In this document: piece after piece, positions 1-64,000 of the stretch
Numbering within the stretch: position 1 is the stretch's first letter
Layout of the letters: the number at the start of each line of letters is the position of its first letter
Source of the DNA: Acetobacter suratthaniensis
Lineage (GTDB): Bacteria; Pseudomonadota; Alphaproteobacteria; Acetobacterales; Acetobacteraceae
Length of the DNA: 64,000 bases
Direction: 5' to 3'
Assembly: GCF_017377745.1 (NCBI RefSeq)
Contig: NZ_JAFVMG010000014.1
Coordinates: 1 to 64,000, forward strand
Notes under the pieces: generated by a model
Told to the model about the DNA's origin: nothing
Databases searched by the model: none
Seen by the model: the letters and a program-made list of their open reading frames with translations, nothing else
Position numbers and translations under genes: made by a program

Positions 1-133
1 CGCTGTGGATCGCTATGTCAGTCTCGTCTTCAATGTCGGCTGGCGCCTCCATGGCGTCTCAGCCATCCGGGAACAGAACGGCTTCGGTAATAAAGGAGGC
101 TTCGGTACACTCTCACTTACCGTCGGGTATTAA
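1..133 (+). CDS. C-terminal end of an outer-membrane beta-barrel protein (partial)
   Basis: The reading frame starting at base 2 is open from the window edge to a TAA at 131-133 and gives 43 residues. The last stretch alternates polar and hydrophobic residues and ends in TLSLTVGY, with an aromatic final residue, as is usual for the last strand of a bacterial outer-membrane barrel recognised by the BAM machinery. The rest of the gene lies outside the window, so the family cannot be named. A strong hairpin follows at 175-212. Confidence 0.5.
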   Translation, partial: AVDRYVSLVFNVGWRLHGVSAIREQNGFGNKGGFGTLSLTVGY

Positions 134-174
134 ACAATTATTAACGGTGCCTATTTTACTGCCCGGAAAAAAAC

Positions 175-212
175 GATAAGGGAGACAGCCTGCTTTGCCT
201 GTCTCCCTTATC
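175..212 (-). terminator. Strong hairpin terminator between convergent genes
   Basis: A perfect 14-bp stem (175-188 with 199-212, arm GATAAGGGAGACAG) closes a 10-nt loop. Read on the minus strand it is followed by a run of Ts (complement of the A-run at 167-173), the layout of a rho-independent terminator for the helicase gene ending at 292. It may also stop transcription from the partial gene ending at 133. Confidence 0.75.
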
Positions 213-291
213 AAATCTACCGTGTGTCTCAAACTCTCGAAGCGCGGAACGCCACGCTAGCGGCAGTTCTCACCGGAAAACTCTTGATTTT

Positions 292-1572
292 TCAGGTCAT
301 TTTAGCAGCAGCACGCGCAGCGTTCTTTTCTTCCTCGGTCCAGACCTTACGTTCACGCTTTTTCTGCGGCTTGATTTGCTTGACAGGCCCCCCACCGAGC
401 ACAGGCGGGCGCATGGTCGAATGCCGGGCCTCTTCCGAGTGCCACGGATGATCATCATGCACACTTAAAGTGCGACCAATTTCGCGCTCTACATCATGCA
501 GCCAGGCACGCTGTTCGGCATCACACAACGTAACGGCAAAGCCACTACGTCCTGCACGGCCGGTGCGGCCAATACGATGCACGTAGCTTTCCGGCAAGCT
601 CGGCAGATCATGATTGAAGACATGCGTGACCGTATCGACATCGATCCCACGCGCGGCAATATCGGTTGCAACCAGAACCTGTGCAGCACCGGACCGGAAG
701 GCATCCAATGCACGCTCGCGCTGCCCTTGGGACTTGTTGCCGTGCAAGGCTTCAGCCGTGATGCCTGCTTCAGTAATGAAGGTGCAAACTTCATTGGCAA
801 TATTTTTTTGCAAGGTAAAAACTACAGCTTGCCCAATGCCAGGCGTCCGCAGGAGCGACAGGAGAGCATCTTTCTTATCCGCTGCATTCACGAACATGAC
901 CGACTGTTCGATCCTGTCCACAGTGGTCGATGGCGGTGCGATCTCAACCTTCGCCGGGTCCTGCAGGAGGCTTTCAGCCAGTGCCGCAATGGATTTAGGC
1001 ATAGTCGCAGAAAACAGCAAGGTGTGCCGTTCCTTAGGCAATGTCGCGACAATACGCTCGATCGGTTTGGCGAACCCCATATCCAGCATCTGGTCAGCCT
1101 CATCCAACACCAGCGCTTCAAGCTGCGATAGATCACACAGGCCTTGCTCAACCAGATCCAATAACCGCCCCGGAGCCGCGACAATAATGTCTACGCCATC
1201 CTTGAGGGCATTGACCTGATTCACCTGGCTGACGCCGCCAAAAATTGTTGTCACACGGGGTTGTTGATAGCGCCCGAAACGTTCAAAGCCATCCGCAATC
1301 TGCGAGACCAGTTCGCGCGTGGGAGCCAGGACCAGAACACGTGCCCCACCAGCGGGAGCCTGACGGGGCGTTTCAGCAAGGCGATGCAACAGCGGCAGCG
1401 CAAAAGAAGCGGTCTTTCCCGTTCCCGTCTGGGCCATACCCAGCAGGTCACGCCCCTGCAGCAGAATGGGAATAGACCCGGCCTGAATGGGGGTGGGAGT
1501 GGTATAGCCTTCATCAGCCAGTGCGCGCAGCAAAGAAGGCGCGAGTGAAAGGTCAGTAAAGGTTATGGACAT
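292..1572 (-). CDS. rhlE: DEAD-box ATP-dependent RNA helicase (RhlE-like)
   Basis: This 426-residue protein has the full set of DEAD-box motifs in order: Q motif (GYTTPTPIQ, 22-30), Walker A AQTGTGKT (47-54), PTREL, DEAD (157-160), SAT (188-190) and HRIGRTGRAG in the second RecA-like domain. It should unwind short RNA duplexes in the cytoplasm in ribosome assembly, mRNA turnover or cold adaptation. The tail after about residue 375 is rich in Lys and Arg (PQKKRERK), typical of RhlE-type RNA-binding tails. The gene is monocistronic and ends about 80 bp before a strong hairpin. Family is certain; RhlE rather than another DEAD-box subgroup is inferred from length and tail. Confidence 0.92.
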   Translation of the reverse strand: MSITFTDLSLAPSLLRALADEGYTTPTPIQAGSIPILLQGRDLLGMAQTGTGKTASFALPLLHRLAETPRQAPAGGARVLVLAPTRELVSQIADGFERFGRYQQPRVTTIFGGVSQVNQVNALKDGVDIIVAAPGRLLDLVEQGLCDLSQLEALVLDEADQMLDMGFAKPIERIVATLPKERHTLLFSATMPKSIAALAESLLQDPAKVEIAPPSTTVDRIEQSVMFVNAADKKDALLSLLRTPGIGQAVVFTLQKNIANEVCTFITEAGITAEALHGNKSQGQRERALDAFRSGAAQVLVATDIAARGIDVDTVTHVFNHDLPSLPESYVHRIGRTGRAGRSGFAVTLCDAEQRAWLHDVEREIGRTLSVHDDHPWHSEEARHSTMRPPVLGGGPVKQIKPQKKRERKVWTEEEKNAARAAAKMT

Positions 1573-1850
1573 GCTCAGACAACGCCTCCGGCGCCGGGTA
1601 AAGCTGCGCCTGGTGGGGCTTCGCTGATTTCGGAATGCGGACTTTTACGGGGGCAACCGCACCACGTCAACGCAATCCAGCGATTCATTTGCTCCACAAA
1701 ATCGTAGAAAAAGATGACTCTCAAAAACCAGCGTTTTTTGGCACTTTCCCTCCAGAAGCCTCAAAATACCCATCTTTCGACAATACATAGGAACCTTCCT
1801 TATTGAGGAAGAATATCTTAGTGTATTGTCACGCAAACAGGAGAAAAAAC

Positions 1851-2042
1851 ATGCGTTTACTTTTGGCTATTTTTCTACCGTGGCTACAATTTTTTACCAT
1901 CGGGCGACCGATTGCTGGAATCGTGTGCCTGGTTTTGCAGATCACCTTGCTCGGCTGGATTCCTGCCGCAATCTGGTCTGTTTATGCGCTTAGCCAGTAT
2001 AAAACTGACCAGAAAATCGAAAAGCTAAAGCTGGGTCTCTGA
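1851..2042 (+). CDS. Pmp3/YqaE family small membrane protein
   Basis: A 63-residue protein with two hydrophobic segments, beginning MRLLLAIFLPWLQFF and containing the family pattern LGWIPAAIWSVYAL. Pmp3/YqaE proteins are inner-membrane proteolipids linked to membrane potential and salt or cold stress in other organisms. The start at 1851 is preceded by AGGAGAAAAAAC, a good Shine-Dalgarno; an upstream in-frame start at 1803 would add 16 residues without membrane character and is disfavoured. The Ivy-like gene begins 23 bp downstream, so the two probably share a transcript and a stress role at the envelope. Confidence 0.8.
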   Translation: MRLLLAIFLPWLQFFTIGRPIAGIVCLVLQITLLGWIPAAIWSVYALSQYKTDQKIEKLKLGL

Positions 2043-2065
2043 GCCTATTATGTGAGGTGACTACG

Positions 2066-2527
2066 ATGCGTTTCTTAGTCTTTGCCATTCCCGTAGCTAT
2101 TCTGGCGCTCTCATCTCCCCTTGCTATGGCCGAAGATACTCCCCGCACGCTGAGCGTTCATATGCGGGATACAACGTTCGCTAAACGAGTAGGGACGTTC
2201 TTAGGGAAAGATGAACGACCCGACTGGCTCAAGAGAGCAACCGAAAGCGAACCGGTGGGCGTAACAATGGACGGTAAACCTTACACCGTTCTTTTGGCCT
2301 GCAAACAGCATGATTGTCGCAATCATCAATTCGTTCTGATGTTCGACGACAAAAATATGTACGGGCTACGCTACGAAACGCACGATAATAGCCCTAAGGA
2401 AGAGTTAACATGGTTCAATATCGGCGGGGGGCCAGAGAGCATAGACGGAAAAACCATCCTTTATGCCGCAATTACAGGAAGTTTATATAACCACCCTAAA
2501 GCTTTCCAAGCACCTAACGGTCAATAA
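2066..2527 (+). CDS. ivy: Ivy-family C-type lysozyme inhibitor (periplasmic)
   Basis: The 153-residue product has a signal peptide (MRFLVFAIPVAILALSSPLA, cleavage near AMA-ED) and a mature part closely resembling E. coli Ivy. It keeps the diagnostic disulfide loop CKQHDC (79-84; CKPHDC in E. coli), the following LTWFNI, SIDGKTILYAAITGSL and the NHP near the C-terminus. Ivy proteins plug the active site of C-type lysozyme with that loop, protecting peptidoglycan. The ATG at 2066 is chosen over a GTG at 2057 because GAGGTG lies 6 nt upstream. It follows the Pmp3-like gene and is followed by an inverted repeat at 2538-2575. Confidence 0.88.
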   Translation: MRFLVFAIPVAILALSSPLAMAEDTPRTLSVHMRDTTFAKRVGTFLGKDERPDWLKRATESEPVGVTMDGKPYTVLLACKQHDCRNHQFVLMFDDKNMYGLRYETHDNSPKEELTWFNIGGGPESIDGKTILYAAITGSLYNHPKAFQAPNGQ

Positions 2528-2537
2528 ATGACTTACA

Positions 2538-2575
2538 GAGGTGATTGTGTTTACTATGAAGAAACCAATCACCTC
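2538..2575 (+). terminator. Inverted repeat downstream of ivy
   Basis: GAGGTGATTG at 2538-2547 pairs perfectly with CAATCACCTC at 2566-2575, and GTTT/AAAC inside the loop can extend the stem after one bulged base. It begins 10 bp past the ivy stop codon. No T-run follows, so termination would be inefficient or factor-dependent. The 338 bp between ivy and the channel gene otherwise hold only AT-rich DNA without a convincing gene. Confidence 0.4.
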
Positions 2576-2865
2576 CACAACAGAAAATTTAAACCATGTT
2601 TCTTTCTGATACATGACATGCCAAAAAAATCGACCAGATCACAGGATAAAATTCTTTTTTGCACCGATACCATGGGAATAAAAGCAACCGTTCTGGGAGA
2701 TTTATTATTTGGACAGATATTTTCACCTAAATACCTCAGTATAATTGACCACGGATCTTCGATAAGAGTATAATTTTTAAATAAACCCCCCCAAAAAAAC
2801 GCATAAATGTTGGTTGCGCCCATTTAAAACCTTTGCAGAAAATTAATCACGCATTCAATTATTTT

Positions 2866-4188
2866 TTATGTTTTTAGAAAAATATTTACGATAGAATTAT
2901 TGTCCGTTTTACCACTTATCGTTTGCATCAATATTTCACTCCCCAACTCCTGCAAAGAAAGAATACCATCAGGTTTAATAATCTTAATTTTATTAATATT
3001 TTGATCGTCATTTACTAAAGCGATAATTTTAGTTTTTTCTCCGCATACCTCTTTAGCCGCCAATAGAATAAAGGCATTATCAGAGTCATTTTCCATCAAT
3101 GATAAAATATATTTTGCCTCCTTTGCCCCTGCCAGATTTAATATATCAATTGAGCTTGGGTCTCCTTCAATAATATCAATATTTTCAGGAAAAAGATTTT
3201 TTTCACCAGTTTTGCAAACAACCGTTATAACGATACCAGCTTCCACAAACTTTCGGCAAACGCCCTGCGCAAAATATGAGGCACCAATTATTATACAATG
3301 GTTGTTTCTTGTCACTTTCGCGATCTTCCCATGCAGTATTTTTTTAACGTTGTTTCTAACCATAGTCCCCGCAATAGATGCAAGAGACGCAGCAAAAATT
3401 GTAATTCCAAAAATAATCACCGTTACAGTAAAAATTCTTGCGGTATCACTTACAGGAACAATATCCCCAAAACCAACAGTAGACATACATACAATGACAA
3501 AATATATCGCTTCATACACATTAAGAATATGGGGAGAAAACTGATCCCCAAGGTAAAGGACACCTAGAGATCCATACACCAATAAAGATACAATGCTGAG
3601 CAGTGCAAAAAGGCTGATAGTTCCGAGATTGTGCTTATAGAAATCACGCCACACCATGAGTAAGTATACGATAGTTAATATAAAATATACTACAGAAATA
3701 GAATCATTTTTTATTACAAAAAAATCTATAAACGAAACACAAAAAAGTATTGAAATGGCAGAAAACCACGCCACTCTTGTCCTGAACAACACTATAAACG
3801 CCATTAAAAATAATATCACACCCATAAAAAAACGGGGGATATCCAATAGACCCATAAAAATTATAGCATCATGCCATGAGTAATTTGCATTGCCTTCAGA
3901 AATAAAGTTTCTAAAATTTTTCAGTAAAAATGGTTTTACAATGAGATAAGAATCATACAACAGCAAAAGTGACGAAATTAATATTCTCAATAGAGGGCTT
4001 TTTATTGATGCAAACTTTAAGAAACCAAACGCTAGAAAAATTTTCTTTTTCAGATCATTCATCTTACGATTGAAAGCCACAGCCGTACACGAAAACCAGC
4101 CTAAAAAGACATTTTGAATGTCTAATTTAGCTAACACGCGTGAAAGTAGCCACCTTTCTGCACCTATCAAAAAATAGCCTTGAATCAT
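2866..4188 (-). CDS. kch: Kch-like potassium channel with RCK/TrkA-N domain
   Basis: The 440-residue product matches E. coli Kch in architecture: an N-terminal membrane region with several hydrophobic helices (about 65-280), a pore loop with selectivity filter TVGFGD (237-242, within MSTVGFGDIVPVS), then a Rossmann-type RCK domain starting near NNHCIIIGASYF (about 296). The RCK part keeps the Kch pattern DSDNAFILLAAKEV and the late ILSLQELGSEIL. It should be an inner-membrane ligand-gated K+ channel. The gene is far more AT-rich than its neighbours and sits between two AT-rich gaps, suggesting horizontal acquisition. No clear Shine-Dalgarno precedes 4188; an internal ATG at residue 43 (4062) is an alternative start. 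Confidence 0.85.
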   Translation of the reverse strand: MIQGYFLIGAERWLLSRVLAKLDIQNVFLGWFSCTAVAFNRKMNDLKKKIFLAFGFLKFASIKSPLLRILISSLLLLYDSYLIVKPFLLKNFRNFISEGNANYSWHDAIIFMGLLDIPRFFMGVILFLMAFIVLFRTRVAWFSAISILFCVSFIDFFVIKNDSISVVYFILTIVYLLMVWRDFYKHNLGTISLFALLSIVSLLVYGSLGVLYLGDQFSPHILNVYEAIYFVIVCMSTVGFGDIVPVSDTARIFTVTVIIFGITIFAASLASIAGTMVRNNVKKILHGKIAKVTRNNHCIIIGASYFAQGVCRKFVEAGIVITVVCKTGEKNLFPENIDIIEGDPSSIDILNLAGAKEAKYILSLMENDSDNAFILLAAKEVCGEKTKIIALVNDDQNINKIKIIKPDGILSLQELGSEILMQTISGKTDNNSIVNIFLKT

Positions 4189-4627
4189 GGATCAGTTACG
4201 TTGAAATGACAAGGGTTCTACAAATCAATTAAAATTTGTTATGATTTAATTCTTAAAAAGATTGAATGTATCGAATATCGTCTTCCAAGAAACAATTTCA
4301 GAGAAAAGCTTAAACTGGAAAGTTTCAATAAATAATTTTCTATTATTTATTGAGAATTTTATTTTTTATTAAAATAAAATAAAATTTAGCTCATTGTTAA
4401 TGTAATTGAGCCTGCTTGCATCCGTATGGACGACAAATATATATAGAAAACTCGAATCTATGGATTTTTATTGATTTTATCTACACTCTTCTTTTCTTAT
4501 ATCGAAAAGATTTTCTCACGACGAACCTGTATGGCATGTTCGAAACTCTTGCCATTTATGGAGCTATCAATGGATAATAGCTACAGAAAGACGCCTGATC
4601 TGATCATTTTATATGACTCCTCCCCCA
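4189..4627. other. AT-rich intergenic region, no gene recognised
   Basis: About 440 bp of strongly AT-rich sequence upstream of the channel gene. An A/T-only inverted repeat (4355-4365 with 4376-4386) is present but has low information. A 68-codon frame at 4471-4677 runs into the 3' end of the opposite hydrolase gene and shows no domain or Shine-Dalgarno, so it is not called. The base composition matches the channel gene, which fits both having arrived together. Confidence 0.5.
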
Positions 4628-5320
4628 TCATTTCCGAGGCCATTGGCAACGTTCGGCCAATTGCCCTAGAAGAATAAGACCTGAGGACCAGCGTCCAAGC
4701 CGTGCAGCATTGCCCATATGGCCCTTCTGCCCTGTCGGAACAAAGGTGGCTCCCCAGTCCTGCGCGAGCATTCGCCCACGCTCTGTACTCAACCAAGGAT
4801 CGTTGCCGCTCGCGGCAACAATTGCAGGAAACGGTAGCTGTGACCGCGGCAGGGGCGTAAATTCCGTAACGCGTGCTTTATCTTCGCCTTCATGCCGTTC
4901 AGTATCGGCTGGTGCAACAAGCAGTGCGCCAGCAATATGACGGGCAATCCGCGGATTTGCGGCAGACCACCTGACAGACAGAATGGCACCAAGACTATGG
5001 GCCGCTAATAAAACCGGATAATGACTGTTCAGGACGGCATGCTCAAGCGCTTGTGCCCAGTGTACATAACTTGGAGCACGCCAGTTATTCTGCTCAACGC
5101 GTGCGCACAGTATTCCTCTGCGCGGGAGTTCTTCTTCCCACCGGCTTTGCCAGTGTTCCGGGTTTGACCCATCCAGACCCGGAACTGTCAGAACCTGAAA
5201 AGGCCGGAGCGCCTCCACCCAAGGAGCCGAATGGTATGTCGTTTCGGACGCTCTCCACTTTTTACCCCAATCGGAATACCAGTGCGTGCGTTTTTCACCC
5301 GGCATGCTGCCCAAAATCAT
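4628..5320 (-). CDS. RBBP9/YdeN-type serine hydrolase
   Basis: A small alpha/beta hydrolase of 230 residues. It shows the family opening VLTVPGLDGSNPEHW (43-57), the nucleophile elbow AHSLGA with Ser109, an acid at Asp174 (SGNDPW) and the catalytic His201 (KGHMG). Members of this family are cytoplasmic serine hydrolases whose natural substrates are mostly unknown. The ATG at 5320 is chosen because GGAG lies 7 nt upstream; an in-frame GTG at 5338 lacks this. The first 35 residues precede the conserved fold and are unusual. The gene follows the peroxiredoxin gene within about 25 bp on the same strand, so the two are probably cotranscribed. Confidence 0.8.
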   Translation of the reverse strand: MILGSMPGEKRTHWYSDWGKKWRASETTYHSAPWVEALRPFQVLTVPGLDGSNPEHWQSRWEEELPRRGILCARVEQNNWRAPSYVHWAQALEHAVLNSHYPVLLAAHSLGAILSVRWSAANPRIARHIAGALLVAPADTERHEGEDKARVTEFTPLPRSQLPFPAIVAASGNDPWLSTERGRMLAQDWGATFVPTGQKGHMGNAARLGRWSSGLILLGQLAERCQWPRK

Positions 5321-5344
5321 GACATTACTCCATGACACGCATTT

Positions 5345-5986
5345 TCAGGATGTCTGGACCGGATCAGGCACATAGCGCAGATACGGTATAACGGCCTTCC
5401 AGCCTTCGGGAAACAGATTACGCGCCTGCTCATCATTAACAGATGGCACGATAATCACCTCCTCACCACGCTGCCAGTCTGATGGAGTTGCCACCTTAAA
5501 GCGATCCGTCAGCTGCAAACTGTCCAGCACGCGAAGGATCTCTGCAAAATTACGGCCTGTTGAAGGCGGATAGGTAAGGATCAGCCTGACCTTGCGAGCT
5601 GGATCAATAACAAAAACACTCCGCACAGTAAGAGACGGATCTGATGCAGAATGAATCATGCCGTACAGGTTTGATACTTTCCTATCTGAATCCGCTAGAA
5701 CGGGATAGGAGAGCGAAACACCCTGTGTCTGCTCGATATCATGGAGCCAAAGGTCATGCTCACCCAGCCCATCAACAGACAGAGCCAGCACTTTTGTATT
5801 CCGTTTTTCCCACTCAGGCGCCAGCCGTGCGACTGTTCCCAGTTCCGTTGTGCAAACGGGTGTGAAATCTTTGGGATGACTGAACAGAATCCCCCATGAA
5901 TTTCCCAGCCATTCATGAAAGCTGATGATTCCCTGAGTACTTTCCTGAATAAAATCAGGGGCTATCTGCCCAATCTGAATACTCAT
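5345..5986 (-). CDS. 1-Cys peroxiredoxin (Prx6 family)
   Basis: The 213-residue protein has the AhpC/TSA fold with the peroxidatic motif HPKDFTPVCTTELG and Cys45. No resolving Cys is seen, and the C-terminal extension after PSDWQRGEEVIIVPSV is that of the Prx6/1-Cys group. It should reduce peroxides in the cytoplasm with an external thiol as reductant. It is first in a probable two-gene unit with the serine hydrolase. The 270-bp upstream region contains a long-range 11-bp inverted repeat (6040-6050 and 6121-6131). Confidence 0.9.
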   Translation of the reverse strand: MSIQIGQIAPDFIQESTQGIISFHEWLGNSWGILFSHPKDFTPVCTTELGTVARLAPEWEKRNTKVLALSVDGLGEHDLWLHDIEQTQGVSLSYPVLADSDRKVSNLYGMIHSASDPSLTVRSVFVIDPARKVRLILTYPPSTGRNFAEILRVLDSLQLTDRFKVATPSDWQRGEEVIIVPSVNDEQARNLFPEGWKAVIPYLRYVPDPVQTS

Positions 5987-6039
5987 TAGTCTGGCATCCC
6001 CATATCATTATTTGTCTTAAAGATGATGAAACTCTGAAA

Positions 6040-6131
6040 TTCAGGATCGGCAACAGAGCGTAATATCCGAGCTTTACTGCCCAGACACACCAATCTGGCC
6101 ACTGCGACAGTTTACTCCCTCCGATCCTGAA
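6040..6131. repeat. 11-bp inverted repeat, arms 70 nt apart
   Basis: TTCAGGATCGG at 6040-6050 and its exact complement CCGATCCTGAA at 6121-6131 flank 70 bp in the gap between the peroxiredoxin and the first binding-protein gene. It lies just upstream of the peroxiredoxin start (5986), so it could fold in that gene's leader. Function unknown. Confidence 0.4.
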
Positions 6132-6256
6132 CAATTCAGTGTGGCATTCAATACCCGACTATTCCACCACAAATATGAGTGGTCAATAATTTAATATCAA
6201 ATTATTTGTAAAATTTATCGTCCGTAATACCGCAACAAACGATAATCTATGAGGGA

Positions 6257-7342
6257 TTAGCGTTTCTGGAGCGGGTTGCCATCAGCGTCCAGAATGGGCC
6301 ATGTGTTTTCTGCCTCTGCATTCAGAAGAGCTTTACGAGAAAAATCGGTATCAATCATGGTCGAAATATCGATATCGTGTGAAATGAGATGTGAGGCGCG
6401 CGCAAACTGCGCCACATCGCGGTAGTGCTGCGTGATGAAATCATCAAAAACCGGCGACAATACCCCCCGGATATCTTTGCCTTTCCATGATTCCTCGCGC
6501 AACTCGAGGGGCAGGTTCTGTGTTGCTGCGGCAATTCTCAGATATTGATCACGATTTTCTGGCCGGGCGTAGAAAGTAGAGCCAGAAATCAGGGCTGTCA
6601 CGATAGCCTGAATAAGATCAGGATCTTGCTGAATGATCGCATTACTGGCGAATAATCCGGTACCGAACTTCCATGACAACGGCGCTTGCGCTGTAGACCA
6701 CAGAATACGGGCAGCACCACGTGCCTGAAGAGCCAGCCCATTCAGGGTCACCTGCCCATCGACGTGATGGCCAGCAACTGCGGCATCACCTTCGGGCATG
6801 ACAAGGTTAACGATCTGGAAATCCGAGAGCTTCAGCCCGGATTGACGCAACAACCGGGAGAACGCAAGTGTCCATGGGCGCCCCAGATTGACCGCTAGCC
6901 GCTTACCTTTCAGATCCTGCACGGTTTTGGCCGGGGAATCTGTAGGCACAACCAAATAGGATTCCAGCGCCCCACGGGTCAGTGGCAGGATCAGTCGAAT
7001 ATCAATACCAGCGGCCCGCGCAATCACGGCCGGAAAGTCTCCGTAGAGCGCCAGATCAATCTGGCCCGATGCGAATGCTTCGTTAATATCCGGGCCAGCA
7101 TTAACAAAATAACGCCATTCCACCCGGGCTTGATGGGCTGCCAGAGCGGCATTCAACGCCGAGAACGTTGCTGCCCCCAGCATACCTTCAGCCTCTACTG
7201 GCCGCCCGGCCTCATCAAATGCGCGAGGCACACCCACCCGCACAATGCGCTCCGCAGCCAGCGCGGGCCTTACAGCCAACGCTGAGCCGGCCACTGCAAG
7301 AAAGCCTCGGCGAGATAAAGCCGCATTCATCAAACGCTTCAT
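6257..7342 (-). CDS. Tat-exported SsuA-like ABC substrate-binding protein
   Basis: A 361-residue periplasmic-binding protein of the sulfonate/nitrate/taurine (SsuA/NMT1) family. The N-terminus carries a twin-arginine signal (SRRGFLAV, then AVRPALA-AE), indicating folded export to the periplasm. Family features include INEAFASGQIDLALYGDFP and DLKGKRLAVNLGRPW. Its start overlaps the stop of the upstream desulfinase-like gene (ATGA), implying translational coupling. It resembles the anchored binding protein at 22316-23425 (shared INEAFA and GRPW positions), so the two are paralogues. It most likely delivers an organosulfur compound to the permeases encoded divergently at 8542-11002. Confidence 0.85.
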   Translation of the reverse strand: MKRLMNAALSRRGFLAVAGSALAVRPALAAERIVRVGVPRAFDEAGRPVEAEGMLGAATFSALNAALAAHQARVEWRYFVNAGPDINEAFASGQIDLALYGDFPAVIARAAGIDIRLILPLTRGALESYLVVPTDSPAKTVQDLKGKRLAVNLGRPWTLAFSRLLRQSGLKLSDFQIVNLVMPEGDAAVAGHHVDGQVTLNGLALQARGAARILWSTAQAPLSWKFGTGLFASNAIIQQDPDLIQAIVTALISGSTFYARPENRDQYLRIAAATQNLPLELREESWKGKDIRGVLSPVFDDFITQHYRDVAQFARASHLISHDIDISTMIDTDFSRKALLNAEAENTWPILDADGNPLQKR

Positions 7343-8388
7343 GGCTGCTCCACCTCATGAAGTTTGCGCGCCAGTGCCAGTGGCACAGGGTCAATCCATT
7401 CTTCGACTGAAAAATCCCCGGCTAAAAATCCATGACCCAGCAGAAACTCTTTCTGTGCCGTCAATGCCGCAATCCGCTCAACATCCAGCGTAATGCCCAA
7501 GCTCCACGGCAAACGTGCGCCATAGGCACGCTCCACATCCTGTGGCGTGGTGCTGGTTTCCGCAGCAACAATCCGAAAAACGTCCTGCGCATGCGCTTCT
7601 GCCCATTCGGAAGCCCGCAGCAGCACTGACAGGTAGCGTGCAACCAGTTGCGGATGCTGCGAAGCAAAAGCCCGATCAACCGTTACCGGTCGGGGGGTAC
7701 CATTATTGATTCGCAACGCCGGGTCTAGATAGGTGTTCAGATCAGCAACCACGATCAGGGAATAAGCTTCCCTCAGGGCAATCGCTGGCGCGCCCTTGAT
7801 GTAGGCCACATCAATTTCACCAGCCAGAAGGGCATCAAACGTCGGGTCACGCCATGGCCGGTCAGGGTCCGCACGGCGGAACTCGACGGCTGGGGCATCA
7901 ATGTCAACAATTTCCACATCATCCAGCGTCAAACCACCAACCTGCAGGGCTGACGCAAAGCCATGCAACGCCATTGCCCTTACAAAATCGATTGTTTCAC
8001 CCGGACGCCGTGTCAGGCCGAGTTTTTTCCCCTTCAGGTCCTGCTCGTTCCGTATGCCGGACTGAGGGCGTGCTAGCAGAAACTGAGCCTCGTCCACCCA
8101 TGTCAGCCCGACAACCACCGTGCTTTCGCCACGGGCGCGCGCCCAGATAGCCGGAATATTACCGCCCTCACGGAACAGGCCAAACCCCTGATGGTTAAAA
8201 TGTGATGCGCGACGGGTCGGATCTTCATGGTCGCGGATCGAAACCAGATCAATATCCTGGGCCTGAAACGCATCGTTTAGCCAGCCATGATCAAGGGCGA
8301 TCCCCGTTGCCGTTGGCACAGGGCAGCGCGTGTACCAGATCGTATCAACCGTTGCGGCCTTTGTTACTGCTGAACTGCTGGTGGACAT
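7339..8388 (-). CDS. DszB-like sulfinate desulfinase candidate (copy 1)
   Basis: The 349-residue protein has the binding-protein fold and would usually be labelled an ABC substrate-binding protein, but it has no signal peptide and opens with WYTRCPVPTATG, matching the active-site region of 2-(2-hydroxyphenyl)benzenesulfinate desulfinase DszB. Cys22, His63 (ASHF) and Arg73 (FREGGNIP) correspond to DszB Cys27, His60 and Arg70, with the same 10-residue His-Arg spacing. DszB hydrolyses an aryl sulfinate to release sulfite, so a cytoplasmic C-S cleaving role is inferred. The start at 8388 has AGAGG 6 nt upstream; a GTG at 8418 is less likely. It overlaps the downstream binding-protein gene by ATGA and is divergent from an importer operon. 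The substrate is unknown. Confidence 0.72.
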   Translation of the reverse strand: MSTSSSAVTKAATVDTIWYTRCPVPTATGIALDHGWLNDAFQAQDIDLVSIRDHEDPTRRASHFNHQGFGLFREGGNIPAIWARARGESTVVVGLTWVDEAQFLLARPQSGIRNEQDLKGKKLGLTRRPGETIDFVRAMALHGFASALQVGGLTLDDVEIVDIDAPAVEFRRADPDRPWRDPTFDALLAGEIDVAYIKGAPAIALREAYSLIVVADLNTYLDPALRINNGTPRPVTVDRAFASQHPQLVARYLSVLLRASEWAEAHAQDVFRIVAAETSTTPQDVERAYGARLPWSLGITLDVERIAALTAQKEFLLGHGFLAGDFSVEEWIDPVPLALARKLHEVEQP

Positions 8389-8504
8389 GACATACCTCTT
8401 TCGCAGTTGCGATCTCACGATCAGGAGGAATTTCCATCATTAATTACGAGATATTTTTTTATATATTGTTAGATTGGAGTCAAGGATTTATATACATTCA
8501 TATT

Positions 8505-8524
8505 GTGTTTTAATATAAAAACAC
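8505..8524. promoter_or_regulatory. Inverted repeat in divergent promoter, candidate operator
   Basis: GTGTTTT (8505-8511) and AAAACAC (8518-8524) form a perfect dyad with a 6-bp spacer in the AT-rich gap between the desulfinase-like gene and the divergent permease operon. GTGTTTT(A/T) also occurs upstream of the second importer operon (25891-25898) and of the ArsR-linked divergent gap (27049-27056). This suggests, but does not prove, a common regulator of the cluster. Confidence 0.4.
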
Positions 8525-8541
8525 TTTCTTCAATCGGTGAA

Positions 8542-9333
8542 ATGGGAAGGATTCGTCAGGCCATGCTCTTCAGTCTTAAATTCGTGGCCAGAAAAACCGG
8601 CCCCATAGCCCTGACCCTGATCGCCTTTCTATCCCTATGGCAAATTCTTTGCTGGAGCGGTTCATTTCCCAGAACGCTGCTCATTCCTCCCGCTGATGTC
8701 GCGCGCACCCTCCTTGACCTGACGCGCGACGGCACACTGGAGGATAATCTACTAGCCTCCGCCCGCCGTGTTTTTCTTGCTTTAGCCATTGGCGGCAGTG
8801 CCGGAATTGTTTTTGGTCTGTTCTGTGGAACCTCAAAAACACTCTGGCGGCAGATTGGCCCTCTTTTTACGGCGCTACGGCAGATCCCGTTTATTGCACT
8901 TGGCCCTCTGCTTATTCTGGGGCTGGGTATTGGTGAGCATTTTATCGTAACACTCCTTGCTCTAGCGGCTTTTTTTCCTGTTGCTCTGGCAACACTCGAA
9001 GGCGCTCGCGGGGTGCCCACCCGCTATCTGGAAGTGGTTGCGATCTACCGACTGAACCCAACCGATCGTTTCCGTTACTTGTTTTTACCATCTGTCCTGC
9101 CCGCTATTGCGGCTGGCGCACGGATTGCCTTTGGCCGCTGCTGGGGGTTGGTCGTGGCGGCGGAACTGTTCGGCGCAACCTCGGGTCTGGGTCAGATGAT
9201 GAGCTGGGCACGAGAGATGTTTCAGATCGACGTCGTCATGGCGGGCGCTGTTATTGCTGCCGCAATCGGGATTATTTGCGATGCCCTGCTTCGCGCAGGG
9301 GCACGCCGCCTGATGCCGTGGGGCGCTACGTGA
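8542..9333 (+). CDS. SsuC/TauC-like ABC permease (importer 1, subunit A)
   Basis: A 263-residue inner-membrane permease of the BPD_transp_1 family with about six transmembrane helices. The cytoplasmic EAA loop that contacts the ATPase is visible as EGARGVPTRYLEVV followed by LFLPSVLPAIAAGAR. It probably forms a heterodimeric pore with the next gene, whose start overlaps this stop (TGATG at 9331-9335). The start is uncertain: ATG at 8542 or 8563, neither with an ideal Shine-Dalgarno; an upstream TTG at 8503 would overlap the candidate operator and is disfavoured. It is the first gene of a three-gene importer operon divergent from a desulfinase-like gene. Confidence 0.85.
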   Translation: MGRIRQAMLFSLKFVARKTGPIALTLIAFLSLWQILCWSGSFPRTLLIPPADVARTLLDLTRDGTLEDNLLASARRVFLALAIGGSAGIVFGLFCGTSKTLWRQIGPLFTALRQIPFIALGPLLILGLGIGEHFIVTLLALAAFFPVALATLEGARGVPTRYLEVVAIYRLNPTDRFRYLFLPSVLPAIAAGARIAFGRCWGLVVAAELFGATSGLGQMMSWAREMFQIDVVMAGAVIAAAIGIICDALLRAGARRLMPWGAT

Positions 9334-10133
9334 TGCTAGCGCGCCCTCCCCTAACCCGACGACTGCTTCACAGCCTGAGCAACAGTGGATTACTGCTCCC
9401 GATCGGGCTGATTGTAATCTGGCAGGCCGCTGACCGCGCGACCCCACGCTTCTTACCCAATCCGGCCGACCTGATCCATGTTACTATCGGTCTGTCCGCA
9501 CACGGCCTTCTCGCCCAGGATCTGCTGGCGTCCGTGGTGCGTATGTTATGTGGTTTTGCTGCTGGTGCGACGGGCGGAGCCATCATCGGTATCGCACTTG
9601 CCGCCTCGCCCCGCCTGCACACTCTGCTGGGGCCGGCAGTCTCGGCGTGGCGGCAACTGCCGATCTTCAGCCTTGTGCCTTTACTGACCCTATGGTTCGG
9701 GCTGGATGAAAAAGCCAAGATCATCCTTATCGCCTTAGCCACATCAATACCGGTCATGCTCAATGCATATGAAGGTGTGCGCGCTGTGCCAAAAAAATAT
9801 ACCGAAGTCGCGGACATGCTGCACCTCAACCCGCTCTCTCGCCTGTTGCTTCTTCAAGCCCCCGCTGCCATGCCGTTCCTGCTCACCGGGTTGCGTCAGG
9901 GCATGGCCTTTGCCTGGATGGCGACAGTCGCTTCAGAACTGTTTCTGGCAGCAGCGCCCGGCCTGGGTGCCGTCATTATGGCGGGTCAGGAGCGGATGCG
10001 CCCGGATATGATCATTATCGGAATTTCCCTCATCGGGGGCGTAGGCATTCTCATGAACGCCGCGCTGACAGGCGCCATACGCTGGGTATTACCCGCCTGG
10101 CGTGCGACTGACCAACAGGATAACCTCTCATGA
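9333..10133 (+). CDS. SsuC/TauC-like ABC permease (importer 1, subunit B)
   Basis: A 266-residue permease related to, but clearly different from, the preceding one. The EAA loop reads EGVRAVPKKYTEVADML, followed by LLQAPAAMPFLLTGLR. ATG at 9333 overlaps the previous stop by one base, and its own stop overlaps the ATPase start (ATGA at 10130-10133), so all three proteins are translationally coupled and probably made in equal amounts. Most SsuABC or TauABC importers use a single permease gene as a homodimer; two distinct genes suggest a heterodimeric channel. Confidence 0.88.
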   Translation: MLARPPLTRRLLHSLSNSGLLLPIGLIVIWQAADRATPRFLPNPADLIHVTIGLSAHGLLAQDLLASVVRMLCGFAAGATGGAIIGIALAASPRLHTLLGPAVSAWRQLPIFSLVPLLTLWFGLDEKAKIILIALATSIPVMLNAYEGVRAVPKKYTEVADMLHLNPLSRLLLLQAPAAMPFLLTGLRQGMAFAWMATVASELFLAAAPGLGAVIMAGQERMRPDMIIIGISLIGGVGILMNAALTGAIRWVLPAWRATDQQDNLS

Positions 10134-11002
10134 TAGCTTCTTCGATAAAACTGGCACCTGCAAGCGCTCTCCATTTAGTGCAAGGGGCTCAGCAAGGCCG
10201 AGGACAAGCTGTCCGGCTGGTAGATGTCGGCAAGACATACACGATCTCAGGGCGGGCATTACCGGTACTGCGTGACATTTCGCTGAATATCAATGCGGGT
10301 CGCTTTGTTACTATTGTCGGCGCCAGCGGGTGCGGAAAATCAACAATTCTTCGTATTATAGCCGGACTTGAAAAGGATTTTACCGGTTCAGTTCGCATTG
10401 GAGAGCAGGCGGTTAACGGCCCTTCTTTCGATTGCGGACTGGTTTTTCAGGATCACCGCCTATTCCCCTGGCTGACCGTGCGCCAGAATGTCGCCATGGC
10501 CCTGCGCGCGCGCAAACTGCCGACCGAACAACGCAATGCGCTGGTTTCCGCACACCTTGATCTGGTGCGCCTGAATGGCTTTGAAGATGCCTACCCGCAC
10601 CAGCTCTCCGGTGGCATGGCCCAGCGGGCAGCCATTGCACGCGGTTTGGTGAATGAGCCTTCCGTTCTGCTACTGGATGAACCACTAGGCGCAGTCGACG
10701 CGTTAACACGGCTCCATCTGCAACGCGAACTCCAGCGTATCTGGATGACTAAGGGCACAACCATGATCATGGTAACCCATGACATCGAAGAAGCTCTGCT
10801 TTTGGGTGATCAGGTCGTCATTCTCCAGCCCAGACCGGGGCCAGCACAGCAGATTATTGATGTAAACCTGCCGCATCCGCGCTCGGGCGATGAAAACACC
10901 CTACTCGCCCTACGCAAAAAAATTTTCGCAACACTCCATGTCGGAGATGAAGACGAAACAAAAACTGGCGGCGGCTCTACAGCTACCCGCCAGCCGCCGT
11001 AA
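10130..11002 (+). CDS. SsuB-like ABC importer ATPase (importer 1)
   Basis: The 290-residue ATP-binding subunit has Walker A GASGCGKST (64-72), Q-loop region GLVFQDHRLFPWLT, signature [15 protein letters not shown], Walker B VLLLDEP and switch His in MVTHDIEEAL. This is the nitrate/sulfonate/taurine ATPase group. It powers the two preceding permeases. The C-terminal 25 residues are hydrophilic and Thr/Gly-rich and look unstructured. The operon ends at a hairpin at 11062-11092. Confidence 0.92.
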   Translation: MIASSIKLAPASALHLVQGAQQGRGQAVRLVDVGKTYTISGRALPVLRDISLNINAGRFVTIVGASGCGKSTILRIIAGLEKDFTGSVRIGEQAVNGPSFDCGLVFQDHRLFPWLTVRQNVAMALRARKLPTEQRNALVSAHLDLVRLNGFEDAYPHQLSGGMAQRAAIARGLVNEPSVLLLDEPLGAVDALTRLHLQRELQRIWMTKGTTMIMVTHDIEEALLLGDQVVILQPRPGPAQQIIDVNLPHPRSGDENTLLALRKKIFATLHVGDEDETKTGGGSTATRQPP

Positions 11003-11061
11003 TCAGGCATGGCGCTGGCCAGAATAAAGCCCCCTGCCCCGCGCCACCTAACATTCCAGCT

Positions 11062-11092
11062 GTTCTGAGCCCACCTCCGGCGGGCTCAGAAC
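11062..11092. terminator. Bidirectional hairpin terminator
   Basis: A perfect 11-bp stem (GTTCTGAGCCC at 11062-11072 with its complement at 11082-11092, 9-nt loop) lies between the convergent ATPase gene ending at 11002 and the hydrolase gene ending at 11097. No long T-run is present on either side, but position and stem strength fit termination in both directions. Confidence 0.65.
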
Positions 11093-11096
11093 CTCA

Positions 11097-12335
11097 TTAT
11101 TCAATGTCGCAATGTGGCTGGATTGCCTTTCCTGCCAGCACCGCCTGAACGAAGCGCAGTGAATCTGGCTGCGAGGCATTTAACGTATCGCTATGTCCGA
11201 GATCGTGATACGCGTGCGCCTCGATTACACTGCCAGCAGCACAGGCATCGGTTGCCAGTTGTTTTTGCGCGATAAACAACCCATCCTTGCCTCCAGCCCC
11301 AATGAACACTGGCCGTTCAAAATGCACGGTCGGCAGTTTTAAAGCTTCGTGCCACCAGCTTTTCAGTCGGGCCTGCCCTTCAGGTTTCAGAGCAGCCGCA
11401 GGGCTGAGTTGCGTCTCTACGGCATCCCCTTCCAGAGAATCAAGGCAATAGATCCGCGCCTGCTTGAAGAGCGGGAGCGCTTCAGGCGTAAAAATCTCTT
11501 CCGCCCGAATTGTCGGATCAGTCTGCTGCGCCGCCAACACAGAATAATATTGATACGCCACAGTCGGATCAGGCTTCGAGGACAAAGGCTTGCCATCCAA
11601 CACGTGATCATGCCCTTCGGGGGCGTAAATGGTTCCGGTGGCAACAGTCGCCAGCCAGTTCACATCTGGTGCATACCCCGGTGCGTAACCGGATGCCGCC
11701 ACTACAGCGGAACCACCTTGTGACTGACCGACAAAAACCACACGGTTAGCCAGCTTTGCCGCATGCAGGCTTAACGCTGCACGCACGCTATCTATCAGCG
11801 CATAGGCATTGGCCCGATTGTTCAGTGCAGGGTTAGGCCCGGGGCCGCCCAGCCCCTGATAATCCGTTGCCACCACTGCGAAACCATTCTTCAACCAGCT
11901 TTGCAAAAAGCGCACATCCCGATAGGAACGTCCATGCCATGATGGCGCACAAATGTCAGCCATGCCAAACGTACCATGCGCCCAGGCAATCACAGGCCAG
12001 CCGCCTTCCGGCGGGGTTCCGGCAGGGACAAACAAAGCGCCAGACACGGCAACAGGCTTTTTGCCTCCCACCCCATCGGTGGACGCATAGAGAATGCGGT
12101 ACTGAGCACCTGTACCTTCCAACCCCAGAACATCAGGCAGAGGCTCGCTCCGTAACAACCGGCCCGGATGCTGCGGCACGCTACCGTTCCACGTATAAAA
12201 AGGCGAGGTTCTACCGTCACCCTGCAAGGGGTCCCCTAAAGGTGCTGCTGCCTGCACCGGCGACACAAGAGCAAAAAGCGCCAGAGCTGGCAGGGCTGTC
12301 CTGCCGATCCCATGGAACATCGTTTTCGTAAACAT
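11097..12335 (-). CDS. Secreted alpha/beta hydrolase, lipase-like
   Basis: A 412-residue exported hydrolase. After a signal peptide (hydrophobic ALPALALFALVSPVQA, cleavage before APLG) comes an alpha/beta hydrolase core with oxyanion region WAHGTFGMADICAP, nucleophile motif GQSQGG, and a late His in YHDLGHSDT. The layout resembles secretory lipases of the LIP type. The ATG at 12335 has GGAGG 5 nt upstream and is preferred to an in-frame TTG at 12347. It begins 17 bp after the TonB receptor gene on the same strand, so it may release a transported ligand from an ester in the periplasm; that is inference. Confidence 0.78.
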   Translation of the reverse strand: MFTKTMFHGIGRTALPALALFALVSPVQAAAPLGDPLQGDGRTSPFYTWNGSVPQHPGRLLRSEPLPDVLGLEGTGAQYRILYASTDGVGGKKPVAVSGALFVPAGTPPEGGWPVIAWAHGTFGMADICAPSWHGRSYRDVRFLQSWLKNGFAVVATDYQGLGGPGPNPALNNRANAYALIDSVRAALSLHAAKLANRVVFVGQSQGGSAVVAASGYAPGYAPDVNWLATVATGTIYAPEGHDHVLDGKPLSSKPDPTVAYQYYSVLAAQQTDPTIRAEEIFTPEALPLFKQARIYCLDSLEGDAVETQLSPAAALKPEGQARLKSWWHEALKLPTVHFERPVFIGAGGKDGLFIAQKQLATDACAAGSVIEAHAYHDLGHSDTLNASQPDSLRFVQAVLAGKAIQPHCDIE

Positions 12336-12352
12336 GACGTCCTCCAAAATTG

Positions 12353-14725
12353 TCAGAAGGTTTTTGATACGTTCAGGCCAATCATGCGCGGCGGCATTGT
12401 CACCACGGTTTCCAGAGAGCTGGAAATGGGTGAAGAGGCAGTGGTGATCGCCCGCTGATCGGTAAGGTTGTTAACAACAGTATAAACATCCCAATCATGG
12501 GCGCGCACACCCACCCGCGCGTTGAAGACAACGTAATCTCCAATCTGCCAGTAACTGGTGGCACCGGGATGAAATGCGGAAAAGGATTTGGAAACATAGT
12601 TTCCATCAACATGCACAATTCCGGTCAGAGTGCGGGACAATGGGTGATGGTAGTCCAAAGCCAGTGTCAGCGTGCCATCAGGAATATTGGGAATGCGGTC
12701 TCCCGTATGGCCTGTCGAAACCGATGGCACCGAACCATTTGCAATCTGGTCGGCTGTCAGTTTTGCGCTCTGGATCATGCCGTTAAAAGACAAATCAAGT
12801 TCGTTGGTCAGCCGGGCCGTGATTTCAGCTTCGATACCCTGAATCCGCGCGGCCCCCGCATTGCCCAGATAAGCATAGGTCGGGGTCTGGAGACTGACCT
12901 GCATATTGCTCCAGTCGGTGCGATAGGCCGCCAGATTGGTTGTGAGACGACGGTTCAGGAACGAGCCTTTAAAGCCAACTTCGTAGGTTCTGAGCATATC
13001 CGGCAGATAAGGGGCCGCCGTAGCCAGACCGATACCCTGATTGACCCCACCCGGCCTGAAACCTGTGGAAACCTGAAAATAGGCCAGTATCTGATCGGTA
13101 AACTGATAGGCCAGATTGACCTTATACAGAAAACCCGCGTTCTCACTTCCCCAGCTTTTGTTCGCACTGGGGTAAGTACCCAATTGTGGCAGACCTACCG
13201 AAGTAGCGCCGGAAACTGTCTTGCTGTAATGGTAATAACGCATGCCCGCCGTCAGGCTTAGCTTGCGGATCGGGTTGTAGGTTGCTTCGGCAAACAGGGC
13301 CTGCTGCTGAAGAATATCCCCAATGGTTCGTGACAGGCCAATTGTTGGCGATGCGGGGTCAATACCATTCGGTGTCAGGATATGTGCCTGAGACAAAATT
13401 CCCGACCGTCTGTTTTCCAGATAACCACCGACAGTCCATGTCAACGGGCTACGTTTGGTAGACTGGAAACGGAATTCGTTAGTGACATCCTCCAGAGATT
13501 GGGGCTGATAATATAGGGCCGGATTGGGATAATAGGCATGTACAACGTTAAACAGATAACTTGCATCGCGGGTCTGTAAAAGGTTGCGGTTCTGATAACT
13601 GGCCACATGGGTAAAACGCACCCACTGCCCCATATCGATATGGGTTGTCAGGCTATAGACAGACAGCCGATCATTAAACCCAAGGCGCGCCTTATCGCGG
13701 CTATTGTACAGCCCTGCCGATGGAAACCACCATGACGGGCCACCATCTTGTGATGACTGGCTGGTGGCGAAATCAATACTGATAAAGCGACGGGGCGTAA
13801 AACGCAGGAGAAACCGTCCCCCTTCAGAATGTACTTCGTTAACACCCTGCGTGCCAAGCGCTGGATTGTTTATCCAACCATCCATGGAAGAGCGGTAATA
13901 GACAAACCGAGCTGCCAGCACGTCCTTGATCAGCGGCACATTAAGCATCGCATTGACATTATAGGTCGCACCGCCGTGGAACACCCCGCCACCCTGCCCG
14001 TCTATTGCTGCGGCATAACGGGTTGAATCCGGCTTGTTGAAAATCAGCTTGATCGCCCCTCCCATGGCACCGGCCCCGTAAAGTGTGCCTTGTGGTCCAC
14101 GCAGCACCTCAACACGTTGCAGATCGAACAGATGAAAATCTGAACTGCTCCCTGCAGGATTACTGGTCGACCCCGGCGGTGCCGCTAAAGCGGTTTCATC
14201 GTAATAAATTCCGACCTGTGAATCTCCAGCACTACGAATGCCACGTAGAGAAACCTGATTCTGCCCTGGGCCCGCATTGGTTACGACCAGTCCAGGCACC
14301 AGTTTTGCCAGATCCGCCAGATCATGAACATTGGCATTACGCAGCTTTGCCTGAGACAGAGCTGTTATGGCAACGGGTGTTTTCTGAATTGATGTTTCGC
14401 GTTTAAGAGCGGTTACGGTCACTTCCTCTGCCGCTTGGGAAACTTTAGGCTTGGTCTTGTCTATCGTATCGGCAAGCGCCATGCCATGCCCCATAAGGGA
14501 AACACCCGCATAGATGAGAGAGCCAGCATATAGTCGCTTGAATCCTGCCACCTCTGTGCGTCTGGCATTGGATTGCCAGAACCGCCTTGTGTCGGGTACG
14601 AATGCCACCGCCTGCGCCATATGCCCAGGTACCGACCGAACACAGGTGGTGATCACATCGAAAGCAAAATCAATCAGAATAAACCTTTTATAATGATATT
14701 GCGGATACATCTTTCGCACCGTCAT
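12353..14725 (-). CDS. TonB-dependent outer-membrane receptor (copy 1 of the cluster)
   Basis: A receptor of about 790 residues. The plug domain starts at EEVTVTALKRETSIQKTPVAI and contains LRGIRSAG and VEVLRGPQGTLYGAGAMGGAI; the barrel ends in LNVSKTF with the terminal Phe expected of outer-membrane barrels. It would take up a ligand across the outer membrane using TonB energy. The start is uncertain: ATG at 14725 has GAGGA before it; 14794 overlaps a 7-bp dyad; ATG at 14620 would give a more ordinary leader ending in GMALA. It lies between the aldolase-like and secreted hydrolase genes in the sulfur cluster. Confidence 0.88.
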   Translation of the reverse strand: MTVRKMYPQYHYKRFILIDFAFDVITTCVRSVPGHMAQAVAFVPDTRRFWQSNARRTEVAGFKRLYAGSLIYAGVSLMGHGMALADTIDKTKPKVSQAAEEVTVTALKRETSIQKTPVAITALSQAKLRNANVHDLADLAKLVPGLVVTNAGPGQNQVSLRGIRSAGDSQVGIYYDETALAAPPGSTSNPAGSSSDFHLFDLQRVEVLRGPQGTLYGAGAMGGAIKLIFNKPDSTRYAAAIDGQGGGVFHGGATYNVNAMLNVPLIKDVLAARFVYYRSSMDGWINNPALGTQGVNEVHSEGGRFLLRFTPRRFISIDFATSQSSQDGGPSWWFPSAGLYNSRDKARLGFNDRLSVYSLTTHIDMGQWVRFTHVASYQNRNLLQTRDASYLFNVVHAYYPNPALYYQPQSLEDVTNEFRFQSTKRSPLTWTVGGYLENRRSGILSQAHILTPNGIDPASPTIGLSRTIGDILQQQALFAEATYNPIRKLSLTAGMRYYHYSKTVSGATSVGLPQLGTYPSANKSWGSENAGFLYKVNLAYQFTDQILAYFQVSTGFRPGGVNQGIGLATAAPYLPDMLRTYEVGFKGSFLNRRLTTNLAAYRTDWSNMQVSLQTPTYAYLGNAGAARIQGIEAEITARLTNELDLSFNGMIQSAKLTADQIANGSVPSVSTGHTGDRIPNIPDGTLTLALDYHHPLSRTLTGIVHVDGNYVSKSFSAFHPGATSYWQIGDYVVFNARVGVRAHDWDVYTVVNNLTDQRAITTASSPISSSLETVVTMPPRMIGLNVSKTF

Positions 14726-14788
14726 TTTTTCCTCGTGAGAACGTTCTGACTGCTGGATGACACGCGGCCAATCCGATACGAAAAGGTG

Positions 14789-14806
14789 CTTCATCTACCG
14801 ATGAAG
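14789..14806. promoter_or_regulatory. Hairpin CTTCATC-TACC-GATGAAG upstream of TonB receptor
   Basis: A perfect 7-bp inverted repeat with a 4-nt loop. If translation of the receptor started at 14794 this hairpin would cover the start codon; otherwise it lies in its 5' leader. Function unproven. Confidence 0.35.
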
Positions 14807-14851
14807 TATTGGTAAATCGGTTATTGTGCCGTCTTGTTTATCCTTCCCTTT

Positions 14852-14876
14852 CTTTCGCGCCATATCGGCGCGAAAG
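14852..14876 (-). terminator. GC-rich hairpin after the aldolase-like gene
   Basis: CTTTCGCGCC (14852-14861) and GGCGCGAAAG (14867-14876) form a perfect 10-bp stem with a 5-nt loop, 27 bp beyond the stop of the aldolase-like gene (14904). There is no T-run, so it may attenuate, terminate with Rho or protect the upstream mRNA rather than stop transcription fully before the TonB receptor gene. Confidence 0.5.
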
Positions 14877-14903
14877 AGGGCGCGGTGTACGAACGTTTTG
14901 TTC

Positions 14904-15623
14904 TTACAAATCTGTTGCTGTCAGCAGATTGCTGGATTTGGCTTTTTCATACAGACCACTCATGGTCCACTGTTGGCGCAGCACCCCAGGACCGAAAGGC
15001 CGGGAACCACCAATAGCCTGTGCACGGATCTGAATATCCGCCCCTTCTTCCAGCAACAGGATAAATTCAGCCAGATCGCGCAGACCTTTCCAGCCCCAGA
15101 CAGTCGAACCGCCATTGGCCTCGATGATACCGGGCGTTTCAGGGGCGCGAGCCAGAGTCTGTAAAATGAAATCATCCTCCGGCTGCCTCCGGTCGATATA
15201 CACCGGCAGTTCGCGCACAAGACGGAAACGCTGAACAGGGACATAATGGAACGGAAAACTACGGTGGGTCTGCGCCCATGCCCCCAGAGCGGGCGAATGC
15301 ACGTGGCTGAGGCTGGTTATTGTCGGCTGTTCACGAAAAACTCTGGCATAACGGCTGGCACCACGGGCATTGCCTTTCACGGCATGACCTTGCAGGTCGA
15401 AAACATCCGCACGCAATGGACGATCCGGCTCAAACGGGCCAGGATAATTGACCGAAACAAGCAGATCCTCCCCCGGCACCCGCTCAATAAAACCAACAGT
15501 ACCATTAGCGGTAATGGTGCCGGTAGACCGGAACGCGGCAAATGCACGCTCGGCCTCGGCTTTGACTGTTTCAATAAAGGCTTCAGTAGCCTGGTTCAGT
15601 ACAGCAGTGGAAACGGTAGTCAT
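14904..15623 (-). CDS. Class II aldolase/adducin-like protein with altered metal site
   Basis: This 239-residue protein has the class II aldolase/adducin layout: GTITANGTVGFIERVPGED near the N-terminus, the metal-binding pair His107-Val-His109 (SHVHSPAL), and the C-terminal WGWKGLRDLAEFILLLEEGA helix. The usual third metal ligand, in an N-H-G motif, appears as Asn170-Gly171-Gly172, so the His is missing. It may not be a standard zinc aldolase. It sits 43 bp downstream of the second desulfinase-like gene in the same transcriptional direction and could process the carbon skeleton after sulfur release; this is inference. Confidence 0.75.
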   Translation of the reverse strand: MTTVSTAVLNQATEAFIETVKAEAERAFAAFRSTGTITANGTVGFIERVPGEDLLVSVNYPGPFEPDRPLRADVFDLQGHAVKGNARGASRYARVFREQPTITSLSHVHSPALGAWAQTHRSFPFHYVPVQRFRLVRELPVYIDRRQPEDDFILQTLARAPETPGIIEANGGSTVWGWKGLRDLAEFILLLEEGADIQIRAQAIGGSRPFGPGVLRQQWTMSGLYEKAKSSNLLTATDL

Positions 15624-15666
15624 GACAGATTATCCTTTTAAAAAATGATCTCGGCACCGCGTGACG

Positions 15667-16707
15667 TCAGCCGCCACGTACCCGGCGCCATGCTTCCTGC
15701 AACGGACGGGCATCAACCCAGTCAGACAGAGAAAAATCGTGATCGAGAAAACCATGTAGCCAGAGCTGCTTCTTTTGTCGGTTCAGCAAGGCCAGCCGCT
15801 CATCTGACAGGTTTGGATGCAGGGTTTCATGGAACGTCGCGCCATAAGCATTTACTGTGGCATCCACGCTGCCCTGCGTTTCATCGCTGAGAATACTCAG
15901 CACCTCCTCCGCATGATCTGCGGCCCAGTCAGCCGCGCGGAGCGTCTGTTCCAGAAAGCGCACCAGATGCTCGAAACGGGTTTCGATAAAATCCTCGTGG
16001 ACAGTAATCGGGCGCGGCGTGCCGTTATTGACCCGATACCGCCTGTCTTCGATCTGATCTAGGTCAATACCGACGACAACACCCGCCGTTCGCGCAGCAT
16101 CAACCGCCGAGGCCCCTTTGACATACACGGCGTCAACCTTACCCGCGACCAACGCATCCAGCGCCCATAACCGCGCACCCAGCGGCTGGTCGTGCGCACC
16201 AGAAGCCCCGACCTCTACCAACTCCACATCATCAAAACTCAAACCTGCAGCACGCAGCACGCCATAATAGCCCGAGACCGACATGCCTCTGGCGATACTG
16301 CTCCCCCGCACATGAGATTCAATCGGATTGGTCACGTATGAGGGCAGAGCCAGCCTGCGCCCCCTCAGGTCCTCCGGCGCGGCAATCCCCGATCCGGCAC
16401 GAACTATGATCGCCTGCCGCTCCTCAATCCAAGTCAAGCCAACCAGCTTGGTACGCGCGCCCTGTGCACGCGCAGCCAGCGCCAGCATGTTGCCTCCCTC
16501 GCGCACAAGGCCGGGCAGTTCATGGTCGTAATGATGCCGCTTGAAGGCTGGTTCGTTCTGAATTGTCCTTACTGCGATACCATCCTGTGCAAATTCATGC
16601 TCCAGCCAGCCCAACCGGTAGGCGAGGCCCGTTGCTGTCGGCACCGGGCAGCGGGTAAACCAGATATCCGCGGATGTCGCCGCAGTCAGATTTTCGACTA
16701 CAGACAT
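15667..16707 (-). CDS. DszB-like sulfinate desulfinase candidate (copy 2)
   Basis: A 346-residue paralogue of the protein at 7339-8388. It also lacks a signal peptide and begins with WFTRCPVPTATG. Cys20, His59 (RHHY) and Arg69 (LVREGGN) match DszB Cys27, His60 and Arg70, again with His and Arg 10 residues apart. It is followed by the aldolase-like gene and preceded, 17 bp away, by the DszA-like monooxygenase gene, the same functional pairing as DszA-DszB in dibenzothiophene desulfurisation. Established for DszB: hydrolysis of an aryl sulfinate to sulfite and a phenol. Inferred here: the same chemistry on another sulfinate. A plain binding protein is the alternative, but lack of export argues against it. 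Confidence 0.75.
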   Translation of the reverse strand: MSVVENLTAATSADIWFTRCPVPTATGLAYRLGWLEHEFAQDGIAVRTIQNEPAFKRHHYDHELPGLVREGGNMLALAARAQGARTKLVGLTWIEERQAIIVRAGSGIAAPEDLRGRRLALPSYVTNPIESHVRGSSIARGMSVSGYYGVLRAAGLSFDDVELVEVGASGAHDQPLGARLWALDALVAGKVDAVYVKGASAVDAARTAGVVVGIDLDQIEDRRYRVNNGTPRPITVHEDFIETRFEHLVRFLEQTLRAADWAADHAEEVLSILSDETQGSVDATVNAYGATFHETLHPNLSDERLALLNRQKKQLWLHGFLDHDFSLSDWVDARPLQEAWRRVRGG

Positions 16708-16724
16708 AGCCTGTCTTCCCTAGC

Positions 16725-18083
16725 TTAAACCGGCGCGGCCACGTGGGCCGTATCCGATGCACGTACATGCTGGTTGGCAGGACGCGGCAGACGCAGGCGG
16801 TCGCGCAGGGTCTCACCTTCATATTCCGTACGGAAAATTTCCCGCCGCTGAAGCTCAGGCACGACCAGATCGACAAACTCTTCTAAAAAGCTCGGATTAA
16901 GCGGCGAAATCAGATTGAATCCGTCCACCACGCCCCGGAGAAACCAGTCTTCGATCTGGTCTGCAACCTGTTTGGGCGTACCAATAACCACCCGATGACC
17001 GCGCACCACGTTGTAGCGCAAGACCAGCTGGCGGATGCTCAGGTTTTCCCTCTGGGCCAGACGCACCACCTGCTCCCAGCGTCCTTTGCCGTTTTCTGGA
17101 ACCGGTATATCCGTTGGCAGCGGGCCATCCAGCGGGTACGCGGTCAGATCAACGCCCATCAGTTCCACCGGGCCGGAAAAATTAACTGCACTCTGTAAGC
17201 GCTCAAACTTCTCCTGCGCTTCTTCCTCCGTACGTCCGATTGCAAAAGAGAGGCCGGGGGTGATCTTCAACTGATCTGGTGTGCGCCCCCAACGGGCCAG
17301 ACGTCCTTTTACGTCGTCGTAATATTCCTTGGCGTCTTCTACGAATTGCGCGGCTGCATAAATCATTTCAGCATGCTTGGCGGCAAAATCTCGCCCCACA
17401 TCGGAATTACCTGCCTGAACAAACACTGGATAACCCTGCTTTGGCCGCGGCAGATCCAAAATTCCATCAACATCGAAATAAGTGCCATGATGGTGTACCG
17501 GATGCCCCTGTGAGGGATCAAGAAAGAGACCAGTGGCCTTGTCTGGGTTATCGAAAGCACCGTCATCCCAGCTATCCCAGAGTTTCTTGGCCACTTCGAT
17601 AAACTCTGCCGCCCGTGCATAACGGGCTTCATGATCCAAGGGATCATGAACACCAAAGGTCGCAATGGAACCGGGTGCGAGAGAGGATACGACATTCCAC
17701 CCAATACGGCCTTTGCTCAGATGATCAATCGATGCAATAGCGCGGGCCAGTGTATAAGGGTGCGAGAAATTGGTATTGACGGTCGCCACCAGACCAATGT
17801 TCTGGGTTGCAACAGCCAACGCTGACACAAGGCTCAGCGGTTCAAAACCATGAAAACCGGCCCCTTTTGCATATCCCGACAGATCACCGCCCCCCATGCC
17901 GACAAAATCCGCCAAGAAGACAGTATCGAACTTGCCCCGTTCAGCCGTACGCGCCAGATGGAGCCATGCATCAAAATCAGGGCCTTTTCCCACCTTCGTC
18001 TCTGGCTGACGCCATGCACCAGGGTGATGCCCATAGCGGGTCAGGAATGCGCCCAGAACCAGTTTGCGCTTATCTTTAGCCAT
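16725..18083 (-). CDS. DszA/NtaA-family FMNH2-dependent monooxygenase
   Basis: A 452-residue luciferase-like TIM-barrel enzyme of the NtaA/SnaA/DszA group, shown by LGAFLTRYGHHPGAWR, AERGKFDTVFLADF, SIDHLSKGRIGWNVVSS, GYPVFVQAGNSDVGRDFAA and the late VIGTPKQVADQIEDWF. Such enzymes use reduced flavin from a separate reductase and O2 to cleave C-N or C-S bonds; DszA opens dibenzothiophene sulfone to a sulfinate. With the DszB-like gene next to it, oxidation of a sulfone to a sulfinate followed by desulfination is a coherent proposal. No flavin reductase gene is in the window. Its start lies 2 bp from the TonB receptor stop, so it is cotranscribed. Confidence 0.85.
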   Translation of the reverse strand: MAKDKRKLVLGAFLTRYGHHPGAWRQPETKVGKGPDFDAWLHLARTAERGKFDTVFLADFVGMGGGDLSGYAKGAGFHGFEPLSLVSALAVATQNIGLVATVNTNFSHPYTLARAIASIDHLSKGRIGWNVVSSLAPGSIATFGVHDPLDHEARYARAAEFIEVAKKLWDSWDDGAFDNPDKATGLFLDPSQGHPVHHHGTYFDVDGILDLPRPKQGYPVFVQAGNSDVGRDFAAKHAEMIYAAAQFVEDAKEYYDDVKGRLARWGRTPDQLKITPGLSFAIGRTEEEAQEKFERLQSAVNFSGPVELMGVDLTAYPLDGPLPTDIPVPENGKGRWEQVVRLAQRENLSIRQLVLRYNVVRGHRVVIGTPKQVADQIEDWFLRGVVDGFNLISPLNPSFLEEFVDLVVPELQRREIFRTEYEGETLRDRLRLPRPANQHVRASDTAHVAAPV

Positions 18084-18085
18084 GA

Positions 18086-20368
18086 TCAGAATTCCCCTGA
18101 TATGCCACCACCGACCATTCTTGGGTCGATGTAATATTTGAGATAACCAAAGTTATTAGACGGGATAACGGTAGACGCAGCATGGCTATCCGTAATATTC
18201 CTTGTCCAAACAGTGAATTTCACGCGCGGGTTTGCCAGTCTGTACGACAAAGAGGCATTGCCGATCACAAACGGATTTTGCTCCAGCGGGGCAGTTTGCG
18301 TACCCGCATTGAAATAATAATGAGAGCGGTAAGACCAGTTGCTTTCGAAAATAAGGTGGTCCCCATTCCCGAATTCATGTGTGTATTCGACTGTCCAGCT
18401 TGCAGAAACATGCGGAGCACGCACGAACTGATTCCCACTGCAGCTCACACCAGATTTGCAATTAGGAAAATCTGTATACCGAGTATCAAGAAGGCCGACA
18501 GTTCCATAAAGCCGAAGAGGTTTAATCGGATGATATTGGAATGCCCCTTCAATCCCCTTCGACCATCCCTGCCCGGCATTGGTCAACTGACTGAGCGGCA
18601 ACTGGATAACCGTAACCTGAATGTCCGTATAATCATTCAGAAAGGCAGCCAGATTGGCCGTCAGCTTGCCATGAAACCATTCACTTTTTAACCCGACCTC
18701 ATAGGCCCGGATATATTCTGGATTGACAATGGCAAGCTGCGACTGGGTAGACGCGCCCGTATTAAAGCCACCAGACCGAAATCCTTTAGCGTAGCGGAAA
18801 TACGCGCGGGCATTGTCTATGAAGGAATAAGTCAGAGTCACGTCATATGTGAGCGCGTCCCACCCACGCTTGGCATTCTGCATCGCAGTCGTATGAAGAC
18901 CCGGACCAGAAACACCATTTCGCAACCAGAAATTATTTAGATCTGCAAAAGAAAGTGCGCCGGCACCAGCCGTAGAGCCATAGGCGTTCAGGTTGATCGC
19001 CTTATCTTCCCATGTCTGACGAATACCGCCTGTCAGTGTCAGTCGTTTTGTAATATTAAAAGCCGCATTGGCATACAGCGCGTAGCTGCTGTCTGTCTGG
19101 CGAAAGAACGTATCCGTATAACTAGTCGCCAAACCAACATTATTGGGCAAGCCAACTGTAGCTGCATCCGAAGTCATGCGTTCATGGTAGTAATTGGCGC
19201 CCACAATCCAGTGGAACCGGTCGCTGCCGGGCGAAACCAGACGCAGATCGTTGAAGATGGTATATTCGCTCAGCTTGCTATACGTGTGCGTCCCTTCATG
19301 CGCGACCTGTGTGCCCAAAATCGACTGTGAATCATAACCGTCAATCGCATTGATTGAGGTCAGTGTATAACGGCCCAAATTCCAGTCGAGATTCAATTGA
19401 GCGCTTTTATGTGTCAGATTCGTACCCGAATAACCGACCGAACTCTGATTATCATACCCTTTGGGGGCAGGAATGTGGGCAGTATCCGTTGGGAGCAGCC
19501 CTGAATAGAGCGTATCTCCCTCATTATGATAATCACGGTATTCCAGCTTTAGTAGCGCCGTAAAATTATCAGTGGGTTTCGCCAGAACCTGAAAGCGACC
19601 ATTGATTTCGCGATTACGGTTTATTTTGCTGCCATTATAGTGGTTCGTCGCCAGACCATCATCATCCACATAATAGCCCGAGCCACGGATTGCTACTTTA
19701 TCAGAAAGCGGTGTCCCCCCAGCAACTTCGAGCAGACGCCGGTTGAATGATCCGTATTCGGAGCGAGCATAACCACCAGCATGAGTCAGGGACGGCTTAC
19801 GTGAGATGAAATTAATCGCTCCCGCCGTTGTGTTTTTTCCCCACAACGTTCCTTGTGGCCCGCTGAGAACCTCAACCCGCTCCAAATCATATAATGGAAA
19901 AGCCTGAGCCAAAATCGGGCCGATATAGACTTCATCCTGATAGACGCCGAGCGGACTTGTCTGACCGTTGCCCGGCACAGAATTACCAATCCCGCGCAGA
20001 TACCACCGCGGAGTTGCATTTCCGCTTGCGTCATCACCGTTGAAATTCGGCACAAAACGCGAAACATCATTCGCGCGGGTAATCAAGGAGTTGCGCAGCC
20101 TCTCCCCGGTTATGGCCACCAGAGAACCTGGCACTCTTTGCGTGCTTTCAGCACGCTTTTGCGCCGTTACTATGATTGTTTCATCACCACCTTTCGCCTG
20201 CACCTCCTTAAGGCTGTCAGCGGCATGATTAACTTCTGACCGAACAACGGCCGGTTGTTTCTGCTTTTTTTCCTGAGCAGGTAGAACATTCTGCGCCCAT
20301 ACTGGCGACATCGCCACTGGGGTTGCAATACCGCACAGCAAAATCAGATATTTACGAGAATGTCCCAT
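18086..20368 (-). CDS. TonB-dependent outer-membrane receptor (copy 2 of the cluster)
   Basis: A 760-residue receptor with a signal peptide (LILLCGIATPVAMSPVWA-Q), plug domain from ETIIVTAQKRAESTQRVPG through VEVLSGPQGTLWGKNTTAGAI, and a barrel ending in GGGISGEF. The start at 20368 has GAGAGGAAAA just upstream. It immediately precedes the DszA-like gene, so its ligand is probably the substrate of that enzyme or a precursor. It belongs to the non-siderophore group with NTTAGAI-type plugs, often used for carbon or sulfur sources in Alphaproteobacteria. Confidence 0.9.
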   Translation of the reverse strand: MGHSRKYLILLCGIATPVAMSPVWAQNVLPAQEKKQKQPAVVRSEVNHAADSLKEVQAKGGDETIIVTAQKRAESTQRVPGSLVAITGERLRNSLITRANDVSRFVPNFNGDDASGNATPRWYLRGIGNSVPGNGQTSPLGVYQDEVYIGPILAQAFPLYDLERVEVLSGPQGTLWGKNTTAGAINFISRKPSLTHAGGYARSEYGSFNRRLLEVAGGTPLSDKVAIRGSGYYVDDDGLATNHYNGSKINRNREINGRFQVLAKPTDNFTALLKLEYRDYHNEGDTLYSGLLPTDTAHIPAPKGYDNQSSVGYSGTNLTHKSAQLNLDWNLGRYTLTSINAIDGYDSQSILGTQVAHEGTHTYSKLSEYTIFNDLRLVSPGSDRFHWIVGANYYHERMTSDAATVGLPNNVGLATSYTDTFFRQTDSSYALYANAAFNITKRLTLTGGIRQTWEDKAINLNAYGSTAGAGALSFADLNNFWLRNGVSGPGLHTTAMQNAKRGWDALTYDVTLTYSFIDNARAYFRYAKGFRSGGFNTGASTQSQLAIVNPEYIRAYEVGLKSEWFHGKLTANLAAFLNDYTDIQVTVIQLPLSQLTNAGQGWSKGIEGAFQYHPIKPLRLYGTVGLLDTRYTDFPNCKSGVSCSGNQFVRAPHVSASWTVEYTHEFGNGDHLIFESNWSYRSHYYFNAGTQTAPLEQNPFVIGNASLSYRLANPRVKFTVWTRNITDSHAASTVIPSNNFGYLKYYIDPRMVGGGISGEF

Positions 20369-20399
20369 TTTTCCTCTCAGCCCAGATTAAGCGGGACCA

Positions 20400-20414
20400 G
20401 TGCTTCGCAAGCAC
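20400..20414. promoter_or_regulatory. Small hairpin upstream of TonB receptor gene
   Basis: GTGCTT-CGC-AAGCAC, a 6-bp stem with a 3-nt loop, lies 32 bp upstream of the receptor start in a 205-bp gap. It may belong to the 5' leader or end the upstream ABC-exporter transcript. The rest of the gap is AT-rich and could hold a promoter. Confidence 0.3.
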
Positions 20415-20573
20415 ACCGAAGATTTGCGAATCAACGATATTAATTGCGCCTTAAGATAAATTACATTTTTAAAGCTACATTCGGACACGCAAGAGTCAAC
20501 ATAATGTTTTATTTTTTTATATACAGTTTAAATGAGTGTAATTTAGCCACACTTTTCCATCCACAGAATGGCC

Positions 20574-22319
20574 TTACAGAACGCTCTGTAAGGCATGTAG
20601 GCGGGCATATACGCCATGCGGCTGGGCAATCAGGCTGCCATGATCACCACTCTCAACAATCTTGCCGCGGTTCATCACAAGAATGCGGTTGGCGTTACGG
20701 ATTGTTCCCAACCGGTGGGCCACTATCAACGCCATACGGCCTGCCATCAGATGCGATAACCCATCCTGAACCTTGCGTTCCGATTCACTATCCAGAGCAC
20801 TGGTCGCTTCATCCAGAATGACAAGCCCCGGGTCACGGAGCACAGCGCGTGCAATAGCAATACGCTGTCTTTCACCGCCCGATAGATGCACACCCCGCTC
20901 ACCCGCGACCGTTGCATAACCCTCGGGTAACAGTCGGATAAAGTCGTCAGCATGGGCAATCCGCGCAGCGCTCTCTATGTCTGCTTCACTGGCCTTCGGG
21001 TTACACCAGCCAATATTCCGCGCGATGGTATCGTTAAACAGCGCCACATCCTGCAACACGACACCAAAAGCAGCCCGCACAGAAGCCTGAGTATAGGTAC
21101 GAATATCCTGACCGTTAATCAGAATACGTCCCTGCTGCGGGTCATAAAAGCGTAGCAGAAGCCGGATAATGGTTGATTTACCCGAACCACTCGCCCCGAC
21201 TAACGCAACATGCTCACCTGCCGTGATCTCGAAGGAAATATCTTCCAGAGTATTGTGCGCTTTATCAGGATACCGGAAATAGACGCCGCAAAATGCAATA
21301 GAGCGAATATACGTGAGTTCCGCAGCATCCGGTCTGTCTGTCACAGTCGGGCGCTCATCTAAAAGAGCCACCAGACGCTCTGCTGCGGTATCCACTTCGG
21401 CAGTCGTGTTAATCAATCGCCCTATTGGCTGCAAAGAAACAATCATGGCCTGCGTCAGTGTCAGAACCAGCAGAATATCACCCGGGCTATATCGCCCCTG
21501 TAGGGCGCCATACGTCACCCAACCGACAGTGCTGACACTCCCCACCGCGTTGATCAGGTTAATAACAACCCCCGACTTCTGCTCTACCCCCTGCTCAACC
21601 TCACGCACGGCCCACCAGTGGCGCTGTACGGCATTAAAACGGCTCATTATCCCCGTCTCGCCCGCCATGCTCCGCACAGTAGTAATCTGTGACACCATCT
21701 CCCCAAGAAGACCGGCCATAACACCAATCAAGCGATGCCATTCACGTTTGTACGAGCGGGTTTTCCCGGCCTCAGCCACAGAAAGATACAGGTTAAGCGG
21801 CACAATCAGCGCCATGATCAGCCCGACCAGTGGAGCCTTAAACAACAGTAGAACGGTACCAAACAGCAACTGCAGAATGGCGGATAGTGTACCCTCGCTC
21901 AACTGGAACAACCACATGGTAATTGTGGTGACTGTACCAAAACGATCCATGATATCGCCTGCGCGCGTACGACCGTAAAAGTCGATCGACAGACTGGTCA
22001 TACTGTCAAAAACCCGCTGCCGTAGAGTGGAAATGGTATTGCGCCACAATGCATCAGATGCCTGTTCCAGCCAGGCTGATACCCCCACGAGTGCCAACCG
22101 GAGCGCGAGAAAGCCGAGAACAGCTATCGCAGCATCACGCGCTGCCTGCGTGGGCCCGATCCGCATAGCGGAAAAATCTGCAAGAATATTAACAATATGG
22201 CGGAAAATGAAGGGCGCAATGGCACCGCCCAGACCGATTACAGCACTGGTAAACAGAATAACAACGGCACGAAACCGATATTCCGGTATCAGGGTAATGA
22301 TACGATAGATATTCCTCAT
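20574..22319 (-). CDS. ABC exporter half-transporter (fused membrane and ATPase domains)
   Basis: A 581-residue type IV ABC exporter: membrane domain with six hydrophobic helices over the first 310 residues, then an ATPase with LVGASGSGKSTIIRLLLRFYDP, signature LSGGERQRIAIARAVL and LVILDEATSALDSESE. It would act as a homodimer moving a substrate out of the cytoplasm. Its ATG overlaps the stop of the binding-protein gene upstream (ATGA at 22316-22319), so it is part of the importer operon, which is unusual. It could expel a toxic desulfurised product; that is only a guess. Substrate cannot be read from sequence. Confidence 0.85.
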   Translation of the reverse strand: MRNIYRIITLIPEYRFRAVVILFTSAVIGLGGAIAPFIFRHIVNILADFSAMRIGPTQAARDAAIAVLGFLALRLALVGVSAWLEQASDALWRNTISTLRQRVFDSMTSLSIDFYGRTRAGDIMDRFGTVTTITMWLFQLSEGTLSAILQLLFGTVLLLFKAPLVGLIMALIVPLNLYLSVAEAGKTRSYKREWHRLIGVMAGLLGEMVSQITTVRSMAGETGIMSRFNAVQRHWWAVREVEQGVEQKSGVVINLINAVGSVSTVGWVTYGALQGRYSPGDILLVLTLTQAMIVSLQPIGRLINTTAEVDTAAERLVALLDERPTVTDRPDAAELTYIRSIAFCGVYFRYPDKAHNTLEDISFEITAGEHVALVGASGSGKSTIIRLLLRFYDPQQGRILINGQDIRTYTQASVRAAFGVVLQDVALFNDTIARNIGWCNPKASEADIESAARIAHADDFIRLLPEGYATVAGERGVHLSGGERQRIAIARAVLRDPGLVILDEATSALDSESERKVQDGLSHLMAGRMALIVAHRLGTIRNANRILVMNRGKIVESGDHGSLIAQPHGVYARLHALQSVL

Positions 22320-23425
22320 TTGCGTGGCGCATCCCCTGCGCCACTCTGCGCCGCGCTGGCTGTCCAGTAGCCCTCCAGCCCCAGCGTTGTCATGGCTTTT
22401 GCCTCCGGCTCCGGGTCAAGCAACTGATGAATATCAATGTCGTTCGCGATAATATTCTTGGCACGTGCATACCGTGCAGCATCATCAAAATGGGCAATAA
22501 CAGCATCAGAAAATAGCGGCGACCAGCGATCATGCCAGTTCAGAGCTGGATCTTCATACTGCCGCTCCAGTATGGTGGCAGCTGTTCCATTGCGCATACC
22601 CAGCTCAATAAAGGCTTGCCGATGTGCGTCTTCCGATGCCCATCGGGCGGCTGCGACATAAGCGGTCACAACCAATTGAGTAATATCCGGATGGGTCTCT
22701 ATAAAACCACGATCCCCCCAGAAACCACCCAACGTATGCCAGCTCAGGGGCTTTCCCTTCGTAGACCAGATAACTTTCGCAATACCTTTATCGACCAGTT
22801 CGTAAGGGCTGATCGTAACCAGACCATCTACCGCACCCGCAGTAAGAGCCGCCGCCCCGGCATCCGGATTGATGTTAAAAAGCTGGAAATCAGCATAGCT
22901 CAATCCTTCCTGATCCAGCAGGTGCAACAGCGGAATTTCCCACGGTCGCCCTCTGTGAATGGCCAGTTTCCGACCTTTCAGGTCATTGATCGAACGTATT
23001 TCTGAGCTGGCGGGAACCAGCACATAAGCATCGCCCGGCCCCCACGGTAGGAGCAGACGGGTACGAACACCGGCCGCTGTACCGTTAAGGATCAATGCTG
23101 GCAATTCACCATAAGAAGCAAACTCAATGGCATGATTGGCAAAGGCCTCGTTAATTACAGGGCCAACAGCAGCATTGGGCGCTGGCACCCATTCCAGTTT
23201 GTATCCCCGTTTGGCCAGTTCAGACTTCAGCCAGCCCTGAGTTTCAACAACGTAATCAAGCCCTGCCCGCTGAGGTTTGCCCTGAACAAATGCTGTCACA
23301 GTCGCTATTCGTATTGTTTGGGCCTGATGTGTCACATGCCAGCCCCAGCCGGCCAGAACCACGGCAATAAGCAGCACACCACCCAGAGCCACGCGCACGT
23401 GGGTAGAAAGGGTTACCATATCCAT
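22316..23425 (-). CDS. Membrane-anchored SsuA-like substrate-binding protein
   Basis: A 369-residue binding protein of the sulfonate/nitrate family with an N-terminal hydrophobic segment (VALGGVLLIAVVLAGWGW) that looks like a signal anchor, without a clear cleavage site. Family motifs INEAFANHAIEFASYGELP and DLKGRKLAIHRGRPWE match the Tat-exported protein at 6257-7342. It should present ligand to the permeases encoded upstream in the same operon (24263-25878) and is coupled by ATGA overlap to the exporter gene. Confidence 0.85.
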   Translation of the reverse strand: MDMVTLSTHVRVALGGVLLIAVVLAGWGWHVTHQAQTIRIATVTAFVQGKPQRAGLDYVVETQGWLKSELAKRGYKLEWVPAPNAAVGPVINEAFANHAIEFASYGELPALILNGTAAGVRTRLLLPWGPGDAYVLVPASSEIRSINDLKGRKLAIHRGRPWEIPLLHLLDQEGLSYADFQLFNINPDAGAAALTAGAVDGLVTISPYELVDKGIAKVIWSTKGKPLSWHTLGGFWGDRGFIETHPDITQLVVTAYVAAARWASEDAHRQAFIELGMRNGTAATILERQYEDPALNWHDRWSPLFSDAVIAHFDDAARYARAKNIIANDIDIHQLLDPEPEAKAMTTLGLEGYWTASAAQSGAGDAPRK

Positions 23426-23439
23426 ATCTCCAGAAAAGC

Positions 23440-24240
23440 TTAGTCACCAACAAGGTCGGTCAGTATTGTTTCTTTGATACGTTGGACGGCGGGATCTGCC
23501 GGATCACGCGGATGGCTTAATGGCACCGGCACAATCCGGTGTATCCGCCCCGGCGCGGCGTCCATCACCACGATCCGGTCGGAAAGAAACACCGCCTCCT
23601 CCACATCATGGGTTACAAGAATCATCGTGCTACGCTGACGTAGCCAGATATGCTGTAACTCTCTTTGCAAGTAGGTGCGGGTTAGTGCATCCAGAGCGCC
23701 AAACGGTTCGTCCAGCAAAAGCAGTTCAGGCTCATTCACGAGCGCTCGGGCAATTGCGCCACGCTGCGCCATGCCACCCGATAGTTGGCGAGGCCACGCA
23801 TCGCCGAATTCCGTCAGCCTCACCAAATCAATCGCGTCCGTCACGCGGCGGGTTTTTTCCACATCGCTCAGATCAGCACGCCCCTGCAATGCAAAGGCGA
23901 TGTTGGAGCGCAGCGTCATCCATGGAAACAGGGATGAATCCTGAAAAACCATGCCACAATCAAGACTAGTGCCAATGATTGGCACATCATCAAGCCACAT
24001 ATCCCCCGCATGATCTCGATCCAGACCGGAAATCAGGCGCAGAAGCGTAGATTTTCCACACCCACTCCGCCCAACAATACTCACGAACTCGCCTGCTGCG
24101 ATGTCTAGATCAATCCCGACCAGAACGGGCAATGTCCGACCGCCGATCTGATAGGATTTAGTCAACCCGCGCAGCCGAACCTTCCCCCGGACTGAGCGTG
24201 CGGGAGCATCTGAACTCTCAATCAGATTAGAAATATTCAT
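23440..24240 (-). CDS. SsuB-like ABC importer ATPase (importer 2)
   Basis: A 266-residue ATPase with Walker [10 protein letters not shown] (57-65), signature [15 protein letters not shown], Walker B LLLLDEP and [11 protein letters not shown]. It belongs to the nitrate/sulfonate/taurine group and is paralogous to the protein at 10130-11002. It lies 22 bp after the permease gene and 14 bp before the binding-protein gene, in one operon with both. Confidence 0.92.
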
Positions 24241-24262
24241 GAAAAATCTGATCCTGTCATAT

Positions 24263-25045
24263 TTAGCGCACGTTACGCCATTTCAGGGTCAATCTGGCGG
24301 TCAATACCACCAGAGCATCGATGAGGTAGCCGAGCACTCCAATCACCAACACGCAGAACAGCACTATGTTGGTATGAAATGCGGCCTGCGCATTCGCCAT
24401 CATGGCCCCCAGCCCTGCTGCGGGACTGAAAAGCAGTTCAGCTCCAATCGTGCTGATCCACACGAAAACCACTGCCTGCATGAAACCGGTAAAAATGGCA
24501 GGCATTGCAGATGGCAAAACAACATCTCGTAAACGCGGCCAACCACTGACGCCATAAATCTCCGCTACAGCCAGATAACGAGGGTCAGTCTGTCTTACGC
24601 CGCCATGACTGGCGATAGCCATTGGATAAAAAGCCGCCAACGACACGACCAGAAGTTTGGCGCTTTCACCATTGCCGAACCATAGGCTGACCAATGGCAC
24701 CAACCCGATAACAGGTACCTGCCGCACCGCACTGAAAACAGGGCCAATCAGTCGTTCTGCCGAGCGGGAAAGCCCCAGAAGGCACCCTAGTGCAACGCCG
24801 CTTACAGTTCCGATGAACAGCCCTGCTCCCGCACGCGCCAGAGAGGCTATGATGCTCTCTGGCAGTTCGCCGCTACGCATTGTTGCCGCCGCCCCCGCCA
24901 GAATGTCGCTGACAGGCACGAAGATATAGCGCCCTGTTACCCCATGATGTGAAAGCCAAACCCAGACCAGCAGTAACAAAGCAGGCAGCACCGTACCGCG
25001 CACATGCCAGATAGATGGCCACAAGGGGGCAAAACGCGCCTTCAC
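24263..25045 (-). CDS. SsuC-like ABC permease (importer 2, subunit B)
   Basis: A 260-residue permease with about six transmembrane helices and the EAA loop GGVRQTDPRYLAVAEIYG followed by VVLPSAMPAIFTGF. It overlaps the preceding permease gene by ATGA (25042-25045), implying a heterodimeric channel as in importer 1. Early residues WPSIWHVRGTVLPALLLLVW form the first membrane span. Confidence 0.88.
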   Translation of the reverse strand: MKARFAPLWPSIWHVRGTVLPALLLLVWVWLSHHGVTGRYIFVPVSDILAGAAATMRSGELPESIIASLARAGAGLFIGTVSGVALGCLLGLSRSAERLIGPVFSAVRQVPVIGLVPLVSLWFGNGESAKLLVVSLAAFYPMAIASHGGVRQTDPRYLAVAEIYGVSGWPRLRDVVLPSAMPAIFTGFMQAVVFVWISTIGAELLFSPAAGLGAMMANAQAAFHTNIVLFCVLVIGVLGYLIDALVVLTARLTLKWRNVR

Positions 25046-25878
25046 GCCAGATGTCCATAACGCAGGATGGTTTGTTCAAGCAGACGGATCAGGCGATCCA
25101 GCACGAAGCCAATCACCCCGACCAGAACAACACCCCCCAAAACAATATCAACCCGAAAGACCTGCCGCCCCCATTCGAGCATTTGGCCGATCCCCTTATC
25201 GGAAATCATGAGCTCCACAGCCACCAGCACCATCCACGCTCTGGCTAGGGCAATCCGTAAGCCTGTCATGATTGACGGCACCGAAGCTGGAAAAATAACA
25301 TTGCACAGCAACCGAAAGCCCCGCACCTCGTACAGTGCAGCCACATCGCGCCATGTGCCACGAATACCCGCAACACCTTCCAGAGTAGCCAGAGCAACCG
25401 TCAGCGTTACAACTTTGGCGACGAGAATGATCTCTACCAGTTGGCCAATACCAAAAAACAGAATGAACACAGGAATGAGCGCCAATGACGGCACCTGTCG
25501 CGCGAACTGGAACAACGGGTAAAAATAGGCTTTGAGCGTAAGGGACAAACCCATTGCAGCCCCCAAGGCCAGCCCGACGAGAACCCCAAGAGCATAACCG
25601 GCGAACAACCGCCCAAGGCTGCTCCCAACCTGCTGCGCCAATTCGCCGCTGGCTGCCTCAGCTATCAGCGTATTCAGAACAACCAGAGGAGGCACCAGAA
25701 TGTCACGAGGGAACAAACCACTGGCACTCAAAAGCGCCCATATACCAAGCAGGATCATAACCGGTAGCAAAGTAGATAGGACAGCTTGCCCATTAATGCA
25801 GGTGCCAAGTTGGAGTAACGGCCTCGGCCATTTTCGCATGCCCACGACGATACCGCTCCCTTTCGCTTTCCCTGCCAT
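25042..25878 (-). CDS. SsuC-like ABC permease (importer 2, subunit A)
   Basis: A 278-residue permease with EAA loop EGVAGIRGTWRDVAALYE followed by VIFPASVPSIMTGLR and six predicted membrane helices. It is the first gene of the minus-strand operon 25878-20574 (permease, permease, ATPase, binding protein, exporter). No convincing Shine-Dalgarno is visible at 25878; a GTGTTTTATA element begins only 12 bp upstream and could mask the promoter or ribosome site. Confidence 0.86.
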   Translation of the reverse strand: MAGKAKGSGIVVGMRKWPRPLLQLGTCINGQAVLSTLLPVMILLGIWALLSASGLFPRDILVPPLVVLNTLIAEAASGELAQQVGSSLGRLFAGYALGVLVGLALGAAMGLSLTLKAYFYPLFQFARQVPSLALIPVFILFFGIGQLVEIILVAKVVTLTVALATLEGVAGIRGTWRDVAALYEVRGFRLLCNVIFPASVPSIMTGLRIALARAWMVLVAVELMISDKGIGQMLEWGRQVFRVDIVLGGVVLVGVIGFVLDRLIRLLEQTILRYGHLA

Positions 25879-26134
25879 TAGTATTTAACTGTGTTTTATA
25901 GTTGTTTTGTTATTTCACGATTCGTGACTCATATAGTAAGCGCAGAATTTACGCTATATAATTTTATATCTCTTTTTTGTGGTGGAATTGGCGCATACCA
26001 AAAGCATGCCCGGCCCCTGACGATGCTCTGGCACGCACAGACGCTCCGCCCCCTTCAGAAAAGGGCCGGAAGCGCGCAATATAAAGATGAGAAAAAGGTA
26101 AAGCCTGCCAACCGAAAGCGGTTTGACAGTGCGT
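25879..26134. promoter_or_regulatory. AT-rich promoter region of importer 2 operon
   Basis: This 256-bp gap should hold the promoter of the minus-strand operon starting at 25878. GTGTTTTATA at 25891-25900 resembles one half of the dyad at 8505-8524. An 87-codon frame on the plus strand (25891-26154) shows no recognisable domain or Shine-Dalgarno and overlaps the opposite gene's end, so it is not called. Confidence 0.4.
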
Positions 26135-27013
26135 TTATTCCATCAAGTCAATAGACCGTTCGAGCACACCATGACGGAACAGTATGTCCGCCTCATCCTG
26201 CAACTCGCGCAGGATTGTCGTATTGATATGATGAATGCTCCAATCGCGTGCCAGAATGGCCCGCTGCCAGCTCTTTCTTAACACGCTCCCAGCCGCATCA
26301 GCCGCCAGAATATACGAAGCCCGCGCAACATCTTGCGGAACTTCACGACCAAGCCGTTCCAGACCATCAAAAAAACTAGCCCGCGCATACGCGCTTAACT
26401 GTCTTTCTCCCAACGTCCAGAATATAGACCGATTGGGAATCAGCGCTTCGGAACCTTCCAGTAAGCGCATATTGCCTATTGTCATGGCATAGTCCTGATA
26501 GGGAGCGAGCGTCACTAACGCATCGATACTCCCCTGTTGCAGAACAGCCAGACCTGCACCGGGCATGACGTCACAGATGGTTATGTCATCCAAGCTCAGG
26601 CCGGCTTTTTCAAGCGCCTGCACCAGAAGGTAAATCTGGAATGACTTCTGGGCCAGACCAATTTTACGGCCGACCAGATCCTGTAATGACCAGACAGGAG
26701 AATCCGCACGTACGACGATAGAACCATCCAGCCTGCGCGGCGCTGATGCAGCAAGCAGGATAACATCCAGCCCCTTGGCCGCGGCAAACAGCGGTTGAGG
26801 GGAACTGGTTCCGCACACATCAATCTGACCAAGACTCAAGACGTCAGCACTCTGACTGCCCCCATCATAGCGTACAAACTCAACATCAAGACTGTCGAAC
26901 TGCATGTCCCATGCCGCGGCAAGAGTCAGATGCAGATTGGCTGGATGAACGCCAATACGCAGCGGGGAGCGTTCATGCTTACAGGGCGGCTGAGGCGAGG
27001 CGGAAATGGTCAT
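26135..27013 (-). CDS. SsuA/NMT1-like binding-fold protein without signal peptide
   Basis: A 292-residue protein of the NMT1/THI5-like or SsuA fold: LRIGVHPANLHL, DLVGRKIGLAQKSFQIYLLVQ, QQGSIDALVTLAPYQDY. Unlike the two other binding proteins it has no signal peptide or anchor, and it also lacks the CPVPTA motif of the desulfinase-like proteins. It may be a cytoplasmic sensor, an enzyme of unknown chemistry, or a binding protein with a missed upstream start. It is divergent from the ArsR-type regulator, separated by 140 bp, and precedes the importer 2 operon on the same strand. Confidence 0.7.
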   Translation of the reverse strand: MTISASPQPPCKHERSPLRIGVHPANLHLTLAAAWDMQFDSLDVEFVRYDGGSQSADVLSLGQIDVCGTSSPQPLFAAAKGLDVILLAASAPRRLDGSIVVRADSPVWSLQDLVGRKIGLAQKSFQIYLLVQALEKAGLSLDDITICDVMPGAGLAVLQQGSIDALVTLAPYQDYAMTIGNMRLLEGSEALIPNRSIFWTLGERQLSAYARASFFDGLERLGREVPQDVARASYILAADAAGSVLRKSWQRAILARDWSIHHINTTILRELQDEADILFRHGVLERSIDLME

Positions 27014-27153
27014 TTGATCGTTATATCATGTTATATATTTTTTCCATCGTGTTTTTACCCACTCGCGTACGCATGCAACGGTTGCGCCCGACAGCCCAAT
27101 AAGGCTAGCCTTGGTAGTATCAGACAGTAGCGGATGCAAGGAAAAGCCAGACC
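27014..27153. promoter_or_regulatory. Divergent promoter of the ArsR gene and binding-protein gene
   Basis: The gap contains a direct repeat GTTATAT (27020-27026 and 27030-27036), an element GTGTTTTTA (27049-27057), the palindrome GCGTACGC and GCAAC-G-GTTGC. ArsR-family operators are often AT-rich dyads near the -10 region, so the GTTATAT repeats are the most likely regulator site. Not verified. Confidence 0.4.
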
Positions 27154-27552
27154 ATGACGAATGTCGAAGGCTGTAGACAGACAGATGATGTCGTTGAACT
27201 GCTTAAACAACTCGCCAATGCCAATAGACTTGCCATCATCAGCAGCCTGCTGGAAGGGCCGCGCTCTGTCACCGAGCTAGAGCTCGTTCTATCAATCCGC
27301 CAGCCCACCCTGTCGCAGCAGATCACCTCCCTGCGGGAAGCGGGAATTATCGAAGGGCATCGGGAAGGCCGTCATATAATCTATTCATTGGTAGATGAAC
27401 GTACCACGACCGTTATGCGTTTTCTGGCCAATATTTACCCAGATATGATTCCAGAGCAGGTAAGAATACTCCCTCCGTTTGGCTATATTGACTGCGCAAA
27501 GCTACCGGACATGATTGTTAATATGCGCCTTTCCATGCAGGACGCATCCTAA
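27154..27552 (+). CDS. ArsR/SmtB-fold transcriptional regulator
   Basis: A 132-residue winged-helix repressor. The DNA-binding core (about 12-82) includes LANANRLAIISSLLEGPRSVTEL, RQPTLSQQITSLREAGII and HREGRHIIYSL. The metal-binding CxC of arsenic or zinc sensors is absent. Two Cys occur at 7 and 114, flanking the core; persulfide-sensing members of this family (BigR, SqrR, YgaV) also use a pair of Cys, though at different positions. It is divergent from the cluster's 3' boundary and is the only regulator next to it, so control of sulfur-compound uptake is inferred. Confidence 0.85.
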   Translation: MTNVEGCRQTDDVVELLKQLANANRLAIISSLLEGPRSVTELELVLSIRQPTLSQQITSLREAGIIEGHREGRHIIYSLVDERTTTVMRFLANIYPDMIPEQVRILPPFGYIDCAKLPDMIVNMRLSMQDAS

Positions 27553-27678
27553 CATAGGGAATAGACCAAGCTCTCTGCCACGCAATAGAATCCGATTAAA
27601 CAGATATGCCGTATCCACAAGCATATCAGGGGCGGAAGCCCTCTCTCAAACCGCGTGAATAACCGGCAGCGCCACTAT

Positions 27679-27690
27679 CACAGGCCTGTG
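27679..27690. promoter_or_regulatory. Perfect 12-bp palindrome upstream of the CoA-transferase gene
   Basis: CACAGGCCTGTG lies 120 bp upstream of the CoA-transferase start, in the 258-bp gap after the ArsR gene. It could be an operator; no matching site was found elsewhere in the window. Confidence 0.3.
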
Positions 27691-27801
27691 GCAAGACATG
27701 TCCCAATATAGTCCATGATACCTCATTTTCGGGCCATGATTGGCGTTGCTGTTGCGGCTGTTCGGCTTCCATCATGAGTGACTCCAAGACCACTCGGATG
27801 A

Positions 27802-29322
<1,521 letters not shown>

Positions 29323-29340
29323 ACAGGAACCGGAAACAGG

Positions 29341-30345
29341 ATGACCGAACTTCTGATTGTCTTTGTGGTAAGCGATGGTGTCCAGTTAATGGATATAGCC
29401 GGACCAGCCGACGTTTTCGCTGAGGCCAATACCGTTCATGGTCGTCCGTTCTACCGCTCGGTCATTGCGGCTACAAAAAAGGACATCCGCAGTTCATGTG
29501 GTTTCAGCCTGCGAGCCGACCTGCTGCTCGGGAATATCCGCAATCAGTGCATTGATACGCTACTGGTGGCCGGATCCCCCGATGCCTCAGCCAGAACCAA
29601 CGATCCGGTTTTAACGGCCTGGTTACAGCAGGAAGCCCCAAAAACCCGGCGCTTTGGCTCCGTCTGCGGTGGTATTTTCCCGCTTGCACAAACTGGCCTG
29701 CTCGATGGGCGCACCATCGCCGCGCACTGGGCTGATGTGGACTGCGTACGTGAGCGCTTTCCGGCCATAACAGTCGATGCAGATGCAATCGTCAGGCAAG
29801 ATAGCGCGCTGCGAACAGCCGCGGGTGTGTCATCTGGTCTGGATCTAGCGCTTTCTCTGGTGCGGGAAGATCTGGGAGACCGCATTGCCCGTGATGTCGC
29901 GCGGCAACTTGTATTGTTTTACAAGCGCCCCGGCGGCCAGTTACAATACAGCCGGCAAAAAGAACTGTCTCCTGCGGGCCGGTCTGCCTTACAATCTCTG
30001 CAACGGCAGATCATGCAGCAACCGAGCGCTGAATACAGCGTAGAAACAATGGCAGGAATGCTCGCGCTTGAACGCCGACAACTGACACGCCTCTTTGCTC
30101 AGGAGACCGGCCTGTCACCCGCCCGTTGGGTTGAGCAAACCCGCCTGGCTCTCGCCAGAAACCTGCTTGAAGACGGTGGAAAACCTCCAAAAGTTGTCGC
30201 AGCCGAAGCTGGTTTTGGCTCAGTCAGGGTTTTGCGGCGGGTCTTTCAACGCCATCTTGGCGTAACGCCCGCCGAGTACAGGAAGCGCTTTGGCCAGCTA
30301 CATGCCCCGCTCCCTGCCCTGCTCAATCAAGATCAGGCCGAATAG
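29341..30345 (+). CDS. GlxA-type regulator (DJ-1/PfpI domain plus AraC HTH)
   Basis: A 334-residue regulator. The N-terminal 170 residues form a DJ-1/PfpI-like sensor domain (MTELLIVFVVSDGVQLMDIAGPADVF and FGSVCGGIFPLAQTGLLDGR). The C-terminal 110 residues are an AraC-type double helix-turn-helix, ending with FGSVRVLRRVFQRHLGVTPAEYRKRF. It lies 18 bp after the CoA-transferase gene and probably controls it or its own operon in response to an unknown small molecule. Its 3' end overlaps that of the convergent PaiB gene. Confidence 0.88.
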   Translation: MTELLIVFVVSDGVQLMDIAGPADVFAEANTVHGRPFYRSVIAATKKDIRSSCGFSLRADLLLGNIRNQCIDTLLVAGSPDASARTNDPVLTAWLQQEAPKTRRFGSVCGGIFPLAQTGLLDGRTIAAHWADVDCVRERFPAITVDADAIVRQDSALRTAAGVSSGLDLALSLVREDLGDRIARDVARQLVLFYKRPGGQLQYSRQKELSPAGRSALQSLQRQIMQQPSAEYSVETMAGMLALERRQLTRLFAQETGLSPARWVEQTRLALARNLLEDGGKPPKVVAAEAGFGSVRVLRRVFQRHLGVTPAEYRKRFGQLHAPLPALLNQDQAE

Positions 30346-30976
30346 CATCCCCTTCAACCGGGATCATCTGCGCCACGGCACGATCCAAGAGATCAGCGCT
30401 TGCCGCCAACCCCCGCACCACACCGGCCCGATCATCGGCTCCCCGGTTCTGGCTCATCTTACGCTTGGCCAGTAATCGGGTAATCGGCATACGAAGGCCA
30501 ACAACCCCCTTAAGCTGCCCTTGAATGAAAGCATCCGGCGCATCCGTAACATGCCAAGGTGTTTTCTGCGTTGCTTCGTGCTGGTTCGTCAGCCGTGTGA
30601 CGATAGCAAGAAGGCGGTTCGGATCTCTGAAGAACTCTACCGGGCCAAAAGCCTGAACGGCCTCATAATTCCAGGTGGGGACAACCTTGTGGTGGAGTTG
30701 CTTGGAAGGATACCAGCTTGCACTAATATAGGCGTCTGCCCCCATAAAAATGGCCAGCGCCTCCCCCAACACAGGTTCTTTCCATTGTGGATTAGGCTGA
30801 GCAAGATGCCCGTACAGAACTCCGAACTCACCCTCCTCCGTATCCAGAAACAGAGGAAGTGGTGTTGCAATTGGCCCTTTGGCAGTCGCTGTCACAAACT
30901 GCGCCAGCCGTGCATTGCGGATGATGCCGTGTAGGATCTCAGGATTATCTTCGTGGAAAACGGGTGGAACGTGCAT
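30323..30976 (-). CDS. PaiB-like FMN-binding protein
   Basis: The 217-residue product shows the PaiB/FMN-binding split-barrel pattern: MHVPPVFHEDNPE, FVTATAKGPIATPLPLF, GHLAQPNPQW, YISASWYPSK, VPTWNYEAVQAFG. Bacillus PaiB was first linked to repression of sporulation and protease genes; many homologues sit beside MocR regulators, as here, and probably bind a flavin or pyridoxal derivative. It is divergent from the MocR gene by 74 bp containing repeated GTCCAGT half-sites, so it is the likely target of that regulator. Confidence 0.88.
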   Translation of the reverse strand: MHVPPVFHEDNPEILHGIIRNARLAQFVTATAKGPIATPLPLFLDTEEGEFGVLYGHLAQPNPQWKEPVLGEALAIFMGADAYISASWYPSKQLHHKVVPTWNYEAVQAFGPVEFFRDPNRLLAIVTRLTNQHEATQKTPWHVTDAPDAFIQGQLKGVVGLRMPITRLLAKRKMSQNRGADDRAGVVRGLAASADLLDRAVAQMIPVEGDAIRPDLD

Positions 30977-31015
30977 ATGGATTACCCCCTTGGCTTTCCA
31001 GAAAAGTAACGCAAT

Positions 31016-31064
31016 ACTGGACCATTATTAACGTCCAGTTATGATAAATTATGCCAGTCCAGTT
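31016..31064. promoter_or_regulatory. Repeated GTCCAGT half-sites, candidate MocR operator
   Basis: ACTGGAC at 31016-31022 faces GTCCAGT at 31033-31039 as an inverted pair, and GTCCAGTT recurs in direct orientation at 31057-31064, inside the first codons of the MocR gene. MocR/PdxR proteins bind direct or inverted repeats in such divergent gaps, so these three half-sites are strong candidates for autoregulation and control of the PaiB gene. Confidence 0.6.
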
Positions 31065-32532
31065 TTCTGCAAAACTACCTCGCACAAGGCCACTTGGCGG
31101 GCGGCAGTTATATGAAGCGCTGAAAGCGCAGATTGCAGAGGGAGTATATCTGCCGGGAACAGCCATGCCCTCCACCCGAGCACTGGCACTTGAACTGGGC
31201 ATCGCACGTTCAACCGTAACGTCAGCCTATGAGCAGTTGCTCGCCGAGGGCTTTCTTGAAAGCCGTCAGGGTGCGCCTACACGCGTAGCCTCACTTCTGC
31301 CTCGCCAGATTTCTGTCTTGGACAACAAATCCGACCGCTCCTTGCATCAGCTCTCAGCCTATGGGGAGCGAATGAAAAGACTGGCAACAGGTCAAAGTCA
31401 TCATCTGGCTACCCCGGAGCCTGTTATCGACTTTCGGTACGGTCATCTAGCAGCGCGGGATTTCCCGACCCTTGCATGGAAGCGCGCACTCACAGCGGCC
31501 CTGACGCGACAATCAGGCCGCTTGAGCTATGGGCCACCGGAAGGTAGCCTGCGGTTGCGCACTGCGTTACAGGCTTACCTATGGCGAGCACGTGGTCTGC
31601 ACTGTGATGCTGGACAGATCATTCTTGTCAGTGGCTCTCAGCAAGGGCTTGATCTCTGCGCACGCATTTTTCTCGACCCGACCGATAGATTTATTGTAGA
31701 AAACCCTTGCTATCAGATGGCAAGGCAGGCGTTCAGCGCTAACGGGGCGGTAGCGGTATCCATTTCTGCCCGCGCAAACCTTCAGGATGCGCCCCTGTGG
31801 ACCAGAGCGGATGCCCGCCTTGCCTATGTAACACCTTCACACCAGTTCCCCCTTGGTGGCGTCATGCCGATTGCACAGCGGCAGCAGTTACTTGCCTGGG
31901 CCCAAGAGACTGGAGCCTATGTGATTGAGGATGATTACGACAGCGAGTATCGCTACGATATCAAGCCTGTCCCTCCCCTTTACGGCCTTGGGGGTGAGAC
32001 AAGCCGCGTCATCTACCTCGGGACAGTCTCCAAAATCCTCTCACCCGGTCTGAGGGTTGGCTATGTCATCGTTCCCTCCGGTCTTCAGGCAATATTTGCC
32101 GCCGCCAAGCAGCTTGCTGACAGACATAGCCCTGTAGCCGAACAGGAGGCCTTGGCATCATTACTGGAAAGCGGCCTGTATGAACGGCATATCCGCCGTG
32201 TGCGCCGCCGCAATGCCGAACGCCGCCGCTGTCTGCTCGATGCTCTGGAGCGATCCTTAGGCAACAGAATAACGATCGAAGGGGCAGAAGCCGGGCTACA
32301 TGTCGTCGTCTGGCTCCATGATGTGGCCGCTGCTTCTGAATCGGCTCTGCTGGCACGAAGCAAACAGTGTGGCCTCGGCCTCTATCCCATCTCCCCTCTT
32401 TATGACAGCGCACTTCCTGAACAGGCACCGGACTGTGTCGGTTTGGTCATGGGTTATGCAGCACTGGATGACTTTCAGATCCGCAGAGGGGTTGAAATAC
32501 TGACGGACGTCATTCAGTCGCTCACAGGCTGA
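31051..32532 (+). CDS. MocR/PdxR-family regulator (GntR HTH plus aminotransferase domain)
   Basis: A 493-residue fusion. Residues 15-80 form a GntR winged helix (LYEALKAQIAEGVYLPGTAMPSTRALA), followed by a fold type I aminotransferase-like domain with the PLP-binding Lys328 in YLGTVSKILSPGLRVGY and Asp294-295 in VIEDDYDSEY. Such regulators sense PLP or an amino-group compound. Divergent PaiB-like and downstream transporter genes suggest a role in vitamin B6, polyamine or amino-compound control. Family is certain, effector is not. Confidence 0.92.
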   Translation: MPVQFSAKLPRTRPLGGRQLYEALKAQIAEGVYLPGTAMPSTRALALELGIARSTVTSAYEQLLAEGFLESRQGAPTRVASLLPRQISVLDNKSDRSLHQLSAYGERMKRLATGQSHHLATPEPVIDFRYGHLAARDFPTLAWKRALTAALTRQSGRLSYGPPEGSLRLRTALQAYLWRARGLHCDAGQIILVSGSQQGLDLCARIFLDPTDRFIVENPCYQMARQAFSANGAVAVSISARANLQDAPLWTRADARLAYVTPSHQFPLGGVMPIAQRQQLLAWAQETGAYVIEDDYDSEYRYDIKPVPPLYGLGGETSRVIYLGTVSKILSPGLRVGYVIVPSGLQAIFAAAKQLADRHSPVAEQEALASLLESGLYERHIRRVRRRNAERRRCLLDALERSLGNRITIEGAEAGLHVVVWLHDVAAASESALLARSKQCGLGLYPISPLYDSALPEQAPDCVGLVMGYAALDDFQIRRGVEILTDVIQSLTG

Positions 32533-32576
32533 GCAGCCGTAAGGATGGCATGGACATACAGCTTTTTCCAGACGGC

Positions 32577-32897
32577 CTACGCCTGACCACCAATTTTCAT
32601 TAATGTGAGGCCTGACACAATCAGAATAGCCGCCAGAAAGCGTATTGCCGAGGCACTTTCACCAAAGAACATTATCCCGGCGGCAAATGCGCCTATGGCC
32701 CCTATTCCGGTCCAGACCGTATAAGCCGTTCCAAGCGGCAAAGATTTCATGGCCGTTGAAAGCAGGCCAATGCTGATCAAAAATCCGCTAACGGCCACCA
32801 CGGATGGCCCTAATCTGGAAAAACCAGCTGACTGCTTGATGGCCGTTGCCCAGACCACTTCAAAAATACCGGCGAGAAAGAGAGCGATCCAGTTCAT
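32577..32897 (-). CDS. SugE/Gdx-type small multidrug resistance protein
   Basis: A 106-residue SMR protein with four membrane helices: MNWIALFLAGIFEVVWATA, GFSRLGPSVVAVSGF, AMKSLPLGTAYTVWTGIGAIG and the final helix. Glu13 is the essential proton-binding residue, and the KSLPLGTAY signature is that of the SugE/Gdx group, whose members export guanidinium. No guanidine riboswitch is visible upstream, since the gene starts 8 bp before the end of the lysE-like gene. An alternative start at 32906 overlaps that stop by one base (TAATG). It is convergent with the MocR gene. Confidence 0.88.
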   Translation of the reverse strand: MNWIALFLAGIFEVVWATAIKQSAGFSRLGPSVVAVSGFLISIGLLSTAMKSLPLGTAYTVWTGIGAIGAFAAGIMFFGESASAIRFLAAILIVSGLTLMKIGGQA

Positions 32898-32905
32898 GGC
32901 GATCA

Positions 32906-33547
32906 TTATTCCTGCGTCAGACAATGATGAAAGAAGCTGCTCCACAACAAAGACATCGAGAGCATGAGCATGATGCCACCCATGACAACATCGAGACTCT
33001 GCCAGGCACGGGGCCGCGCAAAGATGGGTTGCAGGAGACGTGCGCCGTAACCCAAAGCCGCAAACCATAAAAAACTCGCCGATACCGCACCTGCTGCAAA
33101 TACCGGCCTTGCTGATGGGGGTTGCGCCATTGCCGCAGCCCCCATCAGCAGAACCGTATCGAGATAAACATGCGGGTTAAGCCAGGTAAAAGCCGCTACA
33201 GCAGCCAGCGCCTGCCTTAGGGAAACGCCCTGCCCCGCTACTATAGACATACTGTCATGGCGCACCGCCCGGCGCAGTGACTGCACTCCATACCACCCTA
33301 GAAATGCCGCTCCGGCCAGCGTGAAGCCCATAGAGAGAACAGGAAGAGCAGAAACGAGAGCCCCCATCCCATTCACACCGGCGATAATCAGCACGGCATC
33401 CGAAACGGCACAAAACAGGACAATCGCGCCGACATGTTGGCACTTCAGCCCCTGACGCAGCACGAAGAGATTTTGCGCCCCGATTGCGATAATCAAAGAG
33501 GCTGAAAGCGCAAAACCGGCCGAAAAGGAAAGTAGGAACGACATCAT
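32906..33547 (-). CDS. LysE/ArgO-family basic amino acid exporter
   Basis: A 213-residue inner-membrane exporter with about six helices and the family opening IIAIGAQNLFVLRQGL. LysE/ArgO proteins export lysine or arginine when internal pools become too high. It is divergent from an ArgP-like LysR regulator, the classic arrangement for LysE-LysG and ArgO-ArgP, and overlaps or abuts the SugE-like gene. Confidence 0.9.
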   Translation of the reverse strand: MMSFLLSFSAGFALSASLIIAIGAQNLFVLRQGLKCQHVGAIVLFCAVSDAVLIIAGVNGMGALVSALPVLSMGFTLAGAAFLGWYGVQSLRRAVRHDSMSIVAGQGVSLRQALAAVAAFTWLNPHVYLDTVLLMGAAAMAQPPSARPVFAAGAVSASFLWFAALGYGARLLQPIFARPRAWQSLDVVMGGIMLMLSMSLLWSSFFHHCLTQE

Positions 33548-33576
33548 GCGTTCTGGGTAGGCGATTTTTTTTGATA

Positions 33577-33594
33577 AGAAAAACTTGTTTTTCT
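33577..33594. promoter_or_regulatory. Dyad AGAAAAAC-TT-GTTTTTCT between lysE and argP
   Basis: A perfect 8-bp inverted repeat with a 2-bp centre in the 73-bp gap between the divergent exporter and LysR genes. LysR regulators bind such dyads upstream of their target, so it is the probable ArgP site. Confidence 0.5.
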
Positions 33595-33620
33595 AAATCA
33601 TATGAAGCAATTCTTATTTC

Positions 33621-34529
33621 ATGCTGGATTATGCCACCTTAAATGCTGTCAGTGCCGTTGTGCGCGAAGGCTCTTTCGAAGGGGCTGCTCAAGCTCTTGG
33701 AATCACACCTTCGGCCATTTCACAGCGTGTGAAAGGATACGAGGAGAAACTAGGCGCGCTCCTGATTATCAGAGGGCAGCCCTGCAAGCCTACAGCTCTG
33801 GGCAAAGCTCTTTGCGCGCACATTGACAAGGTTCGTTTGCTTGAAGCTGAAATCCCCCAGCTCTCGGCAGATGCCGCTCTGGCAATATCGCGCTCTCCCA
33901 GTCTCAAAATTGCCGTTAATGCTGATAGTCTTGCAACGTGGTTTCCCGAAGCTATCGCCGGTTTTGCAAAAGAAACCCACGTTTTTCTGGACCTTCTGGT
34001 CGAGGATGAAGCCCATACGGCAGACCGGCTTCGCTCGGGCGATGTGATGGCGGCGGTTACGGCAGATTCTGCCCCGGTATCAGGGTGCCGCACTCTCCAT
34101 CTGGGTGTGTTGCGTTATGCCGCCTGCGCCAGCCCCACCTTTGTACAACGCTATTTTTCCAAGGGCTTTACACGAGACGAATTTACCACAGCACCCTGTA
34201 TGTGTTTTGAAAAACGGGACAGACTTCAAACACGGTGGCTACAGGAAGTGCACCAGCTTTCTTTGCCATTACATGTGCATTATATCCCTTCCACTCAGGG
34301 ATTTCTTGACTTTGCTCTCGCGGGGTTAGGCTGGGGTTTACAACCGCTTTCTCTCGCCCAAAAACATCTTGCGGCAGGCGAGCTAATTGAACTTGCCCCA
34401 CACCATGCGGTGGATGTTGATCTTTACTGGATTATTCCACGGTTAAAGAGCGACATTCTAGAAAAATTAACACAACATCTAAAAATACAGTGCTCACGGA
34501 ATAAATATCTTGAGCAGAAATCAGTTTAA
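33621..34529 (+). CDS. argP: ArgP/LysG-like LysR regulator
   Basis: A 302-residue LysR protein. The helix-turn-helix lies at 3-60 (MLDYATLNAVSAVVREGSF, AISQRVKGYEEKLG) in the ArgP/IciA pattern, with Gln-Arg-Val in the recognition helix. The rest is the co-inducer domain. It should activate the divergent exporter in the presence of Lys, Arg or His. The gene is convergent, 11 bp away, with the LacI-family gene. Confidence 0.87.
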   Translation: MLDYATLNAVSAVVREGSFEGAAQALGITPSAISQRVKGYEEKLGALLIIRGQPCKPTALGKALCAHIDKVRLLEAEIPQLSADAALAISRSPSLKIAVNADSLATWFPEAIAGFAKETHVFLDLLVEDEAHTADRLRSGDVMAAVTADSAPVSGCRTLHLGVLRYAACASPTFVQRYFSKGFTRDEFTTAPCMCFEKRDRLQTRWLQEVHQLSLPLHVHYIPSTQGFLDFALAGLGWGLQPLSLAQKHLAAGELIELAPHHAVDVDLYWIIPRLKSDILEKLTQHLKIQCSRNKYLEQKSV

Positions 34530-34540
34530 CATGCACAATA

Positions 34541-35563
34541 CTAACTGCTTTCTCTTTTTATAAATGTAAAGCCAAGATCCAGACTAGGGTTGGCGGGCTC
34601 TTTCCCAAGCATTAAATCCACCAGCATTTTTGCAGCCTCTCTCCCGATTTCGTAACGGGGTGTGGCCACCGTACTTAAGGACGGCATAATCCATGCTGAA
34701 GCAGGCAAATCGTTAAAACCGGCAATGGCAAGCTGCTGTGGAACGTTTATCCCATGCCGTTGACAATAAAATAATGCCCCCTGCGCCAAATCATCATTAC
34801 AGAAAAAAAGGGCATTCAGGTCGGGGCATTCCTGCAAAGCACGCGCCGTCAGTCTGGCGCCGAGTTCGATAGACGAGCGATCCGGCACAGTGAGAACATA
34901 AGGAGCCACGCGCATTGTCTCTTCCACAATGCGCTGAAAACCTGCCCCCCGTGCCATTGTCCGGGGGTCAAGCTGCGAGGCCACGAAGCCAACCCGCTCA
35001 TAGCCTCGCTCAAGGAAATGGCGCGCCACTGCCGCCCCACCGCTTTCTTGAGAAAATCCGACTGAGTAGCTACCCGGTCTATGATGTAGTTCCATCATAT
35101 GAACCACCGGCACGGCGGGCTCTGTCAGCAATTGGAATGTTTGCGGCAAATGGTCTGTTCCACATAACAACACACCATCAGGACGAAAAGAAAGCAGCCC
35201 TCTTAACAGCCGATGCTCCTCAACAGGAGAATAATCCGTTGCGGCAGTGATCAACTGATACCCTTGTGGGGAAAGAATATCGTTTATCCCGGCAATAACC
35301 TCCATGAACACCATGTTGGTAATCGAAGGAATAAGCACGGCAACATTCATGGATCTGGAGGAGGCAAGCGCACTTGCCGCACGATCAGGAACATACCCCA
35401 AGGTTGCTGCGGCCTGTTCAATCCGTATTCTCAGATCAGAGCTGACCTTTGATGTTTCGCGAAAAGCTCTGGAAACACTGATCATGCTTGTATTGGCTGC
35501 CGCCGCAACGTCTTTAATCGTAGCACGCCCCTTGACAGGAGAACGCGCCTTCCGGCCCGCCAT
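34541..35563 (-). CDS. LacI-family repressor (GntR-like)
   Basis: A 340-residue LacI regulator: helix-turn-helix ATIKDVAAAANTSMISVSRAF near residue 14, hinge RAASALASSRSMNVAVLIPS, then a sugar-binding periplasmic-type domain with the GntR-like stretch SITNMVFMEVIAGIND. ATG at 35563 is preferred over the TTG at 35569 because GAGGG lies 6 nt upstream. It is divergent from the porin, mutarotase and glucose dehydrogenase genes, and a LacI-type operator lies in front of the porin gene, so it probably represses glucose oxidation until a sugar or sugar acid is present. Confidence 0.88.
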   Translation of the reverse strand: MAGRKARSPVKGRATIKDVAAAANTSMISVSRAFRETSKVSSDLRIRIEQAAATLGYVPDRAASALASSRSMNVAVLIPSITNMVFMEVIAGINDILSPQGYQLITAATDYSPVEEHRLLRGLLSFRPDGVLLCGTDHLPQTFQLLTEPAVPVVHMMELHHRPGSYSVGFSQESGGAAVARHFLERGYERVGFVASQLDPRTMARGAGFQRIVEETMRVAPYVLTVPDRSSIELGARLTARALQECPDLNALFFCNDDLAQGALFYCQRHGINVPQQLAIAGFNDLPASAWIMPSLSTVATPRYEIGREAAKMLVDLMLGKEPANPSLDLGFTFIKRESS

Positions 35564-35884
35564 ACTCAACCCTCAGCACTTGATGTCAGTGAAACTGTAA
35601 TTGTACCGACATTGGAAAATGGTCACTTACGCATATGCTGAATGCGGTGAGAGTTGACCATAAGAAGCATGACCAGCGCGGCAAGAGCCCGCGACGATTT
35701 TTATCCATTACATAAAATTTAATTATGAGCACAGAGAAAGATATTCCCATTTTTTACAGTTATTTAAAGGGGAAAATAACTTTCTGGAACCTTATCACAT
35801 ACTCGTGCGTTAGCTGCAACCCATCTATGCAACGCCATATGTTAGCGCTACCACAACGCCGCAACAAACAACCCAGGGAAGAGC
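35564..35884. promoter_or_regulatory. Divergent LacI-porin control region with operator at 35840-35853
   Basis: Within this 321-bp gap TGTTAGCGCTACCA (35840-35853) is a near-perfect palindrome centred on AGCGCT and close to the gluconate-repressor type consensus ATGTTACC(C/G)GTAACAT. It ends 31 bp upstream of the porin start, so bound repressor would block transcription or elongation. AGGGAAGAGC before 35885 is the porin ribosome site. No gene is seen in the gap. Confidence 0.6.
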
Positions 35885-37456
35885 ATGACCAGTCGTTCAT
35901 TCATATATGGACACACAGCAAAAGCGGTCGGTATCGCTGCTCTGGTCGGGTATTCCCTGACGGCTTATTCGCCCACTCATGCACAGGTCACAGGCCGTTT
36001 ACCCTCAGCTAAGCGCATCATGACTGACAGTGCGCCGCCAGAAAAAAATGCCTCACACGCTCTGGCAACTCTCTCCCCTGATACGCCGCCTATTCTTTTT
36101 GGCAGTCCGTATGATCGCTCCCCTGCCTCTTTGGGGATAACACGTCACGCACCAGCCCCTATACCCGACACACCTTTTATCCCCCCTTCCTTCAACGACT
36201 GGTTTGATCAGAAAACCATGACAGGAGATTGGGCGGGCGAGCGTATCCGCCTGCAGAATGAAGGCATTAACCTCTTTGGCCATTATCTTGAGGATAGCGC
36301 AGGCAACCCGGTAGGAGGCCGCGCCAGCACCGTGCGCTATGCCCATGAACTGGCACTCGGGGCAGATGTCAATTTCGCCCAGCTTACCGGGAAAAATATC
36401 GGTATTTTTCATGTGCTCCTGACAGAACGTGCAGGACTTGGTATCGGCCAGCAGCTTCCGACCCTGAACAGCCCGCAGGAAATCTTTGGCTCAGGAGAAA
36501 CGATCCGTTTTACACGCCTCTCTTTTGAGCGGCAGTTCGGGCGTTACGTTGATGCCGAAATCGGGTGGATCAATACCGAGAATGATTTTGCCCAATCCAC
36601 CATGCATTGGGGCATGAATCTATACTGTCAGTTTGAAACAAATGCTGTCTGCGGTATGCCTCAGGCATTGGCCAGCAATTCGGGCTATGGTTATTACCCA
36701 ACCGCTCACCCCGGTGCTTATGTGAAAATATTTCCGTTTGGCGATGAGCGCATGCTTGTCTCGGCGGGCATTTACAATGTTGACCCCACAATTTCAAACA
36801 CAGGCTATGCCTGGAAACTGGGGCTGCACGGAACCACGGGCGTCTATCTACCGTTCCAGATTGGCTGGCACTTTGGTGGAACAGATACACATGGAGCACT
36901 CCCTACAAACATCAAGTTTGGGGGGTATTGGGATACCTCCGAAGTTAATAATGTTTATAGCCAGTTCCAAGGTTTCCAGCCCTCGGGTGTTAATGTCGGC
37001 GCTCTGCCAATTGAAAAAATACGCGGTCGCTACGGCGGGTGGTTCGAAGGCGATCAGATGCTGCAACGCGATGCGGCTGACCCCAACCGCTCTACAGTCG
37101 CTTTCCTGTCCTTCACATGGGGCGATCCGCGAACGGCAATAGCGCCCTACTACATTACCTGGGGCATTGTACGTAAAGGCACGTTTAAAAACCGCCCGAA
37201 CGATACGTTCAGCATTGGTGGAAAATTCAACTTTGTTAATCCAAAACTTGGCATTTACGCAGCGGCCCTACAACAGCAGGGATACGGGGATATTTATAAG
37301 CCAAGCGGCGAACATGCTGGCGAAATCAACTATGGGTATCGCCCCTCCCCCTGGCTCACCCTTCGTCCGGGCCTACAGTATATCTGGCACCCCGGAGGCA
37401 CGAACCGTTACGCCAATGCCCTGCTTATCGACATGGAAATGGGTGTAACATTCTGA
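35885..37456 (+). CDS. oprB: OprB-family carbohydrate porin
   Basis: A 523-residue outer-membrane porin. A signal peptide (TAKAVGIAALVGYSLTAYSPTHA) is followed by a spacer and the OprB domain from TMTGDWAGERIRLQNEGINLFGHY to the C-terminal MGVTF with terminal Phe. OprB channels admit glucose and other sugars into the periplasm. It is the first gene of a unit with an exported aldose epimerase and the PQQ glucose dehydrogenase, which fits periplasmic glucose oxidation. Confidence 0.92.
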   Translation: MTSRSFIYGHTAKAVGIAALVGYSLTAYSPTHAQVTGRLPSAKRIMTDSAPPEKNASHALATLSPDTPPILFGSPYDRSPASLGITRHAPAPIPDTPFIPPSFNDWFDQKTMTGDWAGERIRLQNEGINLFGHYLEDSAGNPVGGRASTVRYAHELALGADVNFAQLTGKNIGIFHVLLTERAGLGIGQQLPTLNSPQEIFGSGETIRFTRLSFERQFGRYVDAEIGWINTENDFAQSTMHWGMNLYCQFETNAVCGMPQALASNSGYGYYPTAHPGAYVKIFPFGDERMLVSAGIYNVDPTISNTGYAWKLGLHGTTGVYLPFQIGWHFGGTDTHGALPTNIKFGGYWDTSEVNNVYSQFQGFQPSGVNVGALPIEKIRGRYGGWFEGDQMLQRDAADPNRSTVAFLSFTWGDPRTAIAPYYITWGIVRKGTFKNRPNDTFSIGGKFNFVNPKLGIYAAALQQQGYGDIYKPSGEHAGEINYGYRPSPWLTLRPGLQYIWHPGGTNRYANALLIDMEMGVTF

Positions 37457-37502
37457 TGCACGGCATCCTGTTATCCCTTTCGTTCACGGCAAGAGAAACA
37501 CG

Positions 37503-38675
37503 ATGATGAAACAATATCTTTTCCGCCATCGCTTACTGAGCCACATCGCTCTGGCAGGGGTGGCCACATCGCTCTGTTTTGGCGCGGCACTCGCTTCGCC
37601 CAAAGTATCTGTCGCCCCATGGGGAAAACTCCCGGATGGACGCAAGATCGAAATCATTACCCTGAAGAATGACCATAATATAACAGTAAAAATCATAACC
37701 TATGGCGGCATTATCCAGTCGATAGAAACACCGGATCGTTCTGGCCAGATTGGCGATATTGTACTCGGGTTTAAAACACTGGATGGTTATGCCATCGACT
37801 CAGCCAAAGGTGGTCTGTTTTTTGGTGCCATAATAGGCCGTTACGCAAACAGGATTGCAAAAGGCACGTTTACACTTGATGGCAAAACATACCATATCGC
37901 CATAACAGCCCCACCAAACGCCCTGCATGGTGGTAAAACAGGTTTTGACAAGAAAGTCTGGACGCTCTCGGGACATCATGCTGACAGCAAGGCGGCCTAT
38001 GCCTCACTTTCTCTCGTATCGCCCGATGGAGACGAAGGTTTCCCCGGAAAATTAACCACACAAGTCACATATAGCCTTGATAACACCAATGCCCTGACCT
38101 TGCATTATCAGGCCACCACAGATGCTCCAACAGTTCTTAACCTGACCAACCACACTTACTGGAACCTCAACGGTGAAGGTTCTGGGTCAATTGCCCCAGA
38201 AATATTACAGATCGAAGCCACCCGTTATACACCAACAGACGAGACTTCGATCCCTACGGGAGAAATCGCCTCCGTAGCGGGGACACCTCTTGATTTTACC
38301 AAACCCCATGCCATTGGCGATCGCCTGCGGGATTCCTTTCCACAGATGATGTACGCACGCGGATACGACCAGAACTGGGTTATCAACGGCCCAGCCAACC
38401 AAACCCCAAGACTAGCTGCGCAGATTTACGATCCGCGTTCAGGACGATCGATGGATGTCCTGACAAACCAGCCCGGCCTGCAGGTTTATACATCTAATTC
38501 ACTGGATGGAGGCTATGCCGGGATTTCCGGAAAAGCCTATCGGCAGACTGACGCCATTGCGTTTGAAGCCGAGCATTATCCCGACAGCCCTAACCATCCG
38601 ACTTTTCCCACAACAGAACTGCGGCCCGGCCAGACATTCGATTACACGACGCTCTACCGGTTTTCCCGCAAATGA
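37503..38675 (+). CDS. galM: Exported aldose 1-epimerase (mutarotase)
   Basis: A 390-residue protein with a signal peptide (HIALAGVATSLCFGAALA-SPK) and a GalM fold: GRYANRIAKGTF, ALHGGKTGFDKKVW with a catalytic His, LTNHTYWNLNGEG, and FEAEHYPDSPNHPTFP with the catalytic Glu. It interconverts alpha and beta anomers of hexoses, here in the periplasm. Glucose dehydrogenase uses the beta anomer, so a mutarotase between the porin and the dehydrogenase speeds supply of its substrate. The start is one of two adjacent ATGs (37503 or 37506). Confidence 0.93.
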   Translation: MMKQYLFRHRLLSHIALAGVATSLCFGAALASPKVSVAPWGKLPDGRKIEIITLKNDHNITVKIITYGGIIQSIETPDRSGQIGDIVLGFKTLDGYAIDSAKGGLFFGAIIGRYANRIAKGTFTLDGKTYHIAITAPPNALHGGKTGFDKKVWTLSGHHADSKAAYASLSLVSPDGDEGFPGKLTTQVTYSLDNTNALTLHYQATTDAPTVLNLTNHTYWNLNGEGSGSIAPEILQIEATRYTPTDETSIPTGEIASVAGTPLDFTKPHAIGDRLRDSFPQMMYARGYDQNWVINGPANQTPRLAAQIYDPRSGRSMDVLTNQPGLQVYTSNSLDGGYAGISGKAYRQTDAIAFEAEHYPDSPNHPTFPTTELRPGQTFDYTTLYRFSRK

Positions 38676-38763
38676 CGGCCTCGCTTAACATTATGACAGG
38701 CTCGGCCTTCAGCAGCGCTCGACAGCCGACCCTTTTCTCCACATCTGCACTTTTGGAGACGAT

Positions 38764-41205
38764 ATGACCACGCTCCCTCGCGCATCAATACCGGTTGTGC
38801 TGACGGCATTACTCGTCGCGCTGACCGGCCTCGGCCTTACCATTGGTGGGGCATGGCTTTTACGCTACGGTGACACGCCCTATTATCTGCTCTGCGGCCT
38901 TGCCATGCTGGCGAGCGCTGTCCTTCTTTACCGCAGAAAACCTGCTGCTTTATGGGTTTACACTGCCATTACGCTGGGCAGCCTTATATGGGCCATAGCG
39001 GAAGCCGGTCTCGATTTCTGGTCGCTGCTACCCCGCAGTGATGCCATTGTCATTATTGGCCTCCTGCTTCTCATGCCTTTCATTACCCGCCCCTTGGGCG
39101 CCAGCCGTACCACTATTGCCCCGCTAGGGCTTAGTCTTCTGCTCTCGGTTCTCGTCGTTGCATTTTCCACAACGCGAGATCCCTACTCGTTTAATGGTAA
39201 ACTGCCGACAGATATTGCCAATGCCTCTCCAGGTGACGCGACAGCACTCTCCGATACAGAATGGCATGACTGGGGCCGCACCCAGTTCGGCAACCGTTTT
39301 TCGCCCCTGAAACAGATTAACGCGTCAAACGTCAACGCACTAAAAATCGCATGGATTATGCGAACGGGCGACCTCAAAACCAAAAATGACCCGGGCGAGA
39401 CAACGAATGAAGCCACGCCCGTCATGGCCAACGGAACCCTTTATCTCTGCTCCACCCACCAGAAGCTCTTTGCCGTTGATGCAGCGGATGGAAAAACCAA
39501 ATGGGTTTTTGACCCTCATCTTTACGTCAACCCCGGTTTCCAGCACCTGACCTGCCGTGGCGTTACTTACCATGCAACGCCTGCCAATGCCGTTACAATC
39601 GATGGCAAGCCTGCGCCAGCCGAGTGCCCCCGCCGTATTTTTCTACCCACAAATGATGGCCGTCTCTTTGCCATTAATGCGGACGATGGCTCCCCCTGCC
39701 CCAGCTTTGGCCAAAACGGCGAACTGGATCTGCGCGAAGAAGGCATGCCTTTCACAACAGTAGGTGAGTGGCAAGGCACATCTCCCCCCGTTGTTACTGA
39801 CCGCCTTGTTATTCAGTCAGGTGCTGTAACCGACAATGGTTCGGTGCATGAACCCTCTGGTGTAACCCGCGCTTTTGATCTCTATACGGGTAAACTCGTT
39901 TGGGTTTTTGACCCCGGCAATCCTGATCCCAACCAATTACCCGGACCGGATCACAAGTTTGTTCCGAACTCACCCAACTCATGGATTACCTCATCCTACG
40001 ATGCGGCTCTGAATCAGATCTACATCCCAACCGGCGTGCAAACACCTGACCAATGGGGCGGCAACAGGGATCAATATTCTGAACGATATGCATCTGGTAT
40101 TCTGGCCCTCAACGCGGATACTGGCAAACTCGTCTGGTTCTATCAGACTGTCCATCATGATCTGTGGGACATGGATGTTCCCTCGCAGCCAAGCCTTGTG
40201 GATATCAAGCAAAAAGACGGTACCGTTATTCCGACCCTGTATGCACCGACCAAAACCGGCAATATCTTTGTACTGGATCGTCGTACAGGCAAGCTGGTTG
40301 TATCGGCTCCTGAACTACCCGTCCCGCAGGGGGCCGCTCCGGGAGATCACACCTCCCCCACGCAGCCTTTTTCTGATCTCTCCCTTCGACCCAAGGCTCT
40401 GCTAACCGGTGCCGATATGTGGGGCGGCACACTGTTTGATCAACTGATCTGCCGCATTGCCTTCCACCAATTACGTTATCAGGGAACATTCACTCCCCCA
40501 TCCACTCAGGGCACGCTTGTTTTCCCCGGTAACCTCGGCATTTTTGAATGGGGCGGTCTGGCGGTTGACCCGCAACGCCAGATTGCCGTCGCGGATACGC
40601 TTTCACTCCCCTTTGTCTCCCGTCTTGTGCCACGAGGCCCGAACAACCCGCTCTGGCCCCCGAAAGAGGGAGCCGTAGGCAGTGGAGGAGAAAGTGGTTT
40701 ACAACATAATTACGGCGCGCCTTACGCCGTCGAAATCAGCCCCTTTGTCGATCCCGTTCTGGCCAAGGTGGGCCTGAACCTTCCATGCCGTAACCCACCT
40801 TGGGGCTACATGGTTGGGCTTGACCTCTCTACCAACACGGTGGTTTGGCAGCATCGCAATGGCACCATACAAAACAGCCTGTATGGCAGTTCCGTGCCAC
40901 TCACCATGCCACCCGTTAAAATTGGTGTGCCAGCCCTTGCCGGCCCCCTGATTACTGCTGGCAATGTGGCATTTCTTACCGGGTCGATGGATTATTATAT
41001 CCGTGCTTATGACGTCACCACGGGACAGACATTGTGGCAGCAACCTCTACCTGCCGGCGGGCAGTCTACCCCCATGACCTATTCTATCAATGGCAAACAG
41101 TACGTGGTGTCTTATGTTGGGGGGCATGGTTCATTTCCAACCAAACTGGGTGATTATCTGATCGCATGGACACTGCCAGAAGCAGCGGACAGTCAGAAAA
41201 AATAA
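38764..41205 (+). CDS. gcd: Membrane-bound PQQ-dependent glucose dehydrogenase
   Basis: An 813-residue quinoprotein. The first 140 residues contain about five membrane helices, as in E. coli Gcd; the rest is an eight-bladed propeller in the periplasm (WGRTQFGNRFSPLKQIN, FVPNSPNSWITSSYDAALNQIYIP, VHHDLWDMDVPSQPSLVD, and the late MTYSINGKQYVVSYVGGHGSF). It oxidises glucose to gluconolactone in the periplasm and passes electrons to ubiquinone. GGAG lies 5 nt before the ATG. A strong terminator follows at 41254-41297. Related quinoprotein sugar or polyol dehydrogenases are the alternative, but length and the membrane part fit Gcd. Confidence 0.93.
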   Translation: MTTLPRASIPVVLTALLVALTGLGLTIGGAWLLRYGDTPYYLLCGLAMLASAVLLYRRKPAALWVYTAITLGSLIWAIAEAGLDFWSLLPRSDAIVIIGLLLLMPFITRPLGASRTTIAPLGLSLLLSVLVVAFSTTRDPYSFNGKLPTDIANASPGDATALSDTEWHDWGRTQFGNRFSPLKQINASNVNALKIAWIMRTGDLKTKNDPGETTNEATPVMANGTLYLCSTHQKLFAVDAADGKTKWVFDPHLYVNPGFQHLTCRGVTYHATPANAVTIDGKPAPAECPRRIFLPTNDGRLFAINADDGSPCPSFGQNGELDLREEGMPFTTVGEWQGTSPPVVTDRLVIQSGAVTDNGSVHEPSGVTRAFDLYTGKLVWVFDPGNPDPNQLPGPDHKFVPNSPNSWITSSYDAALNQIYIPTGVQTPDQWGGNRDQYSERYASGILALNADTGKLVWFYQTVHHDLWDMDVPSQPSLVDIKQKDGTVIPTLYAPTKTGNIFVLDRRTGKLVVSAPELPVPQGAAPGDHTSPTQPFSDLSLRPKALLTGADMWGGTLFDQLICRIAFHQLRYQGTFTPPSTQGTLVFPGNLGIFEWGGLAVDPQRQIAVADTLSLPFVSRLVPRGPNNPLWPPKEGAVGSGGESGLQHNYGAPYAVEISPFVDPVLAKVGLNLPCRNPPWGYMVGLDLSTNTVVWQHRNGTIQNSLYGSSVPLTMPPVKIGVPALAGPLITAGNVAFLTGSMDYYIRAYDVTTGQTLWQQPLPAGGQSTPMTYSINGKQYVVSYVGGHGSFPTKLGDYLIAWTLPEAADSQKK

Positions 41206-41253
41206 TCTTCTGCCCCTTGATCCACGGCCCTTTTGGATAGACCGGCTTATGAT

Positions 41254-41297
41254 CCGTCTGTTCTGGCGTTAAAAACCAGACCAGACGGCATTTTTTT
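41254..41297 (+). terminator. Rho-independent terminator of the glucose-oxidation unit
   Basis: A 13-bp stem with a single mismatch (41254-41266 with 41276-41288), a 9-nt loop, and CATTTTTTT immediately after it. This is the best classical terminator in the window and separates glucose dehydrogenase from the cysE-encapsulin unit. Confidence 0.9.
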
Positions 41298-41696
41298 ACG
41301 CATCAGGATCGCTCTGCCGAGACAATATCAATCCACAGGAAAATATCGTAATTTTTGTTATTAAAAAATAAACAACACATTCATGTCGTTGGTTGTTGAC
41401 GCGGGAGCATTTTAATGTCCCAATGCGCGTGTGGTTCAGAAAGGACACACGAACATGAAAAGCCAGAAGGCAAACAGGGCAATAGCTCAGTGGGGTAACA
41501 AACACACTCTGGGCCGATGTAGGGCTGCAGGCTGCGGTCAATAACGCCGCTTTTCCTGACCTGAAACTGGCACCACCAGCCAGCCGCCTTCCTGTGCGAT
41601 AAGGGCAGTCTAAAATGCCTCAATTCAATCAAACATTTTTTGGAAAACGATCCGTTCGTCAATTACGCGTCATTCCACTTCCATCAGGAGGCGGAC
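41298..41696 (+). promoter_or_regulatory. Long leader region of the cysE-encapsulin unit
   Basis: About 400 bp between the glucose dehydrogenase terminator and the cysE start. It contains short frames with Cys codons (41415-41498 and 41455-41544) and mutually exclusive weak pairings near 41534-41562 (GCGG with CCGC, or GGTCA with TGACC). This layout would suit attenuation by cysteine, but no strong terminator with T-run is visible, so the proposal is tentative. An unidentified promoter must lie upstream of 41400. Confidence 0.4.
41415..41498 (+). CDS. Possible 27-residue leader peptide with early Cys-Ala-Cys
   Basis: The frame MSQCACGSERTHEHE... runs from ATG at 41415 to TAA at 41496-41498 and has GGGAG 7 nt upstream, a better ribosome site than most genes here. 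Cys4 and Cys6 are encoded by TGC and TGT. Its position upstream of cysE, which makes the cysteine precursor, suggests a translated leader that senses Cys-tRNA supply. A second short frame (41455-41544), also with a Shine-Dalgarno and two Cys, overlaps it. Neither has known homologues that I recognise. Confidence 0.35.
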   Translation: MSQCACGSERTHEHEKPEGKQGNSSVG

Positions 41697-42611
41697 ATGG
41701 AGGCACGCGTGCTTGACAGGGCGCTCCCTGCAACAGCCGAACGATCTTCTGCCCCTTTGAGCTATTCCGTGACCAAACAGACGCATTCCATACCCTCCGC
41801 CAACACCCCATGGGCTGGCACCAGTCTGGCCGATGGGCTGTGGCAACACCTGCAGCAGGAAGCACAAGAGCAGACTGATGCAGTGCTGGCACCGTTATTG
41901 CGGGATATTGTTCTGGAGCAGGCTAACCTGGGTCACGCGCTTTCACGCCTGATTGCCCGGAAGTTTGCAGATGAACAAATTCACAAGCAGGCACTGGAAG
42001 AACTGGTACGATCATTTTTCTTGGCTTGCCCGCAAGCTCTAGAAAGCGTGGCCGCAGACTTGCACTCAATCCGCCAGCGCGATCCAGCGGTGACGGAATA
42101 CCTGACACCTCTTCTGTTCTTCAAAGGTTTTCAGGCGGTGCAGGCCCATCGGGTCGCTCACTGGCTCTGGCAGGAAAAACGGCGCGCCCTTGCACACTGC
42201 ATTCAGGGGCGGGCTTCAGAGCTTTTCGCTGTCGATATTCATCCCGGCGCAGTTCTGGGGCAAAGGATCATGTTCGATCACGGAACAGGTATTGTCGTGG
42301 GTGAAACCGCTGTGATCGAAGATGACGTGGCATTACTCCAGAATGTCACTCTCGGTGGCACTGGCAAGGAAAGTGGAGACCGTCATCCCAAGATCCGTCG
42401 CGGCGTATTGATTGGCACCGGCGCGAAAATACTCGGCAATATCGAAATTGGCGAAGGCGCAAAAATCGGGGCGGGCGCTATTGTCATAAAGCCGGTTGAG
42501 CCCTTTACCACCGTTGTCGGCAATCCGGCGCGTGCGGTGGGGCCACGGCATACCAACCTCCCTTCCCTGACAATGGATCAAAGTCTGCCGGCATTGAATT
42601 ACGTGATCTAG
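41697..42611 (+). CDS. cysE: Serine O-acetyltransferase
   Basis: A 304-residue CysE. The helical N-terminal domain includes DIVLEQANLGHALSRLIARKF, and the hexapeptide left-handed beta helix begins at VDIHPGAVLGQRIMFDHGTGIV, with catalytic Asp180 and His195, and NVTLGGTGKESGDRHPKI. It makes O-acetylserine, the carbon acceptor for sulfide in cysteine synthesis. The last residue is Ile (NYVI), as needed for CysK binding in the cysteine synthase complex. The ATG at 41697 has GGAGG 5 nt upstream; an in-frame TTG at 41640 is rejected. It precedes the encapsulin and desulfurase genes, a common family 2 encapsulin neighbour. Confidence 0.93.
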   Translation: MEARVLDRALPATAERSSAPLSYSVTKQTHSIPSANTPWAGTSLADGLWQHLQQEAQEQTDAVLAPLLRDIVLEQANLGHALSRLIARKFADEQIHKQALEELVRSFFLACPQALESVAADLHSIRQRDPAVTEYLTPLLFFKGFQAVQAHRVAHWLWQEKRRALAHCIQGRASELFAVDIHPGAVLGQRIMFDHGTGIVVGETAVIEDDVALLQNVTLGGTGKESGDRHPKIRRGVLIGTGAKILGNIEIGEGAKIGAGAIVIKPVEPFTTVVGNPARAVGPRHTNLPSLTMDQSLPALNYVI

Positions 42612-42663
42612 CCACGTGATCGTTGCCTGTTGTTTCTCCTTTAATGCAAGGGAAGAAAACAAC

Positions 42664-42720
42664 ATGTCGCACAGTATTTCGTCTGCATCGCTTGCACATC
42701 CCTCCTCTGATCGATGTTGA
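42664..42720 (+). CDS. Possible 18-residue leader peptide ending in Cys
   Basis: Between cysE and the encapsulin gene, a frame from ATG 42664 to TGA 42718-42720 encodes an 18-residue, Ser-rich peptide ending in Asp-Arg-Cys. AGGGAAG lies 8 nt upstream. A Cys codon just before the stop is reminiscent of cysteine-responsive leader peptides in other bacteria. The 189-bp gap is long for an operon, which leaves room for regulation. Confidence 0.3.
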   Translation: MSHSISSASLAHPSSDRC

Positions 42721-42800
42721 TAAGCAGAACAATAGACTGACGTTTTGTCGCAAAAATATTCTCACGCGCCCTCACTGGGCATAAGCAAGAGTAAAAAATC

Positions 42801-44171
42801 ATGACATCCATCGCGCCTGTATCTTCTTCAGGGCCGACCGCGCTCGACCGCAACCTGTCAGCCCGCCAGCTTTCTACTGCCCATGTTACGCGTGTCCAGA
42901 ATCTTGAGCGCACGCCCCGCTGGCTGCATCGGCTGCTACCATGGGTTAATGTGGGAGGCGGTGTATTCCGCGTGAACCGTCGGCGTATTCTCGCTCCCCA
43001 GTTTGGTGGCTTTACCTTTTCGGGTGATGGTGCGCAGGCCCGCCTTGTTTCTGAAAGCTTCCGCTCCCTGCCAGGTCTGGCGGGAACCGATGAAAAACAG
43101 CTTGCCGATCTGGCAAGTGCCTTTGAAACCCGCCTTGTACGTGCAGGCGAAGTACTGACTGACCCGACTGCTTTTGTCGTGGTGGCATCGGGTAGTATTG
43201 AAGAGCTCGGGCAAGGCTCTGGCGGACGCCCGGTGCGCCGCTCTCTGGCCGGGAGCGGCCAATATATCCGCCCGGCCCAGAGCGCTGAGGCACGCCTGCG
43301 GGTGTTGACCGACAGCACCGTATTCATTCTACCCCGCGACATTGCGGCACGCTTTCCATGGCTGGAAGAAAAACTGTCGTCCATCGTAACGGAAGTCGAT
43401 GGCAAGCGGATCAATGCCTATGGTGAGGCCGCCATTGATGTGCTGGAAAGTGTCGATGGCGAACAGCGTCTGCCAACAACTTTTGTGGATTATCAGGATC
43501 ATCCGCGGGAATATTATCTGCATACCCTGCAAACGGTGCTGAGAACACACACACGTATTACCGACCTGTACAGCAATGAATATGATCAGCTACGCGAACA
43601 GGTGCGCGTAGTTATAGATGTCATTCGTGAACGGGAAGAATGGGAACTGCTCAACAACCCTGAATTCGGCCTTCTCAACGAAACACCTCCAGCCCAGCGC
43701 GTTCCCACACGGAGCGGCCCGCCAACCCCAGACGATCTGGATGAACTGATTGCCCGTGTGTGGAAGCGCCCTGCATTTTTCGTCGCACACCCCAAGGCGA
43801 TTGCTGCATTTGGACGGGAGGCAACACGCCGTGGTGTGCCGCCCGCAACCGTAACGCTGTTTGGCTCACCCTTCCTGACATGGCGCGGCCTGCCACTGAT
43901 TCCTTCAGACAAAATCCCCGTTTCTCAATCCGGAGAAACCTCGATCCTGCTGCTACGCACAGGGGCAGAAGAACAGGGGGTGATCGGCCTGCATAATACC
44001 GGCATTACCGGCGAGGTCGAACCGGGGCTTTCTGTCCGTTACAGTGGCACGGATCAGCATTCCGTCGCCTCTCATCTGATTACCCGGTATTTCTCGGCCG
44101 CGGTGCTGGTCGAAGATGCAATCGCCCGTCTCGATCATGTTCTTGTCGGAAACTATCATGACTATACCTGA
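42801..44171 (+). CDS. Family 2B encapsulin shell protein
   Basis: The 456-residue protein has the HK97-type encapsulin fold of family 2. The N-terminal arm shows the SrpI-like signature TPRWLHRLLPWVNVGGGVFRVNRRR (38-62, quoted in part). A cyclic-nucleotide-binding-like beta roll lies at about 88-195 (FETRLVRAGEVLT, RLRVLTDSTVFILPRDI), which defines subfamily 2B, and the shell fold continues with FVDYQDHPREYYLHTLQ to the end. Subunits should self-assemble into an icosahedral compartment about 25-30 nm across. Its 3' end overlaps the desulfurase gene by 14 nt, so shell and cargo are translationally coupled. Encapsulated desulfurases have been linked to elemental sulfur storage. Canonical cNMP-binding residues (a G-E, R-A phosphate cassette) are not obvious. 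Confidence 0.88.
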   Translation: MTSIAPVSSSGPTALDRNLSARQLSTAHVTRVQNLERTPRWLHRLLPWVNVGGGVFRVNRRRILAPQFGGFTFSGDGAQARLVSESFRSLPGLAGTDEKQLADLASAFETRLVRAGEVLTDPTAFVVVASGSIEELGQGSGGRPVRRSLAGSGQYIRPAQSAEARLRVLTDSTVFILPRDIAARFPWLEEKLSSIVTEVDGKRINAYGEAAIDVLESVDGEQRLPTTFVDYQDHPREYYLHTLQTVLRTHTRITDLYSNEYDQLREQVRVVIDVIREREEWELLNNPEFGLLNETPPAQRVPTRSGPPTPDDLDELIARVWKRPAFFVAHPKAIAAFGREATRRGVPPATVTLFGSPFLTWRGLPLIPSDKIPVSQSGETSILLLRTGAEEQGVIGLHNTGITGEVEPGLSVRYSGTDQHSVASHLITRYFSAAVLVEDAIARLDHVLVGNYHDYT

Positions 44172-45732
44172 CACCCATGAGAACCAGACTGAAAACGGGC
44201 TAACCAGTCTGGTATCGCGCGCTTTTCAGGATGTGCTGAAACAGGATCAGCCATCCCTGACAGCAGCACGGCCTACGGGCTACGCGGCTGCGGGCGATGC
44301 CTCATCCTTCGAACCGGTGTGGGCACACACACCGGTTCCGGCAGCAACATCTGGCGAGACTGCGCCCTTTGCTCCAACAGGCACCCGTACCTCCCCGTTT
44401 TTTGAGGAAACAGCCCTGCCACCCTTCAAAGCATGGGAGGCTTCAACAGACTACGGTGCGCGTCCGTATTTTCTGGAACATCTTGCCCAGAAAACAGGAG
44501 TATTCGCTGGTGTTGCGCCTTCAGGATATGACCCTGAAAGCGCCCGACAGGATTTCCCGATCCTACATCAGCGTGTCAACGGACACCGTCTGATATGGCT
44601 GGACAATGCGGCAACAACCCAAAAGCCGTTTTCGGTCATTCAGGCCATTTCCTCTTTCTACGAAAAGGATAATTCCAATATCCACCGGGCCGCACATACT
44701 CTGGCGGCCCGTGCGACAGATGCGTTTGAAGCAGCCCGCGACAAGCTACGCCGCTTCATAGGCGCACGAGAGGCGGCTGAAATTGTTTTTTTGCGCGGAA
44801 CAACTGAAGCCATTAACCTTGTCGCACAAAGCTATGGTGGCACGCATATCGGTGCTGGTGACCGTATTGTTGTCTCAGCCATCGAGCACCATGCCAATAT
44901 CGTGCCATGGCAACTTCTGGCCAAAAAAACCGGCGCGGAACTCAAAGCGGCCCCCGTCAATGATCGCGGCGAACTCATTCTTGAAGAGTTTGAAAAGCTC
45001 CTTACTGAAAAAACAAAAATAGTCTCCATTACACATGTTGCCAATGCGTTGGGCACCATAAACCCGGTAAAGGAAATCATACAACTAGCCCACGCGCGGG
45101 GTATTCCCGTTCTGGTAGATGCAGCCCAATCGTCTCCACATATTCCGATCGACGTAACGGCGCTGGATGCGGATTTTCTCGTACTTTCAGGACACAAGAT
45201 TTACGGGCCAACCGGGATTGGCATTCTGTATGGAAAACGGGCGCTGCTGGAAGCCATGCCGCCATGGCAGGGCGGAGGCCATATGATACGGGATGTCACC
45301 TTCGAGCATACGGAGTTTCAGGGGCTTCCCGAAAAGTTCGAGGCTGGTACACCCGATATTTCTGGGGCTGTCGGGCTTGGTGCAGCAGTGGACTATCTGC
45401 AATCACTCGGGCTGGATGCTATTGCTGCACATGAACATGCCCTACTGGACTATGCCACCGCTCAGCTTTCCGATATTCGTGGCTTGCGGATTATCGGACG
45501 GGCCGCCCATAAGGCGAGTGTCCTTTCCTTTGTTATTGATGGCCATAAACCCGGCGATATTGCCCGCCACCTTGACCGGCACGGCATTGCCGCACGCTCA
45601 GGCCACCACTGTGCACAGCCATCCTTGCGCCGCTTCGGGGTAGAGGAAACCGTACGCGCCTCTTTTGGACTGTACAACACCTTCTCTGATGTAGACAGTC
45701 TGTTTCAAGCCTTGCGTCAGTTACCTTCCTGA
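44158..45732 (+). CDS. Encapsulated SufS-type cysteine desulfurase (cargo)
   Basis: A 524-residue class V aminotransferase-like desulfurase. The first 125 residues are rich in Pro, Ala, Thr and Ser and probably disordered; such extensions direct loading into family 2 encapsulins. The catalytic part begins at YDPESARQDFPILHQRVNG; PLP Lys347 lies in LSGHKIYGPTG and the sulfur-carrying Cys485 in ARSGHHCAQPSL. It converts cysteine to alanine and enzyme-bound persulfide sulfur. The ATG at 44158 lies 14 nt inside the encapsulin gene; further upstream frames (44116, 44137) are less likely. The gene ends before a bidirectional terminator at 45781-45817. Confidence 0.93.
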   Translation: MTIPDTHENQTENGLTSLVSRAFQDVLKQDQPSLTAARPTGYAAAGDASSFEPVWAHTPVPAATSGETAPFAPTGTRTSPFFEETALPPFKAWEASTDYGARPYFLEHLAQKTGVFAGVAPSGYDPESARQDFPILHQRVNGHRLIWLDNAATTQKPFSVIQAISSFYEKDNSNIHRAAHTLAARATDAFEAARDKLRRFIGAREAAEIVFLRGTTEAINLVAQSYGGTHIGAGDRIVVSAIEHHANIVPWQLLAKKTGAELKAAPVNDRGELILEEFEKLLTEKTKIVSITHVANALGTINPVKEIIQLAHARGIPVLVDAAQSSPHIPIDVTALDADFLVLSGHKIYGPTGIGILYGKRALLEAMPPWQGGGHMIRDVTFEHTEFQGLPEKFEAGTPDISGAVGLGAAVDYLQSLGLDAIAAHEHALLDYATAQLSDIRGLRIIGRAAHKASVLSFVIDGHKPGDIARHLDRHGIAARSGHHCAQPSLRRFGVEETVRASFGLYNTFSDVDSLFQALRQLPS

Positions 45733-45780
45733 GAAACCTTCAGGTGTAAAAGCATTCTCTTGCAACCTGAACACAACAGA

Positions 45781-45817
45781 CCTAACCCCCGGTTCATTAA
45801 AGAAACCGGGGGTTAGG
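45781..45817. terminator. Bidirectional terminator between desulfurase and LysR genes
   Basis: A perfect 14-bp stem (CCTAACCCCCGGTT at 45781-45794 with 45804-45817) and 9-nt loop lie midway between two convergent genes. Stem strength and position support bidirectional termination. Confidence 0.8.
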
Positions 45818-45838
45818 ATTCCAGCCCTCTGACCAAAC

Positions 45839-46768
45839 TTACTGTGCTGTGGAAAACGGACTGCTTCTGGCCTGCTCCACCACCCACTGTCGGAACGCAG
45901 AAGCCAAATTTTTCCTCTCTGCGTTTACTGACAGAAAATACCCGCGCTCACTCCTGATCGGCTCAGGCCAGGCCAGAACAATCTGGCCACTCTGCAGATA
46001 ATCATCAATCAGAGGCCGCCAACCAAGGCCGATACCCTGCCCATGCAAAATGGCCTGTAGTAGCAATGGGTAATTGCCAAATAATAAAGAGTTCCGGCTT
46101 CCAGCTTGCCGCATGGGATGCCCCGCCAGCCGGAACCAGTCCTCCCATGTAAACCAGTTCTGCGCCGGGCTATCCAACGCCAGAAGCCGCCCACGCACCA
46201 GATCCCCGGCAGAAGTCACCGGCTCCATACCTGCAAGATAACGGGGACTACAAATCGGATACACTTCCTCTGCAAACAACTGAAAACACGCCCCTGCGGC
46301 GGCGTCCGGTTTTTTACCAAATAAAATAGAAATATCCGCCTGATCCGATGCCGCCCCTGTCTGCCGGGCCTGTGTTGTCAGCAGACAGAGATCCAGTGCT
46401 GTATGCTGGCTTTCAAAATCCGCCAAGCGCGGCAGAAGCCAATTTGCGGCAAAACCATAGTCTGTCAGTACAGTCAGGTTCGTTTGCACGTTACTGGCTT
46501 CGATAGCAGTCATGGCAGTCCGCATCCTTGCCAGCATGTCTGCCGCCGCCGTGTGCAGGATCTGCCCTGCGTCACTGGGTGTCACCCCCCGGTGCAGCCG
46601 CCTGAACAATGTCAAACCCAGCACATGTTCCAACTGGGCAATCTGCTGGCTTATGGCTGGTTGTGTCATGCCCAGCTCCTGTGCGGCCGCACTAAAACTG
46701 CCGCGCCTGCCAACGGTTTCCAGAATGCGGATGGAGCGGAGCAGATACTCGATCTGGTTCGGTGTCAT
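45839..46768 (-). CDS. LysR-family regulator beside choline sulfatase
   Basis: A 309-residue LysR protein with the helix-turn-helix at 7-66 (IRILETVGRRGSFSAAAQELGMTQPAISQQIAQLE) and a GcvA-like co-inducer domain. It is divergent from the sulfatase, TonB receptor and MFS genes, which it probably regulates in response to a sulfate ester or its product. The 119-bp gap holds AT-rich sequence with no clear dyad. Confidence 0.87.
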   Translation of the reverse strand: MTPNQIEYLLRSIRILETVGRRGSFSAAAQELGMTQPAISQQIAQLEHVLGLTLFRRLHRGVTPSDAGQILHTAAADMLARMRTAMTAIEASNVQTNLTVLTDYGFAANWLLPRLADFESQHTALDLCLLTTQARQTGAASDQADISILFGKKPDAAAGACFQLFAEEVYPICSPRYLAGMEPVTSAGDLVRGRLLALDSPAQNWFTWEDWFRLAGHPMRQAGSRNSLLFGNYPLLLQAILHGQGIGLGWRPLIDDYLQSGQIVLAWPEPIRSERGYFLSVNAERKNLASAFRQWVVEQARSSPFSTAQ

Positions 46769-46887
46769 AACCCGGCCTTATACCACTAATAAGAATGAAC
46801 ATACATCAAAAATAACATTTTATGTGAGATTATATAAAAAATATCAAAGACCATAGTGTTGTTATGCATATGGAGATAATTTACGTT

Positions 46888-48426
46888 ATGAGCCCGCAAT
46901 CCGAAGCGCCCCTGAATTTTCTCGTGGTTGTGGCAGACCAGCTTACGGCAACCGTTCTACCAGCACTCCTTGGAGGGCGCGATCCGTCTGTTGTCAAAGT
47001 GCCAACCCTGACAGAACTAGCAAAAAACAGCACTGTTTTTGCCAATGCCTATTCCGCCAGCCCGTTATGCGGCCCTTCACGCAACACGCTCATGACCGGA
47101 CTACTCCCTTCCGTTAGTGGGGTTTATGATAATGGCTGTGAATGGCACTCCGATATCCCCACATTCGGGCATCGTTTACGTCTGGCAGGCTACCGCACCA
47201 TTCTGGCTGGCAAAATGCACTTCGTTGGAGCAGATCAGCTCCATGGCTTTGAAGAACGCCTGACAACCGATATCTATCCGGCTGATTTTACATGGGTGCC
47301 TGACTGGACAGACAGGCAGGGGCGACCCGACTGGTATCATTCCATGGATTCCGTGCTGAACGCAGGCCCTGTCCTACGCAGCAACCAGCTCGACTTTGAT
47401 GAAGAAGTCGCATTCGCCACCCGTCGCAAACTGTACGATCTTGCCCGCACAGACACCCATCGGCACCCCTTCTGCCTAGTCGCCTCTTTTACCCACCCTC
47501 ATGACCCATTCAACATTACGCCCGAATGGTGGAATCTTTACGAAGAGACGCCCATCCCTCTCCCCCGCGTAACAAGCCCAGACCCGTTGCACCCTGCGGA
47601 AGTCCGTATTCGTGAGGCGTGTGGCATTACCGCCCAGCCACCAAAAAATGCAGATATTCGGAAAGCACGCCGTGCCTATTACGGGGCCATTTCCTATATC
47701 GACCATCAGCTCAAACAGCTTCTGAATACGCTTGCCGAAACGGGACTGGACAAAACAACGGCCATAGTCTTCACCAGCGATCATGGCGAAATGCTGGGCG
47801 AGCATGGTCAGTGGTATAAAATGTCGTTCCGCGAGGGCGCCTGCCGTGTACCGCTCCTTATTACCCTACCGGGGCAGACAACAGCCCACCGTCTCACGCA
47901 GGCTGTCAGCCTGGCCGATGTGGGGGAAACCCTCTGCGCCCTGGCTGGCGCCCCCGCCGCCCCCCAGACCAGCGGCCGTGACCTGAGCCCCTGCCTACAC
48001 GGGGGAAAGCTTGAAACAGATGAAACCTTTGGGGAATATCTGGGCGAAGGTACATTCGCCCCAACAGTTATGATCCGACGGGAGCAGTGGAAATATGTCC
48101 ATACCCCCACAGACCCGGATCAGCTTTACGACCTGCAAAACGACCCGGATGAAACGCGCAATCTGGCAGACCACCCCGAACACAGCCAGACACTGGCTGC
48201 GTTTACAGAGGAAGCCCGAAGCCGCTGGGATTTTGATGCCTTGTACCAAAGCGTGCTGACCAGTCAGGCCCGCCGGATGCTTGTCAAACAGGCTCTTGCA
48301 ACAGGGCACTGTACTCCGTGGGACTACCAGCCCCCCGCCAATGCACACCGCCAGTATATCAGAAATCACAAACCTCTGGAGCAGCTTGAAGCCGAGGCTC
48401 GCCTGCCCTGCTCGAGGAATGGATAA
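46888..48426 (+). CDS. betC: Choline-sulfatase (BetC-like arylsulfatase family)
   Basis: A 512-residue sulfatase closely resembling BetC. The formylglycine motif C-G-P-S-R starts at Cys61 (SPLCGPSRNTLMTG), and BetC-specific stretches follow: GKMHFVGADQLHGFEERLTT, DIYPADF, FTHPHDPF, TSDHGEMLGEHGQWYKM, and a C-terminal choline-sulfatase tail with QARRMLVKQAL and PWDYQP. It hydrolyses choline-O-sulfate to choline and sulfate; it has no signal peptide and acts in the cytoplasm. Cys61 must be matured by a formylglycine-generating enzyme, which is not in the window. Starts at 46864 or 46870 are possible; 46888 has GGAG 12 nt upstream. It is followed 6 bp later by a TonB receptor. Confidence 0.85.
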   Translation: MSPQSEAPLNFLVVVADQLTATVLPALLGGRDPSVVKVPTLTELAKNSTVFANAYSASPLCGPSRNTLMTGLLPSVSGVYDNGCEWHSDIPTFGHRLRLAGYRTILAGKMHFVGADQLHGFEERLTTDIYPADFTWVPDWTDRQGRPDWYHSMDSVLNAGPVLRSNQLDFDEEVAFATRRKLYDLARTDTHRHPFCLVASFTHPHDPFNITPEWWNLYEETPIPLPRVTSPDPLHPAEVRIREACGITAQPPKNADIRKARRAYYGAISYIDHQLKQLLNTLAETGLDKTTAIVFTSDHGEMLGEHGQWYKMSFREGACRVPLLITLPGQTTAHRLTQAVSLADVGETLCALAGAPAAPQTSGRDLSPCLHGGKLETDETFGEYLGEGTFAPTVMIRREQWKYVHTPTDPDQLYDLQNDPDETRNLADHPEHSQTLAAFTEEARSRWDFDALYQSVLTSQARRMLVKQALATGHCTPWDYQPPANAHRQYIRNHKPLEQLEAEARLPCSRNG

Positions 48427-48432
48427 ACAATC

Positions 48433-50808
48433 ATGGCTTTTGTTCTCACAACACAAAGAATCACATTCGCTTTAGCTCTGTCCACAGGCACGGTTTATGC
48501 GGCCAGCGCCGCCGAGCTGCCTCTGGATAAGCCGCAACAGCAGGCCGCAGCTTTGCCCCGAAAAACCGCGTCCACACATCCTGCGGGGCAGGCTGCAGGC
48601 AAGCTGGAGGAAATTACGGTGCGCTCCAACAAACGCGCACAACAGGCCAACACCACACCGGCCTCTATTGTAGCACTCAGCGGCAAGACATTGCAGACAA
48701 CCGGTGTGCGAGATGCCCTGACCCTCGCACGGGATGTACCCGGCCTGATGGCGGAAACGACATCCGGCTCCGCTAATCCGCGTTACCGGCTGCGCGGCAT
48801 CGGCACAAACGACTTTTCCGCCAATATGACAACCGCCGTTGGCGTTTCGGAAGATGATGTATTTCTGGACAGCGGCGCCTCTCAGGGGGTGCCGATTTAC
48901 GACCTTGATCATGTAGAAGTCTTCCGCGGGCCACAGGGCACTCTGCAAGGCAAGAACACAACGGCTGGTATGGTTTCCTACTATACCAAAAAACCTACCA
49001 ATACGCTTGATGGGTACGTGCGCGGCACTGCGGGTGATTACGGTCTGTTCGGTGAAGAAGGTGCGATTGGCGGCCCGATCATCAAAGATAAGCTGATGGC
49101 CCGTTTTGCCATTGTAAACCGTGACTATGATGGCCAGTACTACAACGGTCGCACAAACAACCCTACCGGCGGCTACCAGTATTATGACATGCGCGGGCAG
49201 ATATTAGCCAAACCGATTGATAACCTCTCCATCTTGATCAAGATGCACACAGGCCGTAACAAAACCATGGTGCCTATCGACCATGTAGGTCTGCTTGATG
49301 GCGGCATGGACGCTCAGGGTTATGTACAAACCTCAAGCAGAAACATTCAGAACAACGGACGGACAGACGCGACAACCAGACGGTCTGGCCTGTCTGTAAA
49401 TGCCAAATACGACTTTGAGGGTGGTTGGAGCCTGGCCGATATTTTCGCGCTGGAATGGAATCACTTCAACGTCTTTTCAGATGACGATGCCAGCCCGGCT
49501 CCTATTGATTATCAGGAAAATATTGGTGGTGTTGCACGGGTTTTAAGTAACGAAATCCGGGTTTCATCCCCTCAGCAGAAAAAAATCCGCTATATCGGCG
49601 GGGTGTATTACATGCGCAACCTCACACAGTCATACAGCCAACAACCCTTGTACAGCCCAACTGACTTCGGAGTTGGAGGCAATGCCTCCAGCTTCAACAT
49701 CAATACACAGGATGCAGCGGTTTTCTCGGCTCTCTCTTTTGATCTGACCCCGCGCCTGACGCTCGATATTGGCGGACGCTTTACCTCGGAAACCAGAAGC
49801 GCCAACGGCGAAGCATGGGCCTACAATACCGACTCCTCCAACCCTTACGATGCCAGTAACCGGTCGCTGACCTACATCAACACCAATACAAACACTTTCA
49901 TAGACCCCACGACCGGGCAGGCTATGAGTGGGCCGCCCCTGAGCAAGACGTTCAACAAAGATAGCGAGGATGCCAGTCTCAAATACCGCTTTGCTCCGGG
50001 TATCATTGGGTATCTGCGCTATGCACGCGGCTTCCGTACCGGCAACTACAATACCTATGTCGCTACCACATCCGATTTCAGCCTGTATGATCCCGAAGAA
50101 CTGACAGATTATGAAGGTGGTATCAAAGCCCGTATCTGGGGAGGAAAAGCCCAGCTTAACCTGTCGGGCTTTCATTATGACTACAACAACATGCAGGTAA
50201 CAATCCTGCAGAATACCGGCACACATACAACCAATGCAGCTCAGGCTGTTTCCAACGGTTTTGAGTTTGAGGGGCAGGTCAGGCCTCTGCAGAACCTGCT
50301 TGGTACTTTTGGCGTCACCTATCAGGATGCCCATTACACCAATTTCCATAATGCCAGCGCCCCGACACCTTTCAATGGTGGCAATCCGGTCGATCTTTCC
50401 GGCCAGCCACTGGAGCGTGCGCCGCATGTGACAGCCAACTTCCTGCTCAGCTATAAAATTCCGGTGTCTTTTGGTGATTTTACCGTCCAGACAGACTGGC
50501 GTTACACCAGCCGCTACCGCTTTCAGGCATGGTCGGACACCCACCCAACAACCCCTGCGGCCTTTCTGGCATCTCCTCAAGTACAAGCACTCGTAAAACA
50601 GGCATTTTCGCAAGGTCCAGTCATTACAGGCAATGTGCGTGTTGCATGGCATTCGTTAAATCAAAAGACGGAAGTTGCTTTCTGGCTTCATAATGTCACC
50701 AACCAGATGACCTATACCAATGCATTCGGAGAGTTTTTCAACAGGAATATCAGTCGTTACCCCGGAGACTTGCGTGCGTTCGGCTTTGAAGTCATGCAGT
50801 CTCTATAA
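48433..50808 (+). CDS. TonB-dependent receptor linked to choline sulfatase
   Basis: A 791-residue receptor with a signal peptide (ITFALALSTGTVYAASAA-E), plug domain from LEEITVRSNKRAQQANTTPASI through VEVFRGPQGTLQGKNTTAGMV, and a barrel ending at FEVMQSL. It lies 6 bp after the sulfatase gene and overlaps the MFS gene by one base (TAATG at 50806-50810), so the three form an operon for uptake and cleavage of a sulfate ester. Choline sulfate is small enough for porins, which suggests a larger sulfated ligand. Confidence 0.9.
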   Translation: MAFVLTTQRITFALALSTGTVYAASAAELPLDKPQQQAAALPRKTASTHPAGQAAGKLEEITVRSNKRAQQANTTPASIVALSGKTLQTTGVRDALTLARDVPGLMAETTSGSANPRYRLRGIGTNDFSANMTTAVGVSEDDVFLDSGASQGVPIYDLDHVEVFRGPQGTLQGKNTTAGMVSYYTKKPTNTLDGYVRGTAGDYGLFGEEGAIGGPIIKDKLMARFAIVNRDYDGQYYNGRTNNPTGGYQYYDMRGQILAKPIDNLSILIKMHTGRNKTMVPIDHVGLLDGGMDAQGYVQTSSRNIQNNGRTDATTRRSGLSVNAKYDFEGGWSLADIFALEWNHFNVFSDDDASPAPIDYQENIGGVARVLSNEIRVSSPQQKKIRYIGGVYYMRNLTQSYSQQPLYSPTDFGVGGNASSFNINTQDAAVFSALSFDLTPRLTLDIGGRFTSETRSANGEAWAYNTDSSNPYDASNRSLTYINTNTNTFIDPTTGQAMSGPPLSKTFNKDSEDASLKYRFAPGIIGYLRYARGFRTGNYNTYVATTSDFSLYDPEELTDYEGGIKARIWGGKAQLNLSGFHYDYNNMQVTILQNTGTHTTNAAQAVSNGFEFEGQVRPLQNLLGTFGVTYQDAHYTNFHNASAPTPFNGGNPVDLSGQPLERAPHVTANFLLSYKIPVSFGDFTVQTDWRYTSRYRFQAWSDTHPTTPAAFLASPQVQALVKQAFSQGPVITGNVRVAWHSLNQKTEVAFWLHNVTNQMTYTNAFGEFFNRNISRYPGDLRAFGFEVMQSL

Positions 50809-51986
50809 TGACCCAACGACAGGATAACCGCCCGGCGTTTTTCATTCTGGCTGCAGTCAGTGCTGTGGACTGCGCGGCTCATAGCATGAACTCCCTCGGG
50901 CCATTTGCCGTAGGCGAACTGGTCAGAAGTGGTCGCTTCAGCCTTATGCAGGCCGGGTTATGGAGTTGCGTGGAAATGCTGTCCTACGCAATCGCCATGA
51001 CCGGCATAGCCCCGTGGTCTTCACGTCTCAGGCTGCGTTCTGTTGCATTTCTGGCCGCCTCCGGCCTTATCGTCGCGCAAACAGGCTCAGCTTTTGCCCA
51101 CGCCCTGCTACCGCTCATGCTGCTGCGCGTTTTATCCGGTTTCAGCCTTGGATCGCTGAACGCAGTCGTCAATATCGGCGCCAGCCGTCTGGGCAAGCCT
51201 GTTTTCGTGCTTTCTTTTGTCATGGTCGTGCAAACTATCGTTTTCAGCATGGCCAGTCTTTTGCTACCCCATGCTGCCACTCAGGCCGGACAGAAAGGAG
51301 TTTTTCTGGTTCTGGCGGGCATGATTTGCTTAACATTACCTTTTATGGCCTTTCTACCCGGCGGCCCTATACTCACACTCTCGGCTCCATCTCCCAGTCC
51401 GCGCCTTACACTCTCTCCCCGAACGTCATACTGGGCGCTGCTGGCCGTTCTGTTTTACACAGGGGGTAGTCTGGCTGTCTGGCCTTTTACTGAACGTATT
51501 GGCGCTTCTGTAGGCCTTCATGCCGTCTCGTTCGGAAAACTATCTGCGGTTTCTAATGTTGTGGGTCTGCTTACCTGCCTTATAACAGCATGGAGCAGCC
51601 GCAAGCAGACTGTCAGCCCTCTGCTGATTCCTGCCATTTTATTGATTGGTGGTGTCTGTATCATACAAGCCTACCCGACAGATCAACTTCTGTTCTGCTC
51701 CGCATTTATCATTAATTATGCTGCGTGGTTTTTTATTTACCCCAGCCTTGTAGGTGTGACCTGCCTTGTCGATCCCTCCGGCAAGCTGGCTTCCAGAGCT
51801 GGGGGGGCGTGGATGTTTTCTCAAACAGCTACGACATTCTTCGCCAGTGTGACGCAAACTGATGGACATTATCTCTGGACGGGACTCTTCAGTTTTGCTT
51901 TGTGCGGTTGCGCTGCTGGTGCCACGCTCAAAGTCACACGAGCGCGACATAAAAAGGCACTTTCCCAATCCGGGCCATATGCCTGA
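50808..51986 (+). CDS. MFS transporter of the sulfatase operon
   Basis: A 392-residue major facilitator with about 12 hydrophobic helices (FFILAAVSAVDCAAHSMNSLGPFAVGELV at the start; FTGGSLAVWPFTERIGA-type motif in the second half). It would move the ligand of the preceding receptor across the inner membrane. Coupled to that receptor by a 1-nt overlap. Substrate specificity cannot be read; the family assignment rests on helix pattern and weak MFS motifs. Confidence 0.8.
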   Translation: MTQRQDNRPAFFILAAVSAVDCAAHSMNSLGPFAVGELVRSGRFSLMQAGLWSCVEMLSYAIAMTGIAPWSSRLRLRSVAFLAASGLIVAQTGSAFAHALLPLMLLRVLSGFSLGSLNAVVNIGASRLGKPVFVLSFVMVVQTIVFSMASLLLPHAATQAGQKGVFLVLAGMICLTLPFMAFLPGGPILTLSAPSPSPRLTLSPRTSYWALLAVLFYTGGSLAVWPFTERIGASVGLHAVSFGKLSAVSNVVGLLTCLITAWSSRKQTVSPLLIPAILLIGGVCIIQAYPTDQLLFCSAFIINYAAWFFIYPSLVGVTCLVDPSGKLASRAGGAWMFSQTATTFFASVTQTDGHYLWTGLFSFALCGCAAGATLKVTRARHKKALSQSGPYA

Positions 51987-52033
51987 GTTTTATAAATCCG
52001 CAGAACCGGCCCAGAGCTAGGCAAAGCAATAGA

Positions 52034-52894
52034 TCAGGAAAACCGCTTTGCACCTGCCACGCATAGAACAACGATAAGTGTCGAAGCCACCATAGTCCAC
52101 GCAATTGGCTCATGCAGAAAAAGGGCAGACAGCATTAACCCAAAAAAGGGCTGAAGCAATTGAAGCTGTCCGACATGCGCAATACCACCCAGCGCCAGAC
52201 CGCGATACCAGAACATAAAGCCGATTAACATGCTGAAAATGGAAACATACCCAAGACCCAGCCATGAGGAGAGATGAATATCTCCCCATCTGGCAGGTAG
52301 GTAGGCCAGCGCAATAACCGCCATACATGGCATGGACAAAAGCAAAGCCCATGAAATGACCTGCCAACCGCCAAGACGACGAGAGAGCGTAGCCCCTTCT
52401 GCATATCCCAGACCACAAACAAGAATGGCGGCAACCATCAGTAAATCATCCGTAAAATGCCCCCCCTTGCTGTTATAAAGCGCAAACCCTGCCACAGTAG
52501 CGGCCCCAATTATGGAGAATAACCAAAAAGCAGTCTTAGGCCGTTCTCCACCACGCAGAACCCCAAAAAGAGCTGTCGCCAGTGGTAAAAGACCAATAAA
52601 CACGATGGAATAGGCAGCCGTAATATGTTGTAGCGCCAGCGCCGTCAGCAACGGAAAACCAACCACGCCCCCTAACGCTACGAGAGCGAGCGGAACAATA
52701 TCCCGCCGCTCCGGCCATGGTTGCCGGAGTGTGAACAGGCAGACACTCCCCAACAGCGCTGCAATTACGGCACGGGCACAGGTCAGGAAAATAGGAGAGA
52801 AATCTGCAACCCCCACACGCGTTGCAGGTAAAGAACCACTGAAGATGAGCACAGCCAGCAGACCGCTGCCCCACCCTTCTGTTGTCCGCTTCAT
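52034..52894 (-). CDS. EamA/DMT-family transporter
   Basis: A 286-residue inner-membrane protein with two EamA repeats and about ten helices (GLLAVLIFSGSLPATRVGVADFSP, ITAAYSIVFIGLLPLATALFGVL, YVSIFSMLIGFMFWYRGLALGGIA, QLLQPFFGLMLSALFLHEPI). These are drug/metabolite exporters, often of amino acids. It is divergent from a MocR-type regulator, a common pairing, so that regulator probably controls it. Confidence 0.9.
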   Translation of the reverse strand: MKRTTEGWGSGLLAVLIFSGSLPATRVGVADFSPIFLTCARAVIAALLGSVCLFTLRQPWPERRDIVPLALVALGGVVGFPLLTALALQHITAAYSIVFIGLLPLATALFGVLRGGERPKTAFWLFSIIGAATVAGFALYNSKGGHFTDDLLMVAAILVCGLGYAEGATLSRRLGGWQVISWALLLSMPCMAVIALAYLPARWGDIHLSSWLGLGYVSIFSMLIGFMFWYRGLALGGIAHVGQLQLLQPFFGLMLSALFLHEPIAWTMVASTLIVVLCVAGAKRFS

Positions 52895-52976
52895 AAACCG
52901 GAATCCTTGAGTTTATCAGATTTTTTATGTGCCTGAATGTAGGGGGCGGAAATTGTCTGGCACAGCTACAATATGA

Positions 52977-52996
52977 TACAGTTATGAGAAACTGTA
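52977..52996. promoter_or_regulatory. Dyad TACAGTT-N6-AACTGTA, candidate MocR operator
   Basis: A perfect 7-bp inverted repeat with a 6-bp spacer lies in the gap between the divergent EamA transporter and the MocR gene. TATGAT at 52972-52977 just before it could be a -10 box. It probably serves as the autoregulatory site and implies translation of the regulator starts downstream, at 53032. Confidence 0.5.
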
Positions 52997-53031
52997 CTGG
53001 CAATAAGCCCCATACAATTTTGAGAGTATCT

Positions 53032-54441
53032 GTGAAACATCAATACACGCGCACATTCGCCATCATGGACGCTATCAGGCAGCGCATAGCAACCCGCGCA
53101 CTGGTGCCCGGTGACCGCCTGCCATCAATCCGACAGTTTGCCAGAACCTTGCAGGCCTCTCCATCTACCGTGGTGCAAGCTTATGACCGGCTGGCAGCCG
53201 AAGGCGTTATTTCACCACGGCAGGGATCTGGCTTTTACGTTACGGGACGCGCACTCCCCCCGCTCTCTCTGGCGGATACCACCACACCGGCCGCAAGAGC
53301 TGTTGATCCATTCTGGGTGTCCCGCCAGTCTCTTGACTCTGATCCAACGGTTCTGAAACCGGGTTGCGGCTGGCTTCCTACAGAATGGATGCCCCATGAA
53401 GCCCTGCGCAAGGCATTGCGGGCCGTAGCACGCAGAGACGACACCATTCTATCGGAATATGGCGGCACCCGGGGCGCCCTGAGGCTACGACGGCTACTGA
53501 CGGCGCAATTCGCCACCGAAGGGCTCGACATCAGCCCCGATCAGGTTCTCCTCACAGGCTCCGGCACGCAAGCTGTTGATCTGATCTGCCGTTTACTTGT
53601 GCGACGTGGCGATACAGTACTGGTAGACGATCCATGCTATTTCAATTTCCAAGCCTTGCTCCGGGCTCATGAAATACGGATTGTCGGTGTGCCCTACACC
53701 ACAACCGGCCCGGACACAGAGGCCTTCGAGCGGATTGTTCTCAAGGAAAAACCACGCCTTTATATTACCAACTCGGTTCTACATAATCCTACTGGCGCAA
53801 CACTTTCGCCACAGACAGCCTTCCGCCTGCTCAGCATTGTCGCCACATCAGGCATGCAGGTTGTTGAAGATGATATTTTTACGGACTTTGAAACCGTGCC
53901 ATCTGCCCGTCTGGCAGTCATGGATGGGCTGGAACATGTCATCCGGGTTGGCAGTTTTTCAAAAACGCTTTCTGCATCAGTCAGATGCGGTTATATCGCC
54001 GCCCCTAAAGAATTAATCGACGGGCTGATTGACCTACAGGTGGCAACCAGTTTTGGCGGCCCCGGCCCCATCACCACAGAAGTAATTGCAGACGTGCTGG
54101 AAGGCGGTAGCTACCGCAAACACATGCATGAAATTATGCGACGTCTCGAAAAATCTCGCAAAACAGTAGCGCATAAACTCAAAACACTGGAAATAGTGCC
54201 ATGGATTGTACCAAAGGGCGGCTTCTATCTATGGTGCCGCCTGCCCGATGGGCAGGATTCAACCAAGATTGCCCTCAGTAGCCTGACAGACAAAATCATT
54301 CACGCGCCGGGCAATGCCTTTAGTGTAAGCCAGTCTGCGTCTTCATTCATGCGTTTTAATGTTACGCAATGTGAAAATGAAAAAATTTTCCACTCCCTTG
54401 AGCAGATACTGGCAGGCAGACCACAGACAAACAGCCTTTAA
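53032..54441 (+). CDS. MocR-family regulator (GntR HTH plus aminotransferase domain)
   Basis: A 469-residue fusion regulator. The GntR winged helix (YTRTFAIMDAIRQRIATRALVPGDRLPSIRQFA) occupies the first 70 residues; the aminotransferase-like domain carries VEDDIFTDFETVPS and the PLP Lys in VGSFSKTLSASVRCGY. The start at GTG 53032 has GAGAG 5 nt upstream; upstream in-frame starts at 52984 and 52927 would span the dyad at 52977-52996. It is divergent from the EamA transporter and probably senses an amino-compound that the transporter exports. Confidence 0.88.
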   Translation: MKHQYTRTFAIMDAIRQRIATRALVPGDRLPSIRQFARTLQASPSTVVQAYDRLAAEGVISPRQGSGFYVTGRALPPLSLADTTTPAARAVDPFWVSRQSLDSDPTVLKPGCGWLPTEWMPHEALRKALRAVARRDDTILSEYGGTRGALRLRRLLTAQFATEGLDISPDQVLLTGSGTQAVDLICRLLVRRGDTVLVDDPCYFNFQALLRAHEIRIVGVPYTTTGPDTEAFERIVLKEKPRLYITNSVLHNPTGATLSPQTAFRLLSIVATSGMQVVEDDIFTDFETVPSARLAVMDGLEHVIRVGSFSKTLSASVRCGYIAAPKELIDGLIDLQVATSFGGPGPITTEVIADVLEGGSYRKHMHEIMRRLEKSRKTVAHKLKTLEIVPWIVPKGGFYLWCRLPDGQDSTKIALSSLTDKIIHAPGNAFSVSQSASSFMRFNVTQCENEKIFHSLEQILAGRPQTNSL

Positions 54442-54459
54442 CGCCAGAGCATGTCCACT

Positions 54460-55359
54460 TTACTGGCCAGACTGCAATTGGGGCGTAATAACCTTTACCA
54501 GCCAGTCCACAAAGACACGCACACGGGGCGAAAGTTGCCTGCTGCTTGGGTACAGCACCGAAAGGGGTGTGGGCATCGGCCGGAAATCCGCAAGAACTTC
54601 AACCAACGCACCATTCGCCAGATCCTCAGAAAAACGATAGCGTGGCGCCTGCACAAGACCAAAACCCAGCCTTGCCGCGGCAGCACTCGTATCAGCACCG
54701 CTCACCAGAAGCCGTGCTGGCAGCACCACCTCCCGCACACCTCCTGCGTCTGTAAATTCCAGCGGTAAGGGCTGGCCGGTACGCGATGATACGAAACCAA
54801 TCATCTGATGCCCCTCCAACCCTGCTGGGTTAATTGGCGTTCCATACCGTGCCAGATAGTCAGGACTGGCAACAGTTACTTCTTCCATCGTTCCCAAAGG
54901 CCGCACCACCATATCGCTATCAGCCAACGCACCGGCTCTTACGACGCAATCAACCCCCTCGCGGATCAGATCAACAAAGCGCTCACCTTCTCCAAGGTGA
55001 ACTGTCAGCGCTGGATGCAGCGCAAGAAAGTCAGACAATACCGGAAGCATAACCCTGCGTGCGAGATACCCGACCACATCAACACGCAGCACACCCGCAA
55101 CAGCGCCACTCGCGCTACGCTCCGCGTCCTCAAGGTCTGCAAGGATCGCCACACATCGGCGGTAATACGCTACCCCCTCCGCCGTTGGCTGCACATGACG
55201 GGTCGAACGCTGCAGCAACCTTACGCCCAGTCTGCTTTCCAGCGCCTTGATGGCTGCGGTCGCGACAGGCCGTGAAACGCCACAAGCCCTAGCTGCGGCA
55301 CTAAAGCTTCCGCGCTCAACAATACGTACAAAAAGATCGAGTGTAGCAAGCCTGTCCAT
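54460..55359 (-). CDS. LysR-family regulator (CrgA-like) divergent from an SDR gene
   Basis: A 299-residue LysR protein with the HTH in residues 1-60 (LATLDLFVRIVERGSFSAAARACGVSRPVATAAIKALE) and the typical LLQRSTRHVQPTAEG wing. The rest is a co-inducer domain. It is divergent from a short-chain dehydrogenase gene (101-bp gap), its likely target. The 3' end lies 18 bp from the convergent MocR gene. Confidence 0.88.
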   Translation of the reverse strand: MDRLATLDLFVRIVERGSFSAAARACGVSRPVATAAIKALESRLGVRLLQRSTRHVQPTAEGVAYYRRCVAILADLEDAERSASGAVAGVLRVDVVGYLARRVMLPVLSDFLALHPALTVHLGEGERFVDLIREGVDCVVRAGALADSDMVVRPLGTMEEVTVASPDYLARYGTPINPAGLEGHQMIGFVSSRTGQPLPLEFTDAGGVREVVLPARLLVSGADTSAAAARLGFGLVQAPRYRFSEDLANGALVEVLADFRPMPTPLSVLYPSSRQLSPRVRVFVDWLVKVITPQLQSGQ

Positions 55360-55460
55360 CAGATTATTCCATGAAGCAAAACAATGCTGTCTGAAAGGCG
55401 TATCTTATCGAACAGAAGCCATTGTGGCCAACATGGGACCACCATCAAATGGAGAGACCC

Positions 55461-56222
55461 ATGCCTGCTGTAAAAACCATAGCCATCGTAACCGGCGGAA
55501 GCCGCGGCCTTGGCCGTTCCACTGTCGAGGCACTCGCCCGCCGTGGCATTTGCTCGATCTTTACCTATCATGCAAACAAATCTGCGGCTGATGAGGTCAT
55601 TTCCGCAGTTGAACGCATTGGGGCCAGTGCCAGAGCCTTGCAACTCGACACATCCAACACACAAGATTTTCCAGCCTTTTCACAAAACGTTCGATCCATA
55701 TTGGCGGAATGGGGGGCTGAACGTTTCAATTATCTGGTTAACATGGCGGGTACATCCCAAACCAGCCTGTTTGGGCAGGTAACAGAGGGGGATCTCGATA
55801 CCGCCTATCGCATCCATGTCAAAGGCCCCTTATTCCTGACACAGGAACTCCTACCGCTCATAGCGGATGGTGGACGGATCGTGAACATCTCATCAGGCCT
55901 GACCCGTTTTGCTTACCCCGGCCGCATTGCCTATGCGTCAATGAAGGGCGCAGTAGAAGTGATGACACATTATATGGCCAAGGAACTTGGAGGCCGTGGG
56001 ATCGCTGTCAATACCGTTGCCCCCGGTGCCATCCAGACGGATTTTTCAGGCGGCGCCGTGCGCGACAACCCGGACATTGCCCGGCATATTGCCCAAACAA
56101 CGGCACTCGGCCGACCGGGACTACCAGACGACATAGGCCCCATGATTGCCTCACTGCTATCGGAGGATAATCGCTGGATCAATGCACAGCGGATCGAAGT
56201 TTCTGGGGGGCAAGCAATTTAA
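55461..56222 (+). CDS. Short-chain dehydrogenase/reductase
   Basis: A 253-residue SDR enzyme. The cofactor motif TGGSRGLG is at 11-18, NMAG at 94-97 (N-x-A-G), and the catalytic residues Ser144 or 145, Tyr158 and Lys162 (YASMK). His37-Ala-Asn suggests NADP preference, as no Asp follows beta-2. The ATG at 55461 has GGAGAG 4 nt upstream; a frame open from 55422 is rejected. Substrate unknown; expression is probably controlled by the divergent LysR gene. Confidence 0.88.
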   Translation: MPAVKTIAIVTGGSRGLGRSTVEALARRGICSIFTYHANKSAADEVISAVERIGASARALQLDTSNTQDFPAFSQNVRSILAEWGAERFNYLVNMAGTSQTSLFGQVTEGDLDTAYRIHVKGPLFLTQELLPLIADGGRIVNISSGLTRFAYPGRIAYASMKGAVEVMTHYMAKELGGRGIAVNTVAPGAIQTDFSGGAVRDNPDIARHIAQTTALGRPGLPDDIGPMIASLLSEDNRWINAQRIEVSGGQAI

Positions 56223-56320
56223 ACTCGAAACCGCTCACCTGATGGCTGTGATCGTATCCGAAAAGGAAACATAATACTTAGGCTGGCATCGTTACCTGCA
56301 GACTGGGCAAACCCACATGC

Positions 56321-56336
56321 TGGCCTTATAAGGCCA
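56321..56336. repeat. Perfect 16-bp palindrome
   Basis: TGGCCTTATAAGGCCA lies in the 229-bp gap between the SDR and exonuclease genes. An 11-bp direct repeat ACCTGCAGACT flanks it (56294-56304 and 56436-56446). It may be an operator or end the SDR transcript; nothing else was recognised in this gap. Confidence 0.35.
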
Positions 56337-56451
56337 AGGGCTGTCGCGAGAATGAAACCGCTGTTTATGGGACACTTTACCTTCTAGTGACACCCTAACC
56401 TGTGCGGATCACTTATTGTGAACACAACAGGCTAGACCTGCAGACTACGGC

Positions 56452-57363
56452 ATGATGCCGGGAGAGATTTCTGTGAAACAAAACCGCCTTGAAGAACTTG
56501 CCCACACACTGGAAGCTGAGGGAACTTACAAGGTTTTACGCCGCATTGCCCCAATCCCGCTTAACAGACATCTCCCGCATGATCAGACACGGCTGGGCAT
56601 TTTTCTGGATCTGGAAACAACCGGCCTTGATCCACAGCATGATGAAATCATAGAATTCGGAATGGTGCCATTCGCCTATACGTTGAATGGCACCATTCTC
56701 GGCACCCTGCCGACTTTCAGCCGCCTAAGAGAACCCAACCAACCTATCCCCCCGGACATTACCACCCTGACCGGCATTACGCAGGAAATGGTCGCAGGGA
56801 AAACCGTAAGCCCGGACGATGTTGCGCAGTTTACGGCACAGGCGTCCCTTATCGTTGCCCATAATGCCCGCTTTGACAGATTATTCGCTGAAAATTTCTG
56901 GGATGGATTTTCAAAATTACCATGGGCCTGCTCCATGGAGGATGTGCCTTGGCAGGCAGAGGGTTTTGAAGGGCGCAGCCTTGGTTATCTCGCCATGCAG
57001 GCAGGGTGGTTCTTTGACGGACACAGAGCGACCGATGACTGTCTGGCTGGTGTCACTCTCCTCAACACCCGTCTGCCCAAAACGCAAGCCCCAGCTCTTT
57101 CCGCCCTGCTTCGGGAGGCCCGTAAACCCCGCTGGCAGATTTGGGCAGAAAATGCCCCCTTTGAGTATAAAGACAAACTAAAGGCCCGTGGTTACCGCTG
57201 GAACGATGGCAGCAACAGTCATCCCAAAGCATGGTTTACAGAAGTGCCGCTGGAGCAAAAAGACGAGGAACTGCATTTCCTGAAAACAGCTATCGGTCTT
57301 GATGCAGCCGCAATACCAACACGTGAAATTACCGCATGGGATCGCTTCTCGGCCCGCGCCTGA
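56452..57363 (+). CDS. DEDDh 3'-5' exonuclease with C-terminal accessory domain
   Basis: A 303-residue protein with the DnaQ-like exonuclease motifs: Asp53 and Glu55 in FLDLETTGLD, Asp142 in HNARFD, and His191 to Asp196 in HRATDDCLA. It should remove nucleotides from 3' ends of DNA or RNA. A separate C-terminal domain (about 235-295; KDKLKARGYRWNDGSNSHPKAW) recalls a small domain seen on other proofreading-type exonucleases. It lacks the PHP-binding tail of DnaQ epsilon, so a stand-alone repair or turnover role is more likely. Start could be ATG 56452, 56455 or GTG 56473. Confidence 0.88.
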   Translation: MMPGEISVKQNRLEELAHTLEAEGTYKVLRRIAPIPLNRHLPHDQTRLGIFLDLETTGLDPQHDEIIEFGMVPFAYTLNGTILGTLPTFSRLREPNQPIPPDITTLTGITQEMVAGKTVSPDDVAQFTAQASLIVAHNARFDRLFAENFWDGFSKLPWACSMEDVPWQAEGFEGRSLGYLAMQAGWFFDGHRATDDCLAGVTLLNTRLPKTQAPALSALLREARKPRWQIWAENAPFEYKDKLKARGYRWNDGSNSHPKAWFTEVPLEQKDEELHFLKTAIGLDAAAIPTREITAWDRFSARA

Positions 57364-57425
57364 TAATTTAGGCCAGCCTACACCCCCTGCCCTTATGACA
57401 GCTTAGATCAGGTTTATCACCCATC

Positions 57426-58199
57426 ATGCATCTTACACTGGAAACTGTTTTTTTTCTGATCTCAAGCGCATTTGTGGCAGGCTGTATAGATGCTCTGGCA
57501 GGCGGTGGTGGTCTGTTGACCATTCCCGCCCTGATGGCTGCGGGCATTCCCCCCGTTTCCGCACTAGCCACCAACAAACTTCAGAGCACTATCGGTACAT
57601 TCTCGGCTTTTTTGACTTTTCTCAAAGCAGGCCATGTCGACATCGCGCAGTTTGCTCTTCCGGCTGCCGGAGCGTTTATCGGCTCTCTCGCAGGCGCCAC
57701 AGCCGTGCAGTTCATTAACCCTGTTTTTCTCTCCGCCATTGTCCCCTTGCTGCTAGTCAGCATGGCCGTCTATTTTCTGTTGGCCCCCCCCATGAGCGCA
57801 GTAGACCGTCACGCCCGGTTGAGCCGTTGGGGTATTACAGCCTGCATTACCGCCGTTGGCTTTTACGATGGTTTTTTCGGCCCCGGTGCAGGTTCGTTTT
57901 TGACAACTGTTCTGGTCGCTTTTGCCGGGCTTGGTTTGGTGCGCGCCATTGCCAATACCAAATTCCTTAACCTCCTGAGTAATCTGGCGGGCCTTACCGC
58001 CATGATTGCGGGCGGCAAGGTTTTGTGGCTTCTCGGCTTCGGCATGGCGGGGGCCAATATTCTGGGCAATCAGGTAGGAGCCTGGCTTGCCATCCGTTTT
58101 GGCGGCAAAGGTATTAGGCCACTCCTTGTCATTATGTCGCTGGCCCTGACCATTAAGCTGCTGGCTAACCCTGACAATCCACTCTGGAAATTGTTCTAA
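57426..58199 (+). CDS. TauE/SafE-family (TSUP) anion exporter
   Basis: A 257-residue membrane protein with about eight helices and two repeat signatures: GCIDALAGGGGLLTIPAL and FYDGFFGPGAGSFL. TSUP members export sulfite, sulfoacetate or related sulfur anions, or act as formate or other anion channels. With the desulfination genes in this window, sulfite export is a reasonable guess, but the gene stands alone and no direct link is visible. Confidence 0.88.
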   Translation: MHLTLETVFFLISSAFVAGCIDALAGGGGLLTIPALMAAGIPPVSALATNKLQSTIGTFSAFLTFLKAGHVDIAQFALPAAGAFIGSLAGATAVQFINPVFLSAIVPLLLVSMAVYFLLAPPMSAVDRHARLSRWGITACITAVGFYDGFFGPGAGSFLTTVLVAFAGLGLVRAIANTKFLNLLSNLAGLTAMIAGGKVLWLLGFGMAGANILGNQVGAWLAIRFGGKGIRPLLVIMSLALTIKLLANPDNPLWKLF

Positions 58200-58315
58200 A
58201 TCATCTACTCAAGCTGTTTTATTGAGCTTGTAAAGCCGTCTCACGCCCAAGAGCCCAGAATTTCAAATATTTTCCCAACACTGCCCGCCAAAACGGCAGA
58301 ACCACAGTAAAGAAA

Positions 58316-59533
58316 TCAGCGCTTTTGTTTCATTCTATACATAATCCACCCGTTACAAAGCGCCCCAAAAAGCAATAGCAAGCCGGTTCCCACGAAAACC
58401 GAACACATGCCTATTCGTCCGCCGATAAAACCACCTATTAACGGCCCCACAACCTGCCCTGCATATTGTGCGGAAATCGCATAGCCCATAACCGCTCCAA
58501 CCGACTGATCTGGAACATTGTGCCGGATCAGGGCTGAAATGCAGGGCAGTAGCCCCCCCAAGGACAATCCCATAAGGAAGCGAAAGCCGATCAACTGCCA
58601 ACCTGCCGTAACAAACGCCTGCGGCACCAACAGCAACCCGGCAACCGCCAGCGCGCCCACAATAACAACACCATGCCCCACCCTATCAGCCAACCGCCCG
58701 AGGGATGAGGCCGACAAGATGCTCCCTAAAGCGGCCGCTGACATGACCAAACCTGCGATATAGGTGACATGAGCAGGGTCATCCGTCAGGGTTCGGATAT
58801 AAAGGGTAATAATCGGCTCAATCGACATATTGGCGATCATTAACAGCGCCCCAGTACCGAGCATGGCAAACACAAGCCGCTTATCTGGAATAACACTCCA
58901 GCTGCTTCGACCGCCCCCCCGTGCCCCTGAGCGGGATGGTGTTTCCCTGATCAACAGAAGAGTTGCGAGAAACGCCATAAAAATTAGGCATCCCGCCCCG
59001 AGAAACGTCATGCGTATTCCGATGAGAGGGGGCAGAAAGCCACCGATTAATGGCCCCACCAGGTTGCCCGCCATAACCCCGGAGGCCAACAGGCCAAGCG
59101 CCCATGCAGAACGACTTCGGGGGGCCTGAGCAGCCACCATGATTGTCGCCCCAGAGGAGTATCCCCCAGCAAGCCCCACAATGAGCCGCAGCCCCACCAG
59201 CTGCCAGATTGTTGTGGCACACCCCATCAGTGCCATCGTAACGGCCATGCCCAGACTGGCTCGCACCAGCATGAGTTTACGCCCGTACCGATCCCCCATA
59301 CGCCCCCAGAGCGGTGCCACCAGCCCGGCACTCAGAAAGGTTGCACCATAAGCAATACCTGACCACTGGGCGATATTAGCCTGCCCCTCCACACCTAACT
59401 GCTGCACATACAACGGTAGAAAAGGCAGCATCAGCGTCATTGCAACCAAGGTTGTGAAGGAACCAAAAAAGCACACAATCAGATTGCGCTGCCAATCAGG
59501 CTCATGCTCATCAGGTTTAGAAACGGTGGACAT
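58316..59533 (-). CDS. MFS multidrug-type transporter (MdtG-like)
   Basis: A 405-residue major facilitator with 12 helices. Motif A is clear (GRMGDRYGRKLMLVR), and the second-half equivalent is GRLADRVGHGVVIVG. This matches drug:H+ antiporters of the MdtG/YceL type. It is divergent from a GntR-family regulator, with a palindrome at 59568-59579 between them, so expression is probably regulated by that protein. Confidence 0.88.
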   Translation of the reverse strand: MSTVSKPDEHEPDWQRNLIVCFFGSFTTLVAMTLMLPFLPLYVQQLGVEGQANIAQWSGIAYGATFLSAGLVAPLWGRMGDRYGRKLMLVRASLGMAVTMALMGCATTIWQLVGLRLIVGLAGGYSSGATIMVAAQAPRSRSAWALGLLASGVMAGNLVGPLIGGFLPPLIGIRMTFLGAGCLIFMAFLATLLLIRETPSRSGARGGGRSSWSVIPDKRLVFAMLGTGALLMIANMSIEPIITLYIRTLTDDPAHVTYIAGLVMSAAALGSILSASSLGRLADRVGHGVVIVGALAVAGLLLVPQAFVTAGWQLIGFRFLMGLSLGGLLPCISALIRHNVPDQSVGAVMGYAISAQYAGQVVGPLIGGFIGGRIGMCSVFVGTGLLLLFGALCNGWIMYRMKQKR

Positions 59534-59567
59534 AAGGAATACTCATCCTTCAAAAATCTCCCGATTC

Positions 59568-59579
59568 TTGGTATACCAA
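59568..59579. promoter_or_regulatory. Perfect palindrome TTGGTATACCAA, candidate GntR operator
   Basis: This 12-bp palindrome centred on GTATAC lies 34 bp from the MFS start and 52 bp from the GntR start. FadR-subfamily GntR proteins commonly bind sites with a TnGTATACnA core, so this is the probable operator of the divergent pair. Confidence 0.65.
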
Positions 59580-59631
59580 TTAGGGATACCGTTAAGAATG
59601 CCACAGACACCGGGTCAAGAGGGAGGCGGCG

Positions 59632-60300
59632 ATGAAAAAAATCGTCACGCAGATGCAGCATGCAGAAGACCAGCTCAGGCGGCTTATTCTTGATATGGAA
59701 CTCGGGCCGGGCGAACGTTTGACCGAACGCGGCGTGGAGAGCCTGTTGGGAGTGTCCAGAACCTCGGTACGCACCGCCCTGTTCCGTCTTGAAGCTGAAG
59801 GGCTAGTCAGCCGTGAAGGACGTGGTTGGATGGTGCCACCAATAGACCTTGAGGACGTCGCTCAACTCTGTGTTTACCGCGAGGCTTTGGAACTCGAAGC
59901 CTTGCGGCGTGCCCCCCCAGTAATTAGCACAGACGAGATTGCAACCGCTGAAAACCTGTTGCAATCGATCACCCCCTCCACCAGCCCGGAAGAACTGGAC
60001 CAGACAGGCCGAGACTTCCACCTATGGATTGCGGGCTTATCCGGAAACCGTTTTATCTGTCAGGGTGTGGAAGATGCCATGACACGCCTGCGCCGGGCAC
60101 GTTGGCTGGAAAATAAGCCATCACACCACGGATGGGATGAACATCGTGCCATCGTTGCCGCGCTCAAAAATGGAGAAAAAAACCATGCGATTGCGCTGAC
60201 TGAAACACATCTGATTGAAACACGAAAAAACCTGTTGGCCGCTTTGCAAGGAAGCCGCCGGAGTCTCAGAGCGCGAGGCGCATTGATTTTGCGCGCATGA
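59632..60300 (+). CDS. GntR-family regulator, FadR/VanR subgroup
   Basis: A 222-residue regulator. The winged helix (about 8-72) reads AEDQLRRLILDMELGPGERLTERGVESLLGVSRTSVRTALFRLEAEGLV; the all-helical FCD effector domain follows with FHLWIAGLSGNRFI and HHGWDEHRAIVAALKNGE, which carry its metal-binding Asp and His residues. It probably represses the divergent MFS gene through the palindrome at 59568-59579 and is relieved by an organic acid. Confidence 0.9.
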   Translation: MKKIVTQMQHAEDQLRRLILDMELGPGERLTERGVESLLGVSRTSVRTALFRLEAEGLVSREGRGWMVPPIDLEDVAQLCVYREALELEALRRAPPVISTDEIATAENLLQSITPSTSPEELDQTGRDFHLWIAGLSGNRFICQGVEDAMTRLRRARWLENKPSHHGWDEHRAIVAALKNGEKNHAIALTETHLIETRKNLLAALQGSRRSLRARGALILRA

Positions 60301-60497
60301 ATCCATGCATAGAATTTATGTTTTTATGAAATAAAATCATTTTTATTCACTCTTAAACTCCTACATAAAGCGGATACAGTGTTTAACGGTAGGCATAGCG
60401 CTCATCATCGACTGAGAAATCAGAATAAAAATGGGTAGTTTTTGGTTGCTCTACACAAAACTCTGGTTGTCAATCTGTGTAAAGATGCAGGACCATA
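60301..60497. promoter_or_regulatory. Leader region of mesX-mesD
   Basis: 197 bp of AT-rich sequence. TGAA-ATAAA-ATCA (60327-60339) is one mismatch from the MetR box TGAA-N5-TTCA, and CTGA-GAAA-TCAG (60412-60423) is a short dyad. TACACA and TGTGTA near 60455-60483 could pair. I did not recognise a SAM riboswitch. GCAGGA 6 nt before ATG 60498 is a plausible ribosome site. Confidence 0.4.
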
Positions 60498-61481
60498 ATG
60501 ATCCAGGATTCCACATTCAATATTCATCGGATTCGTTTCGATGAAAACTATCACCCATCCGATAGAACACGTCTCACGACCAATTTCGCCAATCTGGCAC
60601 GAGGGGAGAGCCGTCAGGAAAACCTGCGCAACGTCCTGCAAATGATTGATAATCGTTTCAACGATCTAGCGCGCTGGGATAACCCAAAGGGTGATCGTTA
60701 TTCCATTGAGCTTGAAATCGTTTCAGTAGAAATGGATCTCGCCTTTGCGGGGGCGCATGGAAACTTTCCCCTGATCGAAATACTTTACACGACAATCATC
60801 GATAAAAAAGACAACAAACGTATAGAAGGTCTGGCTGGAAACAGTTTTTCCTCCTATGTGCGGGATTATGACTTCAGCGTATTGCTGCCTCAGTATAACA
60901 AAGACAAATCGGAATTCAGCGTGCCCGATAACTACGGGAATTTACATGGAAATCTCTTTAAGAGCGTCATGGATTCCAGCACATACAAGAAAAATTTCAG
61001 GAAACTGCCGATCATATGCCTGAGTGTTTCCACGAACAGAACCTATCACCGGACAGAAAATCAGCATCCAGTTCTGGGCGTTGAATACCAGCAGCGTGAA
61101 TTCTCCCTGACAGATCAATATTTTGAAAAAATGGGTATGAAGGTTCGTTATTTCATGCCCACCAATAGTGTCGCGCCTCTGGCGTTCTATTTTTTTGGTG
61201 ATCTTTTGTCTGATTATTCCACGATGGAGCTTATTAGCACCATTAGTGTGATGGAATCTTTCCAGAAGATCTACCGTCCCGAAATTTACAATACCAACGC
61301 AGCAGCCTCTGATTGTTTTCAGCCCAGTCTGAAATATCAGGACTATTCCAACACCCGCATTGTCTATGATCGTGAGGAACGTACCCAGTTGGCAACCTCA
61401 CAGGGGAAATATACGGAAGAGCATTTCATCAAGCCGTATCATACGGTTCTTGAGCTGTGGTCTGCCAGTTACACCGCCTGA
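60498..61481 (+). CDS. mesX: MesX (DUF1852), partner of MesD methionine synthase
   Basis: A 327-residue protein of the DUF1852 family (STFNIHRIRFDENYHPSDRTR at the N-terminus, FRKLPIICLSVSTNRTYHR in the middle). DUF1852 genes almost always adjoin a short MetE-like gene, as here with 27 bp between them. Work on Acinetobacter and related bacteria showed that this partner (MesX) is required, with oxygen, for MesD to make methionine without folates. The biochemical role of MesX is not settled. Assignment rests on family and gene order. Confidence 0.85.
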   Translation: MIQDSTFNIHRIRFDENYHPSDRTRLTTNFANLARGESRQENLRNVLQMIDNRFNDLARWDNPKGDRYSIELEIVSVEMDLAFAGAHGNFPLIEILYTTIIDKKDNKRIEGLAGNSFSSYVRDYDFSVLLPQYNKDKSEFSVPDNYGNLHGNLFKSVMDSSTYKKNFRKLPIICLSVSTNRTYHRTENQHPVLGVEYQQREFSLTDQYFEKMGMKVRYFMPTNSVAPLAFYFFGDLLSDYSTMELISTISVMESFQKIYRPEIYNTNAAASDCFQPSLKYQDYSNTRIVYDREERTQLATSQGKYTEEHFIKPYHTVLELWSASYTA

Positions 61482-61508
61482 TCCATCCAAGACATAAGGT
61501 CATACTCC

Positions 61509-62537
61509 ATGAAAACGCTTCTTCCCAGCTCAACGGCAGGTAGCCTGCCCAAACCCTCATGGCTCGCGCAGCCCGAAACACTCTGGTCTCCCTGGAAACT
61601 GCAGGGAAAAGAACTGATCGAGGGCAAGCAGGACGCCCTGCGCCTGACGCTGGATGATCAGGATCGCGCAGGCATTGATATCGTCAGCGATGGCGAGCAG
61701 ACACGTCAGCATTTCGTCACGACATTTATTGAGCATCTTAGCGGCGTCGATTTTGAGAACCGTCAGACAGTTAAAATTCGCAATCGCTACGATGCGAGTG
61801 TGCCGTCCGTTGTCGGTGCCGTGGCACGCGAAAAGCCGGTGTTTGTCGAGGACGCAAAATTCCTGCGCACGCTGACAAAAAAACGCATAAAATGGGCGCT
61901 ACCTGGCCCCATGACCATGATCGACACACTTCATGATGGCCACTACAAGAGCCGCGAAAAACTCGCATGGGAATTTGCCAAGATCCTCAATCAGGAGGCG
62001 AAAGAACTGGAAGCGGCTGGTATCGACATTATTCAGTTCGATGAGCCTGCCTTCAATGTTTTCTTTGATGAGGTCAATGACTGGGGCATCGCTACGTTAG
62101 AAAAAGCCATTGAAGGACTGAAATGCGAAACCGCAGTTCATATCTGTTATGGCTATGGCATCAAAGCCAATGTGGACTGGAAAAATACTCTTGGCAAAGA
62201 GTGGCGGCAGTACGAAGAGATATTTCCCAAGCTACAGAAATCCAATATCGACCTGATTTCGCTAGAATGTCAGAACTCCCGCGTTCCGATGGATCTGATC
62301 GAGCTTATCCGTGGAAAAAAGGTGATGGTCGGCGCCATTGATGTAGCCACCAAAACTATTGAAGCGCCAGAGAAAGTCGCAGATATTCTGCGAAAAGCAC
62401 TGCAGTTCGTCGATGCAGACAAGCTCTATCCCTGCACCAACTGCGGTATGGCACCTTTGCCGCGTGATGTCGCACGAGGCAAACTCAATGCTCTGGGGGC
62501 AGGCGTCGAAATCATTCGGAAAGAACTCTCAACCTGA
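61509..62537 (+). CDS. mesD: MesD-type folate-independent methionine synthase (core MetE)
   Basis: A 342-residue protein matching only the catalytic C-terminal half of cobalamin-independent methionine synthase: LPSSTAGSLPKPSW, DIVSDGEQTRQHFVTTF, IQFDEPAFNVFF, VHICYGYGIK with a zinc-ligand Cys, ISLECQNSR, and the distal zinc Cys in YPCTNCGMAPL. It lacks the N-terminal folate-binding half of MetE. With MesX next to it, it belongs to the MesD group, which methylates homocysteine from an unidentified donor. A MetR-like gene follows at 62969, consistent with control by homocysteine. Confidence 0.87.
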   Translation: MKTLLPSSTAGSLPKPSWLAQPETLWSPWKLQGKELIEGKQDALRLTLDDQDRAGIDIVSDGEQTRQHFVTTFIEHLSGVDFENRQTVKIRNRYDASVPSVVGAVAREKPVFVEDAKFLRTLTKKRIKWALPGPMTMIDTLHDGHYKSREKLAWEFAKILNQEAKELEAAGIDIIQFDEPAFNVFFDEVNDWGIATLEKAIEGLKCETAVHICYGYGIKANVDWKNTLGKEWRQYEEIFPKLQKSNIDLISLECQNSRVPMDLIELIRGKKVMVGAIDVATKTIEAPEKVADILRKALQFVDADKLYPCTNCGMAPLPRDVARGKLNALGAGVEIIRKELST

Positions 62538-62566
62538 CAATCTACCTGTCCGATGCCTACTCGGAA

Positions 62567-62588
62567 GGGCATGACGCAATTCATGCCC
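62567..62588 (+). terminator. Hairpin after mesD
   Basis: GGGCATGA (62567-62574) pairs with TCATGCCC (62581-62588) around a 6-nt loop, 30 bp beyond the mesD stop. No T-run follows. It probably ends or attenuates the mesX-mesD transcript. The remaining 380 bp to the MetR-like gene contain no recognisable gene. Confidence 0.55.
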
Positions 62589-62968
62589 CCATAACGCCAA
62601 CATTTTCAGAGGCATCAACAGTCCTATCACGTCCTCCATACTATAAAGAGCTTTTATCATTTTCCTTACAACGGGTTGGAGTTTGCCCTACAAATTTATT
62701 CAACGTGCTCCTGAATCGCTGGAACTATGCAAGATCGTTGACTGACTGGAAAGCCCGCTTTTGACTGCATTGTTCATGCCATCGCAACGAAAAACTGTTT
62801 ATCACGCGCCTATTATGAAGCGAACATTAGCGTTTTCATTGAGAACAGAAAATAAAGAGTTACGGCAATATCTCTTAAAGCCTATGAAAAAAAATCCAAA
62901 TGCAACTTACAGGACGCCATGATATGATTTTATGACTATATGAATTCTGTGCATTAACGAGGTCAATC
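62589..62968. other. Intergenic region before metR, no gene recognised
   Basis: 380 bp of mixed composition, AT-rich near its end. It should contain the promoter of the LysR-type gene at 62969. I find no clear MetR box (TGAA-N5-TTCA), small ORF with a ribosome site or structured RNA. Confidence 0.4.
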
Positions 62969-63859
62969 ATGGGTGTTCTAGAGCGCAGTCATCTGACAAT
63001 CATTCAGGAGGTAGCGCGAGAAGGTTCATTAACTGCCGCCGGAATGCGCCTGAACCTGACCCAGCCCGCGCTCAGTCATTCTATCCGCAAGATCGAGCAG
63101 CAGCTTGGTGTCAAGATATGGCGGCGAGAAGGACGATCCCTCGTGCTCACACAGGCAGGCGAATGGCTATTAGCTTTAGCAAACCGCCTGCTTCCACAAT
63201 TTGATCTGGCGGAAAGTCGCCTTGAACAATTCGCAAATGGTGAGCGGGGTACACTGCGTATCGGCATGGAATGTCACCCCTGCTATCAGTGGCTCCTTAA
63301 GGTAGTCTCCCCCTATTTGGAAAGATGGCCAAAAGTCGATGTGGATGTAAGGCAGAAATTCCAGTTTGGTGGGATCGGTGCGCTGTTCAATAATGAAATT
63401 GATATTTTGGTCACGCCTGATCCGCTTTACAAACCCGGTCTAAAATTTACACCAGTTTTTGATTATGAACTTGTGCTTGCTGTTGGCCCCGAACATCCTC
63501 TCCGTAATGCAAAATTTGTTCTACCAGAGCAGCTTGTAGATGAAACATTGATTACATACCCAGTTCCATCTGAACGCCTCGATATTTACACGCAATTTCT
63601 TCAACCAGCAGGGATTGCACCACGGCAGCAGAAGCAGATTGAAACGACGGACATCATGCTGGTCATGGTAGCGCATGGTAGGGGTGTCGCTGCACTTCCG
63701 CGCTGGCTTGTGAAAGAGTATGCCTCCCATTTTGAACTTTACTCTGTCAAACTTGGGAAAAAGGGTATTACAAAACAGATATTTCTTGGCCATCGGGAAA
63801 CTGATGAAGACATTCACTATCTACGTGATTTTATCGAATTCGCAGCTTCGCCTCAATGA
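62969..63859 (+). CDS. metR: MetR-like LysR regulator
   Basis: A 296-residue LysR protein with HTH at 1-60 (HLTIIQEVAREGSLTAAGMRLNLTQPALSHSIRKIE) and the MetR-type effector-domain opening LRIGMECHPCYQWLLKVV, close to the E. coli sequence LRIALECHSCFQWL. MetR binds homocysteine and activates methionine synthase genes. It lies 431 bp after mesD in the same direction, so regulation of mesX-mesD is likely. Confidence 0.85.
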   Translation: MGVLERSHLTIIQEVAREGSLTAAGMRLNLTQPALSHSIRKIEQQLGVKIWRREGRSLVLTQAGEWLLALANRLLPQFDLAESRLEQFANGERGTLRIGMECHPCYQWLLKVVSPYLERWPKVDVDVRQKFQFGGIGALFNNEIDILVTPDPLYKPGLKFTPVFDYELVLAVGPEHPLRNAKFVLPEQLVDETLITYPVPSERLDIYTQFLQPAGIAPRQQKQIETTDIMLVMVAHGRGVAALPRWLVKEYASHFELYSVKLGKKGITKQIFLGHRETDEDIHYLRDFIEFAASPQ

Positions 63860-64000
63860 TAATGCTTAAGCACCTTCGAGGACTGCCACCTGATTAAATC
63901 TATATATGAATAAAAAGTCAAAAAATGACCGTTTTATAAAAATATCGAACTCAGATTGTACCCATCATAAAGTCAAAAAAAAGTTTATTAGTCGTGGAAG
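63860..64000. other. AT-rich sequence at the window end with a 12-bp direct repeat
   Basis: After metR the sequence is AT-rich with AAAGTCAAAAAA occurring at 63914-63925 and 63969-63980. No gene is visible before the window ends. Confidence 0.35.

Follow-up and report, generated by a model that had tools for sequence, protein, structure and literature searches.

A composite candidate sulfur-scavenging locus with a DszB2-AldII core in Acetobacter suratthaniensis

What does a gene cluster do that places TonB receptors and two ABC importers beside relatives of desulfurization enzymes, and are its paired components copies of one another? The organic share of soil sulfur can exceed 95%, according to two reports (PMC3596284; PMC4267179). 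The cluster occupies positions 6257 to 27552 of the window, i.e., the whole 64,000-nucleotide stretch of A. suratthaniensis DNA that was analyzed. The original prediction described a large organosulfur uptake and desulfurization cluster with duplicated modules. Its gene inventory was confirmed: family-profile scans and a reading of the window translations found every listed part, with domain-model matches (Table 1).

Gene content of the locus

Table 1. Features of the locus and its flank
Feature	Coordinates	Strand	Evidence
Serine hydrolase, possible member, paired with peroxiredoxin	4628..5338	-	PF06821
1-Cys peroxiredoxin, possible member	5345..5986	-	PF00578+PF10417, single Cys
SBP1, SsuA-family substrate-binding protein	6257..7342	-	PF09084; TIGR01728; 3uif; twin-arginine-like signal by eye
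DszB1, DszB-family desulfinase-like	7339..8418, likely start ~8385	-	2DE2 match
ABC1 permease a	8503..9333	+	PF00528, SsuC/TauC-like
ABC1 permease b	9276..10133	+	PF00528
ABC1 ATPase	10130..11002	+	PF00005
Secreted esterase, secretory lipase family	11097..12347	-	PF03583
TBDR1, TonB-dependent receptor	12353..14794	-	PF00593/PF07715
AldII, class-II-aldolase fold	14904..15623	-	PF00596 over cut-off
DszB2, DszB-family desulfinase-like	15667..16707	-	2DE2 match
"DszA," NtaA/DmoA/DszA-family FMN-dependent (LLM) monooxygenase	16725..18083	-	TIGR03860
TBDR2, TonB-dependent receptor	18086..20368	-	PF00593/PF07715
MsbA-like half ABC transporter, exporter fold	20574..22319	-	PF00664+PF00005
SBP2, SsuA-family binding protein	22316..23425	-	3uif; N-terminal membrane segment by eye
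ABC2 ATPase	23440..24240	-	PF00005
ABC2 permease a	24263..25045	-	PF00528
ABC2 permease b	25042..25878	-	PF00528
SBP3, SsuA-fold protein	26135..27013	-	PF09084; no signal peptide by eye
ArsR-family regulator, divergent from SBP3	27154..27552	+	PF01022

The importer genes span 8503 to 11002 on the plus strand (ABC1) and 23440 to 25878 on the minus strand (ABC2), and their permeases are closest to SsuC/TauC/SaoP-type models. All three predicted binding-fold proteins have the SsuA fold, with TIGR01728 (SsuA) scores of 117 (SBP1), 104 (SBP2), and 107 bits (SBP3), all below the cut-off of 163.5; the SsuA structure 3uif is matched by SBP1 (E = 5e-58) and SBP2 (E = 5e-88), and NMT1/THI5 Pfam matches also occur among the SsuA-fold proteins. 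SBP1 has an ortholog in the congener G307 (61% identity). A periplasmic role is unsupported for SBP3 and was rejected, because by eye none of three orthologs, the window protein and those of the congeners G339 and G307 (59 to 62%), has a signal peptide. A Streptomyces homologue also lacks one; a 32% homologue in another related locus (L017) has one. Judged from its sequence, SBP3 is probably cytoplasmic.

For both TonB receptors, the best model is TonB-siderophor, with scores below its cut-off. The predicted exporter gene is present, but it encodes one half-transporter: its product, at 386 bits against a cut-off of 602 for the MsbA model TIGR02203, is by this score an exporter-fold transporter related to MsbA, not MsbA itself. 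Scans of the cluster genes revealed no sulfatase, and the cluster yielded neither a flavin reductase nor a sigma-54 regulator; flavin reductase domains (PF01613) occur at three places in the genome, which also carries NIR_SIR (sulfite/nitrite reductase) domains. The ArsR protein is 72 to 73% identical to those of G339 and G307, and the divergent ArsR/SBP3 pair is kept in both; a common AT-rich operator for ArsR, examined by eye, was not established.

Extension of the cluster to 4628 was rejected, because the hydrolase-peroxiredoxin pair occurs without DszB or AldII in congener loci. The pair is conserved in all six congener loci examined, four of which have a TonB receptor within 2 kb, and is absent at ≥35% identity from all 57 related loci described below. 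Sulfur starvation strongly induces the 1-Cys peroxiredoxin LsfA in Pseudomonas aeruginosa (PMC12581299), so a link between the peroxiredoxin and the cluster is possible, and membership of the two genes is possible but unproven.

Desulfinase-like proteins, monooxygenase, and AldII

In a sequence search of solved structures, DszB (2DE2) was the top match of both DszB1 (E = 9e-14) and DszB2 (E = 3e-16). DszB2 is ∼23 to 27% identical to DszB, and its predicted structure (pLDDT, 88) has DszB structures 2de3 and 2de2 as top PDB matches. By eye, both proteins lack a signal peptide. Both retain Cys27, His60, and Arg70 (DszB numbering, positions from the alignment), which we take to be the catalytic residues of DszB. 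Across a family alignment of 35 rows, made up of 33 of the 38 nonredundant rows from the related loci plus the two window proteins, Cys is present in 30, His in 31, and Arg in all; five rows lack Cys27, so family membership alone does not confer activity. DszB1 and DszB2 are predicted to be sulfinate desulfinases that release sulfite.

The monooxygenase scores 514 bits with TIGR03860, over the curated cut-off of 279.7, matches DszA (5tlc) with an E value of 8e-82, and has orthologs of 84 to 87% identity in G307 and G339. Membership in the NtaA/DmoA family by itself does not imply sulfur chemistry, as the family holds nonsulfur enzymes. DszC is absent among the cluster genes scanned, so that the single dszABC operon of the 4S pathway is not found here. 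Although the window does lack DszC, as predicted, other parts of the genome encode a possible SfnB/DszC relative: against a cut-off of 430.9, a contig 12 protein reaches 252 bits with the SfnB model, a kind of sub-cut-off match that is common (9/14 control genomes). On contig 56, a protein with an acyl-CoA-dehydrogenase fold adjoins a second NtaA-family LLM. Because of the possible relative outside the window, the argument that the substrate is probably already a sulfone or sulfonyl compound is unsupported.

By its sequence, AldII is the most novel part of the cluster, given the change of its third metal-binding His to Gly. Its class II aldolase fold is indicated by a PF00596 score over the cut-off and a Foldseek match to 1jdi (E = 5e-11); the best fold match of the model (pLDDT, 90) is L-ribulose-5-P 4-epimerase. 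Of the three metal-binding His residues expected of class II aldolases, AldII has the HxH pair only, with HVH retained and NHG changed to NGG. NGG is found in 52/52 AldII rows, window included, and the Gly also in six of six further homologues. The position aligned with the catalytic Glu73 of FucA, in a region where the alignment is weak, is not conserved; POD likewise lacks this residue (PMC11841055). Glu168, within E-A/S/G-N-G-G, is invariant and lies near the altered metal site in sequence. AldII homologues in related clusters are 35 to 68% identical (17 rows), and the other matches of the AldII search sit in DszB2-AldII-type clusters (4/4). We tentatively suggest that AldII could be a new class-II-aldolase-fold branch for organosulfur metabolism, in which HxH and Glu168 might form a 2-His-1-carboxylate iron site, and that it might catalyze an unrecognized C-S or C-C reaction linked to DszB-type desulfination.

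Two evolutionary sources and a recurring core

The proposed duplication of modules is not supported, as the two sets are not tandem copies. On the tree, DszB1 forms a clade with proteins of G307 and G339 (support, 100/99), and DszB2 groups with alphaproteobacteria. The ABC1 ATPase is 66% identical to the importer ATPase of G307, versus 51% for the ABC2 ATPase, which is 60% identical to those of two Asticcacaulis loci (L019 and L062). On the basis of the DszB tree and the ATPase identities, tandem duplication was rejected as the source of the two DszB/ABC sets. DszB1, ABC1/SBP1, DszA, AldII, SBP3, and ArsR have counterparts in the two congeners, and DszB2, SBP2, ABC2, and MsbA are matched by Asticcacaulis-type clusters. 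The two DszB lineages are distinct, and a merger of two modules fits better than tandem copies. DszA, the aarC flank, and the peroxiredoxin served as queries against the 49 congeners. The stretches examined from G307 and G339 hold module 1 genes without module 2 genes; that of G339 has GMC and aldehyde dehydrogenase genes and no ABC importer, a module 1 gene set that would also suit carbon-source use. A near relative on known plasmids was rejected, as a megablast search of PLSDB gave one 47-base match.

A single scan with DszB2 yielded 57 related loci, mostly from Pseudomonas, whose genes were called by tblastn and coding score. AldII is present in 48/57; in 48/54 it is located no more than 10 kb from DszB2, and in 39 the two genes are same-strand neighbors. 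None of 25 window control genes was found in the 57 loci at ≥40% identity (one gene in one locus at ≥35%), so the clustering of DszB2 with AldII is beyond chance. Other window genes reach ≥40% identity in fewer loci: ATP2 in 14, SBP2 in 10, perm2b in 9, DszA in 6, perm2a in 5, SBP1 in 2, and LIP in 1; TBDR1, TBDR2, MsbA, SBP3, and ArsR each do so in none. The sole esterase homologue among the 57 loci is in Pseudomonas citri (L030, 49%); a Burkholderia cluster (L075) has another (58%). Exporter-fold transporters were found in 36/57 loci with Methylophilus queries, but the exporter-fold protein of the window has matches at ≥35% in 3/57. Thus, the expected clustering in relatives holds for the DszB2-AldII core, which recurs across genera, but the rest of the window genes are mostly uncommon in these loci; conservation is concentrated in the core.

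SsuD-like or SfnB-like genes occur in 50/57 related loci, a count made without a random-region control; in the examples scanned with NCBIfam, SsuD-like and SfnB/DszC-like models took top ranks, below curated cut-offs. In several genera, the core recurs with SsuD-like, SfnB-like, and sigma-54 regulator genes. The annotation of Sphingobium TomTYG65 lists two SsuD proteins, SsuBCA, a Fis-family regulator, DszB2, AldII, DszA-like and DszB-like "monooxygenases," and two ABC transporters, with an arylsulfatase near the DszB2-AldII locus; the Methylophilus locus carries its own TonB and ExbB.

Proposed function, alternatives, and known systems

Organosulfur uptake and desulfination, the function originally proposed, remains the likeliest, as both DszB proteins keep the triad and the core recurs with sulfur genes. 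We consider it probable that this is a composite sulfur-scavenging locus that combines TonB/ABC import with formation of a sulfinate by flavin-dependent oxygenation and release of sulfite by DszB-type proteins. The claim that the reaction order can be read directly from gene order is not supported; gene order alone is insufficient, and we infer each reaction, the order, the substrate, and the regulation as follows. The TonB receptors would carry a scarce or bulky organosulfur compound through the outer membrane, with possible trimming by the secreted esterase, and SsuA-type binding proteins with two SsuBC-type importers would move it into the cytoplasm. There, the FMNH2-dependent monooxygenase would convert a sulfone or sulfonyl intermediate to a sulfinate by opening a C-S bond, DszB1 and DszB2 would hydrolyze the sulfinate to sulfite, and the genome's sulfite reductase would assimilate it. 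AldII may use the same intermediate or the desulfurized carbon fragment as its substrate, the MsbA-like transporter may export the sulfur-free residue or carry a hydrophobic ligand, and ArsR/SBP3 is probably a local control pair. The below-cut-off SsuA scores of SBP1 to SBP3 and siderophore-model scores of the TonB receptors count against sulfur scavenging, as does the rarity of most window genes in the 57 loci. So do the nonsulfur enzymes of the NtaA/DmoA family, the failure to find a flavin reductase or sigma-54 regulator in the cluster, the DszB-family rows without Cys27, and the G339 gene set that would also suit carbon-source use.

The locus might instead comprise two independent organosulfur systems, side by side and with different substrates, a possibility that overlaps with the composite locus and that we regard as a minority prospect of some weight. 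The congener stretches with module 1 alone and the best matches of module 2 genes in Asticcacaulis loci speak for it. Against it, AldII and DszA flank DszB2 in the window, and a single DszB2-AldII-DszA-DszB1 run occurs in sphingomonads, which argues that the parts recombine into one unit. It is unlikely that the cluster imports and degrades a nonsulfur nutrient (a pyrimidine, aminopolycarboxylate, or flavin-like compound), with the binding proteins as NMT1/THI5-fold binders, the LLM as an NtaA-type C-N monooxygenase, and the DszB-like proteins as ligand binders. The NMT1/THI5 matches are consistent with this, as are the TIGR03860-type PDB chains, which include NTA, EDTA, and riboflavin enzymes besides DszA; however, the DszB catalytic residues are retained, the best sequence and fold match is DszB rather than Thi5, and SsuD-like/SfnB-like genes accompany most related loci. 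Siderophore or metallophore uptake and recycling, in which receptors, esterase, and exporter-fold transporter act on a chelator, is less probable still: the receptors' best model and the presence of the esterase and MsbA-like protein favor it, but the importers resemble SsuC/TauC/SaoP-type permeases, scans of the cluster genes gave no siderophore biosynthesis gene, the desulfinase-like and LLM genes would be left unexplained, and the SsuD/SfnB-like gene link is recurrent.

The composite sulfur-scavenging locus resembles known systems in part. It shares with Rhodococcus dszABC (4S, dibenzothiophene desulfurization) a DszA-family LLM and DszB-family proteins that carry the Cys-His-Arg triad, but lacks DszC and adds TonB receptors, two ABC importers, AldII, an esterase, and an exporter. 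Like the ssu/sfn clusters (SsuD, SfnG, and SfnB), it has an FMN-dependent LLM and an SsuABC-like importer; unlike them, it carries an NtaA/DszA-type LLM, DszB proteins, and AldII in place of SsuD. The AldII-DszB2 clusters of Sphingobium, Pseudomonas, Methylophilus, and Asticcacaulis have DszB2 orthologs of 55 to 65% identity and the same importer and exporter types, but add SsuD/SfnB-like oxygenases or sigma-54 regulators. ArsR and module 1 are features of the window, and its TonB receptors and exporter are not close to those of these clusters. The sulfate-ester cluster of Pseudomonas UW4, annotated atsACBR-sftR-atsK-sftP (PMC3596284), likewise clusters a TonB receptor, an SsuA/SsuBC-like importer, and a sulfur-releasing enzyme; its sulfatases cut C-O-S esters, whereas the window has a monooxygenase/desulfinase set of the C-S type. 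We found no description of this desulfinase/TonB/aldolase gene set in the literature searched, which is weak evidence of absence, as most subscription papers lie outside its coverage.

To our knowledge, few TonB-linked C-S-cleaving systems have been described. The cluster recurs and is modular; with its two lines of desulfinase-like proteins and an accompanying protein of altered active site, it provides a testable gene set for an undescribed desulfurization route. Many Pseudomonas genomes carry the DszB2-AldII core, and the tentative reading of AldII, if true, would define a sulfur-scavenging pathway common to Pseudomonas, sphingomonads, and the lineage studied here.

Layout of the cluster and its surroundings

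The contig measures 77.4 kb, in a 3.09-Mb genome, and the window is its first 64 kb. Gene calls and family scans recovered every part listed in the original prediction: two TonB-dependent receptors (TBDR1 and TBDR2), two ABC importers (ABC1 and ABC2), three SsuA-fold proteins (SBP1 to SBP3), two DszB-family desulfinase-like proteins (DszB1 and DszB2), an NtaA/DmoA/DszA-family (LLM) monooxygenase, a class-II-aldolase-fold protein (AldII), a secreted esterase (LIP), and an exporter. The hydrolase-peroxiredoxin pair is kept in 6/6 congener loci fetched, four of which have a TonB receptor within 2 kb.

Features of the cluster, its surroundings, and related loci
Sequence	Position	Strand	Features
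Window	2866-4188		A+T-rich region, ion-channel/TrkA_N protein; 37% GC at 2001-4000 vs ∼54% for most of the window
Window	4628-5986		Serine hydrolase, 1-Cys peroxiredoxin
Window, intergenic	8419-8502, 20369-20573, 27014-27153		AT-rich near-palindromes (by eye); possible ArsR operators
Window	8503-11002	plus	Second importer
Window		minus	SBP1, DszB1, secretory-lipase-family esterase, TBDR1, AldII (14904-15623), DszB2, LLM monooxygenase, TBDR2
Window		minus	MsbA-like half transporter, SBP2, importer (ATPase, two permeases), SBP3
Window	27154-27552	plus	ArsR regulator
Sphingobium TomTYG65 plasmid, start			TonB receptor, SsuD (two), nitroreductase, SsuB-C-C-A, DszB-like, Fis-family regulator
Sphingobium TomTYG65 plasmid, continued			DszB2, AldII, DszA-like, DszB-like, two ABC transporters; then TonB receptor, arylsulfatase
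Pseudomonas L033			DszB, DszB, SsuD-like, two exporter halves, SfnB-like; divergent from DszB2-AldII
Methylophilus L023			Sigma-54 regulator, AldII, DszB2, SBP2, ATPase, TonB, ExbB, permeases, two exporter halves
L013 (same family, another genus)	5655-12783		TonB receptor, 358-aa protein, DszB-like, MFS, DszC/SfnB-like
L032; L059; L066; L025	209-1276; 36-1091; 2436-3491; 7470-8564		DszB paralogs with natural Ser for Cys27
L125 (own genome, contig 56)	7311-17650		Redoxin, NMT1 binding protein, permease, ATPase, acyl-CoA-dehydrogenase-fold protein, NtaA-family LLM, TonB receptor
L101 (congener G339)	3930-8190		GMC oxidoreductase, aldehyde dehydrogenase, MFS-like genes after DszA, AldII, TonB-receptor-sized gene

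DszB2 and AldII across genomes

A single DszB2 scan of genome contigs yielded 57 related loci, 54 of which encode DszB2 at ≥50% identity. AldII (≥40%) is no more than 10 kb away from DszB2 in 48 of these 54 and is its same-strand neighbor in 39; one of the six loci lacking AldII, L024, stops soon after DszB2. Among 25 control genes of the window past 31 kb, none matched the 57 loci at ≥40%, and one matched a single locus at ≥35%. With queries from related loci and a cutoff of ≥35% identity, SsuD-like or SfnB-like genes were found in 50/57 loci, exporter-fold transporters in 36/57, and sigma-54 regulators in 12/57. Other window genes are rarer at ≥40% identity: DszA (the LLM monooxygenase) occurs in 6 loci, SBP2 in 10, the ABC2 ATPase in 14, its permeases perm2a and perm2b in 5 and 9, SBP1 in 2, LIP in 1, and TBDR1, TBDR2, MsbA, SBP3, and ArsR in 0/57. 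Thus, the core comprises DszB2-AldII and some SsuD/SfnB/DszA-type oxygenase, with variable importers and receptors. Esterase homologues are present in Burkholderia L075 (58%) and Pseudomonas citri L030 (49%).

Because the majority of the 57 loci are from Pseudomonas, we weigh genera rather than loci. DszB2 at ≥45% is found in Pseudomonas, Sphingomonas, Sphingobium, Novosphingobium, Methylophilus, Methyloversatilis, Herbaspirillum, Paucimonas, and Asticcacaulis; AldII was not found at the Herbaspirillum locus. A search of 398 genomes sampled across the phylum identified AldII in 5, own included, and all four others have SsuD-like, two DszB-like, SBP2-like, importer, and TonB-receptor genes as neighbors. 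Within the family, a DszB match at E ≤ 1e-20 is present in 6 of 299 genomes drawn, own included, and in 0/7 other congeners drawn. The SfnB-like protein of L033 scores 395 bits, below the cutoff of 431, and the DszC/SfnB-like protein of L013 scores 224 bits to DszC (cutoff, 850). L014 and L015 have a TonB receptor and a DszB-like gene spaced as in L013.

Origin of the cluster

The duplicated modules seen in the original prediction are better explained by a merger, since DszB1 and DszB2 have separate kin in the tree and among best matches. DszB1 groups with its counterparts from the congeners G307 and G339 (support, 100/99), as does AldII (98/97); DszB2 groups with Sphingobium L018 (96/85) within a five-row alphaproteobacterial set (95/91). 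SBP3, ArsR, DszB1, DszA, and AldII are common to the window, G307, and G339 (55 to 87%), SBP1 and ABC1 are also in G307, and the G339 copy sits at the same AarC-FtrA site as the window's. No DszB2, SBP2, ABC2, or MsbA orthologs were found in the G307 and G339 stretches fetched, the former stopping at a contig end, and the TonB receptors there are not close to those of the window. Two Asticcacaulis loci, L019 and L062, carry MsbA-like (50 to 51%, truncated where the locus ends), AldII, SBP2 (48 to 49%), ABC2 (ATPase, 60%), TonB-receptor, and DszB2 (60%) genes; L019 also has two SsuD-like genes. The cluster would be better called a merger of two sources, with ABC2, SBP2, and MsbA placed by best matches, not trees. 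With the monooxygenase, rather than AldII or DszB, as the query, 3/49 genus genomes, own included, have a match at ≥84%. The GMC, aldehyde dehydrogenase, and MFS-like genes of G339 hint at possible use of the carbon residue.

Enzymes and the proposed sulfur chemistry

The closest solved-structure relative of both DszB1 and DszB2 is DszB, and alignment to it shows that both retain its catalytic residues Cys27, His60, and Arg70. Across 35 family rows (33/38 nonredundant rows plus the two window proteins), Cys is present in 30, His in 31, and Arg in 35. Altered paralogs exist, since position 27 is Ser in four rows and Gly in one; the L032 Ser27 paralog adjoins a Cys-bearing one and is perhaps an inactive partner. 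In searches with the predicted AlphaFold structure of DszB2 (pLDDT 88), DszB ranks above SsuA and Thi5. No signal peptide was seen by eye in DszB1 or DszB2.

The LLM monooxygenase scores 514 bits against TIGR03860, over the cutoff, and it matches YtnJ/MoxC, DszA, and NTA- or EDTA-type chains. Because this family spans C-S and C-N enzymes, a role in sulfur chemistry is predicted from the gene context. The cluster yielded no flavin reductase; PF01613 domains occur at three sites in other parts of the genome. NIR_SIR domains occur in two frames, one of which (602 aa) has two matches; these suit sulfite assimilation, and a nitrite reductase could be among them.

The argument that the substrate is already a sulfone or sulfonyl compound, as DszC is missing, is weakened by a contig 12 protein (SfnB, 252 bits, cutoff 430.9; DszC, 167 bits) and by an acyl-CoA-dehydrogenase-fold protein on contig 56 that adjoins an NtaA-family LLM, an importer, and a TonB receptor. 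Since SfnB matches below the cutoff are common in controls (9/14 genomes), these proteins do no more than weaken it, and DszC itself is not demonstrated. The contig 56 region is a second organosulfur-like locus of this genome.

The AldII model (pLDDT 90) has a predicted class-II-aldolase fold; its top match is L-ribulose-5-phosphate 4-epimerase, and lower-ranked matches include the non-heme iron oxygenases POD, TqaM, and NovR. POD binds iron through three fully conserved His residues (PMC11841055). AldII retains HxH, but Gly replaces the third His (AN-H-G) in 52/52 rows, window included, and in 6/6 additional homologues. Across 18 rows, no substitution occurs at His107, His109, Glu168, Asn170, Arg48, Arg132, Arg145, Glu192, or Glu193. 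We hypothesize that two His and one Glu form a metal site.

A TonB receptor with an SsuA-like importer and a sulfur-releasing enzyme is an already known kind of system, exemplified by the ats/sft cluster (PMC3596284). No description of the DszB/AldII combination was found in the literature searched, mostly outside subscription titles. AldII is a candidate for something newer within this otherwise known kind of system.
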